This document shows, piece by piece, positions 1-64,000 of a stretch of 64,000 bases of DNA. The notes under the pieces were generated by a model. That model did no database searches and was not told the DNA's origin. It worked only from the letters and a program-made list of their open reading frames with translations. Positions within the stretch are counted from its first letter, which is position 1. Each line of letters starts with the position of its first letter. Origin of the DNA: Chloranthus sessilifolius (Eukaryota; Streptophyta; Magnoliopsida; Chloranthales; Chloranthaceae). The stretch spans positions 68,599,901 to 68,663,900 of the forward strand of contig CM037591.1 of NCBI GenBank assembly GCA_021018995.1, read 5' to 3'. A program made the position numbers and the translations under genes.

Positions 1-1132
1 TCACATGTACTTGTCAGTTGTGAACTAATAGGAGAAAAGCTTCTAGAAGAGGGATCAGCCACATCAGCATAACTGTATTATTCTTTTGAGTTCTAATTGG
101 CTGAAACAGATCTAAGAAAAAGGTATAAGTAGAGGAGCAATCACACTGAAAAATCATCTAGAAATTGGGAGAGCTCGAGCCAAGTTCGAATTCATTTTCC
201 CTCCAATTTTTCCCTCTCTTTTCCCTCTTCTTCTTCCTCTTTTTTAGCCAATTATGGTTGGCTAAACTTCTCCAATAGCTAGGGTGAGGTTATGAGTTGT
301 AATTAAGAGTTTCAGAGGCTTTGTAAGGATTGAATGCTGCACAGATTGTAGATCTGAGCACAATATTATAAGTAGTGACATTGCAATGGAATTGTGGGAT
401 TTAGAGTTAATTCTGAGCTATATTTCATTTATTCATATTTGATTTCCCTAGTTTGGATACTCCTGTGGGCCAGCCAAAAATGGGGAGCTTGTAGCCTGGC
501 ATTCACAACATCTACAATGGTTAACCTATTCTAATCCAGACCATTAGCTTGAGACAATCTCTAGGATGATCTGTGACCATTCAAGTGGATAGGTCATTGC
601 CTTAGGATTGCTTTGATTCTCTGGTTAATATCAGATCCTTATACCATGCATCTGTCGGGGTTGAACCTGGGGAGCTTGTAGCCAGATGAACGATTGTTGC
701 AGATCTGATCTAAGCATTGCCTTTGATTCATTTAATTTTTAGTGAAAGACCAAATCCCTAGCTGTTGCTCTCCATCATTTGATTTTTAATCCATTTTCCT
801 TCACTTCTGTGTTTTCTTAAAATCTAGATCAACTACATTTAATTTCTGTAGTTTGTAGTGACAAAAACCTCAAAACCTCTCCTCTTTCCTGTTTTAGTGT
901 AGCTTAAATTAGGATAGAGTGTCAGATCTCTTGTTGAACTGGAGATTCACCATAGTTTATTCACATTTCCTTGTGGGCATATCCTTACTTACCTAATAAA
1001 ACTTGCTACAACAGCCCTGTATCTTGCAAGTCTAGAAGATTGTAGTTGTGCTGAATCCACCCTCTATTTTAATCTGATTTTATTTTGCTTTTACCATTAC
1101 ACAATAAATCAGCACACTCGATTCCCACAACA
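1..1132 (+). mobile_element. LTR 3' portion, related to element G's LTR
   Basis: This is non-coding LTR-like sequence cut by the window start. It has a TATA-like ggtataagtag near 121-131 followed by a pyrimidine-rich stretch, and it ends ttcccacaaca, so the LTR end is placed at 1132. Blocks such as cttgtagccagatga, aacttgctacaa, gccctg and ttgcaagtct-like text recur in the same order in the minus-strand LTR at 60628-62504, so I read the two as related families. The word ggggagcttgtagcc occurs twice (about 482 and 670). What follows 1132 does not look like a PBS, so this is a 3' or solo LTR inserted into element A. Confidence 0.55.
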
Positions 1133-1284
1133 GTTAGATGTGACCAACAAAATTTGCCTCCGTATGTGATTTAATGTGCTCTTTTAGGTAAAAGGCAATA
1201 AACGCAAGCAAGCTATCCAGGGGATCAGCGTAAACTCCCTCGCCAACCCTCATTTTTTCTTATGGGGGGGTGGGGGAAATGGTC

Positions 1285-1449
1285 TGGCGCATGTGTTACA
1301 TGCATCAGGTAACTCTGGGGAAAAAAGTGGCTTGGCGCATGTAATACATGTGCTAGGCCAAATCTGGAGTAAACAGAGTTGGGCGTGTGTATTACATGCG
1401 CCGGGCCAAACTTGGGAAACAATGTTCTGGCGCGTGTAATACATGCGCC
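1285..1449. repeat. Palindrome array, version 2 (element A, upstream of antisense ORF1)
   Basis: Four palindromes start at 1285, 1334, 1382 and 1429, a spacing of 47-49 bp. The consensus arms are GGCGCATGTA and TACATGCGCC around one A or T. The array ends 170 bp before the ATG of the plus-strand ORF1 at 1619. The spacer words (ggccaaactTGGG and similar) also partly recur. Confidence 0.9.
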
Positions 1450-1618
1450 AGGCGCTTCCTGAGGAATGTGGGGTCTTTTAAGCCTGAGAATGCACTCTTT
1501 TTCTTCTCTCTCAACTTAGGCTTGGTACTTTTTGCTGCTGCTTTTCCCCTTGCTTTCTCAAGGGTGGGTCCATCGTCCTACATTGAATTTGTATCCTTAG
1601 GAACATCTTTGTATTTCA

Positions 1619-3130
1619 ATGGACCCACTTTCCAACCCCGCCTCTCATGGGGTCCCGGGACCGCTGTACTTCCCTCATTGGGTATGGGGCCCAGTTTCCT
1701 AAAGAAGTGGTTAAAGTGTTTGAATGAGAGCGAGCTCGTGAGTTTGAACGAGCTTGGGCTTGCCCGCCTCTCGTCTTTTCTTGGCATCCCTCCACTATGG
1801 GACCTTATTCATGTGGCAGCCTCCTTTTGGGAAGTGGATACCCATGTCTTTCTTTTTGGGAATTGTGAGTTGTCTCCCACACATGAAGAACTCTCTAGCC
1901 TGTCGGGTTTGAAGCTGCACAGAGGTCTTGCGAGAGTGATGTTGAAGCCGAGTTACGCCAAAGCCGTCCACAGGACTTTTGGTTTGAAGAAATTTAATTA
2001 TGGAAAAAGTCTCATTGAAGGGCCCACCAGGTGTTCGGTGAAATTCCTGAGAGAACTTTTTGGTGATAAGAGCCTGTGAAAATTGCCAGTTAGAAATGTT
2101 TATAACATGAAGGCTTTTGCTCTAGGTCTCATCTCTCAGGTTCTTTTCTTCACTAGGGTGGAAAGTTTCTCGCTTACACTGTGCGATGTCTTGACTAAAT
2201 TAGGGGAAGGCCGCTCTGTGATGCATCTGATCCTGGTAGAGCTTTATTATTGCCTCGATGCTTGCCTTGGGTAAGGTGGTGTGCCTTAGGGGATGCCCGC
2301 TTCTATTTCAAGTTTGGCTAGGGGAGCACCTTGCTGCTTTGGGACCCATGCCTCATTTCTATATTGTCCGTGGTGAGGTGACCCGTTGCTCTTCGGGCAG
2401 ATGCCATATGCTTCCACAGGGAGAAATGCAGGGGTTGAAGCTTTGGCTGGCTGAGTAGGTGTGGAGGATTCCTTGGTTGGACTGGACCTTCCCAGTGATC
2501 CGTTCCAGAGATTACGAGGGTATCACCCTCCTTGGCCTTACTTGTAGTACCTACTAGTTCCCATTTCGAGTGTTGTGTTAGTTTGGTTGCTCTCAGCAGG
2601 TACCCAATGTGGTAAAACCTCCCCTATGTGACTTGATTTTCTCTCCGAGGTCCTCTGGGGACATGGATAGGATAGCTACTCTCTGAGAGATGCATCAGTC
2701 GACGCTTATGTGCGATCTAGAGCAAGGGGATTCATTTTTGTCCTCCCCAGAGTATGAGGCTTGGCTACTATATGAGAAGTTGGCTATTGGTCACTTGGAT
2801 CAGGCATAGAGCAGTGATATGACGGGGCCTTGGCCAAGGAAGGAGTTGATGCTTTAGAGCCATATTGAGCTACTGATGGACAAGAAGTGAATCATGCATG
2901 AGAATTTAGAGAAACAGACGGTTAGAGCAAAGGTGGCAGAAGCCAGAGCCAATGTAGCTGAGTATGAGGTCCTTCGTCTGAAAGGATCGTTGAATGACGC
3001 TCTTGGTGCTACTAATACTTCCCGAAAGTGGTATAGGAGTCTTCATGGCCACTAGATGATAGAGCGGGATGTAAGGGAGGATGCTTTACATGCAGAGACC
3101 TGTGCCCTAAAGCACGAATTGGGTCGTTGA
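1619..3130 (+). pseudogene. Element A antisense ORF1 (PMD/DUF7745-like N-terminus, coiled-coil C-terminus)
   Basis: This gene lies on the strand opposite to A's gag-pol. The start ATG at 1619 is chosen because the copy in B begins at the same place (30011). The text includes FFGI-like FLGIPPLWDLIHVAASFW and FGNCELSPTHEELSSLSG, which resembles the plant-mobile-domain/DUF7745 group of transposon-associated proteins. A Trp-rich middle follows (GCPLLFQVWLGEHLAALG), and then a charged, probably coiled-coil tail ending ALKHELGR at a TGA. There is an early frameshift before residue 30, another near 2272, and many stops. Full length would be about 500 residues. Function is unknown. The family name is from memory of motif shape and would need a profile search. 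Confidence 0.7.
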
Positions 3131-4702
3131 TTCCCTCCTGCACATACTTTTTGCATAGATCAAAACCATAGAAAGGGGCGTAAGAACCACCTGATTAGAT
3201 ACATCTTTTTGGTATACATATTTTCTTTATGTTTTTATTACTTTTGCACTTTTTGTAAGGAAGAAAGAAAGAAGCTAGACATCTCACATATTATTTTTTA
3301 GGATGTGGGGTCAGCTGTATACAGGTTTGTACATGAGAAAGGGCAATCTAATATCTTACAAAATAGTGTTATTTCTCCTTTCTTTGATTGTTAGACTTCT
3401 TTTGAGATGGAAAGTGCATAGTATGGGCACAGAAAAGAAATTCTATTATCTTTTGCAAAAAGGGGCTCCTTACCCTGTGGTGGTGAACTCAGTGTGGGCG
3501 TGAAAATGGCAAAGGAAAATCCGTTATCTTTGACAAAAAGGGTCTCCTTGCCCTCTCTTTTTTTTGTTTTTTTTTTTTGTTTGATGCCTTAATTATCGGG
3601 GAGATGATGGGTCCCCTTTTGAGCATGGTCGAACCCCATTTCATGGTTGGTCCTGAGTGAAGTTTAGTAATTTTTATCAAGGCTGGAACATTTATTCCTT
3701 TAGATTGAATCGACCTTTTTCTCCTTACCTTGGGTCATACATTTGACAGTGTAGTTACGAAGACATTCTTGGTCGAGACCCAGATTTGAGCTAACATGAG
3801 CGGCCCCGTCGAGAATCGGGTAATGCGAGAGGGGAACCGAGGGGATCTTATTCATTTTCTTTTTCATTTCATTTTTTTTCAACTTTCTTACTCACAATGC
3901 CCAAGGTGGGTTTCCGTCGTGCCTGTTGTTTTCCTCTTTTTACTCGTAACGCCCTCTCGAGTTTTCACTACGCCCATGGGTTTGTATTTTTACCCCAGGC
4001 GCCTTTTCAGGTTTTCACCTGGTCCTCACAAGCTCATTGTTTTTAGCCATAGTGCCCTTTCGAGTTTTCACCACGTCCTTTTTACTTTGAGCGTGTATAT
4101 ATATTCATTTTCTTTTCTTTTGTCTTATCAAAGGCCACAACATGGACATCGATTCCGTCATAGCCGGCTAGATGGAACTCTTTTGTTGTCTCTCAGCTTG
4201 GCTCGTGCTGACTCAATGGATACTATGACTGCTCGTAAAGAGGGCTTTTTCTTACAATGTATCATGGCCATGGGATAGGTTAGGAATTTTGAAGGTATTT
4301 TGGGTTTTCAAAAAGGTTTCCTTGATTGGGTTTCAGCTGCCATAATACACTTCTTCCTTGGGGGTTTTGACTATACATGCCCCACCTTTTCTTTTCTATT
4401 TTATTTCTATTCTTTTCACTTCTTTTTTTCTAGACATCCTCTTTTTGGGATTTTGCTTTTCTGATTTTTTTTTTTAATTTTAATGGTAACTCTTTTTTAT
4501 TTTTTTTTATTTGGTATATACACACATTTTTTGGGGAAGGGTTGATGAAAGAAAGGCTAACGGCTCAACTAGTGTAGCAAGGGATATGAGTATTTAGGGA
4601 TGCTTTTTGGCACTAGGCTTTGAAATGATGGCCTTTTTTTAAAGTATCCTTAAGCAATCAAGTATCCATTTTTGTCAATACTTACCTTGTCGCGGAGACT
4701 TA
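3131..4702. other. Non-coding tract between antisense ORF1 and pol of element A
   Basis: No coding sequence is seen. The tract is T-rich on plus, with pyrimidine runs near 3555-3580 and 4380-4510. It holds a tandem repeat at about 3900-4080 and has the same order as B's 27038-28511. Confidence 0.75.
3900..4085. repeat. Tandem repeat containing gccctttcgagttttcacc
   Basis: About four degenerate copies of a roughly 55 bp unit around the words ACGCCCTCTCGAGTTTTCAC and its variants. The reverse-complement unit is repeated three times in B at 27679-27815, so the array is an ancestral part of this element family. Confidence 0.75.
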
Positions 4703-5815
4703 ACAATAGAATCGTTGGACGTACCCCGGGAGCACCTCTCGGATGACGAGGTGGATATCCTATCTCGGGAGCACCTCTCGGATGACGTATGATCCTTCCC
4801 AGTTAGGCCTGCATTTCCCTCTTGAATCGATGTGGAGAGATGGGAAGATTTTCTTGAGTTCGGTGTCTCCTACCTTCAGATCTTGACCGTGAACATGTTT
4901 GTTGTAAGCGCGTGTGATTCGCCCCAGGTTTATACTTGGGTATGACACAAGGCAAGGAGCCTTTTCTCATCCAGCAGGTTCAACTGCTCAAAAATGAGAT
5001 CTCTCCCTTTCCGCTTCGGGTAGGCCCAACTCAAGGAGTATACGGAGCGAGGGTACTTCAACCTCTACCGATAGGACAACCTCAGTTCCATATATAAGGG
5101 AGAATGGTGTTGCCCTTGTAGCGGTGCAGATCGATGTTCTGTAGACCCATAAAGTGAATGGTAACATTTCGCTTTAGTCTCAGTATGTGACGACCATCTT
5201 CTCAAGGATGTGGATGCCTGTTTTGTTAGCAGCTTCCACGACCCCATTGGTTTATGGCCGATACGGTGACGAGCGATAATGTTTGATCTTGTACTGCTCA
5301 CAGAAGGCCCTGATGCACTTATTCGTGAAGTTCGTGTCGTTGTCTGTGATGATATCCTTGGGTATGCCAAATCGGCAAACCATATTGCTTTTGATGAATT
5401 TCTCGACATGTTGGGCCGTGATGTTTGTGTAGGATGCTGCCTCTACCCATTTGGTGAAGTATTCAATGGCAACCAGGATGAATTAATGTTCGTTTGATGC
5501 TTTCGGATTGAATTTTTTGACGACGTCGAGGCCCCAAGTGGCAAATGGCCATGGAGTGGTCATGCTGTGAAGATCGATGGCTGGGGCGTGTATCAGACTG
5601 GAGTGCTCTAGACATTTATAGCACTTTCGAACATGTTTGCAATAATCAGATTCCATAGAGGTCTAGAAGTATCCTTTTCGTAGGATCTTTTTAGCGAGCA
5701 TGTAGCCATTGACGTGGGCACTACATACTCTCTCGTGGGTCTCCTTCATGATGTAGGATGCTTCGCCCTCAGTAAGGCATTTGACCAAGATGTTGTTGTA
5801 GGATGACTTGTAGAG
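4703..5815 (-). pseudogene. Element A integrase, decayed
   Basis: The minus-strand text matches B's integrase: the zinc-binding HHCC segment, the catalytic core (TWGLDVV at about 5535-5560 keeps the Trp that B has lost), and a C-terminal segment at 4760-4948 reading RAYNKHVHGQDLKVGD and IFPSLHIDSRGK. Integrase joins the cDNA to the host genome. The catalytic Asp and flanking residues can be followed only by switching frames. The end is placed at about 4703 by analogy with B and is approximate. Confidence 0.75.
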
Positions 5816-6473
5816 TCACTCATCGTAGATGACATAGTTTGCTACTAAATGTTGAATGGTCTGTCTGTCCTCTTTGGATGTCCCCTTAGGGAAGGTGCGA
5901 GTTTTGAGGAAATTCTTAATATCTAAGAACCATGGAGACCCATCATCAGGCCCTGTGGGTTCCTCGATCTGTAGGGAGAAGGTAGGCTCGTTCCTCTGTT
6001 CAATCATGATTGGCTTCATCTCGACACCATACAGGATTTCTATCATCGATGCTAAAGTTGCTAACGCGTCGGCGAAGCGATTCCTTATCCATAGAGCATA
6101 GGAGAAAGTAACATATCGAAGCATGCTATCAGATCTTCGAGGTGTTCATGGTATGGGATCAACTTCTCATCCTCTGTCTTCCAATCTCCATTTGTCTGGC
6201 ATATGATCAGTTGTAATCGCCAAATACCCTAAGGTGGGTTACTTTCAGGTCAAGTGTCATTTCCAATCCAGCTATACAGGCCTCATATTCAGCCACGTTG
6301 TTAGTGCAAGGGAAGTTGAGTTTGATGGAAACTGGTATGTGGGACCCCTTTGGCGAGATTAGGATAGCGCCAACTCCATGACCTTCAGCATTTGTCGCTC
6401 CGTCGAAGTGCATCACCCAGGGCTCCTCTGTCTCTATTGTATCATCCTCTGTCATGAATAAGATGTCCTCGTC
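5816..6473 (-). pseudogene. Element A archaeal-type RNase H (second RNase H)
   Basis: The block at 6207-6455 reads WVMHFDGATNAEGHGVGAIL, then LNFPCTNNVAEYEACIAGLE and LRVFGD. This is the signature of the extra, archaeal/plant-like RNase H that Tat-lineage elements carry after their own RNase H. The catalytic Asp of FDGA, the Glu of AEYEA and the Asp of FGD are all present. A connector to integrase follows at 5816-6124 (RNRFADALATLASM). Stops separate the blocks. Confidence 0.85.
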
Positions 6474-8120
6474 TCATAATTTGGTCCTTAGAGGTTCATA
6501 ATCGGGTAAGGGATTATCAATAAGATGATCAGTGAGTACTCGCCCCTTGATTGACTTCTGAGGGACATAAGTGATATCAAATTCTAATAAGAGAAGTTGC
6601 CGACACGCAGTCTGCCCAGTGAGGGCCGGCTTTTCGAACAGGTACTTTAATGGATCCATGCGTGCTAGGAGTAGAACGGCTTGGGATTACAAGTAGTGGT
6701 GAAGCCTCTGTGTAGCCCACACGAGAGCCAAGCATGCTTTCTCCAGATGAGAATAACGCGTCTCATAGTCGGTGAACTTCTTACTCAGGTAGTAGATGGC
6801 CTGCTCTCTTCTTCTTGTCTCGTCATGCTACCCTAGGACACATTTCATAGAAACTTTTGTCGTAGAGAGATACATTAAGAGTGGTCTCTCCAGCTCGGGT
6901 GGTAGTAATACTGGAGGGTTGAGAAGGTAGCCCTTGATTTTATCAAATGTCGCTTGACAGTTGTCGTTCCATTTGATGGGAGAATCTTTCCTTAGCAGCT
7001 TGAAGATCAGTGTGCAGATAGGAGTAAGTTGTGTAATGAACCGACTAATGTACTGTATCTTGCCCAAGAAACCTCTTACCACTTTTTCGATAGATGGTGG
7101 TGGTATTTCTGTGATGGCCTTTACTTTGATTGGGTCAACCTCGATACCTCTCCTGCTGACAATGAATCCTAGCAACTTTCCTGACATGGCACCAAAATGC
7201 ACATTTCTGAGGATTCAGACGTAACCTATACTTTCTCAGCCTCTCAAATAGCTTTTGGAGGTTTATCAAATGGTCACTTCACTTCGGTGACTTGGCGATC
7301 ATGTCGTCAATGTACACCTCAATATTTCGATGCATCATATCGTGGAAGAGTGTTGTCATCGCTCTTTAGTACGTTGCGCCAGAATTTTTCATCCCGAATG
7401 GCATGACTTGATAGCAAAAGGTTCCCCAGGGGGTGATAAATGTTGTCTTCTCTCAATCTACCTCTACCATCCTGATTTGATTGTATCTGAAGAATCTATC
7501 CATCGAGGAGAGCATCCCGTGCTTAGCAGTATTATCGACCAAGATGTCGATGTGCGATAATGGGAAGTCGTCCTTTAGGCTCGCCTTGTTCAGGTTTCTG
7601 AAATCAATGCACATGCGGACCTTCCCATCCTTCTTTGGTACTGAAATAATATTAGCTAGCCACTGCGGGTATTTGGAGACCATGAGAAATCCTGCATCAT
7701 ATTGCTTGATGACCTCATCTTTTACTTTCAGCATCCACTCAGGTCATAGTCGCCTCAATTTTTGCTTGATCGACCTAATATCAGGGTAGAGTGGCAACTC
7801 ATGCTCGACCAAATCAGTGTCCAAACCAAGCATGTCCTTGTATGACCATGCGAAGATGTCTTGATGCCCTAAGGAAATTGATTATGCTTTTCTTTTCTCG
7901 GGAGATAGTGTTCTGATCTTAGTGATTTAAGGAACCTCCTCAGTCCCTAGATTGACATCCTCTGTTCCTTCAACGATAGGGGTAGGACCATGCTCAAAGT
8001 CGGCAAACCGCTCAAGGAGTTCATTGGGGAGCTCCTCAGAAGGGATTTCCTCATCCAGACTCGTGACTCCTACCTCTTCTTATATTTCTACAAGAATGGG
8101 GTCGATTTCACGTGGGACGG
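6474..8120 (-). pseudogene. Element A reverse transcriptase and native RNase H, decayed
   Basis: Blocks run right to left on minus: MLKVKDEVIKQYDAGFLMVS, then VPKKDGKVRMCIDFRNLNKA (RT palm), HIDILVDNTAKH, the catalytic YIDD at 7303-7314, GKLLGFIVSRRGIEVD, IQYISRFITQLTPIC and the RNase H segment PLLMYLSTTKVS. At the family motif ATYQRAM the Gln codon is TAA. B has TAG at the same codon. Several frameshifts are present. Confidence 0.88.
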
Positions 8121-8759
8121 GGATTTCGATTAAGGCATCATTTTCTTTGACTTTATTTAGAATTTTGAAAGATAATATTTTTGGATTTTGTATTTTTCTA
8201 TGTTTTTGAGATTTTTGTTTTCTTCGAAAATAGGTTCTTGGTAAAATGAATCCCTATATATACACGGTGTTGCCCTCCAAGGGCTCGTCTCACTTTTTAT
8301 AGGTTGCTTTTTTTGGAGAAACGAGTGTTGAATGTTAGGCCACTCGACACTTCCAGAGTTTGGGGAATAGACGCTCAATTCCGTACATGTGGTGCTGCTC
8401 CTTGACCTATTTGGATAGAGGGGGGGTGGCTGATATGATTCTTTGGAGTCAGCCTCCATCATGTTGATCATGGGTTCGTCTAAGATTTTGTCCTCAAACT
8501 TCAGTAAGGTCTTGTGGTGGTTTATCACGGGGTGGGATTATGCAGGTATGACAAACTCTTCATCAAAAAGGGACAAAGCGGCTCAATCTATTTCCGATTG
8601 GGAGGGAAAATTCAGGGATTGGTGGGGTGGACAGGGGCTACAAGTTTGTGTGAGGTTAATTGTGTTGCCCCATTCTGATCAATCTTCACAATCCTTTCAC
8701 TCACAAAGGTGTTCCGGATGTGATGCCTAAGATGGGATTCTTCTTCCAAATTGATTCCT
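8121..8759 (-). other. Linker between protease and RT of element A
   Basis: Weakly coding linker with an open stretch at 8157-8528 containing MINMMEADSKESYQ. B has the same phrase (MMEADSKEPYQSA) at about 23221. No recognised domain. Confidence 0.55.
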
Positions 8760-9740
8760 TGGGCTCTTACTACAGCAACTATTCGGGCTTTCTCCTTAGC
8801 CTCTCGTACTTCTTCTATGGGTTTATATCCTAACCCAAATCTAACCTGCTGCCCACCTTTGGCTTTGACTAGCTCTTGCCTGCCTTGTAATCAGGGTCCC
8901 AATCCCCTTCCTTTCTATAGCTCCACTTTTGGAGCATGGCCACAACTGCTACCATTCCGCCTCTGGTTTTTAGAGTGATGCTTTCTGGGGGTTCCGGGAC
9001 TACTGTCGATACCTCGTATTCAAAGTTATGGAAGTTTGTATCCTCGATCGTGTGCAGCACATCCAGTACTTTGGGATTCTCAATACTATGGGTAGCTTTT
9101 TCCCTTTCATCATGTCCTTCACCTATGATGGTGATGATATTCTGCCTAGACACAAATTTAAGCTTCTGGTGCAATGTCGAAGGTATTGCCCCAACCTCAT
9201 GTAACCAGGGGCATCCTAATAATAGGTTGAAAGAAGATTTGATATCTATCACTTGAAAAGGTATAGAAAAGGTCATTGGCCCGATCACGAGCTTAAGATC
9301 AACTTCCCCAATATTTCCCTTCTTGTATTATCAAACCCTCTAGAGCTAGTTTTTGTTGGTCTCAACATACAAGGGTTAACGCCTATTTTTGTGGCAATTC
9401 TTAGAGGACACACATTCAGAGTGGACCCATTATCAATCAACACCAGTGGGATTACCATGTTTCTGCCCTCTACGATGATGTTGAGGGATTTAGCATGATT
9501 ATTTTCCTCCTCCGGTAAATCAGTATTTCAAAAAGAGATGGCGTTGGGAGCCATCACCTGCCCGATTATCGGCCCAACCTCATCTAGGCTTACTTGAAGA
9601 GACACATGTGCTTTTTTTATCGCCCCCATTAGAGCTTGGAAATTAAGCAGGGACGTTATTAATAGATCCCAGACTGTGATATGGGTCAGCATTCTCCTTA
9701 ACTGATTTTCAAGTATGTGTTCTCAGCTCATTTTTTCAAA
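8760..9740 (-). pseudogene. Element A aspartic protease with G-patch remnant
   Basis: Minus-strand text LVLIDNGS near 9425-9445 is the protease active-site loop, in the D-N-G-S form common in this lineage. It is followed by FQVIDIKSSFNLLLGCPWLH (8869-9288 open block) and AMLQKW. The glycine-rich segment that should follow (in B: KGRGLGLRLQG) is present here in a shifted frame, consistent with a decayed G-patch. Protease would cleave the Gag-Pol polyprotein. Confidence 0.8.
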
Positions 9741-10066
9741 CAGGCTTGCCACAGTGGTATCTGTCTTTCCCTCTGGTTGGGTTGGCATTAGCACCAGTGC
9801 GTCTGGTTGTTTGGAGATCTTCCTTGACCTAGTGATAAAATCAACTGCCCCTTCTCTGTTGTTTCCTGTATTAATGTCCGTTTGATCATAACTGAGTGGG
9901 ACCTGATGAGGATTGTACGTTGGTCCTGTGATCTGGAATGGGGTAACAGGGGGTGCTGAAGATATCGGTGTTGATGGACAGGGATGGGTGGGCCATACCT
10001 GGTTAACCTCAGTAAGAGATGAGCAGGTGGAAAAAGTGGGATTAGACAGGATTGTGGCTTACTGTG

Positions 10067-12946
10067 TCAGGGGCGATATGGCAGGCATAAGCCATTAATG
10101 ACTGATAGGTGATGGAGGGGATGGGGGAGATAATCAGCCATGGGGTAACTGGTGAAAGATGTAGCATACGGTTGGTAGGAGTTTATTTGGATGTAGTTAA
10201 CGGGAGTTGGCGCTGAGAAATATGCCCTAATATCTAAGGATTCTATTTGTGGAGTGGGGTTGGGAAAATAATCTGCCAAGTTCACAGGTTCAATTACCCC
10301 AATACTTCTATCTTTCTAGTCTCTTTGCAGTGGTGCCATAAAATTTTCCTGGTTGCAAATTTAATCCGATGGGTAAAAGTCTTCATCATCCTCTGCTACC
10401 ATGCCAATAGTGGGTCTTGGGCCCGTTCCACCAGGTGGATATGGTGGCTATCGCATCGTATGTATGTTTGCATGTTAGTTAGCTTGGGGAGGTGCAGGGG
10501 GAATGATTTTCCCGGCCTCAATCAGATCCTATATTGCATGCTTTAATAGGAAGCAGTGATTAGTAGGGTGACTTGGCCCTTGGTGGAAGTTGCAATGGGT
10601 GTTGGGGTCATAGTTCCTTGGGATGGGATTTGGTGGAGGTAACGGTTGGAGTGTTGTGACCAACCCTTTTTCTATTAGCAAGGGAAATAAAACATTCAGT
10701 GATTTCCCTAAAGGTGTGAACACTCGATCAAAGCAGGCCTTTCTCTATTTTGGGGTCATCTGTGCCCCCTGTCCATTCCCGATTCTCTGTATCGGCTCAC
10801 TTCTAACTGGAGCTGGTTGTGCGACTTTAAATTGGAATGGGATTATACTGGTGTTAGGCCTGACATTCATGACATTTTGCACATTTGTCCCAGTTCTTCT
10901 ATCATTCCTCTGCTCAGAGAATCTCCTTACCCCGCTAGCTCCACCGGATACATTCTTGCTTAAACGCCCTTCTCTAATTGCGTCCTCACAACGATTGGCA
11001 TTCCTTACTAAATCAGCAAAGCTGGATTGCTGTTGATAGACCGGGAAGTTTGAGATAACTAGCAAGGTATTTTTTTAAATCATCTCTATCTACTCGTCGT
11101 TAGGTATTTTATTTCTCACCTAAGCTGCCAGTGCTCTCCAACGCCCAAGGTAATCGTTGAGCGTCTCGTTAGATTTCTGCTTTAACCGGGCCAGATCTGA
11201 CTTGCGAGGTTCAATGTCTATGTTGTAGACATACTGCTCTTGGAATAAATGCATAAGATCATTCCATGTTTTTATCATGAATGGTTCTAGGGACATGAAC
11301 CACCTTAAGGCCGAGTCCATCAGACTTTTCTGAAAAACTTTTATAAGCAGGCGCTCGTCCCCCCATATTGGCACATGTCCCCACAGTAGGACTTGAGGTG
11401 TGCGATGGGGTTGCCCATGCTGTTATATTTATCAAAGATCGGCATTTTGAATTTTGGGGGCAAGGGGACTTTCACAAATAGATATAAGTTCGAGAAATTC
11501 GTAGCATGGATTTCAGCTCCACCCATCTTCTGCAGCAGCTTCTAGATTTTGTCCAATTTTTCTTTCAATTGCTTAGACTCTTTAGACAGTGGGGCTATTT
11601 TTTCAATGGTCGGCCTTGATTCACTTTGTGCTACCGGGGGGTTTGTGATTATGGGTGGAGGATTGATGCTGGCAAATTTCTGATCTCATCTTCCTCATAT
11701 TGTGGGTCTACATATGGTACAGTGAGGGTGAGATTTTTTTGTTGGTGTTGGCTGGGCTGGATAGGTGTCGGGTGGGACCATTGGAGGTGAGGGAAGTTTT
11801 GTGGAGTGATAGGATGAGTGGAATTCAGTTTTTGGGTTGGGCCCTGATGGGGCCATTATGTTTAGGGGAAAGCTTGGAGATGGCTTTGGGGGGCAAGGAC
11901 ATGGGTGAATTGGGGTTGATGGAGGATAGGTGTCAAGCTCCCGCCTTGGGTTGGGTGAGAGGTTTGTGTGTGAGGGAGATATTGAGGGAATTATGGAGGG
12001 TATGGATATAGGGACCCAAGGTTTGGGCCTTGCTAGGCTTGGGTATAGGACAAGGAACTTGGAGGGGTCTGGGCCATAAGGAAATTTAGCCCATTGGGCT
12101 TTATTAGGTTTGGCCCATTGAGCCTTGATGGGTCTGGTCCATTCGGCCTTGGTGAGTCTGGCCCATTGGGCCTTGATGGATCTGGCCCATTAGGCCTTGG
12201 AGGGTCTGGCCCATTTGACCCTGAAGGGGTCTGGCCCATTAGGCCCTGAAGGGTGTGGATGATGGGAGCTAGGGCCATTAGGCCTTGGTGGGTTAGAGGT
12301 AATGAAGCATGGAGACTTGGGAGTGTGTATGATGGGTTGGAAGATGCGTGGTTAGAATGAGGGAGGATGTTTTGGGAGGCTTTTCAATTAGTGTAAGCCC
12401 GAACCATCTCATCCATCATGGCCATTGGAGAGGGTGTGGATGGAAATGGTTCATTTGAGGGAATGTGGGGTATGGGTGAAGTGGATGTGTGGGAAAAACT
12501 AGGCATGGCCCCGGTAAAATTGGGCATGACTTGGGTAGATAGGGGGGCATGTGGTGGATCGGAGAAACTGGGTGTGGTATGGAGGAAGGCGTGTGGATCA
12601 GGTATATGTTGGAAAGATGAAGGATGGGGTATGGTGGTAAAGGTTGGGAATTGGGTCGGGTTTGAATGGATGTGAGTGGAAATTGTGATTGATTTGGCAT
12701 GGACATGGGGGGGGGGGGGGGGGGAATGGGCATATTTTGGGAAAATGATGGGGAATGGGGTGACGGATTTTGGGTGTTTTGAGAGGTGGTGGACGGGAAG
12801 ATAGGGGCACCGAAGGGACCGGTGACGATAAAGGGAGGTTGGGTGAGGGGAATGGATGTGAACATCTCTTCCGCATGGGAATGAGTTGGAGAACGTGGTG
12901 GGGATGAGTCAGGATCGACGTATGCCGGAACCACTGCCCATGACAT
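10067..12946 (-). pseudogene. Element A gag, decayed
   Basis: The start at 12946 (MSWAVVPAYVDPDSSPP) aligns with B's start at 18422. The first third is Pro-rich. A repeat rich in NGPDPSRPNGPD lies at 12033-12278. The retrotransposon-gag core is at 11120-11526: MPIFDKYNSMGNPIAHLKSY, then KSLMDSALRWFMSLEPF and LGRWRALAA. A Cys/His cluster CNFHQGPSHPTNHC near 10590-10620 may be a knuckle. Gag packages genomic RNA in virus-like particles. A run of 18 G at 12707-12724 encodes the six prolines of PIPPPPPP on minus. Frameshifts are frequent. Confidence 0.85.
12033..12290 (-). repeat. About 30 bp tandem repeats in gag of element A
   Basis: Units of about 30 bp with the core tctggcccattgggcctt encode NGPDP-like repeats on minus. 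The homologous array in B (19240-19510) encodes QGPMAQT repeats. Confidence 0.85.
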
Positions 12947-14340
12947 GGCTTGGGGATGGGTGGGGTACGGGTGCCTCGAATGGAGCCCATAAAGCTTTCT
13001 CCTTCTTCCTCTACGGGATGACGGAGGATAAGGTGATGTCGTTGTGCTGGCACAACAATAGTTTCTCCTTTTTTGGTTTTGTTTTTTCTTTTTTGAAGAT
13101 TTTTTTTGTAAGTGGGATTTTATGATGAAGGATTTCGAGGCCCTTGAATTCCTATTTCGGGTGATATTTGAACCCTAAATAAATCCCACGGAGAGATTCT
13201 GATGTGCTTCGAAAGAATCAAAGGGCAGCCCTTTGATCTATTGAAGGCATGGGAATCAACGCAAACAACTCGATCCCCCGAACCGAGTCGATAAGAAGTT
13301 ACCCTCTTTTAACCAGCGGGGGCGTATTGGGTGTTGGAAAATGTGGGACCTAATCAGAGGTGCGAAACCACTAAGCGGAGAACTCGGGGTTGTGAAAAAG
13401 GCCTCAAACTTGGGATGCACTGCTCAAGTCAGGCTTGGCGTGTTTATTACATGCGCCAAGCCAAATTTGGTCAGACTAAGCTTGGCGCGTGAATTACATG
13501 CGCCAAAGCAAATATGGGTCTTTCCAAGCGTGGCGCGTGTATTATATGCACTAAAGAAAACCTGGGGAAAGTTGGCTTGGCGTGTATTTTACATGCACCA
13601 GGCACAAACAGTGGGGTAAAATATTTTTGACAGCTGAACAACAGCCCGAAATTGGTCTCTTTTTTTGGCTTTCTGGAAGCAATACTTCCGAGAATTGATT
13701 TATTAGTTGCACCGGGTCTCTCCTCACCACACATAGGGACACAAGCCGATTCAATACTACTAATGGTCTCTCCCAAGGGTTTTAGGCTTTGTAACTGGAT
13801 AGGTTACCCACCTGATATACCTTCGGCACAAGCGCCTTCTCAAATACTAGGTGGGGTGGTTCTTTTCCGGAAGATCACCACTAGGGGCTGCCGTCATACC
13901 GAGAATCGGGACATTTATATCTTTGCCTAAAATTCCAAACCCATGAAAATCTACCCCCGTAAAAATTCAATTGAGTCCCCTCTTGGTTCAGTTTTAATTT
14001 CAAATTTTAGGGGAGTTTTCTTTAAAGTCCAAAAACGGGGGGTGATGGTCCCGTGCCGCCTCTACGGGCTGGCGTCCACTGATGAGATATGATCAAACAT
14101 AAAGTAATGCACAAGTAAGCCTACCAATCAGCTAAGGTCCGTAAAACAAAAAGTAAAGGAATGGTAAAGACAATGTGCAAGTAGGCCAGCCAATCGACTA
14201 AAGCAAGTAAAATGATGGAAAAGTAGGGGTGAGAAAATTGACAGAATCATAGGGGTGAGTGAAAAATAAGAGAAAAATAAGCAAATATTAGTAAAAACAA
14301 AGAAAAGGCCAAGTTTCAAGGGGAAGATCTACTAGCTAAA
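12947..14340 (-). other. Leader of element A between PBS and gag
   Basis: Non-coding. It contains the palindrome array at 13437-13599 and two copies of a leader repeat at about 14107-14215 (tgcacaagtaagcctaccaa and its variant), matching the 69 bp repeats of B at 17109-17290. Confidence 0.8.
13437..13599. repeat. Palindrome array, version 2 (element A gag leader)
   Basis: Four palindromes start at 13437, 13484, 13532 and 13579, a spacing of 47-48 bp. Arms are GGCGYGTGTA-like and TACATGCGCC. The flanks extend the symmetry in the first copy (GGCTTGGCG against CGCCAAGCC). B has version 1 palindromes in the same place (17783-17918). Confidence 0.9.
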
Positions 14341-14358
14341 CCCCCAGCAGAGTCGCCA
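14341..14358 (-). other. Primer-binding site of element A (tRNA-Arg)
   Basis: On minus this reads TGGCGACTCTGCTGGGGG, two bases inside the LTR end. It matches the 3' end of plant tRNA-Arg(ACG) plus CCA with one mismatch in the first 17 bases. It fixes the orientation of A and the LTR boundary at 14361. Confidence 0.88.
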
Positions 14359-15084
14359 TCTATGCAACCATGGGATTTTCGACGATCCAGGCGCGACGAT
14401 GCGCACTCGTGAAAAAAATATAGAGTCGCCACGCAGAGCTTTCGGTATCCCGAGAAACCTAAATCAATTTTATAAGCACCAAAGTGTCAAAAATGTTTCT
14501 TTGATTCACCGGTCTATGCCAAAGGCTCTTGGGTAGGAGCTTCGGTTATCGATCGGGAAGGTGTTAGGCACCCGACCAACCCGCTTAAAAGCGGTCTCTA
14601 CTTGTGGCCAAAATAAACTAGAAAAATAAGAAAGAAAAGAGCACTTCCTCTTGCCCTAAGGCACCTTGACCCTATTTGTGCCCCTCCTCCACTATCTAGA
14701 TTTCGATAGCGTAATGGCACAAATTCAAGGGTAGAGTAAAAGCTAAGAAGGTAGAGAAATAGAGGGGAGAGCCGAAGCTCTCGGGCCCTTGTAGCACACT
14801 TGTGGACCATCATGTAGGTGCACTTGATGAGCTTCCAATGGCTTGGAGGATGGAAGAGTGGATTCTAACCTCTAAAGCTTGCTAGCTAAGGAGTAGGAGA
14901 GGAGGGCTAGGGGGTGGCTCTCACCTAAAGTAGGAGATTTTTTATGAAAGTTGGGGTCTAAAGGAGACTTTGACATTCTGGAATTTGTATGAAAATGGTG
15001 CACAAAAGGGGAGGAAGGCTCTCTCTTAATCTCTTCTCTCTTTTGGATTTTTTTCAAGCCTTTATAAAGGGAGGGGTGCCTCTC

Positions 15085-15092
15085 TATTTATA
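15085..15092 (-). promoter_or_regulatory. TATA box of element A 5' LTR
   Basis: TATAAATA on minus within cctataaatagag. The same words are at 16206 and 37248 (B) and 39803 (C). Confidence 0.8.
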
Positions 15093-15310
15093 GGAAATGG
15101 GGAGGTTAGGAGGGTGCTTAAGTGTTAATTAGGGTTAGCAATTAGGTAATCTCCTAATCTAAGGTTTCCTAGGATTTTGAGAGCTTGAAATGAGAGCAAT
15201 GAACTCCAATGATAGATGCAAGGGTGAGGTTTCAAATGAATAAAGCGTTGCAAATAGGGTAATCAGGGGTACAATAGTCCTAATGAAACCCATCCTAAAC
15301 ATTGAGATGG

Positions 15311-15315
15311 TCAAC
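15311..15315. repeat. Target-site duplication of element B, left copy (TCAAC)
   Basis: TCAAC is repeated at 37975-37979. Joining the flanks restores the uninterrupted text seen in solo LTR C at about 40028-40045 (gatggtcaacaagtcaaac). Confidence 0.95.
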
Positions 15316-15719
15316 TATAGACACCCAAATTTGGCCCAAGGCCTAATCGAAACACATTTCGAGAGGGGCGCATTTTCGAGCTTTTGATGGCATGTATAGA
15401 ACCCTTAAGAATCATTCCAAACCCTTTGGAATCCTTCTAGATCCCTTAGGAACCACCCTAGAATCCTTTGAAACCGGTACAGACCCTTAAAACCCGTTTC
15501 GAACCTAAACCTGACTCTTTCGAGCCTTGGGTGAGGAGTGGTACACAAGGACTAGCTATGGCCTTCTACTATAATCAAATCTCATACGATTGAAAAGTAA
15601 AAGTCGTCAGCTTTCCAACGAGCCAAGAATCACCCCAATCAGAGTTACACATCAAAAGATATGGCAGTCTGAACCCGGAGGGCATAAGCGTAATTTTGAT
15701 TGGGCCCCCGTAGGGATTT

Positions 15720-15922
15720 GGCGCAACTAATAGTTGCGCCAGTTGTAATTTTGCCTAGCGCAACTATTAGTTGTGCCAGGCCATTTTCCCAGAATTTATG
15801 CCTGGCGCAACTAATAGTTGCGCCAGTATTAAAGTCAGCCCCACCCTCGCGAAGCCAACGTCTAGGCCACTGTTCAGCACTATTTTATTGTACATTTGCC
15901 TGGCGCAACTAATAGTTGTGTC
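15720..15922. repeat. Palindrome array, version 1 (B 5' LTR, U3)
   Basis: Palindromes start at 15720, 15757, 15804 and 15902. The first and third are perfect: GGCGCAACTA and TAGTTGCGCC around one A. Compared with the 3' LTR (five copies), one unit of about 47 bp is missing after the first copy. Confidence 0.95.
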
Positions 15923-16205
15923 AGGCATATGAACAGTAACCTCTGATTTTGCCTTGAATTTCATGATTGGGTTTTGACTTGTTGACCACTTGGGTCTTTG
16001 GGGTGTGTTTTGATAGTTTTGTTGCACCCTCTTACACCCTATTTGATGCCCATTAGGTAACTTAAAGCCCCTCCCTATCATCCACCATTGGAGGCTCTTT
16101 TCACACATTTCAAGGCTCCAAAAACTCTAGGAATCCTTAGATGTGAGATTATCTAATTGCTAAACCCAATTAGCATCTAAGTGGTCTCCTAACCCACCCA
16201 TTTCC

Positions 16206-16213
16206 TATAAATA
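16206..16213 (+). promoter_or_regulatory. TATA box of B 5' LTR
   Basis: TATAAATA in cctataaatagagccccc, about 284 bp after the last palindrome. The same spacing holds in the 3' LTR and in LTR C. Confidence 0.8.
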
Positions 16214-16942
16214 GAGCCCCCCTCCCATTGATTTAGGGGTTGAGAATTTTTACCTAAGAGAGAAAGAGCTTAAAGTGAGAAGATCTTTCTCCCTTTGGTG
16301 CAGCATTGCTCATACAAATTTCAAAATTCCAAAACCCCCTTTGAGTGATATTTTCTACCTTAGATCCCCTAGTTTAGGTGTATGCTACCCATTTACCTTC
16401 CCTCTCTACCCCTTAGCTAGCAAGCCTTAGAGCTTAGAACTCCTATTTCCACCATATAAGCCTTCAAGAGCTCATCAAAAGTAAGCCACGCAAAGCGCTC
16501 CTACGGTGCTACAAGGGCCTAAGGGCTCTGACTCTCCCCTTTCTTCTCCTATCTCTTCTTTAGCTCTTCCCATCCTTCCAATTGTACCGTTACGCCACCG
16601 AATTTTCGGTAGGAACGGAGGCGCACAAATAAGATTTAAGACCCATTTAGGCAAGAGGAAGCCATTTTCTTTTCTTGTACTTTATTTTTGTATTGGCCAT
16701 TAGTAGAGACCGCGTTAAGTGGGTTGATCGGGTGCCTAACACCTTCCCGATCGATAACCGAAGCCCCTACCCAAGAGCCTTTGGTGTGAACCGGATTCAG
16801 AGTCATATTTTTAGTACTTTGGTGCTTATAAAAATGATATAGGTATCTTAAGACACCAAAAGCTCCGGGTGGCGACTCTATATTTTTAGCAAGCGAGCAT
16901 ATCGCCGCGACGAGATCGTCACAAATCTCACGGTTGCACAGA

Positions 16943-16960
16943 CGGCGACTCTGTTGGGGA
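16943..16960 (+). other. Primer-binding site of element B (tRNA-Arg)
   Basis: cggcgactctgttgggga, two bases after the LTR, matches the complement of the plant tRNA-Arg(ACG) 3' end with three mismatches, each a C/T difference. Confidence 0.88.
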
Positions 16961-17108
16961 CTAGTTAGTAGAGCTTCCCCTTGAACTGGGCCTCTTTATT
17001 TTTTATTTTTCTAATATTTTATTACTATTTTTTTATTTTATTTTTGTTATTTTTTACTCACCCCTCCGATTAAGTCATTTTACTTATCCCTACTTTTACG
17101 CCATTTAC

Positions 17109-17290
17109 GAGCCTTAGCCGATTGGGGGGCCTACTTGCGCATAGTCTGTAAATTTCTTTACTTTTCCGTCATTTTTAGTGCCCTAGCTGATCAGCGGGCC
17201 TACTTGAGCATTGTCTTTCAATTTCTTTAATTTTCTATCATTTAAAGTGCCTTAGCCGATTGGCGGGCCTACTTGTGCAAACATATTCCA
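17109..17290 (+). repeat. 69 bp tandem repeat in B leader
   Basis: Three copies start at 17109, 17178 and 17247, marked by gccttagccgattggcgggc and cctacttgtgca. The third is partial. A holds two diverged copies. Confidence 0.9.
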
Positions 17291-17782
17291 ACAGTGGACG
17301 CTGGCTCGTAGTGGCGGCATGAGGTCATCACCCCCATCTTTTGGACTAAAGAAACCTTCCATAAAAAAATGTTTTGAAAAAAAGAAGTTGAAATTGAACC
17401 AAGAAGAGGGAGCTTAATTAACTTATTTTTACAGGGTAGATTTTCAAAGGGTTGGGTTGAGGCACACATACAACCACCCGGGTCTTAGTATGGCGGCAGC
17501 TCCTAGTGGTGATGATCCAGAAAAGTCCCAGCCCACCTAGTATCTGAGAAGATGCTTGCACCGGAGGTATATCGGGTGGGTTCCCATTCCAAAGCTTAAA
17601 ACCCTTGGGGAGCGCGCTTGCGAGTTATACCGGACTCAAACCTTTAGAATTTGGTGAGGAGAGAATCGATCATATAAAGTCAAGCAATTCTCGGAAGCCT
17701 AACTTTCACAGAAACCCAAAATAGACCCATCTTCAGGCTATTGTTCCCTGCTGTTTTAGAATCTAGAGCATCATTTTTACCT

Positions 17783-17918
17783 GGCGCAAGTATTAGTTGC
17801 CTCAGTGCAAAAATTGGGAATTTATAACTGGCGCAACTAATAGTTGTATCAGCTTTAAATCCTCCTTTTTTACCTAAAAAAGAGGCCCTGCTATCTTGGC
17901 GCATGTATTAGTTGTGCC
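17783..17918. repeat. Palindrome array, version 1 with one hybrid (B leader)
   Basis: Copies start at 17783, 17830 and 17898. The last has a left arm like version 2 (GGCGCATGTA) and a right arm like version 1 (TAGTTGTGCC). Confidence 0.85.
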
Positions 17919-18421
17919 AAGTCTGCCTGAACATCAGCAGTCAAAAATTTGAGGCTTTCTCACCTCCCGAGTCTCCCGATTAGTGTGCTTAGTACCTTTG
18001 TTTGGGTCCCGCTATCTCCGACACCCAATACACCCCCACCGGTCAAAAGAAGGCAACTTCTTTTTGACTCATTCCGGGGGATTGGGTCATTTGCCTTGAT
18101 TTTTGTGTCTTCAATAGATCAAAGGTCCTCCTTCGATTCTTCCGAAGTGCGTCGGAATCACCGTCGCGGGTCTCAAATTAGGGTACGAAGACCACCCGAG
18201 AAGGAAATTCTAAGGCCTCGGAACCTTTGTTTTTCAAAATTTTCTCAAAAAATTAAATAAAAAACAAACTAAAAACTAAAAATCAAATCAAAACCAAAAA
18301 ATATATAGTTTGTGGTGCCAGCACAGTGGCATCATCTTGCCCTCCACCGTCCCGTAGGGGAAGAAGGAGGAGGATTTGTGGGCCTCATCCAAGGCACCCT
18401 TACCCAACCCGTTCCCGTAGA

Positions 18422-21400
18422 ATGTCATGGGTAGAGGACCCAGCTTATGCCGATCTCGACACATCCCCGCCCCATTCTCCTACCCATTCCCATTCTGGGG
18501 AAGTCTTTTCCACCATCCCCCTCACCCAATCACCCTTTACCGTTACCGGCCCATTTGGCGCCCCCAGCTTTCCAACCGCTACCTCCCAAAACATCCAAAG
18601 CCCAACCCCCAACTCCCTTTTTTTTACCCAAACCATGCCCATGCTAAATCCAACACCTTTTCCATCCACATTCATGACAAACCCAAACCCATTCTCCCAA
18701 CCCACATCCATACCCCATTTCTCATCTTCTTCCTATAGGCCCGATCCACCCACATTCACATACATCACTTCCGCCCTATCCAACCCCCCACAAATCCCCC
18801 CATCTACCCGGGTCATGCCCATTTTTACTGAGGGCATGCCCAATTTTTTCCAAACATCTACGCCCCACCAATCATCATCCCTAAACATCCCTAATCCTTC
18901 CCCATCCTTTGCCCCACCTCAACTCTCCAATCCACCCCATATCCCATCACATACCATGGCCATGCCTGATTATACCGGGGCCATGCCCAATTTATCCTCT
19001 ACATCCATCCCATCGATACCCCATCACCCCTTAAATCTCCCATCTCCATCCGACCCTCCTTCCATGACCATGATGGAGGAGATGTTCAAAGCCTACTCCA
19101 TGTGGAAGGCTTCCCAAAATGTCTCCTCTCCTCCACGCCCCATGTCCATGAATCCATCTCACACCCTCGCCAATTTCCATGCCTCACTCCCCCATAACCC
19201 CCATCAACCCCCTATAATCCACACCATCCAAACCTTCATTCCTCACTTGTCTCAAGGCCCCATGGCCCAAACCCCCATTTCCCACATGCCTCATGGCCCC
19301 ATGGCCCAAACCTCCACTCCCCACTTGTTTCAAGGGCCCATGGCTCAGACCCACCTAGGCTCAATGGGTCAGATCCACCAAGGCCCATGTCTCAGACCCA
19401 CCAAAGCCCAATGGGCCAAACCCACCTAAGCCCCATGGCCCCAACCCACCAAGGGCCCATGGCCCAAACCCATCAATGGCCCATGGCCCAAACCTATAAT
19501 GACCAAGGCTTCATGGCCCAAACCTAAGCCCAAAACCTTAGAACCCCACACCAATGCCCCCCACAATACCCCCAAAATTTCACCCACCCCCAACCTTCAC
19601 ACTCGGGTCAAACCCAAACCATACCTCAAACCCAATTTTCCCATGGCCCCACACCCCAAGGCCATCTCCAAACCTTCCCCCATGTCTAATGGCCCCACCA
19701 GGCCCCTCCCAAAAACCAAACTACCACTCACCCCATCACCCCGCAACACTTCCCCCAAATCAAATGGTCTCACCCCACCCCCATTCAGACCATGCCCACC
19801 CAGTCCATGCAACAACAACTTGAGAATCCCATCCTCACTACACCTTACATAGATCAGCAGTATGAGGAGGATGAGATCAGAAACAGTGGGGCCTATATCA
19901 GGGCATTAATCAATGTTAGTCGACCTGTAATTATCCCACCCCTAGCAGCCAAGAGTGAGTCCAAACTCACAATTGAGAAGACGGCTCCCATGTCCAAGGA
20001 GTCAGAACAGCTGAAAGAACAGTTCGATAAAATCCAGAAGCAATTACAGAAGATGGGTGGTGCTGAAATCCATGCCACACACTTCACAAATTTATGCCTG
20101 TTTGCCGAGGTCCCCATATCCCCCAAATTTATAATGCCGATCTTTAATAAATATAATGGCACGGGCAACCCTATTGCGCACCTTAAGTCCTACTGTGGGG
20201 ACATGTTCCAATACGGCGGAGATGAACAACTCGTCATCAAAGTATTCCAGAAAAGTTTAACCAACCCAGCTTTAAGATGGTTCACATCTCTTTAGCCATC
20301 AATGATTAAAACATGGAAAGATCTGACCCACCTATTCCAAAAGCAATATGTCTACAACATAGACATTGAGCCCCACAAGTCAGATCTAGCCCGGTTGAAG
20401 TAGAACTCCAATGAAACCTTCAGCGATTACTTAGGGCATTGGAGAGCACTGGCAGCTCAAGTTAGAAATCAGATACCTGACGATGAGCAGATAGAAATTA
20501 TCTCAAAAAATATCCTGTCAGTGATCTCAGATTTTCTTGTATATCAGCAGCAGTCCAGTTTTACTGACTTGGTAAGGAAGGCCAACCACTGTGAGGACAC
20601 CATCAGAGAAGGGCGGTTGAATAAGAATGCATTTGGGGGGCCCAGCAGGGTTAGGAGGTTCTCCGAATAGAAGAATGATAGGAGGACAGGGGCAGAGGTG
20701 CAAAATGTTGCAAACACTCGACCCAATAATAACAACGTAGCCCCGTTCTAATTCCAAGCAGTGCAACCAGCTCCCGTCAGGATAGATCCAGTACAAAGAA
20801 CAGGGAATGGGCAGGGGATGCAAATGACCCAGAGAGGAGAGCCCGTTATGATCGAGTTTTTATGCCCTTGGGGCAATCTTTGAGTGTAGTTTTACCTTTA
20901 TTAATTGAAAAGGGATTAGTAACTGCGCTCGAACCATGACCTCCTCCCAATCCAATTCCATATAATTTTGACCCCAATACACATTGCAATTTCCATTAGG
21001 GTGCAGGTCACCCAACTGATCGCTGCTTTCCATTGAAGCACGCAATCTAAGATTTAATCAATGCTGGGAAGATCATTCCCCCTACACCCACCCAAGCAAA
21101 CCAGCATGAGAATATGCCTTAGATACCTTTACCACCACAACCTACCGGAATAGCAGGTCTCAGACCCACCATAGGGATGGTAGAGGAATTTGAAGAAGAA
21201 TTGGAGTTTGATCCATCAGACTTTATTTGTAATCAAGAAATGTTTGTGGCACCAAGGCAGAGAAATCTAGGAGAAGGACCTATTGGGGTGATTGAACCCC
21301 TAAACCTAGCATATTACTTCCCCACCCCTGCACCATAGACCTAACCCCTAGATCTCAGGGCCTATTTTCTGCTACCCACTCCCATTAACTATGTACAAAT

Positions 21401-21875
21401 AAATGCGTATCAACCATATTCCACCACCCCCATCAATTACCCAATAAACCAACAGGCCCCCAATCCTCCCCCGCCAATAAACTACCAATGGCCTGCGCCC
21501 ACCCCATTAACCCAAGTCCAATCTCCTACAAACTCCACCACCCCCGTCAATTACCTAATGGCGCATTGAACCCCCGATCCCCCGCCATCACCTATCAACT
21601 ACCAATGGCCTACTTTTACCCCTTTTCCCCCAGTACCACCATCCTCAAGCTTCATCACCCCCATTTGGCCCAATTTGGCCACTCAACCAGCTATTACAAA
21701 GGTAAATCAAGTGTTACCCACACCTCCACAGAGCCCAGTGCAAGTGCCTGCAATGCGGCAGACTATCTTTGTTTCAAATATCCACCAAGTCCCGCTAAGT
21801 TATGAACAAACAGATGCCAAAGCTGGCGACCACAGAGGAGTAGTGGACTTTGTCATACAATCTGGGAGGATATGA
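18422..21875 (+). pseudogene. Element B gag, decayed
   Basis: The start at 18422 (MSWVEDPAYADLDTSPPH) is supported by the matching start in A. The gene has a long Pro/Ser/Met-rich N-terminal region, the QGPMAQT tandem repeat (19240-19510), then the gag core at 20050-20460: MPIFNKYNGTGNPIAHLKSY, KVFQKSLTNPALRWFTSL, YLGHWRALAAQVRNQIPDDE. A Cys/His cluster follows near 20985-21050. Stops at 20401, 20668 and 20749 stand where A still has CAG, CAG and CAA. A Pro/Tyr/Asn-rich C-terminal tract (21300-21870) precedes protease. Gag forms the particle. Confidence 0.88.
19240..19510 (+). repeat. About 30 bp tandem repeats in gag of element B
   Basis: About nine degenerate units around ggcccatggcccaaaccc, encoding QGPMAQTH-type repeats in the gag frame. 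Equivalent to 12033-12290 in A. Confidence 0.88.
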
Positions 21876-21992
21876 AAGTAGCCAGAAGCACTAGCAGCAG
21901 CACAAGCCCAACCAGAGGGGAAGAAAGATAGCACAGTGAACCCATTCCAGAAAATGAGTTGAGAGCTTATACTAAAAACTCAACTGAGAAGA

Positions 21993-22932
21993 ATGCATGC
22001 CCATATAACTGTATGGGATCTGTTGATGACGTCCCCACTCTATTTCCAAGCATTAATGGGGGCGTTAAAGAATGTGCATGTGTCACTTCAAGTTAGCCCA
22101 GAAGAAGTCGGGCAGATAATTGGCCAAGTGATGGCTCCAAATGCCATTTCATTTTCGGATGCTGACTTACCAGAGGAAGGAGGTAGCCACTCGAAATCTT
22201 TGAATATAACCATTGAGTCTGGAAACATGGTAATCCCCTTGGTCCTAATTGATAATGGGTCGGCATTGAATATATGCCCATTAAGAACTGCCACCAAGAT
22301 CGAGGTCGATCCATGCATGTTAAGGCCCACGAGAACCAATGCTAGAGGTTTTGACAATACCAGGAGAGAAATAATGGGAGAAGTTGATCTTGAGTTGTTA
22401 ATCGGGCCAATGACCTTTTCCATTTTGTTTCAAGTAATGGACATCAAGTCCTCATTTAATCTGTTGTTGGGGCACTCATGGCTACATGAAGTCGGAGCCA
22501 TACCTTTCACATTGCACCAAAAACTCAATTTTGCATTTGAGCACAAGATTATCACCATCATTGGTGAAGGGCACAGTGAGAAAGAGAATGCCACCAATAG
22601 TGTCGAAAAACACAATATGCTAGATGTGCCATACACCGCTAAAGATGTCGACCTCCAAAATTTTGAATATGAGGTATCGACAATACTCCCAGAGCTCATT
22701 GAGGGCATCACTCCTAAAACTGGAGGCGAAATGGTGGTAGCGATGGCCATGCTCCAGAAATGGGGCTATTAAAAAGGCAGAGGACTAGGGCTTAGATTGC
22801 AGGGCAGAAGAGAGCTAGTCATCGCCAAGGAACAGAAAGTTTATTTTGGGTTAGGTTACAAGCCCATGGAGGAAGAGGTCCGAGAGGCCAAAAAGAAAGC
22901 CAGGGTCGCTACAGTTGCAAGAGCTTGATGAA
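21993..22932 (+). pseudogene. Element B aspartic protease and G-patch
   Basis: Open to 22772. It contains VIPLVLIDNGSALNICPLRT with the active Asp codon at 22251, then FQVMDIKSSFNLLLGHSWLH and FEYEVST. After a TAA at 22770 the frame continues as KGRGLGLRLQGRRELV and FGLGYKPMEEEV, a G-patch-like RNA-binding motif that stands between protease and RT in several Tat elements. Protease matures Gag-Pol. The G-patch role is unknown. Confidence 0.85.
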
Positions 22933-23219
22933 TCAACATAGAAGAGAAACCTCGCCCTAGGCCGCATATCAGGAAATCCTTTGTCAGCGTTGGGGTCGTG
23001 AAAATCGATTGAAACGAGGTAACCCATTTGACCCCACACAAACCCCTAGCCACTATTCATTCCACTAATTCCTACATCACCCTTACCTGCCTGGAAATAT
23101 ACCATGCTGCTCTATCATTATTTGAAGAGCGAGGTCCCCTACCTACACAGTCTCCCCCTGTGGTAAATCACCACAAAACTATATTAATGCTTTAAGATCT
23201 CAAACGAAATACGGGTCAA

Positions 23220-23639
23220 CATGATGGAGGCTGACTCCAAAGAGCCATATCAGTCAGCACCCTCCATCCAAACAGGTAAAGGAGCGGCCTCTCAGGTACA
23301 CAATTGGGCATCTTTACCCGAAACCCTGAAAGTAGGGAGTGGCCAAACATTTGGCACCCATTTCCCAAAAAGAAATAACCTATAAAAACTGAGATAATCC
23401 CTTGGCAGGCAATACCTTGTATATATAGCAACCCGCTTTACCAAGGGTCCATTTTCGAAGAAAACAAAAATCTCAAAAACATTGAAAAAATACAAAATCT
23501 CAAAAACATTGAAAAAATATAAAATCCCAAAAACATTGAAAAAATACAAAGTCCAAAAACATCGTCATTTAAGATTCCAGATAAAATCACATAAAAGGAT
23601 GCCTTAATCAAAATACCCGTCCCACGTAAAATCGACCCC
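23220..23639 (+). other. Linker between G-patch and RT of element B
   Basis: Weakly coding linker with MMEADSKEPYQSA near 23221 and a tandem repeat at 23467-23563. No domain recognised. Confidence 0.55.
23467..23563 (+). repeat. About 31 bp tandem repeat
   Basis: Four degenerate copies of aaaaacattgaaaaaataca with the short spacer aaatctc or a variant. In A the equivalent place (8160-8220) has one copy. Confidence 0.85.
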
Positions 23640-25235
23640 TTTCCTATAGAAGTACAAGAAGAGGTAGGTGTTACGAGTCTAGATAAGGATGTCCCTTTGG
23701 AGGAGCTCCCCAATGAGCTCCTTGACAGGTTTGCCGACTTTGAGCATGCCCCTACCCCCATTATTGAGGAAACTGAGGACGTTAATCTAGGGACTGAGGA
23801 GATTCCCCGCATTACCAAGATCGGAACGTCACTATCTCCCGAAGAAAGAAAAAGCATGATCGACTTCCTTCGGTCATACTAAGACATTTTTACCTGGTCA
23901 TACGAGGACATGCCTGGTCTATACACTGATTTGGTCGAGCATGAGTTGCCTTTCTACCCTGATGTGATGCCGGTTAAGCAGAAGCTGAGACGTTTCCGAC
24001 CCGAGTGGATGTTGAAAGTCAAAGACGAGGTCATCAAGCAGTATGATGCAGGGTTTCTCATGGTATCCAAATACCCGCAGTGGCTAGCCAATATTATGTC
24101 TGTGCCAAAGAAATATGGAAAGGTCTGCATGTGCATCAATTTTTGAAATTTGAATAGAGCGAGCCCGAAGGATGATTTTCCACTATCGCACATCGACATC
24201 TTGGTTGATAATACTGCTAAGCACGGGATGCTTTCTTTTATGGATGGATTCTCAAGATACAATCAGATTAAGATGGCAGAGGTAGACAGAGAGAAGACAG
24301 CGTTCATCACTCCGTGGGGAACCTTTCGCTATAGAGTCATGTCATTTGGGCTGAAGAATGCCAGTGCAACATACTAGAGAGCTATGATGGCACTGTTTCA
24401 CGACATGATGCACCGAGAAATCGAAGTGTATGTCGATGATATGATACCAAATCAACAGAATGAAGCAATCACTTGGTAAACCTTCAAAGGCTATTTGAGA
24501 GGTTAAGAAAGTATCGACTACAACTGAATCCATAGAAGTGCGCATTTGGTGCTATGTCCGAAAAACTTTTAGGATTCATCGTTAGCAAGAGAGGGATCGA
24601 GGTCGACCAAGTCAAAGTCAAAGCTATCACAGAGATGCCACCACCCTCTACTGAGAAAGAGGCTAGAGGGTTCTTGGGCAGAATACAATATATCAGTCGG
24701 TTCATTACGCAACTAACTCCAATCTGCATGCTGCTCTTCAAGCTACTAAGGAAGAACTCGCCCATTGAATGGAATGACGATTGTCAGGTAGCATTTGATA
24801 AAATCAAAAGCTACCTCCTTAACCCACCTGTGTTGGTACCACCCGAGCCAGGGAAACCACTCTTGATGTATCTCTCCACGACGGAAGTTTCGATGGGATG
24901 TGTCTTAGGTCAGCATGACGAGACAGGAAGAAGAGAATAGGCCATCTACTATCTAAGCAAGAAGTATACTAATTATGAAACGCGTTATTCTCATCTAGAG
25001 AAAGTATGCCTGGCTCTTGTATGGGCTACTCAGAGGCTCCGCCATTACTTGCTATCCCAAGCCATGCTGCTCCTAGCACGCATGGATCCGTTGAAATACC
25101 TATTTAAGAAGCCAGCTCTCACAGGGCGGACTGCACGATGGCAACTTTTATTATCTGAATTTGGCATCACATACGTCACTCAGAAGTCGATCAAGGGGCA
25201 GGCACTCACCGATCATCTTGTCGATAATCCTTTGC
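23640..25235 (+). pseudogene. Element B reverse transcriptase and native RNase H
   Basis: Copies genomic RNA to cDNA. Blocks are: WSYEDMPGLYTDLVEHELPF, DAGFLMVSKYPQWLANIMSV, HIDILVDNTAKHGMLSFMDG, EVDREKTAFITPWGTFRYRV, catalytic YVDD at 24429-24440, LLGFIVSKRGIEVD, QYISRFITQLTPIC, then RNase H (AIYYLSKKYTNYETRYSHLE). Stops: TGA 24144, TAG 24375 (Gln of ATYQRAM), TAG 24938 (A has CAG). A deletion or frameshift follows YVDDMI (24441-24480). Confidence 0.92.
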
Positions 25236-25779
25236 CAAGATTATGAACCTTTGAGAATGGAGTTCTTCGATGAAGACATGTTGTTCATGACGAAGGACGA
25301 TACAGAAGAAACAGAAGAATCATGGGTAATGCACTTTGACGAGGCAACAAATGTTGAAGGTCAGGGAGTTGGCGCCATTCTGATTTCGCCGAAAGGGTCC
25401 CATGTACCCATCTCTATCAAGCTCAACTTCCCTTACACTAACAACATGGCTGAGTATGAAGCTTATGCTGCTAGTCTATAGGCGGCTCTCGATCTGAATG
25501 TAACTCGCCTTTGAGTGTTTGGCGATTCACAGTTAATCATATGCCAGACGAATGGAGATTAGAAGATGAAAGATGAGAAATTAATCCCTTACCATGAGCA
25601 CCTCGAGGATCTAATAGCTTGCTTCCAAGATGTGACATTCTCGTATGTCCCCCGAATAAGGAATCGCTTTACCGATGCACTTGCAACGCTGGCATCAATG
25701 ATAAAAATCCCGTATGGTGCTGAGATGAAGCCAATCATGATCGAGTAGAAGAATGAGCCAGCCTTCTGCCTCCAGATTG
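25236..25779 (+). pseudogene. Element B archaeal-type RNase H
   Basis: WVMHFDEATNVEGQGVGAIL, LNFPYTNNMAEYEAYAASL, FGDSQLIICQTNGD and RNRFTDALATLASM mark the second RNase H of the Tat lineage. The first motif has FDEA where A keeps FDGA. Stops are at 25479, 25513 and 25558 or so, and at 25747. Confidence 0.88.
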
Positions 25780-27037
25780 AAGAACCTATAAATCCTGATG
25801 ATGAGCCACCTTAGTTCTCAGATATCAAGAATTTCCTAGAGACACTAACTTTCCCTGAGGGTACGTCTAAGACAGATCGACAAACCATTCAACGTCTAGC
25901 AGTAGGCTGTGTTGTTTACAGGGAATGCCTTTACAAGCAATCATACAACAATATTTTGCTCAGGTGCCTTACAGAAGGTGAAGCGATCAATATTATGAAG
26001 GAGATCCACGAGGGAGTATGCGGAGTCAGCGGTCACATGCTTGCAAGAAAAATTCTACGACAGGGATACTTTTGGACCACTATGGAATCAGATTGCTGCA
26101 AACATGTCCAAAAATGCTACAAGTGTTAAAAACACTCCAGTCTGATACACGCTCCTGTCATTGATCTACACTACATGACCACTCCTTGGCCATTTTCCAC
26201 CTAGGGCCTTGATGTCGTCGGAATGATTAATCTGAAAGCATCAAACGGACATCGATTCATCCTCATCGCCATTGAATACATTATCAAGTGGGTAGAAGTG
26301 GCGTCATATGCAAACATCACGACCAGTCATGTTGAGAAGTTTCTCAAGAACAATATTGTGAGCCGATTCGAAGTACCCAAAGATATCATCACAGACAACG
26401 GCATAAACTTTGTGAATAAACACATCCGACCCTTCTGCGAGCAATACAAGATCAAGCACCACTGCTCATCACCTTATCGGCCTCAAACTAATGGAGCCAT
26501 AGAAGCTACTAATAAGACAGTTGTCTGCATCCTAGAGAAGATGGTCGTCACCTATCGAGATTGGAGTGGAATGCTACCATTTGCTTTATGGGTCTACAGA
26601 ATGTCAATCCGTACCGCTACAGGGGCAACACCATTCTCCCTTGTGTATGGAACTGAGGTCATCCTCCTAGTTGAGGTTAATGTACCCTCGCTCTGAATCC
26701 TTATGGCTTATCCAAAGCAGAGAAAGAGAGATCTCGCTTCGAACAATTAAACTTATTAGACAAGAAGAGACTCCTAGCCTTGTGTCACACTCAAGTTTAC
26801 TAGGGGTGAATTGCACGTGCTTACAATAAACGTGTCCACGGTCGAGATCTAAAGGTAGGAGAAACTATGTTGAAGAAGATCTTCCCATCCCTCCACACCG
26901 ATCCGAGAGGAAAGTTCAAGCCAAACTGGGAAGGACCTTACGTTGTTCCAGAGGTGCTACTGGGATACGCCATCCACCTCGCCACCATGGATGGAGATCA
27001 TCTTCCTGAGCCCATCAATGCTGGATTCGCCCGATAG
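25780..27037 (+). pseudogene. Element B integrase, end of pol
   Basis: Zinc-binding part: EIHEGVCGVSGHMLARKIL and CCKHVQKCYKC. Catalytic core: Asp at 26211 (GLDVVG), Asp at 26394 (TDNG), Glu at 26502 (GAIEATNK). The Trp before GLDVVG is TAG (26202), while A has TGG. The open stretch 26223-26696 covers most of the core. The C-terminus ends INAGFAR at TAG 27035-27037. Frameshifts follow 26696. Confidence 0.92.
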
Positions 27038-28511
27038 TTCTACTCTTAGTCTATCACGACAAGGTAAGTATTGGTGAAACAGATACGTGACTGCTTAAGA
27101 ATCACCCAAAAGAGGCTATCATTTCAAGCACAGTAGCCAAAAAGCATCCCTAAAATGATGATATCCTTTTCTACCCCATTTGAGCCTGAGCCTTTCTTTC
27201 AATAAACCCCTTCCCCGAAAAGAAGAAAAAGTGAGTACATATATAAAAAATAGAGGAAGTAGAATTACTATTAGAAAATTGAAAAAAAAAATTGAAAAAG
27301 CAAAACATCAAAAAGAGATTGTCTGAAATAAAGATGAAGAAAACAAAGAGAAGAAGAAAAAAAAAGAGAAAAAAATAGAAGAATCAGGGGGTTTGTACAG
27401 TAAAGATCCCCAAGGAAGAAGAATGTTGAGAAAAACTGAAGCCATACTTGGCCCAGCATACCCTCAAATTCTAACCTGACCCATGGCCAAGCTACACCCT
27501 GAAGGAAACCCTCTTTTTAGATTCACAAGCAATCATAGTATCTATTAAGTCAACACAAGCCGAATAGTAAAACAACACTAGAGCCCCATCTAGCCGGCTA
27601 TGTCAGAATCGACATCTATGTCGTGGCTTTTGAAAAAATATTGAGAAATAAAAAAATACAAGGTCAAAGCAAGATGGACGTGTTGAAAACCCGAAAGGGC
27701 GCTACGGGTAAAAACAGCGAGTTTGTGTGGACCAGGTGAAAACCCGAAAGGGCGCTTGGGTAAGAGAGCTAAACCCATGGACGTGGTGAACACCCGAAAG
27801 GGTGCCACGGGTAAAAAAGGGAGATAAGAAAGAATTAAAAAGGAAAAGAAAGGTTTGGACTGATTAAGAAGATTAATGTTTAAAGAGCCCTCTTGGTTAC
27901 TCTCCCTGATCCCCTTTACTGGGCCGCTCATGCTAGTTCCAATCGGGTCCCAACCAAGTGTGTCTTCAGAACTGCTTTTTCAAACGTATGACCCAAGGTA
28001 AGGAGAAAGGTTTGACTCAATCCGAAAGGATGGACGTTTTGGTATTCGTAAAACTGTTGAAATGCTCTTAGACTCAACCATTCGAAAGAGGGTTCGACCA
28101 TGCTCAAAAGGGGACCCAAGTTCTCACCTTGTGATTAAGGCAACAAACCGGATAAAGAGAGAATAAAAAATAGGGCAGAAAGTCCTCTTAGTAAAAGGGA
28201 CCCATTAGTTAAAAAGGAATAAAAAAGACAACAAATAAAAACCAACAAAAAAAAAAAGAAGAGGAGTCTTTGTAAATATAATAGATTTTCCTTTCCATTT
28301 ACAGAATGCACCGCTTACAGCACATCCCAAAAAATAGTCGGTGTGATGTCCAACGTTCTTTCTTTCTTTTTTTCTTTTTTACAAACAAAAAGAAATAACA
28401 AGCAAACATAAAGAAAATATGTATACAAAAAATGTGTATATCTGTAAAGGGGTTTCTTACGCCCCTTTTCTGTGTATCTAATTTGTGCAAAAAGTTGTGT
28501 GCAGGAAGGAA
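27038..28511. other. Non-coding tract between pol and antisense ORF1 of B
   Basis: A-rich on plus (27240-27380, 28140-28260), with no coding sequence. It contains the repeat at 27679-27815. Confidence 0.75.
27679..27815. repeat. Tandem repeat with acccgaaagggcgc
   Basis: Three copies about 52-55 bp apart (27685, 27739, 27791), each ..gtgaaaacccgaaagggcgc and then gggtaa. The homologue of the repeat in A at 3900-4085. Confidence 0.88.
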
Positions 28512-30011
28512 TCAGCGGCCCAGCTCGTGCTTCAAGGCACTAATCTAAGCATGAAAGTCATCTTCTTGGGCATTCCGCTTAGTCAACCAGCAAGCATGTA
28601 AGCTCTTATACCTCTTCCAAGAAGTGTCAGCGGCTCCGAGGGCAACGCTTAAGGATTCTTTCAAACGAAGGACCTCTCCTTCTGCATTCTCTGCTCAGAC
28701 CTTTTCCTGCATTAAAAGCTCGTGCAGGGCCCTCTTCTCATCCACTAGTAGCTCAATGCGGGCTCGGAGTGCCGTCTCTTTCTTTGGCCAGGGGCCTTCA
28801 GTGTCAATACTCTCCGCTGAATCCAGACGATCAGCAATAGGCTACTCAGCCATTAGCCAAGCCTCATACTCAGGAGAAGACTGAACCAAATCTCCCTGTT
28901 CCATATTGCACGTTAGTGTCGACTGACATATCTCACAAAGAGCGGTGATTCGATCTATTTCCCCAAAGGACCCCTTAGAAAAGATCAAATCACACAGAGG
29001 GGGCTTTACCTCGCAAGGCACCTGCTGAGTGCAGCTAAACTGACGCAACACCCAGAATGGGAAGTAGAAGGTGCTGCCGGTCAACCCCAAAAGGGTGATG
29101 CCCTCGTGGTCCTGGGAACGAATCACAGGGAAGGTCCGCTCTAGGCAAGGAAGTCTCCATATGAGATTTGCGCCAATCAGCCAAAGCTTCAATTCTGACA
29201 AATCTCCCTGGGGAATCATGTGGCACCTACCCAAAAAGCACTGGACCACCTCTCCTCAAGCAAGATAAAAGTGGGGCACTGTTCTCAAAATGGCAAGATG
29301 CTCTCCCAGCCAAACCTGAAGCAAAAGTGGGCAACCTCCAAGATTTCTGGTCTTCCCAAGGGAAAACGCATCAAGGCACCGAAAAAGTTCAGCGAGCACC
29401 AAATGCATCATAGATCGGCCCGCCTCCAACTCGGTCAAAATATTGCAAATTGCCAAAGAGAAGCTCTCTCCCCCGATAAAGAAAAGGATTTATGAGATAA
29501 GGCCAAGAGAGAATGCTTTCACATTGAAGATGTTTTGAGTCAGCAATTTTCAGAGACTTTTGTCACCAAAAAGTTCTTTCAGGAATTTCATCGAGCACCT
29601 AGTGGGCCCCCCAATGAGACTCTTCTCATATTCATTTTTCTTCAAGCCCAGGGTAAGGTGAACGGTTTTGGCATAGCCCGGCTTCGGTATAATTCTAGCA
29701 AGGCCCCTGTGAAGCCTCAAACCCGACACGTTGGATAATTCCTCAAGTGTAGGAGTTATCTCTCAATTCCCAAATCGAGACACATGGCCACTCGGGCTCC
29801 AAAAAGATGTGGCGGCGTGAAGAAGATCCCACCGTGGGGGAACCTCAAGAAAGGAAGGAAGGCGAGATAACCCAAGGCGCTCCAAATCAACAAGCTCACT
29901 GTCATTCAAGCTCCCAACCCAACTTGTTAGAAATTTGGGTCCCATGCCCAAGGAAGGGGGTAAATTGATTTTGGGCCCTCCATGTAAGGGAGGGTTGGAA
30001 AGCGGGTCCAT
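28512..30011 (-). pseudogene. Element B antisense ORF1 (500 codons, no frameshift)
   Basis: Lies antisense to gag-pol. ATG at 30011 (MDPLSNPPLHGGPK), TGA at 28512 after ALKHELGR, exactly 1500 nt in one frame. N-terminal part: FLEVPPRWDLLHAATSFW, FGN*EITPTLEELSNVSG, resembling PMD/DUF7745-type plant transposon proteins. Middle: GCPLLLQVWLGEHLAIL, then DHEGITLLGLTGSTFYFPFW. C-terminus: charged, heptad-like ARIELLVDEKRALHELLMQE. There are seven internal stops (TGA, TAG, TAA) but no indel that breaks the frame. The homologue in A is 1619-3130. Product function unknown. Expression would need a promoter on minus; the palindrome array 168 bp upstream is the only candidate seen. Confidence 0.78.
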
Positions 30012-30178
30012 AAACGTACAAGGATCTTTAAAGCGTATAGAATTTGATGTATGTTGATGGACCCGCCCCTAGGAAAATGAGAACAAAAAGAATCAGTCAA
30101 AAGGGCCAAGTCAAACAAAAAAGAGAGTTTTGAACTTACTCAAGTACATAAGGACCCACAGTTCTCCAAGCTAAGGCT

Positions 30179-30293
30179 GGCGCAAATATTAGTTGCGCCA
30201 GTGCATTTTGTCCCAATCTTTGCTTGGCGTAACTAATAGTTGTGCCAGCACAGTTTCCCCCATTTTTTGCCTGGCGCAACTAATAGTTGAGCC
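30179..30293. repeat. Palindrome array, version 1 (upstream of antisense ORF1 of B)
   Basis: Copies at 30179, 30226 and 30273, exactly 47 bp apart. The nearest end is 168 bp from the ORF1 ATG (30011). In A the distance is 170 bp. Confidence 0.93.
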
Positions 30294-30316
30294 AGAAAAA
30301 AGCTCCCTCCGCGTAA

Positions 30317-30514
30317 GTCATTTTGGGGCCTAATTTGAGGGGAATTTCATTTGTTCCAGCACATTTAAAAATTTGTCAAAACTATGGGTAGCTGTAAGCA
30401 ATGTCCAAAATTTTAAAGTCATTTTGGGGCCTAGTTTTAAGGGAATTTCGTTTGTTTTCAGCCCATTCAAAATTGGTCAAAACCATGGGTAGCCGTAAGC
30501 AACGTTCAAAATTT
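30317..30514. repeat. 101 bp tandem duplication
   Basis: Copies at 30317-30417 and 30418-30514, both starting gtcattttggggcctagttt or a close variant and containing atgggtagctgtaagcaa. Placed between the palindrome array and the PMD gene. Confidence 0.9.
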
Positions 30515-30805
30515 TTTTAAATGCCTCTAACGGTTTAGAAACCATTTTTTATTTCCTTATGTGCAGGATGGATCCTACATCAAAGCATGCGACCCAAGGG
30601 GTCGCTTTTCGAGAGCACTTGGCAGGCATGTCCTATAGAAAAATAGATAGGTTTAGGGGAGCCATGGCATGCAATCAAGACAAAAGCACTAAAAAATTCC
30701 AAAATAAAAATCATCCACAAAGTGCCACATCATCCATCCCAAGCTGTCTAAAAATTCAAATTATCAATCCCAAAGTACTAATGTTTGAAAAGGGGAAACT
30801 AAGGC

Positions 30806-33260
30806 CTATTCCTTATCCGCGCCCTTTGATTTCTTCCAACGACGAGTGGAGCCCTGGTAAGTCCGCATATCCCCCACCCGGGACCAGGCTTGAGAAATCC
30901 GACTAAGCAAAAATAATGACTCCTTGGCACGTGCACGCTACAAGTCATAGCCAAAATCAGAAATCGGGACCAATCAGAATGATGACGGAACCCACAGAAA
31001 AAGCAGAGCAGCAGAATACTCACCGTCTCCACATCTCGAAGTTCCATGAGGTTACGATGATATGTCGCATACTCCATGGCCGACTCGATGTTCTACATTC
31101 AGAGAGATACAATGTCAGCTATCCGGGCAATATTGAAATATGTGCAAAGGGAAGCCGGAACAAGAAAGAGACGGGCCGTCAGAAGACTTACCCCGGGGAT
31201 CACCTAAGGAGGAGGGACACGGGCCACTTCAGCAGAGAGACGTGCCTGCCTATCTACGACGGCACACAGGTCCGAGAGAAAGCCGTCATCAAGGCGTCGA
31301 AAGGTCCCATAGACCACGGTCGGGTCACCTCTCGGGGCACCAGCCTGAGAGGTACCCGACGGACCAACGTTGGAAGAACCCTCACCAGAAGGACCCACAC
31401 CAGAAGGGTCAATGCCAGAAGGACCTGCCCCCGAAGTATCAGCTGTACCTGTCGCTGTCCCGCCTTCATCATCAGAGCCGTCCCCTGGAGCAAACTGTAG
31501 ACAAAGTAAAAATCAGTTCAGAAAGAACAGAAACCGAGATAAAATAAAAGGAGACTAATCTAAAGAGGGAAAGGTAATTACCAGCCCACGCTGGTCACCA
31601 AATGCGAGGAAATTGACACTAGGTACGAACCGTGGTAGGATAAATTGATATGGCAGACACTCATACCAAGTATGATAGTCTTCAGGCACATGAAGAGCAT
31701 GGATAGGGAGCCCATTGTTGAGGAGGGCCACCGTGAGTTCCTCAACACTGCCAACAGGATTCCAAACATCTGTAGGAGGGTCCATGGGAATGGCATAGTA
31801 GCCCTAGTACTGGTGCAGCACCCGCTCTCCTAAGTAGTAAGCCTTGGCCCACGCCCCATAAAAGAAAATGACACGACGATTGTTAAACAGGCGAGAGGGG
31901 CCTACGGCAACCCGATCCCAGAAGGGGGACGCGAGATACAGGTCGTGGAGGATCTATCCAAGTCCGAAAGCAATTAATCAATCAAAAGGCAGTATAGTAA
32001 TCAAGAAGGATTTCCAAGCATGGATAAACCAAGTTGTTAAGAGGGGCTTTACCTGCTTAGGAACCATCAGGTCAAGTTGGGACCTTAAACCCATCTCCAA
32101 GTGCTTCATGCCCACCTCACGACGTCGGGCTTGGTTCTACTTACTAAGAAGAGGGTAAGTAAGTTCCTCCAAGTGAAGAAGTGGGCGCCCAGGGTGAAAA
32201 TGGTGGTATCCCCATACCTGAAATGAGCATTACACAGGAGCAGGTCCGTAGCATACAAAGGTCATTCAAGGAAACTGGTGAAGTGAAAGAATGAGGGATT
32301 ACCTCCAAGGCAGCCCAAAAACCAGCAACATATTTGGAATCCCCAGTCGTGACCCGAGCTAAGTTAAACATCAGCCATGCGTAAGCGGCCCCACCCTAGT
32401 CATACCTATGGATGTTACCCTAGTTTTCCATGACGCTCAGGAATGCTAGGCTAACTCAGCCACCGCTCGCATTGGTAAAAAGGGTCTTACCCAGTAGGAT
32501 CAGAAGAGTAATGTAGGCCAAGACAATCACCCACTCAGGCGTAATATAAAGCACCCTGTCTGGCTGTCCCAGGTCCACCAACTCGTCGATCATGTAAAGT
32601 GCGGTAAGCCATGACATCTTGACCTCAGTACCATGCGTCTGCCCGAGAGGGGGATGGGCTCCTATCAGTCAGATGACATCCTCTCTACTCGGCACGGAGA
32701 GGCCAGCTATCGGTATCCCTCCCATCCTGATACCCATAATCATCGCCCAGTCAACAGGCGTCAGGGTCATCTCGACGTACGACATATGGAAGGTCATCGT
32801 CTCAGGGCGAAACCGTTCGATCAGGGCCTTCAGATAGGTGCCATCAGCCCTCATGGTAGGGCAGGACAGAAACTCCCTGAAGCCCACCTGCACCAGCAAG
32901 AACTTTACTATGGGAGGGACGTAGAGGTAGAAGTCCTGGAAATCAATCCATCCCCCGCAGAATATAATAGAGGGCAAGTCCTGCGTCAGAAGAGAAAAGT
33001 ACATCAGATCATGGAAAGAAAGAAAAGCTACACAAAAGAAAGAAATTTGAACCTTCTTTTACCTGGCCCGCTATACCAAAATTCGAAATGTGGGTGTACT
33101 GTTGATGTAAGAGGCCGACTTGGGCGGCCTCGCCCTGCATTTCGAGCCATGAGCCCGCCTTCCGCTCCACCCAAAGGAACTTCTCCCCTCATGGGCCGTA
33201 TACTATCTCGGGCCCCTCCTCGTGGCCCTCCTCGAGAACGTGCTCATCACCACCCGACAT
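30806..33260 (-). pseudogene. Element B antisense plant-mobile-domain gene, 7 exons
   Basis: Antisense to gag-pol. Exons (minus): 33063-33260, 32303-32980, 32053-32217, 31582-31953, 31192-31494, 31024-31092, 30806-30937. Every intron is GT-AG and phase 0, and every exon is a multiple of 3, giving 638 codons plus TAG. Exon 2 carries the PMD core: TYLKALIERFRPETMTFHMS, VEMTLTPVDWAMIMGIRMGG, LAYITLLILLGKTLFTNASG, GGAAYAWLMFNLARVTTGDS and WAALE. Exon 4: DVWNPVGSVEELTVALLNNG. Exon 5 is Gly/Ser/Pro-rich. Exon 7 is basic (STRRWKKSKGADKE). There are eight premature stops, TGA (3) and TAG (5), and no frameshift. PMD proteins occur in plant transposons and in host MAIN-type genes involved in silencing and genome stability. 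The role here is unknown. Confidence 0.85.
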
Positions 33261-34543
33261 TCTAGGGCAATAAAAATCAATCACATCAAAGTAGATAAAT
33301 GATAAAGAGCCACGATATACCATGCTGCAAAGAAAGGTAAGTATGCTCACCCTCCCCCCTTTTTTACTTATGAGAGATACATATGCGTAAATAAAGAAAA
33401 GAGAGATCCCTTTTAGATTGAAAAAAATCCTTTCTTCAGAAGATGATAATAAACAAAATTTCCCCTTTGAAAATAAAGCAAGTTAGAATCGAATAAAATC
33501 ATTCTTTTATGTTTCTAGAAAAAAAAGGATAGAAGCCTTTCTTTTTACACTTAGAAAAACAAAAAAATCCTCCCTTTATGTCTAGGAAAACAAAAAAGAG
33601 AAATCATCACCACGCTTCTCACAAAAAGTCATTTCTTCGTGTTCCTAAAAACAAACAAAAATAATCCTTTACTTTGTTTGTCAAAATAAAATGAAGAACC
33701 AAAAACAAAAAAATAATTATTTACTTTGTTTGTCAAAATAAAATGAAAAACCAAAAATAAAAAAATAATCATTTACTTTGTTTGTCAAAATAAAATGAAA
33801 AGCCAAACACAAAAAATAATCATTTACTTTGTTTGTCAAAATAAAATGAAAAACCAAAAACAAAAAATAATCCTTTACTTTGTCCGTCAAAATAAAATGA
33901 AAAAACCAAAAACAAAAAATAATCCTTTACTTTGTTTGTCGAAACAAAACAACAAAAAAGAAGTAAAACCAAAAACAAAAATAATCCTTTACTTTGTTTG
34001 TCGAAATAAAAAAAAAAAAATCAAAAAATCCTTTGCTTTATTTAAATAAAAAATAAAAACAAAATTTCTTTACTTTATATAAACAAAAAATCCCTTTCAA
34101 TATGTACAAGTGAAAACAACAAAAAAAATGTATAAAATATGTATAATACATTATGCAAAACCCATGAAACAACAAAAATAGGGCATCATTCATAAGAAAC
34201 CATCCACACACCATCAATAAACATATACTCCACAAAAGTTAACCATTACTCATCAAAGAATGTAAGATCATGTTCATATTTGCAAAAAAATAATAGGGAA
34301 AATCAAGAAAAGTGAGTTTTTAATGGTTACCCTGTGAAGGGGATGTGGTCGTTGACCTATTGCGATGCGAACAAATAATCGGCAAACAAGCAACAACAAT
34401 GCGGCACGCGTAGAGGCAACGTAAAGGAACCCTAAAGGTGGGCCGGTTTGCAGTTTTGAGAAAGGGAGAGGAAGAGTTTTTGAAATAACCACCTTGTTGC
34501 TCGAACTCGGGGGTTTTAAATTCAAAAAACCCCAGTTTGGTCT
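33261..34543. other. AT-rich tract upstream of the antisense PMD gene
   Basis: No coding sequence. Plus is A-rich with a tandem array (33640-34030). It could be the 5' UTR, an intron or the promoter of the minus-strand PMD gene. Confidence 0.6.
33640..34030. repeat. About 52-60 bp AT-rich tandem array
   Basis: About seven copies of a unit containing tttactttgtttgtcaaaat and aaaatgaaaaaccaaaaa. Later copies diverge and shorten. Confidence 0.9.
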
Positions 34544-34709
34544 ATCGCAACTAATAGTTGTGCCAGACATTTTTGCCCCCCGGATTGGCTTGGCACAACT
34601 AATAGTTACGCCGGGCAATTGTTTTGGCCCTGCTCAGCTTGGCGCAACTAATAGTTGTGCTAGGCCATTTTGAGCCTTCTTTTGGCTTGGAACAACTAAT
34701 AGTTGCGGC
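34544..34709. repeat. Palindrome array, version 1 (upstream of antisense PMD gene of B)
   Basis: Copies start at 34544, 34592, 34641 and 34689, a spacing of 48-49 bp. The cores are AACTA-A-TAGTT with decayed outer arms. Confidence 0.9.
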
Positions 34710-36294
34710 AGGTACTTTCGGGCTGTGTTGGGCCTGGGTCGGGTCTCATGCTTGGTCCGATTCCCCTCCCTCTTCGTTTTGGGTACCCCCGGCAGATGTA
34801 TATTCTCCCATGGCGTTTCGATCTTTATTCGACTTGCCCAGGCAGACGTGCTAAAATAAGTGGACCAAGATCGATGAGCAAGCTCAAAGCATCTTGATAA
34901 GACATGAAAAATATAAAACAAAAAAAACACATACAATGATAAATCCAAAAAAAATCACATAAAATAATATAACAATCACAAAAATATATAGCACATAAAT
35001 GATAACATATTTGTGCTTCCCCAAGGAGTTACGCACATGCATAATGTGGTAAAGTGTCAATGCTTTATAGACGATGCAGTTGTGCCATATTAATGTCTCG
35101 AGTCCAGGGTTCGCCTTGGGTCATTGGATCCTTCTTCAAAAGTAGGAGCAATGACGTCAATCATGATCAGACGGTCAATGTTTCGATCAAGATGACTTCA
35201 CTGCTAAATCTTTGCGATGAGCGCTCTATTTTGGATTCATATGAACTTAAGTGTCTTAAGCTTCAGATTCTCCATTGGAAAAGGTCAATCGTTGGTTGAG
35301 ACCAACCTGTTGAGAATGAGATTGCGTATCAATCAAACTATGTGCAACCATACATATAGAAGGGTTCATTTCCCCTTTATTTTCTACAAGCTTAAAACCT
35401 GTATGGGCAGCGGTATCCCTGTAAAGTATACGCTCTGCGTCTGGGTATCCGTATGATGGTCATTTATTCCTGAAAATTGTACCCGAGCAGGTCTGGGTCG
35501 GGGCTTCCATCGCCTTTATTGCTTATCGCCCCTAATGGGTGCATGTTTATGCATAGTTAAATGATGTTTATGATCATTGTTGGTAGAAACCAGGATTGGA
35601 TGTCCCTTTTGAGAGATGCCTAATGTTTGGTTGGATCTGTTTAAGGTAGTTGAAGCTGGATGCTCTAGGTCATGTCGATCTAGGGCACATCTTCAAAAAA
35701 GGCACATACTCCTAAAAAGCATTGCGACTTCTATTCGCTCTGCTCGGGTAATCGTGCTAAATAAACTTCGGGATCAATGGGTTCGCCCAAAGACCTCAAA
35801 CCCTGCTTCACGCAGGGGCACCCGCGACCAGTCAAATGGGGCAATCAATGCCTCATGGGATTTGACGCAAATTGTGGAACCTTGCATATTTTTGCTTTGC
35901 GCCTATCTTTAAGTGTGGGTCGATCCCCCTCTTTACTTGTGAAGCTGTTGTATTCAGAATGAATCTCGAACATCAATCACCTTCAAATCATCTCAAGAAG
36001 CGAACATTTTTCCTGACGTACAGGCTTTCACAACTCGAGAAGCGAACATTTTTCTCAGCTATTGGGCTTTCGCAACTCATCTCACCTCGGTTATGCCCAG
36101 TAATGTCGCTAAGCGCTTGGGGACCGATCGCCTTGAGAAATGAATGTTTAGCCTGACATCCAGGGCTTTCATTTTCTCATCATGTTACTCATCTGATGTT
36201 TAAAGTTTATTCTGAATGCAGCGGATCAATCAGTAATGCCTTAGACCTCTTTGGATGTCTCTTTTCTTGAGCATTCGATCATTAGTGATCGGAT
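34710..36294. other. 3' untranslated tract of element B
   Basis: No coding sequence. A short repeat of gaagcgaacatttttc followed by gggctttcgcaactc occurs two to three times at 35998-36175. Confidence 0.7.
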
Positions 36295-36310
36295 ACCAAA
36301 GAGGGGCATC
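36295..36310 (+). other. Polypurine tract of element B
   Basis: ccaaagaggggcatc immediately before TGTAGACACCC of the 3' LTR. The same tract, on minus, precedes F's LTR at 47359. Confidence 0.88.
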
Positions 36311-36714
36311 TGTAGACACCCAAATTTAGCCCAAGGCCTAATCGAAACACATTTCGAGAGAGGCACATTTCTTAGCTTTTGATGGCATATATGGAACCCT
36401 TAGAAATCATCCCAAACCCTTAGGAATCCTCCTAGATCCCTTAGGAACCACCCTAGAACTCTTAGAAATTGGTACTGACCCTTAAAACCCATTTCGAACC
36501 TAAACCTGACACTTCCAAGCCTTGGGTGAGGAGTGGTGTACCAGGACCAGCTTTGGCCTTCTACTATAATCAAATCTTATACCATTGAAAAGTAGAAGTT
36601 GTCAGCGTTCCAACGAGCTAAGAATCGCCCCAATCGGAGTTGTACCTCAAAAGATATGGCAGTCTAAACCCGAACAGCATAAGCGTAATTTCGATTGGGC
36701 TCCCCTAGGGATTT

Positions 36715-36963
36715 GGCACAACTAATAGTTGTGCCAAGCCATTTCTCCCCAGAAATAGCTTGATGCAACTAATAGCTGTGCCAGTTATAATTTTTTCTAG
36801 AGCAACTATTAGTTGCGCCAGGCCATTTTCCCAGAATTTATGCCTGGCGCAACTAATAGTTCCGCCAGTATTAAAGTGGGCCCCACCCTCGCGAAGCCAA
36901 CTTCAGGCCACTATTCAACACTATATTATTGTACATTTGCCTGGCGCAACTAATAGTTGTGCC
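36715..36963. repeat. Palindrome array, version 1 (B 3' LTR, U3)
   Basis: Copies at 36715, 36762, 36799, 36845 and 36943. The first reads GGCACAACTA / TAGTTGTGCC, changed symmetrically in both arms compared with the 5' LTR copy at 15720. Confidence 0.95.
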
Positions 36964-37247
36964 AGGCATATGAATAGTAACCTCTAGTTTTACCTCGAAT
37001 TTCATGATTGGGTTTTGACTTGTTGACCACCTGGGTCTTTCGGGTGTGTTTTGATAGTTCTGTTGTACCCTCTTACACACTATTTGCAACCCATTAGGTG
37101 ACTTAAAGCCCCCTCCCTATCATCTACCATTGGAGGCCCTTTTCACACATTTCAAGGCTCCAAAAACCCTAGGAATCCTTAGATGTGAGATTACCTAATT
37201 GCTAAACCCAATTAGCATCTAAGTGGTCTCCTAACCCACCCATTTCC

Positions 37248-37255
37248 TATAAATA
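37248..37255 (+). promoter_or_regulatory. TATA box of B 3' LTR
   Basis: TATAAATA, 285 bp after the last palindrome of the array. Confidence 0.78.
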
Positions 37256-37974
37256 GATCCCCCCTCCCTTTGATTTAGGGGTTGAGATTTTTACCTATGA
37301 GAGAAAGAGCTTAAAGTGAGAAGATCTTTCTCCCTTTGGTGCAGCATTGCTCATACAAATTCCAAAAGCCCCTTTGAGTGATATTTTCTACCTTAGATAC
37401 CCTAGTTTAGGTGTATGCTACCCATTTACCTTCCCTCTCTACCCCTTAGCTAGCAAGCCTTAGAGCTTAGAACTCTTATTTCTACCATACAAGCCTTCAA
37501 GAGCTCATCAAAAGTAAGCCACGCAAGGCTCTCCTACGGTGCTACAAGGGCCCGATGGCTCCGACTCTCCCCTTTCTTCTCCTATCTCTTCTTTAGCTCT
37601 TCCGATCCTCCCATTTGTGCCATTACGCCGCTGAATTTTCGGTAAGAACGGAGGGGCACAAATAGGATTTAGGGCCCATTTGGGCAAGAGGAAGCCATTT
37701 TCTTTTCTTTTACTTTATTTTTGTGTTGGCCATTAGTAGAGACCCGCGTTAAGCGGGTTGATCGGGTGTCTAAGACCTTCCTGATCGATAACCGAAGCCC
37801 CTACCTAAGAGCCTTTAGTGTGGACCGGATTCAGAGTCATATTTTTAGCACTTCGCTGCTTATAAAAATGATATAGGTATCCTGGGACACCAAAAGCTCT
37901 AGGTGGTGATTCTATATTTTTAGCAAGAGAGCGCATTGCCACGACGGGATCATCGAAAATCCCATGGTTGCACA

Positions 37975-37979
37975 TCAAC
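37975..37979. repeat. Target-site duplication of element B, right copy (TCAAC)
   Basis: Matches 15311-15315. Confidence 0.95.
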
Positions 37980-38563
37980 AAGTCAAACCCCAAAAGTGAA
38001 GTTTGAGTAAAAAACCATGGTTACTGTAGCTAAGCTTGGAGCATGTATTACACACGCCAAGCATAGCTACAGTGTCTGGAAGTTCAGAGCCGAGGTGGGT
38101 CCCACCAATACTTGGCATGTGTATTAGATGCACCAAGTCATTTTTGGAGAAAAGTGACTTGGCGCATGTAATACATGCACCATGTATGCCCTCAAATATG
38201 TGTAGTTTTTGTCACTTTTGAGATTGCCGTAACTTTTGAAGTACAACTCAGATTGAGGTGATTCTTGGCTTGTTGGAAAGCAGAGAACCCATACTTTTTA
38301 ATGGTATAAGATTCAATCTTAGTAGAGGTCCCTACCAGCCCTAGCACATCTCACTCTAATCATCGCCCGAGAGGGTCAACTATGGGTTCGGAGAGGTCGG
38401 GGGTAATTCCTAAGGGTATGGACAAGTTCCTAAGGGTTTGGGAAGATTCCTAAGGGCTTTGGGAAGATTCCTAAGGGTATGGGAGAAGCTATCGGAAGCT
38501 CGGGGGTGCGCCTCTCTGGAAGTATGTTTCGATCGGGCCTTGGGCCAAATTTGGGTGTCTACA
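37980..38563 (-). mobile_element. Element A 5' LTR, 5' half
   Basis: On minus it begins TGTAGACACCCAAATTTGG at 38563. It holds a version 2 palindrome array (38038-38181) and four copies of a roughly 22 bp repeat (cctaagggtttgggaagatt, about 38405-38485). It joins 14361-15315 once B is removed. Confidence 0.92.
38038..38181. repeat. Palindrome array, version 2 (element A 5' LTR)
   Basis: Copies at 38038, 38114 and 38161. The last reads GGCGCATGTA-A-TACATGCACC. Confidence 0.9.
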
Positions 38564-39090
38564 ATTATAGTTCGACCGACGATCTTTGATCACATTCATG
38601 AGTTATAGATGAAAGATTCAGAGTTAGTCAAGATCAGACATGGTGTACTTGATGGTAGTAGACCGGATTTCTCCATCAAGGAGGATGGATCACTTTTGTT
38701 CAGGAGACGTCTATGTATACCGATTGATGTTGACCTTCGGTAAACTATCTTAGATGAATCCCACAAGTCTAAGTATGTCGTACACCCTGGTAGCACTAAG
38801 ATGTATTAGGATATGAGGAAGAACTACTGGTAGAGAGGTTTGAAATAGGATGTTGCTGAGTACGTGTCAATGTGTTTAGTATGTCAACAAGTGAAAGTAG
38901 ATCATAGACATCCGACAGGTTTATTGCAGCCTCTACCAATACCAGAATGGAAATGGGAGTCAATCTCCATGGACTTCATAGTGGGATTACCACGAACAAT
39001 GAAACGACACAATGCCATTTAGGTAGTCATTCACCGATTAACCAAGTCAACTCACTTCTTGCCATACAACACCAAGTATACGGCAGGAAG
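38564..39090 (+). pseudogene. Element D (chromovirus) integrase, left part
   Basis: Decayed pol of a Tekay/Del-like chromovirus: [52 protein letters not shown] and [17 protein letters not shown], the zinc-binding part and first catalytic region of integrase. It begins abruptly where element A was inserted; the preceding part lies outside the window beyond A. Interrupted at 39090 by solo LTR C. Confidence 0.88.
39087..39090. repeat. TSD of solo LTR C, left copy (GAAG)
   Basis: GAAG is repeated at 40637-40640. Removing the LTR joins the reading TKYTAG to RLAELYMKEIV, as expected for this integrase. Confidence 0.8.
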
Positions 39091-39802
39091 TGGGATTTGT
39101 GATGATCCCGTCGCGACGATGCGCTCGCTAACAAAATTATAGAGTTGCCACCCAGAGCTTTTAGTGTCCCGAGAAACCTAGTTCATTTTTATGAGCACCG
39201 AAGTGCTAAAAATATGACTCTGAATCTGATCTACACCAAAGGATCTTGGGTAGGGGCTTCAGTTATTGATTGGGAAGGTGTTAGACACCCAATCAACCCG
39301 CTTAACGTGGTCTCTACTAAAGGCCAAAATAAAAATGATGTTAAAGAAAAGGAAATGACTTCCCCTTGCCCAAATGGATCCTAAATCATATTTGTGCCCC
39401 TCCATTCCTCCAAAAATTTGGCGACATAACAGCACAAATGAGAGAATAGAAGAAGAACTAAAAGAGATAGGAGAAGAAAGGGGAGAGTCGGAGCCCTTGG
39501 GCCCTTGTTGCACCATTGAGAAGCCTTGCATTGGCTTGCTTTGATGAGCTTTTGAAGGCTTGTATGGTGGAAATAGGGGTTCTAACCTCTATGGCTTGCT
39601 AGCTAAGAGGTAGAGAGGGAAGGTAAATGGGTAGCATATACCTAAACTAAGGGATCTAAGGTGAGAAATATCACTCCAAGGAGGTTTGGAATTCTCGATT
39701 TTGTATGGGAATGGTGCACCAAAGGGAGAAAGATCTTCTCACTATAAGCTCTTTCTCTCTTAGGTAATTTTTTCAACCTTTAATCCAAGGGGAGAGGGGC
39801 TC

Positions 39803-39810
39803 TATTTATA
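39803..39810 (-). promoter_or_regulatory. TATA box of solo LTR C
   Basis: TATAAATA on minus, about 285 bp downstream of the palindrome array. Confidence 0.75.
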
Positions 39811-40094
39811 GGAAATTGGTGGGTTAGGAGACCACTTAAGTGCTAATTGGGGTTAGCAATTAGGTAATCTAATATCTAAGGATTCCTAGGGTTTTTGGAG
39901 CCTTGAAACATGTGAGAAGGTCCTCCAATGGTGGATGATAAGGAGGGGCCTTAAGTCACTTAAGGGGTTGCAAATAGGGTATAAAAGGGTGCAACAAAAC
40001 TATCAAAACATACCCCAAAGATCAAGATGGTCAACAAGTCAAACTCCAATCTTGATTTTTGAGATAAAAACCCACAATCACTGTGTCTATGCTT

Positions 40095-40209
40095 GGCACA
40101 ACTAATAGATGCACCAAGCCATTTTTGGGGGAAAATGGCCTAGCACAACTATTAGTTGTGCCAGGCTTTTTCTGGGGAGAAATGGCTTGGCGCAACTATT
40201 ACTCGCGCT
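40095..40209. repeat. Palindrome array, version 1 (solo LTR C)
   Basis: Copies at 40095, 40142 and 40189, exactly 47 bp apart. The spacer at 40115-40140 is itself a dyad (GCCATTTT and AAAATGGC). Confidence 0.92.
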
Positions 40210-40429
40210 AAGCAAAATTCTTTCAAAACAGCCTGATTTTCAAATCGCCATAATGTTTACTATATAACTCCGATTGAGGCAATTTTTAGCTTGTTGGAAA
40301 TCTGGAGAAGTCCTCTTTCCAATTGTATATGACTTGATTATAGTAGAAGACCTCAGCTAGTACCAGTGCACCCCTCTTCATCCGTTGCTTGGGGAGGTTA
40401 GGTTCAGGCCTGAAACATTTTTTAAGGGT

Positions 40430-40560
40430 CAGGATTGGTTTCTAAAGGTTTGGGATGGTTTCTAAGGGTTCGAGATAGATTCCTAAGGGTTCGGGATAGG
40501 TTCCTAAGGGATCTAGGGGGATTCCTGAGCGTTTGGGGTGATTCTTAAGGGTTCCATACA
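40430..40560. repeat. About 22 bp tandem repeat in LTR C
   Basis: Six degenerate copies of ttcctaagggttcgggatag or a variant. Related words are at 38405-38485 (A) and on the other strand in B's LTRs. Confidence 0.85.
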
Positions 40561-40640
40561 TGCCATCAAAGCTCGAAAGCGCGTCTCTCTCGAAATGTGT
40601 TTTGATCAGGCCTTGGGCTAAATTTGGGTGTCTATAGAAG

Positions 40641-41565
40641 GCTAGCAGAGTTATACATGAAAGAGATAGTCTGATTAAATGGTATTTCAGTTAGCATTGT
40701 TTCAGATTGTGTTCCTTTGTATAATTCAAAGTTTTGGCAAAAGTTTCAAGAAGGAATGGGTACACGGTTAGACTTTAGTTTGGCATTCCACCCACAGATG
40801 GATGGACAAATAGAACGGGTGAATCAGATTATAGAAGACATGCTAAGAGCATGTATGCTTGATTTTCAGGCATCATGGGATCAACATCTACCATTGATAG
40901 AGTTTGCATATAATAATAGCTTTCAGACAAGCATTGGTATGGCGCCTTACGAGGCATTATATGGATGGCGATGTAGATCGCCAATAAATTAGGAAGAGAC
41001 CAGAGAAAAGTTTATATTGGGTCCAGAAATGCTTGAGAGCAATGCCACTATCGATCGGGTGATTAGAGAAAGAATCAAATTAGCTCAATGCAGGCAGAAG
41101 AGTTATGTCGATATAAAGAGAACGAGTGTGGACTTTAAAGTTGGCGATCATGTATTCGTTAAGATCTTACCCATGAAGTGTTTAATGAGATTTGGAAAGC
41201 GGGGAAAGTTAAGCCCACGGTACTTTGGACCCTTTAAAGTTTTAGGCAGAGTTGGTGAAGTTGCTTACAGAATTAAATTACCTCCACTATTCGATAGGGT
41301 ACATAATGTCTTTCATGTGTCTATCCTTAGATAGTATGTGAAGGATCCGACTCATGTTTTGAGCGATCAATCGCTCAAGTTGTATGAGAATATGATGACG
41401 ATAGAAGAGCGAATGCAAATACTTGATCGGAAGGAGCAAATCTTGCGTACGAAGAGTATTTCGTTAGTGCTTATCAAGTGGCAGAATCATCCAGCTGAAG
41501 AGGCTACTTGGGAGCGCGAGGCAAAAATTAAGGAACAATACCCTCACTTGTTCAATGAGAGTTGA
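40641..41565 (+). pseudogene. Element D integrase C-terminal half and chromodomain
   Basis: Continues from 39086: FHPQMDGQIERVNQIIEDML (catalytic Glu), [71 protein letters not shown] and the chromodomain ILDRKEQILRTKSISLVLIK with EEATWEREAKIKEQYPHLF. The stop is at 41563-41565. Chromodomains direct chromovirus insertion into heterochromatin. Stops occur near 40668, 40990 and 41333. Confidence 0.92.
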
Positions 41566-41748
41566 GAGGGAGTGTTCTTGTAACTCTATTTTCACTGAGA
41601 ATTTTGATGTATCATTAATGATTTCATTAGAGAAGATGAGAATTTTGTATATGAATATGGTTAAGGCAGTATGAGGAGCTATATTTAGCTAGGTGAGAAC
41701 CTACACTAAATCTGAAGTGAAAAACACAATCTAGGACTTTTCTGTTCA

Positions 41749-42013
41749 AACCGATCGGTCAATTTTGAAATTCGACCCATTGAAAATAGCACGACCGGTC
41801 GAATTGGTGAAAATAGAGAGTAGATTTTGAACTAAAGTAAAGCCTATGAAAACCGACCAGTCGGAAATAAAACCGACCAGTCGGAAATAAAACCGACTAA
41901 TCGATTTTGGAATATGATCAGTCAATTTGAAAATCAACCAATCGAAATCATCGAGCAGGTGTTTTAAGTATAAAATCAACCGGTCAATTTTTGAATTTGA
42001 CCAGCCGATTTTT
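41749..42013. repeat. Dyad array ACCGACCGGTCGG (element D)
   Basis: About ten degenerate copies of a short palindrome such as CCGATCGG, CGACCGGTCG and CCGACCAGTCGG, each followed by AT-rich text (aaataaa, aattttgaa). Copies at 41853 and 41873 are a 20 bp direct repeat. The array ends just before the TATA-like run. Confidence 0.88.
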
Positions 42014-42016
42014 GCG

Positions 42017-42027
42017 TATATATATAA
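42017..42027 (+). promoter_or_regulatory. TATA-like element before the extra ORF of D
   Basis: tatatatataag, 243 bp before the ATG at 42270 and directly after the dyad array. A candidate internal promoter. Confidence 0.5.
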
Positions 42028-42269
42028 GTTGGGTTTTTTTTTTGTGGATTCGAAATTTCAGAATTTGGTTCTTATTTCTTAGGGTTTCCTTTTCTATTTA
42101 TTTGGGAGCTAATAGAAGTGAGTTTCAAGGATTTTTAGCTTGGATTCTTTGAAGAATCAAACTTGAAATCACTCCTCAAAGGTAAAACCCTAGTTCTTGA
42201 ACTCTTGTACTTGAGTTTTCATTTCTATTTTGAACCCTATTTTCGATTTCTCCTTGAAAGACCCTAGAA

Positions 42270-43622
42270 ATGCCACCCAAAACACGACAAACCACGAAGA
42301 CTATGGCTCCGAAACTACCATTAAGGAGCCCTAGTAGTTCTAGACCACCGCCAACACCATCACCGCCACAATCCCCATCACCACCATAGTCACCATCATC
42401 ATCTTCATCATCATCACACCATTCTTCACCACCATCATCACCACCACATTTAGAGCAGCCCAATGAGTGGTGGGCTAGTAAGGATTTCGAAGATGAATAT
42501 ATTATTGACGAGGCCCTGTTCCAAGAACAGGATGTCCAGGGAAACACAGTATGGGCTAGGGATTACATTGTTAAGGCGGGTTTAGGAAATATCCTAAAGC
42601 CACTGCATGATTATTATTACCCTTATCTGGTGAAGCTATATTACCAGAACATGCATGAGGGTACTGATTCTGGTTCGATTATGACCAAGATTGGCAGTCG
42701 TGATTATAGGTTCACTCTTGACAATGTTAGTAAAGCCTTAGAATGCTATGACTCTTTTGGACTTGGGATTAATTTGTTGCCCCCATTCCCTACACCTGCT
42801 GATTTTCTTGTGATTAAGGAACAGATGACCCAAGGACGAAAGGGTAAAGCAATCAGAAGAATTGACTTGCCCCATTACATGTGCATGTTAGACACAATTA
42901 TAAAGTGCAACCTTTACCCTATGCGCCACAACACTGAAAGGGTAGGGGATGTACAGCAGGCCTTGTACTCGGTTTTTACAGGTCGATGGTTTAGTGACAC
43001 CAAGATGGTTTTTGAAGGAATAAGGTATATAAGGGGAAAGTTAATGAAAGGAGAAGCAAAACCGAAAGAGCACATTCCATATGCTCGTCTCCTATTGAGT
43101 ATGATTGAAGATTACTCTGATGAGGAAGAGTATGTAATTTTGGACGATGAGCTAAGATCGAATGACCACGTAGCATTGTATACCTTCTTGGATTAGAATC
43201 GAACGTATAATCATTTAAAGAAGAGCCTTCGTCCTTGTGAACCAGTAGTACCACAGGCAGTGGATGCCCTACAAGACCAAGGACTACCTGTTGGGGATCA
43301 ACAAGCTGCTCCTTCTCAACAACAACCTCAGTTTCATGTACCTCTTGCACAGCACGCACCTGCTACACTTGATGCTCTCCTCACTCACATGGCTAGGTTG
43401 GAGGAGGGTAATCAGTTGTTGCATCATAGGATGGACTACTATGAGGACGTATTTACACGCCTGATGCAGCATGCCTACCCGACCGATTACATGACACAGC
43501 TCTCAGATGCTCATGCTTTGATATCAGACCCATGGTACTTTACCACTAGAGCGTCTACATCTGGTGGTGCTGTTGGAGATGATGCAGCAGCGGCGGAGGA
43601 GGCAGGACCTACAGATGATTAG
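42270..43622 (+). pseudogene. Extra ORF downstream of pol in D (putative plant transposon protein-like)
   Basis: One frame of 451 codons from ATG 42270 (MPPKTRQTTKTMAPKLPLRS) to TAG at 43620-43622, with only two internal stops, TAG at 42387 and 43194. After a Pro/Ser-rich start comes YYYPYLVKLYYQNMHEG, GSRDYRFTLDNVSKALEC, IDLPHYMCMLDTIIKCNLYP, TKMVFEGIRYIRGKL, and a C-terminal helix-rich part with HMARLEEGNQLLHHRMDYYE. The pattern (P-x-LV-x-x-FY-x-N near the start) fits the group labelled putative plant transposon protein domain (family name from memory). A homologue lies in element E at 56272-57645 in the same position after pol. Function unknown. Confidence 0.8.
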
Positions 43623-43683
43623 CCGAGTGACGCGACGGCTTGAGAATAGCAGTAAAGAATATGGGTTTATCTTTTAGAGATGT

Positions 43684-43688
43684 GTTAG
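43684..43688. repeat. TSD of the F-type solo LTR, left copy (GTTAG)
   Basis: GTTAG is repeated at 45241-45245. Confidence 0.8.
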
Positions 43689-43897
43689 TGTAGACACCCC
43701 CATTTTTTCCTCTCGGAATATACAAACCTATTCGGTCAACCTCTGACCTTGCCCATGATCTCCAAAAAAGGACTAGCCTTCTCTAAAGACTTTAAAACCC
43801 TAAACGGGGACGATGCACTGAAAAAATAATACATTGAGACCTAGGCTGAAATAATAGCTCTTTGGCTCAGACCCGGCTCAAACCCAGGGAAGTCCCG

Positions 43898-44455
43898 AAT
43901 TATGCGCCCCGTATAGCGCACATAAATCTATTGCATGCCCCATGGCTGGCGCGCAATTGGTCCCTCTTGGATAAGGAATTCACTTCCTAAAGACCGCTAG
44001 ACCCTAATTATGCGTTCTACCAAACGCGCACAATCAGATTGCATGCCTCACCACCAGCGCGCAATTTAGCCATCTAGAAACCACCTGAGACGCGATTGTA
44101 TGCCCTAATTAGAGTGTGCAATCGGATTATGCACTTCAGCATAAGCACATAATTAGTTCCTAAGCCAACCCAATCTCTAATTCCCTAGACCGCTTGAAAA
44201 TTCCCTATTAAGCACATTAATTCATGGGCTTAAATGATTGAGCGCACTAATTTGGGCGCGCAATTAGTCTAATTTGACTAGGACTAGGCTACCCTGCTGA
44301 GCCAGTCAGCCGATCACTCACTAAGTTAGACACCGACTCAAAGTGATTGTGCACCTGATACAGCGCGCATTATTCATTTGAGCGCACCAAACTGGGTGCA
44401 CAATTGAAATTCACCGACCAATTGTACGCACCCCACAGGGCACGAAATTGGCCAA
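43898..44455. repeat. Hairpin array of F-type LTR
   Basis: About ten inverted repeats with arms like AATTGCGCGC and GCGCGCAATT and 8-12 nt loops, for example 43898-43927 (TTATGCGC / GCGCACATAA), 43930-43960, 44006-44034, 44038-44068, 44098-44125, 44125-44152, 44236-44267, 44344-44372, 44378-44408 and 44421-44454. Immediately upstream of the TATA box. Confidence 0.85.
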
Positions 44456-44460
44456 ATACC

Positions 44461-44468
44461 TATAAAAA
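44461..44468 (+). promoter_or_regulatory. TATA box of F-type solo LTR
   Basis: TATAAAAA in cctataaaaaggaccc. Confidence 0.75.
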
Positions 44469-45245
44469 GGACCCAATGTACCTTCCTTCTAGTTTTTAGT
44501 TCTTCTAGTTCTAGTCTTAGTTTGAATTCTTAGTTCTAGATCGTTAGTTCTAGATCTTAGATATTTTTTTTTAAGCGTTTAGTTCTAGATCTTAGATTTT
44601 AAATCTCTTTGATCCTTAATTCTTATCTATTTTCCTTTTCCCTGGTTCTAGTTCTTAGGTTCTAGAACCAGTTCTTCCTTTTTTATTCTAGATTTAGGTT
44701 CTAGTCTTTTAATTCTTAAATTACAGATCTTAGATCCTAGATTTCAATCTAAATTTCTAGTTTTTCTGAGTCTGGTTCTTAGTTTCTAGAATTAGCCCTT
44801 AATTTCAGTCTTAAATTCAGTCTTAGAATTTTTAATTCTTAAATTGATTTTCGATCCGTAAATCCACAATTTATAAATTAAAAATTAGTTTTTCAATCTA
44901 CATTATTACAAAAATAATCCCTAGCCACTCGATTTGCCCAAGGGAGCTTACAGAAGGTACCCGGTGTTGGTGCGCACTTTTTCTGGATTCCTCTCGGTTC
45001 CCGTTGAATTAGTGGCTCCAATTCTATCCAAGTGGACTCTAGCTATGCGGTGTTTGGAATGATAAGAATATAAAAAGGGAGATTTTTCTAGGAAGGTTCC
45101 TAGTTTGATTGTGATCGCCAGCTGCAGATATTTAACGATGCTACAATACGTCAGTGATCACGCTGTGAAATGGGTGTGGGTTACTTTTATACTGAATCGT
45201 CCACCTGCGAACGTCAGTATTTGTGCTTTTCCTTAGCTTAGTTAG

Positions 45246-45949
45246 TTTAATTCTCTTCTTATTTCCCTTTATAATTAGAATTCTGGTCAGTTTAGGCTTC
45301 CCAATTTTATTATTATGCTCTGATTGTGTGAGCTTATTAAGGTGAGTTATTTTAGTGTCCTGATGCTGTCAAGAGTCCAATGAGCATCAATGTTCTGGTA
45401 TTACTAAGAGTCCAGTCAATTTAAACCTCCTATTGATACTAGGAGTGCACATGTACTAATTCCAATAATATTCAAACTAAAATTAAGCATACTAGTTATA
45501 CTGGAATTCTAATTAAAGCAATTACAGTAATTCTACTATAACTCTGACAAAAATACTCATGACAGTTCTACTATAATTCTAATTAAAATAAAAAGGCTGG
45601 TTTCTTCTACGGGCCTAATTAAAGCAACAAATTTAATTTTTCTTAATTTTTCTTATTCGAATATCAACAAAATAAAAAGACTGATTTCTCTACGATCCTA
45701 ATTATTGACAAATTAATGATGACAAAATATAACTAATCATGAATAAACTAAATTTCGTAGAGTTTGGATTTAGCATAATCGATCAAATAAACTTATGAAG
45801 AGGATATTTTGATTTAACATTATAATAATTGTATCAAGGCCTAACTAATGCAAATAATCAATTATGTCTAGATATAAACTAATTAAAGCAATTTATTAAT
45901 TCTAAAAAAAACTCTAAAAAAAAAGTGGTTTGGGCCCACTATGCTCAGA
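45246..45949. other. AT-rich tract between two F-type LTRs
   Basis: No coding sequence recognised. It repeats aattaaagcaa and tctaattaaa words. It may be the downstream part of D or the poorly defined end of F's LTR. Confidence 0.4.
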
Positions 45950-46682
45950 AGGATTGGCCTCATTCCCGAGTACCCTCCGTAAGCTCCCTTGGGAAAATCG
46001 GGTGGCTGAGATTAAAGAGGAAATTTTGAATTTTTGATAGTAAAGTAATATTTTTTTGATTTTTTTTTCAATATTGATTTCAGAATAGCAATTGTGAATT
46101 GAATGGCAAACTAGAATTATAAGACTAGGATTAATATCTAGAATTTTGAAAGTATTGAAATAAGAAACTAAAATTAAGACTAACATTTTTTTAAGACTAA
46201 ATTCGAGTCTGAAATCGAGAAATCAGGCCGTATGATTAAGGACTGGTTCTGAATCAAAGGATTAGAACCAGAAAATAATGATAGGACTGTAGATCGAGAT
46301 TTTGGAATTGAATTAAAGTCTAGGATTGGTATATCGGGTCGATGAATTAATGACTGGTTCTAGAAACAGGGAACTAGAACCAGATATATAGAATTTCGGT
46401 CCGAAAAGAGGGCTACGGTCTAAGACTAAAAATTAATTAATTAATTAATTGAGTTCCTAGATCTAGAAATTAGAAGCTACAACTACGAATTGAAACATTA
46501 AATCCTTACCTAGGGGTCGGGGCGGCGGAGAGAAATCTCGAAAATAAGAAGCTTGAATCTCGAAACCATGATGAAGATGCTCTATGGGTTGATTCTCGAG
46601 GTGCTCTGGTTTTGAAACTAGTCCTCTCTCAAAAATTCTAGCCTTTTTTCATCCAACCTCTCGTGTGAATTAAGAAAAAAAT

Positions 46683-46690
46683 ATTTTATA
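46683..46690 (-). promoter_or_regulatory. TATA box of element F LTR
   Basis: TATAAAAT on minus, directly downstream of the hairpin array. Confidence 0.7.
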
Positions 46691-46699
46691 GGTTTTCCT

Positions 46700-47121
46700 T
46701 CAATTGCGCGCCTGTTTACGGGTGTTTAACTGAATTGCGCGCTTGGGTTCTGGCGCTTAATCGCTTTGAGTCGGTCACCGACTCAGTGAGTGACCGGCTG
46801 ACTTGCTCTACGAGTCTCCTAGTCCTAACAAATTAGGACTAATTGTGTGCATGTTATCATGTGCACAATCTGATTAAGCGTCTAACCTAAAACGTTTAAT
46901 CAAGGTAATGTAGGGGTAAAGGGTAGTAAGACTAGGTCGGGCGTAAGCCAATTGTGCGCTAGTGGTGAAGCGCTCAATCCGATCACCTATTGGGTTTCAG
47001 GAGCGTAATCGAGTCTCGAATCGGTCTAGGAAAGGAAGTTTGGTCTGAAAGGTGGACTGATCACACGCTTGTGATTTTGCGCGTGATCAAATTACGCGTT
47101 GGGTTTCTAGCGCGTAATTCG
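46700..47121. repeat. Hairpin array of element F LTR
   Basis: Inverted repeats at 46733-46763, 46838-46866, 46872-46901 (GATTAAGCGT / AACGTTTAATC), 46951-46980, 47059-47088 and 47090-47121 (AATTACGCG / CGCGTAATT). Confidence 0.85.
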
Positions 47122-47358
47122 GGGTTGTCCGGGTATGGTTTCTAGAATGAAATGCAAGACTATTATTTCAGTATGTGTTTCGACTATATACTATTGCTTA
47201 GTATATAGTTTACCCATTTCGGGATCTGAGCCACAGAGCTATTGTTTCAGCCTGTGTTCAGCCATGTACTATTGCATGGTCCTATATCAGGATTAAAAAG
47301 GTCAAAGGTTGACCAAACAAGAAATATATTTTGAGAAGGGAAATTGGGGGTGTCTACA

Positions 47359-47373
47359 GATTCCCCTCTTCGG
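47359..47373 (-). other. Polypurine tract of element F
   Basis: On minus, ccgaagaggggaatc directly before the LTR start, nearly identical to B's PPT. It shows that F's body lies to the right and its sense strand is minus. Confidence 0.82.
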
Positions 47374-49529
47374 CACGCTCTTGCGAAGTAAGAACGCGTT
47401 GAAGAAGTAGACACCCCTCGTTTGAGTTACTTTCTCATTTAACTTAGTAATTCACAAATGTGAATTGAGGATGCTAACATGACATGCTTGGCTTTCTTAT
47501 CTATCAACACAAGCTAAGAAAAAATGGAGCATTCGGGGGGCCAATGGTAGTTGTCGAAAGGCACTTTCCGAATTTGTGGGTGCATGGTGCATCCCGTCGC
47601 ATGGCGCGAGCTAATAGAGGGATATGGCGCGATCGAGGTACCGGGGGGCATCATACAAATGTCCATAAGGTCCAAGGACTGGTAATGCAAAAAGAGAGAG
47701 TGTAATATAATGTCGAAGGCTTCAATAAGTCATGTTAGACTGGGTGCGTCATTACTCACACCAATGAGTGTCAGGCGTTCCTTTTCCAATAGGAGTTTGT
47801 AAGTTCTTAGATTGAGTATATTTGTTGTTCAGTTTCCCAAGGGAAAGGGGCCGGTTTGGGCTGATAATTAAGGTCAATTTTGTGAGGTGTGATCAGTTGA
47901 ATTCTGCGCAGTGGCGCGTGCGCTTGATTCATCCGAAGTCAGTCTTTTAAGTAAGGAATTCTAGTCCTAAGGTATTTGAACAAATGATTTTGCACAGTGG
48001 CGTATGCGCTGGATCCAATTCTGTGCAGTGGGATATGCGCTTGATTGTGAGTTCAGGCGGTCTCTGGAGTTAAAAGTTAGCTTTATGGTATATGGTTAAT
48101 GAGGCACTTAATCGATTTTTTTTGGTATTTAGAGAAGGGTGAATTGGGTCAATTTGCTTTGTTGCTATTTTTTGTTTTGATAGTATTGTTTTTTATTTTA
48201 TTTTTGTAGAAGATTTTTTTGTTTTGAAGCAAGTAAGAGGGTCTCGGATTTTGAAATTCTAGGGATTTTAACTTAAGATCAATTCGGTGGTAAAACAGCA
48301 GAAAACGTGGCTACCGAGACGTCGCTGAGTAGATCCATCGGTACGGGATTTGTGGACTTGACCGTTTATGTAGTTGTCAAGATGACACTTGGCATGTCGG
48401 ATACTCTATCTAACCTTCTCGACGAATACTGATGATTGTCTCTTATGGGAGGACTACAGTAACTCGCGAGTCAAGAGAGATGGGTTTTGAAAACATTTTG
48501 ACTTTATCATAAATAACTATACTTATAGGAAATATCGAGTAATTGAATAATACTTACCTGGGTTGTGATACTTACCTGGGTTGTGCAATGGGACTGGTGA
48601 TATTGTAGCGGGGTGCTGTTGCGATGGGGCTTTGAAGTTGTCTTTCCTTTTTTGTTTTTGCTTTGTCTGCTGTGGCGGTTGGCGATTGCCAGTGTGATAT
48701 AGCATCCTAGGGAAGGTGATGTTGTGATGGGACAAGTTGTGTTGTGGTGATGCCGCGATGGGACTTGGATAGCTTTCGACAGTATGTTCCTGCTATAGCT
48801 TAGCATTCGTGGGATGAGATGGGACATGGGAGGAGTCCCAAGTTTCTCTTTTTTTTTTGCTTTTGTCTGCTATCGTATCTGGTGACCATTTATATTAAGC
48901 AATTTAGGAAGAAGGTTTTTCGTTTTAGCGACGGGACCTGATTGAGCCTTCTCCCTTTTCTTCTTTTGGCACAGTAAGCATGTTGTTTGAGCTTTCGGGC
49001 AGTGGTGTCCGCAATGGGAGGTTCAGTGTAGTTAGCAATGGGACACTGGTAAGATGTTTTCGTGCTGAGACATTGATCTCTTTGTTTAGCAGATCCTGGG
49101 TCAGGTGAGCTCATATTGTGGTTTCGCTGTGTTGGCTTTTTGACGTATTTGCATTTTCAAAAAATTTCGATGGGCCATGGGGGCGTGGTTACAAATTTTT
49201 TTTGCGACGAGATCAGATATTGGGGTGGTGTCATGCGTGTGTGTTTTTTTTTTATCATGGTGGGATGTGCTTGAATGGCTGCACGATGGGACAAAAGGGT
49301 TTCGATTGAGATATGGTAAAGAACGTGGTAGGTCAGGGGTGACGATGTCATGCGAGGCACACATATCGTGTCTGTAATAGGACCAGGGGTGTGGTTGATA
49401 TTTTTTATAGGGTTACGTGATGGGAGTAGAGTGAGCTGCTATTCCTTCTTTGATGTGGATAGCTTATAAGGCTCCATGATGGGGCAAAGGGAATTTTCCT
49501 CAAATCGGGACCGAACTTTGTGTAAAAAA
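47374..49529. other. Element F 3' non-coding region
   Basis: No coding sequence. Three hairpin-type words occur at 47914-48045 (gcgcagtggcgcgtgcgctt and variants), and the word gcgatgggac or a variant recurs about ten times at 48580-49480. A 22 bp direct repeat containing acttacctgggttgtg is at 48551-48585. Confidence 0.65.
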
Positions 49530-49920
49530 TAAGGAATTATGCGCCTGTTTCCAATAGCGGGATGCGATTGCGCGCCTGATTTCGAGTGTGAGATTCAGGG
49601 TCTAAGGGGCTAATTATGCATGTGATATGGGCGTGTGATTGTATTGTGCTCTTATGTATCTGTGCACGATTGAAGGGTCACTAGGCCTCTGCACGAGCGA
49701 CCTTTCAAATTGTACGGCTCGAATAAGTTGTTTGATCAGATTGCGCGGCCCATGGTGAGTGCGAGATCGGAAGGTCGCGCCATCTGCGCAGACGACAGTC
49801 TCATTGCACGCTTGAATCTTAGCGCGGGTTTTAAATTAAGCGTAGTATATGTGGGGTGCGATTAGATTAAGCGCTCATAGATAAGCACGCGATTGAGGCC
49901 GTACTCTAAATAAGCGTGGG
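49530..49920. repeat. Hairpin array upstream of F's antisense PMD gene
   Basis: Degenerate inverted repeats of the F type: gcgattgcgcgcc.. (49565), cagattgcgcggcccatgg (49736), attgcacgcttgaatcttag (49803), gattaagcgctcatagataa (49863). Less perfect than in the LTRs. Confidence 0.7.
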
Positions 49921-50504
49921 AGGCTTCATTTATTTATCATTCTCTGGTCTGGTCTCAAGTTTTGACTTTTTTAAGTGTTCTGGTGTTCTGAGATTTGTGT
50001 TTTAGCGATATTGGGTAATCTAACCATCAGATTGGGATGGGGTTTCTTCCTATATTTGTTATTTCACGTGATCTTCGCCCTGAGGTTATGCTCGGGGACA
50101 ATATTGTCTTGGGAATGGGTGAGGAGCCTCGAGATCGCAAGCACTATCCGTTGGGGGATTTCTTTGCCAGAGGGCGAGTAGGTTCCCATAAGCAAGAGCT
50201 CCTTCATTTTCCTATGCATTCAGATTAAGACATAGGCTTATTAGGATCTGTAAACCCTTCTAATTTACGTCGATCCTACATTGATTATTTGTCGCGTGCT
50301 CACTCATGCATTATGCTCACATGTAGAGATAGGTCATATCTATGCTCAATATTCTAATCACATTTTGTGTGCCTATTGTAAGTTGTCATAGCATTTGAGA
50401 CATGTTTTATTCATTTTCAACTCCTCAATTCATTTTATCTTTTATCATAAGTATGTGTTCGTCTTATTGTTATTATCATTATTTTTGGTCGTTGTGGTCG
50501 ATAG

Positions 50505-53216
50505 GAGCCTCTGCAGCTAGCTATCAACTCGGCATGGGTTGAATCTCATGCTTGGTATCGTGCCCTGCCGGTGTTTCAGTAGGAGCGGCTGCTATCTTTT
50601 AGTTTTGGGATGATTTTAGAGTTGGAGCCCTTTCAAGTCGACCGAGGCCTGATCGCGGCGATCATAGAGAGGTGGAGCGAGAGGCATCAGGCGCTTCTCT
50701 TCCCAGTTGGTATGTTGTTGTAGACTCCAGAGGACTGGGTCCGCATCCCCAGTCTTCATTTTGAGGGTGAGCTGATCACGGGGTGGATGGAGGGACAGTA
50801 TTTAGAGGTGTGTGAGGAGATTTTAGGAGTCCCTTATAGGTCGAGTGGAACGGGGTCTGGTGTGGTTCGGGTCACTTGGTTCTTTGATATGTTTTCGAGT
50901 GGCTTCATCCCTCTGAGGCATCATTCAGAGGTGAGGGCGCCCTATGAGGCACCGTGTGCGGTAGTGGTGGGTTGGGAGCCCGCGATCGAGCCAGGGTTGG
51001 CTGCAAATAGGGTGCTCTGAGCATTTCTGATGCACTTCTTGGGTGCAGTACTCTTTTCGTCGTCGACTCAGGGATGCGTCACCGGGTTGTTTTTTATGGT
51101 TCTCGGGGATCTAGATCGGGTCCCTACTTATGCGTGGGGTGCGGCAGCGCGGACACATCTCTATGAGCAATTCTACAATCGGGGACAGGGCATCGCGTCG
51201 ATTGGAGGTTTCCTTCCATTCCTCCAGGTGAGTTTTAGTTAATTGGTATCACGGTAATTTCAGTTTCATTAATTTTTGTTCGTAGTGGTTCTTAATGTTC
51301 TTTTTTTTTATGTCATCGCTGTTTTCCTTTTTTTGGTTTTGGTCGTATGATCATTTTGCTTTTCTTCGTTCAGGGGTTCTGGTGGGGTTGAGTTCACATT
51401 TCCACAGATGCACCTATGGAGAGAGGCGTTGAAAGGTCATCAGTGGTCTACTGATCTTCAGACCGCGCGAGGCCTCTTTGAGGATATGCATGCGGGGCAG
51501 GTATATATCGTCATGGTTTTGTTTGGCTTTGTTTTGTTTTGAGATTCTTAGGCTTTGTTAATTGGTCGATTTGTTCATTTGGATAGGTGATCTGGAGGCC
51601 CTATGACAATGAGGAGGACGCAGGTGAGGCGGTGACTGAGTCTGGCCGACCCTTCTTCGATGTGGACATATGGGTCCATTGTTTTGAGAGGGTAGAGAAG
51701 ATTCACACCTCTTGAGCGACACGACAGTTGGGGCTCGCTCAGGGAGTCCCTCTAGGGATTAGCCACAGAGTGGCGAAGAGGATGATCGGCCCTTCAGGCG
51801 TAAATTTTGCCGAGCGGATGGCACTCCAGATAGCTGATTTTAGAGCTGGGGGGACTAGGGTCAAGGGAGCACGTGATGAGGCAGATGTACGAGAGTATAG
51901 GAGGTGGTTTAGTGCATTGGGTGGTGGGTGCCTCTTCACACGTCCTTTTCATGGCAGTAGCTCTTTCGTGATCGGCAGGCCGAAGTCAGCATTGACATTG
52001 AGGAAGAGATTGGCCGCCTTGGAGGAGGGCCATCTGACAGCGAGTGTGTGGGGGGCATTGGATGCTCTCCATAGGGTGATGGAGCAGATGGGGAATGCTC
52101 CTTGTCTTGATGAGGAGATGTTGCACTCTTTGACCGACTCGGTCGCTAGGGCCAGGGCGGCGGAGGATAAGTTGGGGGCTCGACTAGCAGAGACCCGAGA
52201 GCTCCTGGTGAGTTAGTCTATTGGTTTAATTTGTTTGTGTATTTGTATTGATTTATCCTAGCGATGGTTGTTTTGATATGGTTGTTTTATTTTATTGTGG
52301 ACAGTCTACGAGAGAGCCTGAAGTTGCTCGTCAGGCAGCCTTGCTGGATGTTTACCGCCGTCAGCAGCGATCTGACTGGGAGATAGCGGCCAGTCTACAA
52401 ATGAGATTGACCAATTGGTAAGTGTCTTTACAAGTACGGTTTTGTTTAATCGTTAGTATTATGAGCTCGTCAACTGATATATTTATTATTATTTGTAGAG
52501 AGGCGAGCTGGCTGCCGGAGGTCCTGCTCCGACATTTGATCCATCTTCAGTTGATGCCTCTAGTCGAGAGGATCTAGCGATGGCTCAGCTTCAGGCCGAG
52601 CTAGATCACTAGGTGAGTTTTGTCTTTTAGCTTACTTGTGTCATTGTGGCACTTTTTTAAGTGTTATTGTTGGGTTTTCTTAATAATTTGCAAGTATCGT
52701 GTTGGTGTCTCAGTGCAAGGTTGCTTAGGACCTCCGGACAACGGAGGCAACTGCTACCTCTTTATGCCCAGAGAGTCAGGTATGATTTTTGGTGTGATTC
52801 TATTTAGGTTGTTTCATCCTGTTTACTTCTGACATATTTTGCGTTGGTTTGCTGGGTTTTTCATGCAGGCTATTCCGGATTTCGCTCCCGAGGGTCCTCC
52901 TCAGGGATCCATTCCTATTCCTATTCGGGTATGTTTTAGTTGATGTATTTATAGTTTGTTAGTCATCGTGGAGTTGCCTGATGCATTTGTTTGTTCTAGT
53001 TGTAGCAGCCTAGTTTCGCCATCCCTTCTGTGCCGCCTGCCGATCTCGTGACTGCTAAGACGGTCGAGTGCCTTATGAGGGAGAGGGCGGATCTGGTATG
53101 GTCTTTTCTTATTCAAAGTTTTTTTCTTTCAAATATGTATAGGTTATCTCTCTTTGACTTGGTATGGTTATGCAGGATTGTTAGCTTGAGGAGGCATGAC
53201 TAGAGGTGACGCGAGC
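50505..53216 (+). pseudogene. Element F antisense plant-mobile-domain gene, about 9 exons, 3' truncated
   Basis: Antisense to F. Exons with GT-AG borders: 50505-51227, 51374-51500, 51587-52207, 52305-52417, 52499-52612, about 52714-52779, 52869-52928, 53006-53095, 53176-53216. The first carries the PMD core: LIAAIIERWSERHQALLFPV, a TPEDW motif, FLMHFLGAVLFSSSTQG, FFMVLGDLDRVPTYAWGAAA and RTHLYEQFYNRGQG. The third reads VIWRPYDNEEDAGEAVTESG and RQLGLAQGVPLGISHR, classic PMD text. The exon break after FLPFLQ matches that after WAALE in B. In-frame stops are TAG, TAG, TGA and TGA. The reading frames of exons 2 and 4 do not join cleanly, so small indels exist. Element E cuts the last exon. An upstream exon near 50037-50160 is possible. 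Confidence 0.82.
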
Positions 53217-53954
53217 TGTGACAACCCGACGTTTCCCTTCTTCTAAATATTGGAACTGTCGCGTCATCGCATCACCTGACATGATCCATTCATCTAAGGG
53301 TCATTTCTTGTAAAAAGTTTTGCAAATGCGGAAGCAATGAATTTACTCTGACAGTTGATAATATGGCAAAATAACTGATTTTCTACTTATCTAAGGAGAA
53401 CTAGCAACAATATAAACAAAAGTAAAAGATCTGATGTATAGATTTCCACCGATGATGGCCACCCGTCATCTAAACAATGGAAAGAAAACCTATACATCCA
53501 AACACAAAATATCTTAAACTACCGTATATAATTCAGACAAGTTTCTCAAAGTTATCTATCTCTACCTCTCTCTCTATCTCCCTCTAAATCCACAAGCCAC
53601 AAACCTACTTTGGGAAGAACTCTTCTGCGAAATCGTCCTCTTCGTCTTCCTCGTCGTCTCCTTCATCCTCTTCTGGCATGTACGTAAGTCTGCTACGTGC
53701 TCAGGATCCGGCTCTGCAACTAAGATATTTAAGGCGTGAAATGAGCTACCATCAAAGCTCAGTAGAGATATTATATTGCTAGCATATATTGTCGATTTAT
53801 CACATTCTCATAGAGCAGTATAAATATAACGAAGAACATGCTTTTGTTCTTATGCAATTAATGTAATATGTGGATAAACTGAATGAAGTCATGATGCAAT
53901 AGGTATGAGAATCATGCTGAATGAAGATACACGTGCAGACTGAAACAGAAAAAT

Positions 53955-54121
53955 CAAGCTCCCGAGTTAGCGGGATCACTTGTTAAGCTCCCGAGTTAGC
54001 GGGATCACTTGGATCAGGACAAAGCAAGCTCCCGAGTTAGCGGGATCATTTGTCAAGCTCCCGAGTTAGCGGGATCACTTGAACCGAGAAACTCAAGCTC
54101 TCGAGTTAGCGGGATTACTTG
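53955..54121. repeat. 28 bp hairpin repeat, five copies
   Basis: Each copy is caagctcccgagttagcggg followed by atcacttg, starting at 53955, 53984, 54025, 54054 and 54094. CTCCCG pairs with CGGGAT around agttag, and CAAG pairs with CTTG. The copies are nearly identical. Confidence 0.95.
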
Positions 54122-54872
54122 ACTCAAAACAGAATAACAACGTATAAAGGATGCTACATGACAGGATCGGAATAATGAACAATGTATAACTTCAAAGACT
54201 GTGCATTCCATGTATGTTTGCATAATGCATTGTGCTCAAACTATTTGTAAAATTGACATAAAGTTAGAACCCTGCTCTGTACGATGTATTTTTATTTCTA
54301 TCCATTTGATATTCAGAACTGATCTATCTTCCTAGATTATCGATCTCCAAAACTGATGTATAGTAAGATCAAAGTGTAGGACTATGTGGTTAATGCTAGT
54401 ATGTGTTTCGCATCAAATCAACTGCTAACTGAGTTCACTTATTTTACATCAATTTAAATAAAACATCAGGTTACTCCTAGCATGCTTATTAGTGAATTTT
54501 ATATCTATATTATTCTTTATCAAATCATACATGAGAATTCTATTGACGTTATATATGAGAAGAAAACAAATATGGACTAACAACATATGATCCCTACCTT
54601 TTCACGAGTTTATGGCGATCTATTTGTACGTGTTTTCATGCATTAAAGCTCATTGCTTACACTAGTACACTAGTGCACCAAGTTGCACCTATCATATATT
54701 AACATATATTTATAAATGTGAGTATATGTGTTGCATGTGGAGTGGCCCAAATGTTAGTATATCAGATGGGCTCATGGTTTATCTTGGACCATTGATGATT
54801 CAAAGTCTGTTATGCAATGAACACAACCAAAAACAGCAATCAAAAGGGGTTGTTGCAGCAAGCACCTTGCCA

Positions 54873-54949
54873 CGACAACCTTATAAGGTTGTCGCAGCAA
54901 GCTCACCAGCTGAGCATCTTCCCGCGGCAACCTTATAAGGTTGCCGCGG
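54873..54949. repeat. Two long perfect palindromes in E's LTR
   Basis: 54873-54894 is a perfect 22 bp palindrome (half-site CGACAACCTTA). 54922-54949 is a perfect 28 bp palindrome (half-site CCGCGGCAACCTTA). Centres are 52 bp apart. The two differ by paired changes (CGACAACC/GGTTGTCG against CGGCAACC/GGTTGCCG). Confidence 0.97.
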
Positions 54950-55021
54950 CAAGCCTAAGCACTTGGATTGCCGTAGTTGCTTCCATGGTTTCTATGTCTT
55001 GTGTTCTTGCACTTTTGTTTA

Positions 55022-55080
55022 GATATATATATATATATATATACTCTATATAGAGATATATATCTATAGATATCAATCTA
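55022..55080. repeat. TA-rich microsatellite
   Basis: (TA)n followed by degenerate tatatatctatagatatc. Confidence 0.9.
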
Positions 55081-55931
55081 GATTTATCTATAATCTTGTC
55101 TTTGTAGTATGGGATTGGCATAATATATAGCTTCACTTCAGCAGATCATCAAAGAAGATCCGAAGTGCACCAATATGTAGTCAAGCGGAGAGCTCAATTT
55201 GAGTTAAAGCTGCGTATGAACGACTCGACTATTAGTGTAATTAAACGAACGACATGCCTTGTTGATGAACACAAGGTTACGACAATGCCGTAAGTAGATC
55301 GGAATCAAACTCACGACGTTTGCGAACAAGGTGGCACAGAAATAAGCTTAGTTATACATTTTTGTTCTCATGGTCTAATGACAGTGTACTAGATTTTTTT
55401 TTTGTTTTCAGGATCAAGTTGCTAGAATTTCATTCAAAATTGGAAGTGGGAAGATTAAGGGACTTCGATTGCCGTTTCTAACTGGTAGCTGAACTTTGCA
55501 TGCATGAACACATAACATGACTCATCGAGTCGTGGAGTGAAGTTACCATGCAAGCAGCTTATAAGAGTCAATAGGCTGGGCTTTGATACTAAGCCAGCAT
55601 TTACTTCATACATGTATCCCCTCTAACGACAAATCAAGCATAGTTTGGGTATAAGTCTGGTATATTCTTTTTTCTGTATAAGCCACCATTAAAGTAAATT
55701 GACATACCCAATTAATATACTCATGGGTATATATAGCTAAGACCAACCAGGAATTTATTCCATGCCAAGCAGCTATACTTGAATTAGGATATTGATAACA
55801 TATTATATCTAGTGTTTGACATATGCACAATTCAACTTCTATTTGTGTATTTGTGTTGCGTATATGGCAACGTCTAATTGGACTTACAGTCATATTACAG
55901 CATGTGGGTGTCAAATAGGGCATCTGTTACA

Positions 55932-55948
55932 TTCTCCCCTATTTAAGG
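55932..55948 (-). other. Polypurine tract of element E
   Basis: On minus: tccttaaataggggagaa, directly before TGTAAC. The neighbouring ttcgaggacgaaaattcc is the well-known text that precedes the 3' LTR in Tekay/Del chromoviruses. Confidence 0.85.
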
Positions 55949-56271
55949 AATTTTCGTCCTCGAAAATAAAGTGAACAATGATGGAAATTTGGTCATGATG
56001 TAAGAGATAAACTCAATGGTGTACGACAGCAAGATACACTGGTTTATTGAACTTATAGCTTAGCCATACGTCATGTGGTACACTTCAGCAAGGAATATAT
56101 CAAGCACACTTGAAGAATTCGGACAAAACAAGATATAACCGCAATTATAGTAACAACAACAAGCATCAATCATCAAATATAGACGTGAATGATATACATA
56201 GCACACATTTACATACAATATACAGTCTTGTTATAGATGATCTCAAATTACTCCTAGGCAACATTTAAATG
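55949..56271. other. Spacer between extra ORF and PPT of element E
   Basis: AT-rich; nothing recognised apart from the cgaggacgaaaatt motif next to the PPT. Confidence 0.6.
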
Positions 56272-57645
56272 TCAGTCATAAACCACTAGCTTGTGAGTGT
56301 ATAACTTACCAGGTTGGGGACTTGGTTGTTGTTGACCCGTTGATGATGGACCGGCATCTTGTTGCTGAAAGTCTTGCTGGAATTCTGTTACCAATAATGT
56401 TGCATTGCGGGTGTATTGGGAGACGTAGTTGTGCGCCCGCCCAATGTAAGGGGTTGCAGTAGTTTGGAATGTATGCTCCATCATGATGTTTGTCGCTTCT
56501 TCAATATAATCAATTCGTTGATGGAGCATATAATGATTTCGATATAAATTATCGAATTGAAGAAGGGTTTGCTCATGGTTTTCACGCATGAGTTGTACCA
56601 GATCAGCATTGGTATATGTTCCTTGTGTCGAGGGAACTGATTCGGTTTGTGTTTGAGTTTGCGATTGAGAGGGAATGGGGATGTCTTGGGTTGGTACTAC
56701 GGGCGGTGCTTGTGGAGGTGATGGACCTTTGTGGAGCTTGGCGGTTTCGAACCACTTGGGATGACCTTTGATGCACATTTCTCTAGATAGCTGGGCTAAA
56801 GACTCGCATATTATACGTGCAGATGTCTTCACCCGAGGGAACTTGGTAGGGGACTTGATTGACACTATCGGAGTGTCCTTCTAAAAGACGGGTAATTAAG
56901 CGGGGATAGGGGCATGATGGCATGGGATTAGAAACGTTGCTTTGCAAATGAATGTTGGCATATTTGATGCCTTCCCATACCACCCTTGGGGCATTTAACC
57001 ATCTGTTCTCATGAACAGTGAATTGAGCTTGTAAGAGAGCATCTCAGTGCTCTCTCTCATGCTACATCAGGTATAAATTACAATGGAATACACAATCAAG
57101 AAACCACATTTTCTGTGGTAATTGGCTGCGACGGACTGCAAGGCCGTGAGCAGAAGAGATCTGCCCATCAGTAATCTTTGTAGTGATGTGATGAAATTTT
57201 ACATCCCTTTGTCGAGGCATCTGTAGTTCGAGACTGACATCGAAATTTGGACTACAATCCATAGCTTGTGCTATGTCTTGTAAATTGAAATAAAATTTTT
57301 GATTATTGATTTCAGTCTCCAATTGGCTAACAGTTGAAGACACTTTTAGATTTTGATAGAATAATCGGACCAGCCATGGATAAAAATGAGTATGGAAGGG
57401 CTGGTATAAAGCGTCTAACCGCGCTTGTTCCATATACCTAATGACCATGTGATCTAGTCGTTCGATGTAAGGAGTCGATCAATAATAATCCACTCAGGTT
57501 CTATAGCCTTCGCAGCCCACCATGGGACGGGTTGTTCTTGCTCTATGGGTGGATCGATTGGGTCATGGGAAGTAGTAGGGGCCTTGCCCTTTGCTTGGGC
57601 TGAGGCTTTTGGGGGTTTTGATACCCCAGTCTTCCTAGGAGGCAT
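56272..57645 (-). pseudogene. Extra ORF downstream of pol in E (homologue of 42270-43622)
   Basis: Begins MPPRKTGVSKPPKASAQAKG at 57645. It aligns along its length with D's extra ORF: HFYPWLVRLFYQNLKVSST, NQKFYFNLQDIAQAMDC, QLPQKMWFLDCVFHCNLYLM, PRVVWEGIKYANIHLQS and, near the end, MLHQRIDYIEEATNIMMEHT. A frameshift near 57450 and stops at 57062 and about 57045 break it. The C-terminal 200 codons are open (56272-56865). Gln/Pro/Ser-rich linkers flank the core. It lies between pol and the PPT on the sense strand, so it belongs to the element. Function unknown. Confidence 0.8.
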
Positions 57646-58517
57646 CTTAATGAAGTTAAAAGACAAGGAAGTAAAATTGGAGCTAGGACTCTGGTTTTAC
57701 CTCACACTGACACCAAAATTTGCTTGAATTAGTGTACCAGCAAAAAATGAAGAGCTGCCAAGAGGAGATCAATAGCATGTAACAGGTTTTGGCTTGATCT
57801 TTTGGAGTGCATGTAGATAATATAGCTTGGAAGCTGGAAGAAACAAGAAACTGCACAGCAAAATAACAGAAAACCGACTTGAAGTGGGTTTCAGACCCAC
57901 ATAAACTTCACAGGGTTACCGCGGCAACCATATATGCTTGCCGCGGCCAGCACTATTCCTTACCGCGGCAAGGGGGTCAAAAGTGTACTGGCCCAGATTT
58001 CGAGGCCTATTGTCTTTGGTGCAAAAGGTTTTGGTACCTGGGTGTACCTACCAGATACAAGGTCTGTCAAAAAATATGTGTCGACCTTTTTAGCGTGTGT
58101 TGCTATATTAAACTATTTTATTTTGATGAAATTTCAATCTGTATTGCATTACATTACGTGAGAAAGTACTGTGCCAACCCATAGTTGGACCTCATAAATT
58201 TAACTGGGACCTGAGGAAGTGTTCTAGGATTGGTCACTTCGCTTAGGTGTCACCCTCAACAAATTGAAACTTTATTGTTTCTTCAATTTTATTTTTTTTT
58301 ACAATTTCAAAAAAATAAGTTTATTTTGTTGTATTTTAGTTCTAACAGAAAATGATGTTATTTTATTTTATTTTATCTATCTCAAGGTCCATAAATGGTG
58401 TCCTATATTTGATGTAGTTCCTTATATACAGGTGCAGGGTGCTTTAAATAGAATATTTGACAAAAATAAAATTTGCAATGAACCAAGCATATTATAGGCA
58501 TACATTAAGTACGTACC
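57646..58517. other. Region between pol and extra ORF of element E
   Basis: Non-coding. It contains the palindromes at 57916-57971, about 270 bp upstream of the extra ORF start, and T-rich sequence at 58260-58390. Confidence 0.7.
57916..57971. repeat. CCGCGG palindromes upstream of E's extra ORF
   Basis: Three sites TTRCCGCGGCMA at 57916, 57938 and 57960, 22 bp apart. The first two form a stem (CCGCGGCAA / TTGCCGCGG) around ccatatatgc. The LTR palindrome at 54922 has the same arms around CCTTATAAGG. Confidence 0.92.
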
Positions 58518-60627
58518 TTATGTAAATAAATGAGGATACTGAGCATGAATATTGGCTTCACGCTCTCAGGTAGCCTCATGCGATCCATGATTCTTCCATT
58601 GGATCAAGAAGAGTGAGATTTTTTTCATTCGTATAATTTGATCTCGGCGGTACAAAATCTGACCTGGTTCTTCGGTCACCGTTAAATCTTCCTGAAAATC
58701 TAACGGTTGATAATCCAACACATGTGTTGGATCGCTGACGTACTTCCTCAGCATAGACACATGGAATATGTCATGAATACTAGAGAAATGCGGAGGTAAT
58801 GCCAGTCGATACGTGACCTCCCCTACTCTACCTAAAACGGGGAATGGTCCAACATAATGAGGACTCAACTTGCCTCGTTTCCCAAACCGCATCACGCCTT
58901 TCGTCAGATAGATTTTGATAAAGACGTGCTTGCCAATCTGTATACCATTCATCAGACTAATAATATAGTTTAGTGAATTTACAAAAGACTTATCAATGTA
59001 GGGTATTACCTGATAATCAACACTTGTTCTTTTGAGATCGGCATAACTCTTCTGTTGACTTTGAGCACTCTTCAATCATTCATGAATAACATGAACAACT
59101 ACATTAGTGCTTTTGATCAAATTAGGGCCTAAAATCAAATGCTCTCCAGCTTCTTCCCAGTTAATCAGAGATTTACATCGGCGTCCATACAGTGCCTCGA
59201 ACGGTGCCATACCGATGCTTGACTGGAAGCTGTTATTGTATGCAAATTTGATCAAAGGTAAGTGTTTTACCCATGATCCTTGAAAATCTAGCATACAAGC
59301 CCTTAACATATCTTCTATCACCTGATTTACCCCTCCGTCTACCCGTCGGTCTAAGGATGAAATGCAGTGCTGAAGTCTAACTTTGAACCCATACCTTCTT
59401 GGAAACTCTGCCAAAATCACGAAGTATATAAAGGATCACGATCTGACACAATGCTTACAGGTATCCCATGTAATCAGACAACCTCTCTCAGATAGATTTT
59501 AGCTAATTTTGATGTTGTATATCGCGTACTATAGGGTAAGAAATGCGCCGATTTGGTGAGACGATCTACAATTACCCAAATCGCACTGTAACCCTTCTGA
59601 GTACGGGGCAAACCGAGAATAAAATCCATGGAGATATTTTCCCATTTCCACTCTAGAATGGGCAGTGGCTGTAACAGACTAGCAGGGTGCTTGTTTTCAA
59701 CCTTTACTTGTTGACAAGTTAAACACTTCGCAACATATTCCGCTACATCGAGTTTTAAACCGCTCCACCAAAATGTCCTTTTGAGATCCTGGTACATCTT
59801 GGTACTGCCAGGATGAATAACATATGCTGACTTGTGAGCTTCTTCGAGAATTTCTTAATGTAAGGCACGATCATCAGGTGCGCATACTCGACCTCGAAAT
59901 AATAAGGACCCATCATCCTTGATCGAGAATTCTAGTTGTAGCCCACTTTGTACTCCCTGTCTGATGGAAATAAGCTCTGCATCTTGCATCTAGAGCTCTC
60001 TGATCCTATCGAAAAGTGGAGCTCGAATCATTACTATAGCAAGTAAACCTCCAGTTGTCGTTGCTCGCAGAGTGGCACTCGATGATACAATGTCATTGAG
60101 TAGTTTACACCTTTGTAATTGTGTCACAAGATGACATAACTGAGCAGATGATTTGCAACTAAGCGCATCAGCTACAACATTGGCTTTGCCGGGATGGTAC
60201 TGAATAGAACAGTCGTAGTCTTTCAAGAACTCCATCCAACTTCTTTTTCTCAAATTCAACTCTTTATGAGTAAAGAGATATTTAAGACTCTTGTGATCGA
60301 TGAAAATTTTGAATGTTTCACCATACAGATAGTGTCTCCAGATTTTTAACGCGAAAACGACCGCTGCTAATTCCAGGTCGTGAGTGGGATAGTTCTTCTC
60401 GTGGTCTTTTAATTGATGGGAACCATAGGCAATTACATGTTCCCATTGATTCAAAACGCAACCTAACCCACTGTATGACGCATAACTGAAGATGACAAAA
60501 CCACCACTGCCTGATGGTAATGCTAAACTAGGAGCGGATGTGAGTCTCCTTTTTAACTCTTGGAAACCCTGTTTGCATGCTTTGGTCCACTCAAATTTAA
60601 CACTTTCGAGTGAGCTGCGTGAGTGGT
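58518..60627 (-). pseudogene. Element E pol: RNase H, integrase, chromodomain (chromovirus)
   Basis: On minus: [20 protein letters not shown], RNase H ([33 protein letters not shown]), integrase zinc part (VIHPGSTKMYQDLKRTFWWS, CLTCQQVKVENKHPASLLQP), core (ISMDFILGLPRTQKGYSAIW, VIVDRLTKSAHFLPY, FAYNNSFQSSIGMAPFEALY), [37 protein letters not shown] and a chromodomain ending in HAQYPHLFT, TAA at 58518-58520. At 58566 the Trp of EATWERE is TGA. A 72 bp GT-AG segment interrupts the integrase C-terminal region (58938-59009). The upstream pol is cut by element G at about 60627. Confidence 0.92.
58938..59009 (-). other. Possible 72 bp intron in E pol
   Basis: Bounded by CAG|GTAATA and ATACAG|ATTGGC on minus. 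Removing it restores SVDYQ-IGKHVF, as in D ([11 protein letters not shown]). AT-rich and in phase (24 codons), so the frame stays open either way. Confidence 0.6.
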
Positions 60628-62504
60628 TGTTGTTGCTTCTTAACGTGCTTGATTTATGTGTGTTTTGAAAACAGGTTTGCAACTGCTAAATTATACTGAA
60701 TCTAGAATATTAAAAAAAAGTAAAGAAATATCAGCACAGGTAGAAGTGAATTAGCCTGCAAGATCAGGGCCAATTGTAGCAAGTTTTAAATGTAAGTGAG
60801 TGAAAGATCATCCACAGAGAATTTGTCTAAAAATGCAAGATAAACCTCCAGATCTGAGCTACCAGATCTGGCCTCTTATCCTATCTAGAAAGCACATAAG
60901 ATGGGGAGGTTGAATTTGTCACATTAACTAAATGATAAAAAGTAAAAGTTAAACTAAATGATCCAGATCCGAGTTGGGGGAACGTTTGAGGTAAACTTAC
61001 AAAAAATGGAGAAGTAATATCTAACTTTGATTTGGTCCTTGAAATCTAATGAGAATGACTGCAGCTCAACTGAGAGATGATCCAATCTTCATCTGGCTAC
61101 AAGCGCAAATGTAAGAGAAATAAATCTAATTTAAGGATTAGGTTTAAGCTTATGGCTATGGTCTGTCCACTTTAATGGCCACAAACCATTCAATAGTCTT
61201 TAATCCAAAGCCTTAGTTTAGAACAAGAAGCATCACTACAAATGTCGTGAGAGAATAGGTTACCAACACTAATTCTCACAGGATTAATGAATCAAGGGAA
61301 ATTGCATGAAAAACAGTAAATCTAAAGGAGTCTAATGCAATAAGGAGATCAGAGGGAACCCTCAACATGAGTCCAATTGAGAATATACGATTTACAGCAA
61401 CCTTTTCAAATCCACCATTACAATTACAGAGCACAACTTAAACAGCTCTCAGATTTGTAGTCTTGAATACAACTCTCTTTTGAATTACAGAAATATCTCA
61501 CAGCTCTCAATTGCAAGTAAAAGTGAAGCTATTACAGGGATTTCAAACAAACTATCTGGTTTGGAAATGGGGGAATAGGAATGAAACTCAAAATTTGGAT
61601 GCCCAAATTAGGCAAATGGTTCGTCTATTTATAGTTTTCCCTAAATCCAGCTCAGATGTGTATCAACCAATCAGAGGTGCTCAGATCTGTATTGACCAAT
61701 GGTGGTCGAGCACGAGGATCAAGATCTGTTCTGGCTAATCAGAATTCCTCGATCTGGTTCAGTCAATCACGTGAAAAAGGCATCAATTCTGTTATGCATT
61801 TTGCAAATCTGTTAGAGTTTCTAGAAGTTCCCGCCAAGTTATTTCATCTCTGGGTGCTCACGTGGAGTGGAATATGCCTTCGCTTCATGCTTAGAATCCT
61901 CTGGAATGTCCCTAGGTTTTTAAATGCATTGGGACACGTGAAACAGATTACTGAATTGCCCTTGTAAAAGCTGAGAACCTCCAGAATACCTTTTCGCAAA
62001 GTTTAGGGGGTTTTTTGCAAGGTGTTATAACTCCTGAACCTCTTTTCGCAAGGTTCTAGTTCTGTTCGAATTGAGTTTTCTCCTTTTCGAAAAGGTAAAT
62101 CATCTCTTCGAAGAGTTCAGATGCTCTTCGAAAGCTTAAGCCTGGAGTTTTTATTCTTTTCGCAGAGTTTCATGTTCTTTGCGAAAAGTTCAGGTTCTTT
62201 GCGAAAAGTACTCTGTAGTGCATTTTTCTGTTCAAATTGCTCCATACTTCTTCTCTGGGTTGAGACCAGGTCTTTGCCTCTTCAATTCAGACCTTCTAGC
62301 AGCTAGTGAGGTTGTTTCTTCTCTTTCTCTCTTTGGATTGACATGGGTTGTCATCTTTTTGGCACTTTTACGCTGCTTTTATGGTTAAGCCTGTCTTTAT
62401 TGTTAGCCGCGATACAAGCACTTAAAACACTTATTTAGTTCTCTCAAAGGTCTATCAAGACTCAAGTTAAGGGGTGAAAAATGGTATTTTTCAGTTCTCA
62501 ACAC
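60628..62504 (-). mobile_element. Element G 3' LTR (about 1877 bp)
   Basis: On minus it begins TGTTGAGAACTG at 62504 and ends GCAACAACA at about 60628 (3 bp ambiguity). The ends are inverted TGTTG / CAACA. It has TATAAATAG near 61625-61637 on minus (plus text ctatttatag). A PPT adjoins. It is inserted in E's pol. Confidence 0.82.
61627..61637 (-). promoter_or_regulatory. TATA box of element G LTR
   Basis: ctataaatag on minus, followed by leader-like sequence. Confidence 0.65.
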
Positions 62505-62520
62505 ACCCCCAAACCTAAGC
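62505..62520 (-). other. Polypurine tract of element G
   Basis: cttaggtttgggggtg on minus, directly before TGTTGAGAAC. Confidence 0.78.
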
Positions 62521-63363
62521 TTTGCTAGTCCCTGAGCAAAGACAGAATTAAAAATAAAGTAAAAAGCCACTTTTGTAGCACAGTTGCATTTAGCATATGC
62601 AACAAGCCTTTTAAACCCCTAGGTGATCCCTAGTGGAGGAGTGAAGTCTCCTGAGGGTTTTCAGTGAAGGTACCCACAAACTTCTCCAATAAATCAGTTA
62701 AGATCAATGCAGTTCTGTTAAAGCAAACTTTCATCCAATCAGATTATTCACACCTGCATCAGTCATGTTGTAAGAAGATTTTCAAGAAAACATCAGTTCA
62801 AAACTAAAATTCTGCTGTAATTCCTTTACCATTCACTCAGTTGGTGTCAAAAAGTTTTTACAAGAAAAATTAATGAAAAGCTTGCCTTCTATTTGAGAAT
62901 TCAGCTTTGATGTTATCCCAAATAAGTTGATTTCAAACCCAACTCTCACTAGGGTTTTCACTCAACATGCAGGTAGGAGGGTTGTACTATTTCACACAAC
63001 TCAAGAGCAGTTACAGCCCTCAAATAGGACTGTAAGCAGGAGCATAGGCATTGCTTTTTAGTTCTTAATTCACTGCTCTTTTCACCATAGATTACACAAA
63101 TCCTTATCTCCATGTGACAGCTCAATCCATCTTTGATCAGTAAGGACTTTAACGTGAGTTGTAATGTGGCTTATGGGTGAAATTTATCAAGAATAAAAGG
63201 GTTGGAATGGAGTTCAAAATTTTAGAAGTCAGTCAAGGTAAGGATGTGGTATGGACACCTTCTTTATTTCAGCACAATTTCATCTTCTTCTTTGAATTTT
63301 CAGAGCCAAAGTGGCCATCTTTTTCTCTTTCTTTTTCAAACTTCCAATGAAATGACTTCTCCA

Positions 63364-63396
<33 letters not shown>

Positions 63397-64000
63397 TTTT
63401 TCAAATCAACATTGACTGGAATGCCACATTTCTTCTGCTGATACATCATTGCCTTCAATTATTTTTCTTTTTCTTTTACCAAAATATTACCCAACTCACC
63501 TTTCTTCAGCTTTCTTTCCTTTACCTTCTGAATTCTCAGAGTGAGGGTTAGGCTAAATGAGGTTGATGAGGTTTCAAAGAAATCTTTGATTTATAAAGCT
63601 CAAATGGTGTGTATCAAGGGCAGTTTTAAAAGGTGGGGCTTTTTGAAGTTCATTTGTCCAAAGAAGGCCCTACATTATGTCTTTAATATCATGATTGCTG
63701 TCAAGCTATTTTAACTTGGATATGTGTAACTTCTAGTGATAAAAAGCAGGTTCAAACAGTCCCTAGAGCAGAAAAAATTGCCAATTCATACCTCCAAAGA
63801 AAACATTTCAGCAAGCCCAAATCTCACTAGGTGTGGTTTTCTATCAAATTCTTGAGGTATATCATCACTGTTTTCTCTCTTTTTAGGTTTACTAAAACAT
63901 CAATTTTTTTTTTTTTAGAAATTTTCTGACCTTCACTTCATGAAAGTATTAGAATTACACTAGAAATCAATTTTAAAAAGTCTTACCTTCCTCATTTTTC
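62521..64000 (-). other. Element G internal 3' region, non-coding
   Basis: No protein domain on either strand. A pyrimidine run (mostly T) lies at 63365-63402. It is the stretch just upstream of G's 3' LTR; the genes would lie beyond the window. Confidence 0.6.

Follow-up and report, generated by a model that had tools for sequence, protein, structure and literature searches.

Nested Ogre/Tat-like retrotransposons

The window, by which we mean the whole stretch of 64,000 nucleotides analysed, contains Ogre/Tat-like Ty3/gypsy retrotransposons to which the palindromes described below belong. Neither this membership nor the nesting of the elements appears in an earlier note on this DNA. Element B, with version 1 (V1) palindromes, is inserted into one LTR of element A, whose palindromes are of version 2 (V2). 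Element B, delimited by its LTR ends, TSD and domains, spans 22.7 kb of the forward strand (15316..37974), retains both LTRs and is bounded by the 5-bp TSD TCAAC, read from the sequence at 15311..15315 and 37975..37979. Comparison of the LTRs, which are 88% identical, places the 5' LTR at 15316..16940 and the 3' LTR at 36311..37974 (both on the forward strand), and a primer-binding-site-like stretch lies behind the 5' LTR (16941..16961, forward). Domain matches delimit a gag-pol region (20404..27034, forward) with the domains in gypsy order: RVT_1 (28.2 bits, just under the cutoff of 29.6), RT_RNaseH and rve, with a second RNase H (RVT_3, 25563-25745; 23.8 bits, above the cutoff of 21.6) between RT_RNaseH and Integrase_H2C2. 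For element A, LTR comparison yielded the inner part of the LTR severed by the insertion (14363..15315) and its outer part past B (37980..38565), both on the reverse strand, and a gag match (PF03732) was found. A third, separate LTR of B type (39090..40640, reverse) holds an array at 40095-40209 with the half-site pairs AG/AC, AC/AC and TC/AC.

The paired LTRs with TSD, gag, RT, RNase H and integrase identify Ty3/gypsy elements, and the second RNase H between RNase H and integrase is that of the Tat clade and Ogre. Great length, a long 3' region and PMD ORFs, here the matches in the antisense genes alpha and beta, are further points of likeness to Ogre. Ogre elements are also characterized by a tRNA-Arg PBS and an intron between the gag-pro and pol ORFs.

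The palindrome family and its versions

In the window, 33 sites lie within four mismatches of GGCGCANNTANTANNTGCGCC, 25 of them inside 15720-40209. The remaining eight, at 1286-1449 and 13437-13599, are version-2-like, with TG in 13 of their 16 half-sites and TT or TA in the others. Throughout the genome (2.17 Gb) we counted 75,110 sites at up to two mismatches, versus 36 with a reversed control pattern. The half-site is T-GGCGCA-NN-TA, where NN is AC in V1 or TG in V2, and one A or T stands at the centre. The earlier note had described a 21 bp near-palindrome in two versions, AC/GT versus TG/CA at arm positions 7-8; palindrome and versions were found as claimed, whereas the unit is longer, at least 23 bp, with an outer T and A kept in 97% of sites. 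Spacing between sites within arrays is mostly 47-49 bp.

Exact counts for the whole genome are 9,405 AC/AC (V1), 725 TG/TG (V2), 585 AC/TG and 635 TG/AC, from which an odds ratio of 18.4 is obtained for the association between half-sites, TG/TG reaching 4.6 times its expectation under independence. Asymmetric sites (AG/AC, TG/AC, TC/AC) are also present, the exact AC/TG and TG/AC hybrids amounting to 1,220, and certain asymmetric sites are found again at fixed positions across several copies. Because these are inherited at fixed positions, symmetry is not strictly required.

Covariation of the arms was analysed in 199 sampled sites, or 165 after removal of eight loci picked through TG/TG sites. 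Compared with expected values that treat the copies as unrelated, paired change was in excess only at position 7 (42 observed, 16.0 expected) and position 8 (41 and 18.7); in the reduced sample the figures were 14 versus 4.4 and 15 versus 5.8. The symmetry-preserving change between V1 and V2 is thus real and confined to two mirrored positions. The smaller paired changes of the GGCACA/TGTGCC type, which had been read in the same manner, are at the level of chance (position 4, 7 observed and 6.1 expected) and fit CpG decay. As origin of the V1/V2 difference CpG decay is rejected, as the caution attached to the original observation had anticipated.

Arrays and the antisense PMD genes

Element B carries arrays of three to five sites in its LTRs upstream of the TATA box, in its leader and 5' of two antisense PMD genes. 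The array in the U3 of its 5' LTR (15720..15922, forward; four V1 sites) is followed, about 280-490 bp downstream, by TATAAATAG (16206). Site scans located five V1 sites in the 3' LTR (36715..36963, forward) and three sites, AG/AC, AC/AC and TG/AC, in the leader (17783..17918, forward). Gene alpha of B (28548..30011, reverse) is PMD-like and decayed, with approximate ends, and was recognized by a conserved third-position pattern, a weak PMD match and its relatives; its array (30179..30293, reverse) has three V1 sites, one AA half-site among them, and lies 167 bp from the ATG. Gene beta (30802..33260, reverse; approximate) is a decayed PMD gene apparently of several exons, indicated by conserved pieces and a PMD match of 4.6e-8, under the gathering score. 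Its splice-like sites were read by eye, and four V1 sites were found upstream of it by site scan (34544..34709, reverse). The decayed alpha gene of A, detected by tblastn (1619..3094, forward), runs antisense to A's gag-pol and is preceded, 169 bp from its ATG, by four V2 sites (1286..1449, forward). The scan further revealed four V2-like sites in A's leader (13437..13599, reverse) and three V2 sites in its LTR (38038..38181, reverse). The sequence that flanks the window on its left side (L033) contains neither palindromes nor a beta match.

This arrangement recurs elsewhere in the genome. All ten alpha genes fetched by protein match alone carry an array of three or four sites 5' of the ORF, as do three of three further ones. 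Of 19 alpha regions, 15 have 162-174 bp between the end of the array and the expected start codon, across V1 and V2 (the distance for L045 being taken from the second ATG); the distance is 145 bp in L041 and 216 bp in L025, and L042 and L027 lack a start-pattern match. PMD scored above the gathering threshold in all six alpha ORFs scanned out of the ten fetched, and the beta gene of L017 gave a PMD match of 2.2e-16. Alpha is under purifying selection, with dN/dS values of 0.15-0.25 between families. A divergent alpha gene (L024) has at the usual array place a third symmetric palindrome, based on TAGCGTGTATA, with 4,076 sites genome-wide at up to one mismatch and 80 hybrids with V1 or V2. The evidence for this third version comes from one locus that was read and one match of coordinates, and the whole analysis covers one genome.

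Structure prediction for alpha was very poor (pLDDT 33.7), a protein database search with alpha returned no matches and comparison with the PDB gave no solved relative. With an unusable model and no solved relative, the analysis offers no support for DNA binding by PMD. Neither DUF1985 nor Transposase_28 (PF04195) was matched in the pieces scanned; these are decayed copies, so the absence of PF04195 is not complete proof.

Version is shared among the clusters within an element. Across 31 cluster pairs from 18 elements, the mean difference was 0.116 compared with 0.476 after shuffling, and with one value per element 0.124 compared with 0.469; in both cases none of 10,000 shuffles did as well. 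On removal of the four elements that had been picked through TG/TG sites, 14 of 10,000 shuffles were as low; when the window elements were removed as well, 643 were, and the agreement is not convincing. The V1 alpha rows form one clade, and the V2-to-V1 change may have been a single event, so that version agreement may in part reflect shared ancestry. Copying of arrays among the clusters of one element is unsupported: the flanks show none, and their ancestry stays specific to each place as the site changes (0.64 versus 0.57-0.59). On contig C1, an exact TG/TG site occupies the array position in two of nine A-like alpha matches and in none of 11 B-like ones (12 on C1), which are small numbers.

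A candidate regulator and its alternatives

We consider it probable, if only just, that the palindromes are bound in duplex DNA by a dimeric regulator that acts sequence-specifically on Ogre-type retrotransposons. The antisense PMD protein is a plausible candidate, and the role would be anti-silencing of the VANC kind. Such a regulator would bind the arrays at the LTR promoter, in the leader and 5' of both antisense PMD genes; it may be the product of alpha, of beta or of both, and its binding would either activate the element or shield it from silencing. New element families would gain private sites, as VANDAL/VANC families do. In favour of this reading are the positions and spacing of the arrays, their near-constant distance to the alpha ATG, the version agreement within elements (subject to the sampling described above), the small amount of change in TA-N-TA and the purifying selection on alpha. 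A fuller proposal is plausible without being probable: Ogre elements might run a private circuit in which the antisense PMD proteins recognize arrays at the LTR and at their own promoters sequence-specifically, as anti-silencing factors or transactivators, and families might split when protein specificity and all the sites of an element switch together.

The strongest competitor, which we nevertheless judge unlikely, is a host dimeric transcription factor that binds the palindromes and is exploited by the elements for their expression. Such a factor would account for the arrays as well: they do stand in promoter-like places, and a factor acting in trans on all clusters would yield agreement within elements. 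However, a host factor offers no clear reason for three symmetric versions in one genome (9,405 and 725 exact sites, and 4,076 at up to one mismatch for the third; 80 hybrids of the third with V1 or V2). The half-site includes TGGCGC, which we take to resemble loosely the E2F core, but E2F would leave TA-N-TA unexplained, and the base preceding TGG is C in 61% and T in 35% of cases.

Mutation without function is improbable. According to this explanation, template-switch repair keeps quasi-palindromes symmetric, and the arrays are hitch-hiking minisatellites shared through ancestry. It would account for paired single-dinucleotide variants, which occur at individual sites (AG/AG in L009, L011 and L032, GG/GG in L015), and it accords with the weak cluster agreement beyond the picked and window elements and with the tandem repeats often carried by related elements (PMC11963269). 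But template switching is a single-site process that does not make separate clusters agree, and arm changes at CpG positions are mostly one-sided, so that correction between the arms is not general. The near-constant distance from array to ATG across V1 and V2 and the flanks without copying between clusters also argue against it.

The earlier note had left the choice between a hairpin RNA and a site for a dimeric protein, of which the latter fits better. That the palindromes work at the RNA level, by forming hairpins or by giving rise to or being targeted by small RNAs, is very improbable, even though the arrays of the leader and 3' LTR would be transcribed and phased siRNAs from PMD genes have been reported in tea (PMC10673657). 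The would-be loop bases, the central TA-N-TA, are the least changed of the arm positions (0.99 kept, versus 0.82-0.94 for GGCGCA, all entering equally into the site definition), and on the sense strand pair-keeping C>T changes (51) are not in excess of pair-breaking G>A changes (48), which indicates no G-U tolerance. The window contains no Rfam family at gathering score, and in the 5' LTR the U3 array precedes the TATA box. Service in integration or replication, for instance as a Gag or integrase site, is hardly credible: arrays occur in both LTRs of B, but also 5' of both antisense genes (at a near-constant distance for alpha), far from the termini used by integrase.

A dimeric regulator encoded by the elements themselves would have counterparts in other transposons. 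VANC proteins regulate transposons sequence-specifically through motif arrays in noncoding regions, are specific to transposon families and co-evolve with their motifs (PMC5735166, PMC10398659). The noncoding arrays differing between related families are similar here, whereas the LTR retrotransposon context, the dyad, the 47-49 bp spacing and PMD in place of DUF1985 are different. VANC21 motifs moreover have a single orientation and their binding has been shown, that of the present sites being a proposal. Retand elements likewise carry tandem repeats and, between pol and the 3' LTR, antisense TRP28 ORFs proposed to encode DNA-binding regulators, with a TRP28 (PF04195) ORF in 97% of recent clusters (PMC11963269); in contrast, the elements studied here have PMD and, in the pieces scanned, no Transposase_28 match, and an LTR of 1.6 kb and an internal region of about 19 kb exceed the reported Retand range. 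MAIN and MAIL1 share the Pfam domain but are host silencing factors; a promoter motif is enriched among the genes requiring them, direct DNA binding being left open (PMC7156037). PMD occurs in 57% of Ogre elements (PMC6317226), two PMD clades are encoded by Gypsy elements only, and PMD captured by MULE transposons has already been speculated to serve anti-silencing (both PMC5418596). The function of such extra ORFs has been openly questioned (PMC6317226, PMC7264820). In the literature searched, we found no description of palindrome arrays in Ogre promoters or of family-specific versions.

The arrays represent a concrete candidate target for PMD with three natural symmetric variants, and binding and specificity are therefore directly testable in vitro. 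If the proposed regulation is true, this genome would contain tens of thousands of regulator sites, the widespread Ogre-encoded PMD would have a function and a VANC-like system would exist in LTR retrotransposons. Sequence-specific self-regulation of transposons would then extend beyond DNA transposons and include retrotransposons that are among the largest in flowering plants.

The palindrome family and the elements that carry it

The palindrome family in two versions that the earlier note had placed at 15720-40209 was borne out: a script scan of the window with GGCGCANNTANTANNTGCGCC at up to 4 mismatches gave 33 sites in nine clusters, 25 of them within that range, and both versions were counted genome-wide. 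Version 1 (V1) has AC/GT and version 2 (V2) TG/CA at arm positions 7-8, and half-sites are named by this dinucleotide. At up to 2 mismatches, the 32 contigs (2.17 Gb) hold 75,110 palindromes, against 36 for the control. In a sample of 199 sites from the window and the comparison loci L005-L043 (six isolated weak sites were removed from 205), the usual spacing inside a cluster is 47-49 bp (95 of 133 spacings, counted up to 160 bp), and spacings of 37-38 and 96-99 bp also recur. No likeness to the palindromes was noticed in a tandem repeat of 29/70 bp units with AAGCTCCCGAGTTAGCGGGATCACTTG at 53950-54121.

Self-comparison and reading of the ends delimited element B, an Ogre/Tat-like Ty3/gypsy retrotransposon with V1 sites, at 15316-37974; its LTRs measure 1,625 and 1,664 bp (88% identity), and a target duplication, TCAAC, flanks it. 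It interrupts an oppositely oriented LTR (pieces at 14363-15315 and 37980-38565) of its host, element A, which carries V2 sites; where the internal parts of A and B align, they share 68-74% identity in self-comparison. A gag domain was detected in A, and B has a reverse transcriptase (just under cutoff), RNase H, a second RNase H (RVT_3) and integrase; a second RNase H in this position, between the first one and integrase, is described as a hallmark of Ogre and Retand in Tat (PMC6317226). The reversed nesting of B in the LTR of A, with a 5-bp target duplication (15316-38565), produces an extensive, imperfect inverted repeat (about 1.4-30 kb), which might be misread as a palindromic duplication. 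Tandem repeats of 24 bp (GGCCCATGG-like) lie upstream of gag at matching places in A (12089-12258) and B (19335-19494).

Arrays, that is groups of sites, are found in the U3 of both B LTRs (the 5' LTR array precedes TATAAATAG at 16206 by 280-490 bp), in the leader, and 167 bp before the ATG of alpha, which together with beta forms a pair of antisense genes between pol and the 3' LTR; the array upstream of beta in B adjoins a TTTAAA stretch. The link between array and alpha was tested by a genome search with a 70-residue piece of alpha, in which 150 of 7,291 candidates were scored and 10 matches fetched from these, mainly by long open frames and blind to palindromes. In all 10 loci an array made up of 3-4 sites precedes the ORF on its 5' side, as one does in all three further copies fetched via alpha of A, two V2-like and one V1-like. 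The distance from array to expected start codon is 162-174 bp in 15 of 19 alpha regions, V1 and V2 alike (L045 by its second ATG); among the other four, it is 145 bp in L041, where the last site of the array is damaged, the first start-pattern match lies at 216 bp in L025, and L042 and L027 have no start-pattern match.

Comparison of A and B gave a third-position pattern in the antisense frame at 28.7-30.1 kb. The Plant Mobile Domain (PMD, PF10536) is above cutoff in all six alpha ORFs of relatives scanned; for beta, the PMD match is 2.2e-16 in L017 and 4.6e-8, under cutoff, in B, and the domain scan of the L025 piece gave none. Alpha dN/dS is 0.15-0.25 in 13 between-family pairs and 0.64 and 0.65 in the two closest-copy pairs; sequence comparison indicates that alpha is under purifying selection. 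Such elements are known to hold extra antisense ORFs of unknown role (PMC7264820, PMC11963269), and 57% of Ogre elements are reported to have a PMD (PMC6317226). Between beta and alpha, directly upstream of the alpha array, lies a tandem repeat of two 101-bp copies (86%) at 30315-30515; an A/T-rich 52-bp tandem repeat of about six copies at 33647-34091, between the beta array and the beta start, is perhaps located in a first intron of beta.

Symmetry of the sites

The proposal that the variants preserve symmetry stood for positions 7-8 and did not extend to the outer arms. Exact genome counts are 9,405 AC/AC, 725 TG/TG, 585 AC/TG and 635 TG/AC. In the 199 sites, paired change exceeds expectation at arm positions 7 and 8 only, an excess that persists once the eight loci selected by way of TG/TG are set aside; both expectations ignore relatedness. 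At the six outer positions per arm, changes are mostly one-sided; C>T or G>A accounts for 198 of the 254. Asymmetric sites are not uncommon, and a number of them are inherited at constant positions: in several B-type copies, for instance, the leader array begins with an AG/AC site and ends with a TG/AC site. Symmetry is therefore preferred but not required. Half-sites are mixed in the A-type copies L015 and L018, whose LTR and leader arrays hold AC, TG, AG, GG, CG and TC and are either relaxed or in transition.

A third symmetric version occupies the alpha-array place of L024, whose divergent alpha has 50-64% identity to that of B in the longer matching pieces: three copies of TAGCGTGTATA-N-TATACACGCTA, of which two are perfect, at a spacing of 47-49 bp. 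It differs from V1 at five mirrored positions and from V2 at four, with GCG and TA-N-TA kept. At up to 1 mismatch it has 4,076 genome sites (control 0), and 80 hybrids combine it with a right arm of the V1/V2 type (2 exact, control 1), V1/V2 sites having been counted at other thresholds. By coordinates alone, an alpha match on contig C1 (C1:106645973) has the third version twice, at alpha-array distance and again 3.7 kb beyond, which is roughly how far apart the alpha and beta arrays stand in L025 and L027. At alpha genes, the third version has a small base: one read locus and one match by coordinates.

Agreement of version within elements

Clusters were scored by the TG share of their AC and TG half-sites (41 clusters in 18 elements; assignment was by similarity to A and B), giving 31 pairs, 10 of them from B; the listed LTR cluster of L025 had no site after filtering, and that of L009, with neither AC nor TG, scored 0. 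The mean within-element difference was 0.116; shuffling inside cluster types gave 0.476, and none of 10,000 shuffles reached so low a value. A stricter test with one value per element, leaving out the 3' LTR of B and the L009 LTR cluster, gave 0.124 against 0.469 (0/10,000); minus the four elements retrieved by means of a TG/TG site, it gave 0.160 against 0.340 (14/10,000), and minus both window elements as well, 0.178 against 0.261 (643/10,000). Because the agreement fades without picked and window elements, it depends on the elements that are plainly V2. Having been fetched for TG/TG sites, the four picked ones are therefore weaker as independent evidence; the stretches fetched as L025, L027 and L028 each included two of these sites, from separate clusters.

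On the alpha tree, V1 forms one clade of 13 rows with the V2 rows outside it, and on an LTR tree without the array columns the versions largely track two main clades, inside which AG/AG (L009, L011, L032), GG/GG (L015) and mixed copies occur. Since the versions follow these clades, the main change between V1 and V2 may have been a single event that the clusters then followed, and both trees therefore limit the claim of agreement further. L009 sits between the V1 and V2 groups on the alpha tree; its alpha array (L009:5030-5097) mixes one V1-like and one V2 site and is a possible intermediate of the switch. Simple copying of arrays between clusters is spoken against by their flanks: those of clusters in one element (0.57, 6 pairs) resemble each other no more than those of different elements do (0.58-0.59); place-specific similarity across versions is 0.64.

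A putative element-encoded regulator

The earlier note had offered a hairpin RNA or a site for a dimeric protein. A hairpin is unlikely, because TA-N-TA, its would-be loop, is the least changed part and the arm changes are not skewed by strand in favour of G-U pairing. Sites for a dimer in duplex DNA do fit, each arm then being read as T-GGCGCA-NN-TA. The observation is confirmed, and its reading is narrowed to DNA sites of a dimeric, possibly element-encoded, regulator. Among the papers listed in searches of the open-licence PMC literature, none was seen to describe such arrays of palindromes for Ogre or PMD elements; the kind of element was already known, and what looks new is the promoter arrays and their three symmetric versions.

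The constant neighbourhood, the selection on alpha and the family-specific versions suggest that the regulator could be the element's own PMD proteins. A role in anti-silencing may be proposed by likeness to VANC, the anti-silencing proteins of VANDAL DNA transposons, whose targets are described as short motifs, arrayed in noncoding regions and differing between related transposons (PMC5735166, PMC10398659); the palindromes likewise form arrays in noncoding regions, in versions that differ between families. Anti-silencing by TE-captured PMD has already been raised as a possibility for MULE elements (PMC5418596). Host PMD proteins are reported to act in silencing, with a motif enriched in promoters needing them and direct binding left open (PMC7156037). 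Phased siRNAs are given by tea PMD genes (PMC10673657), which would be compatible with an arms race.
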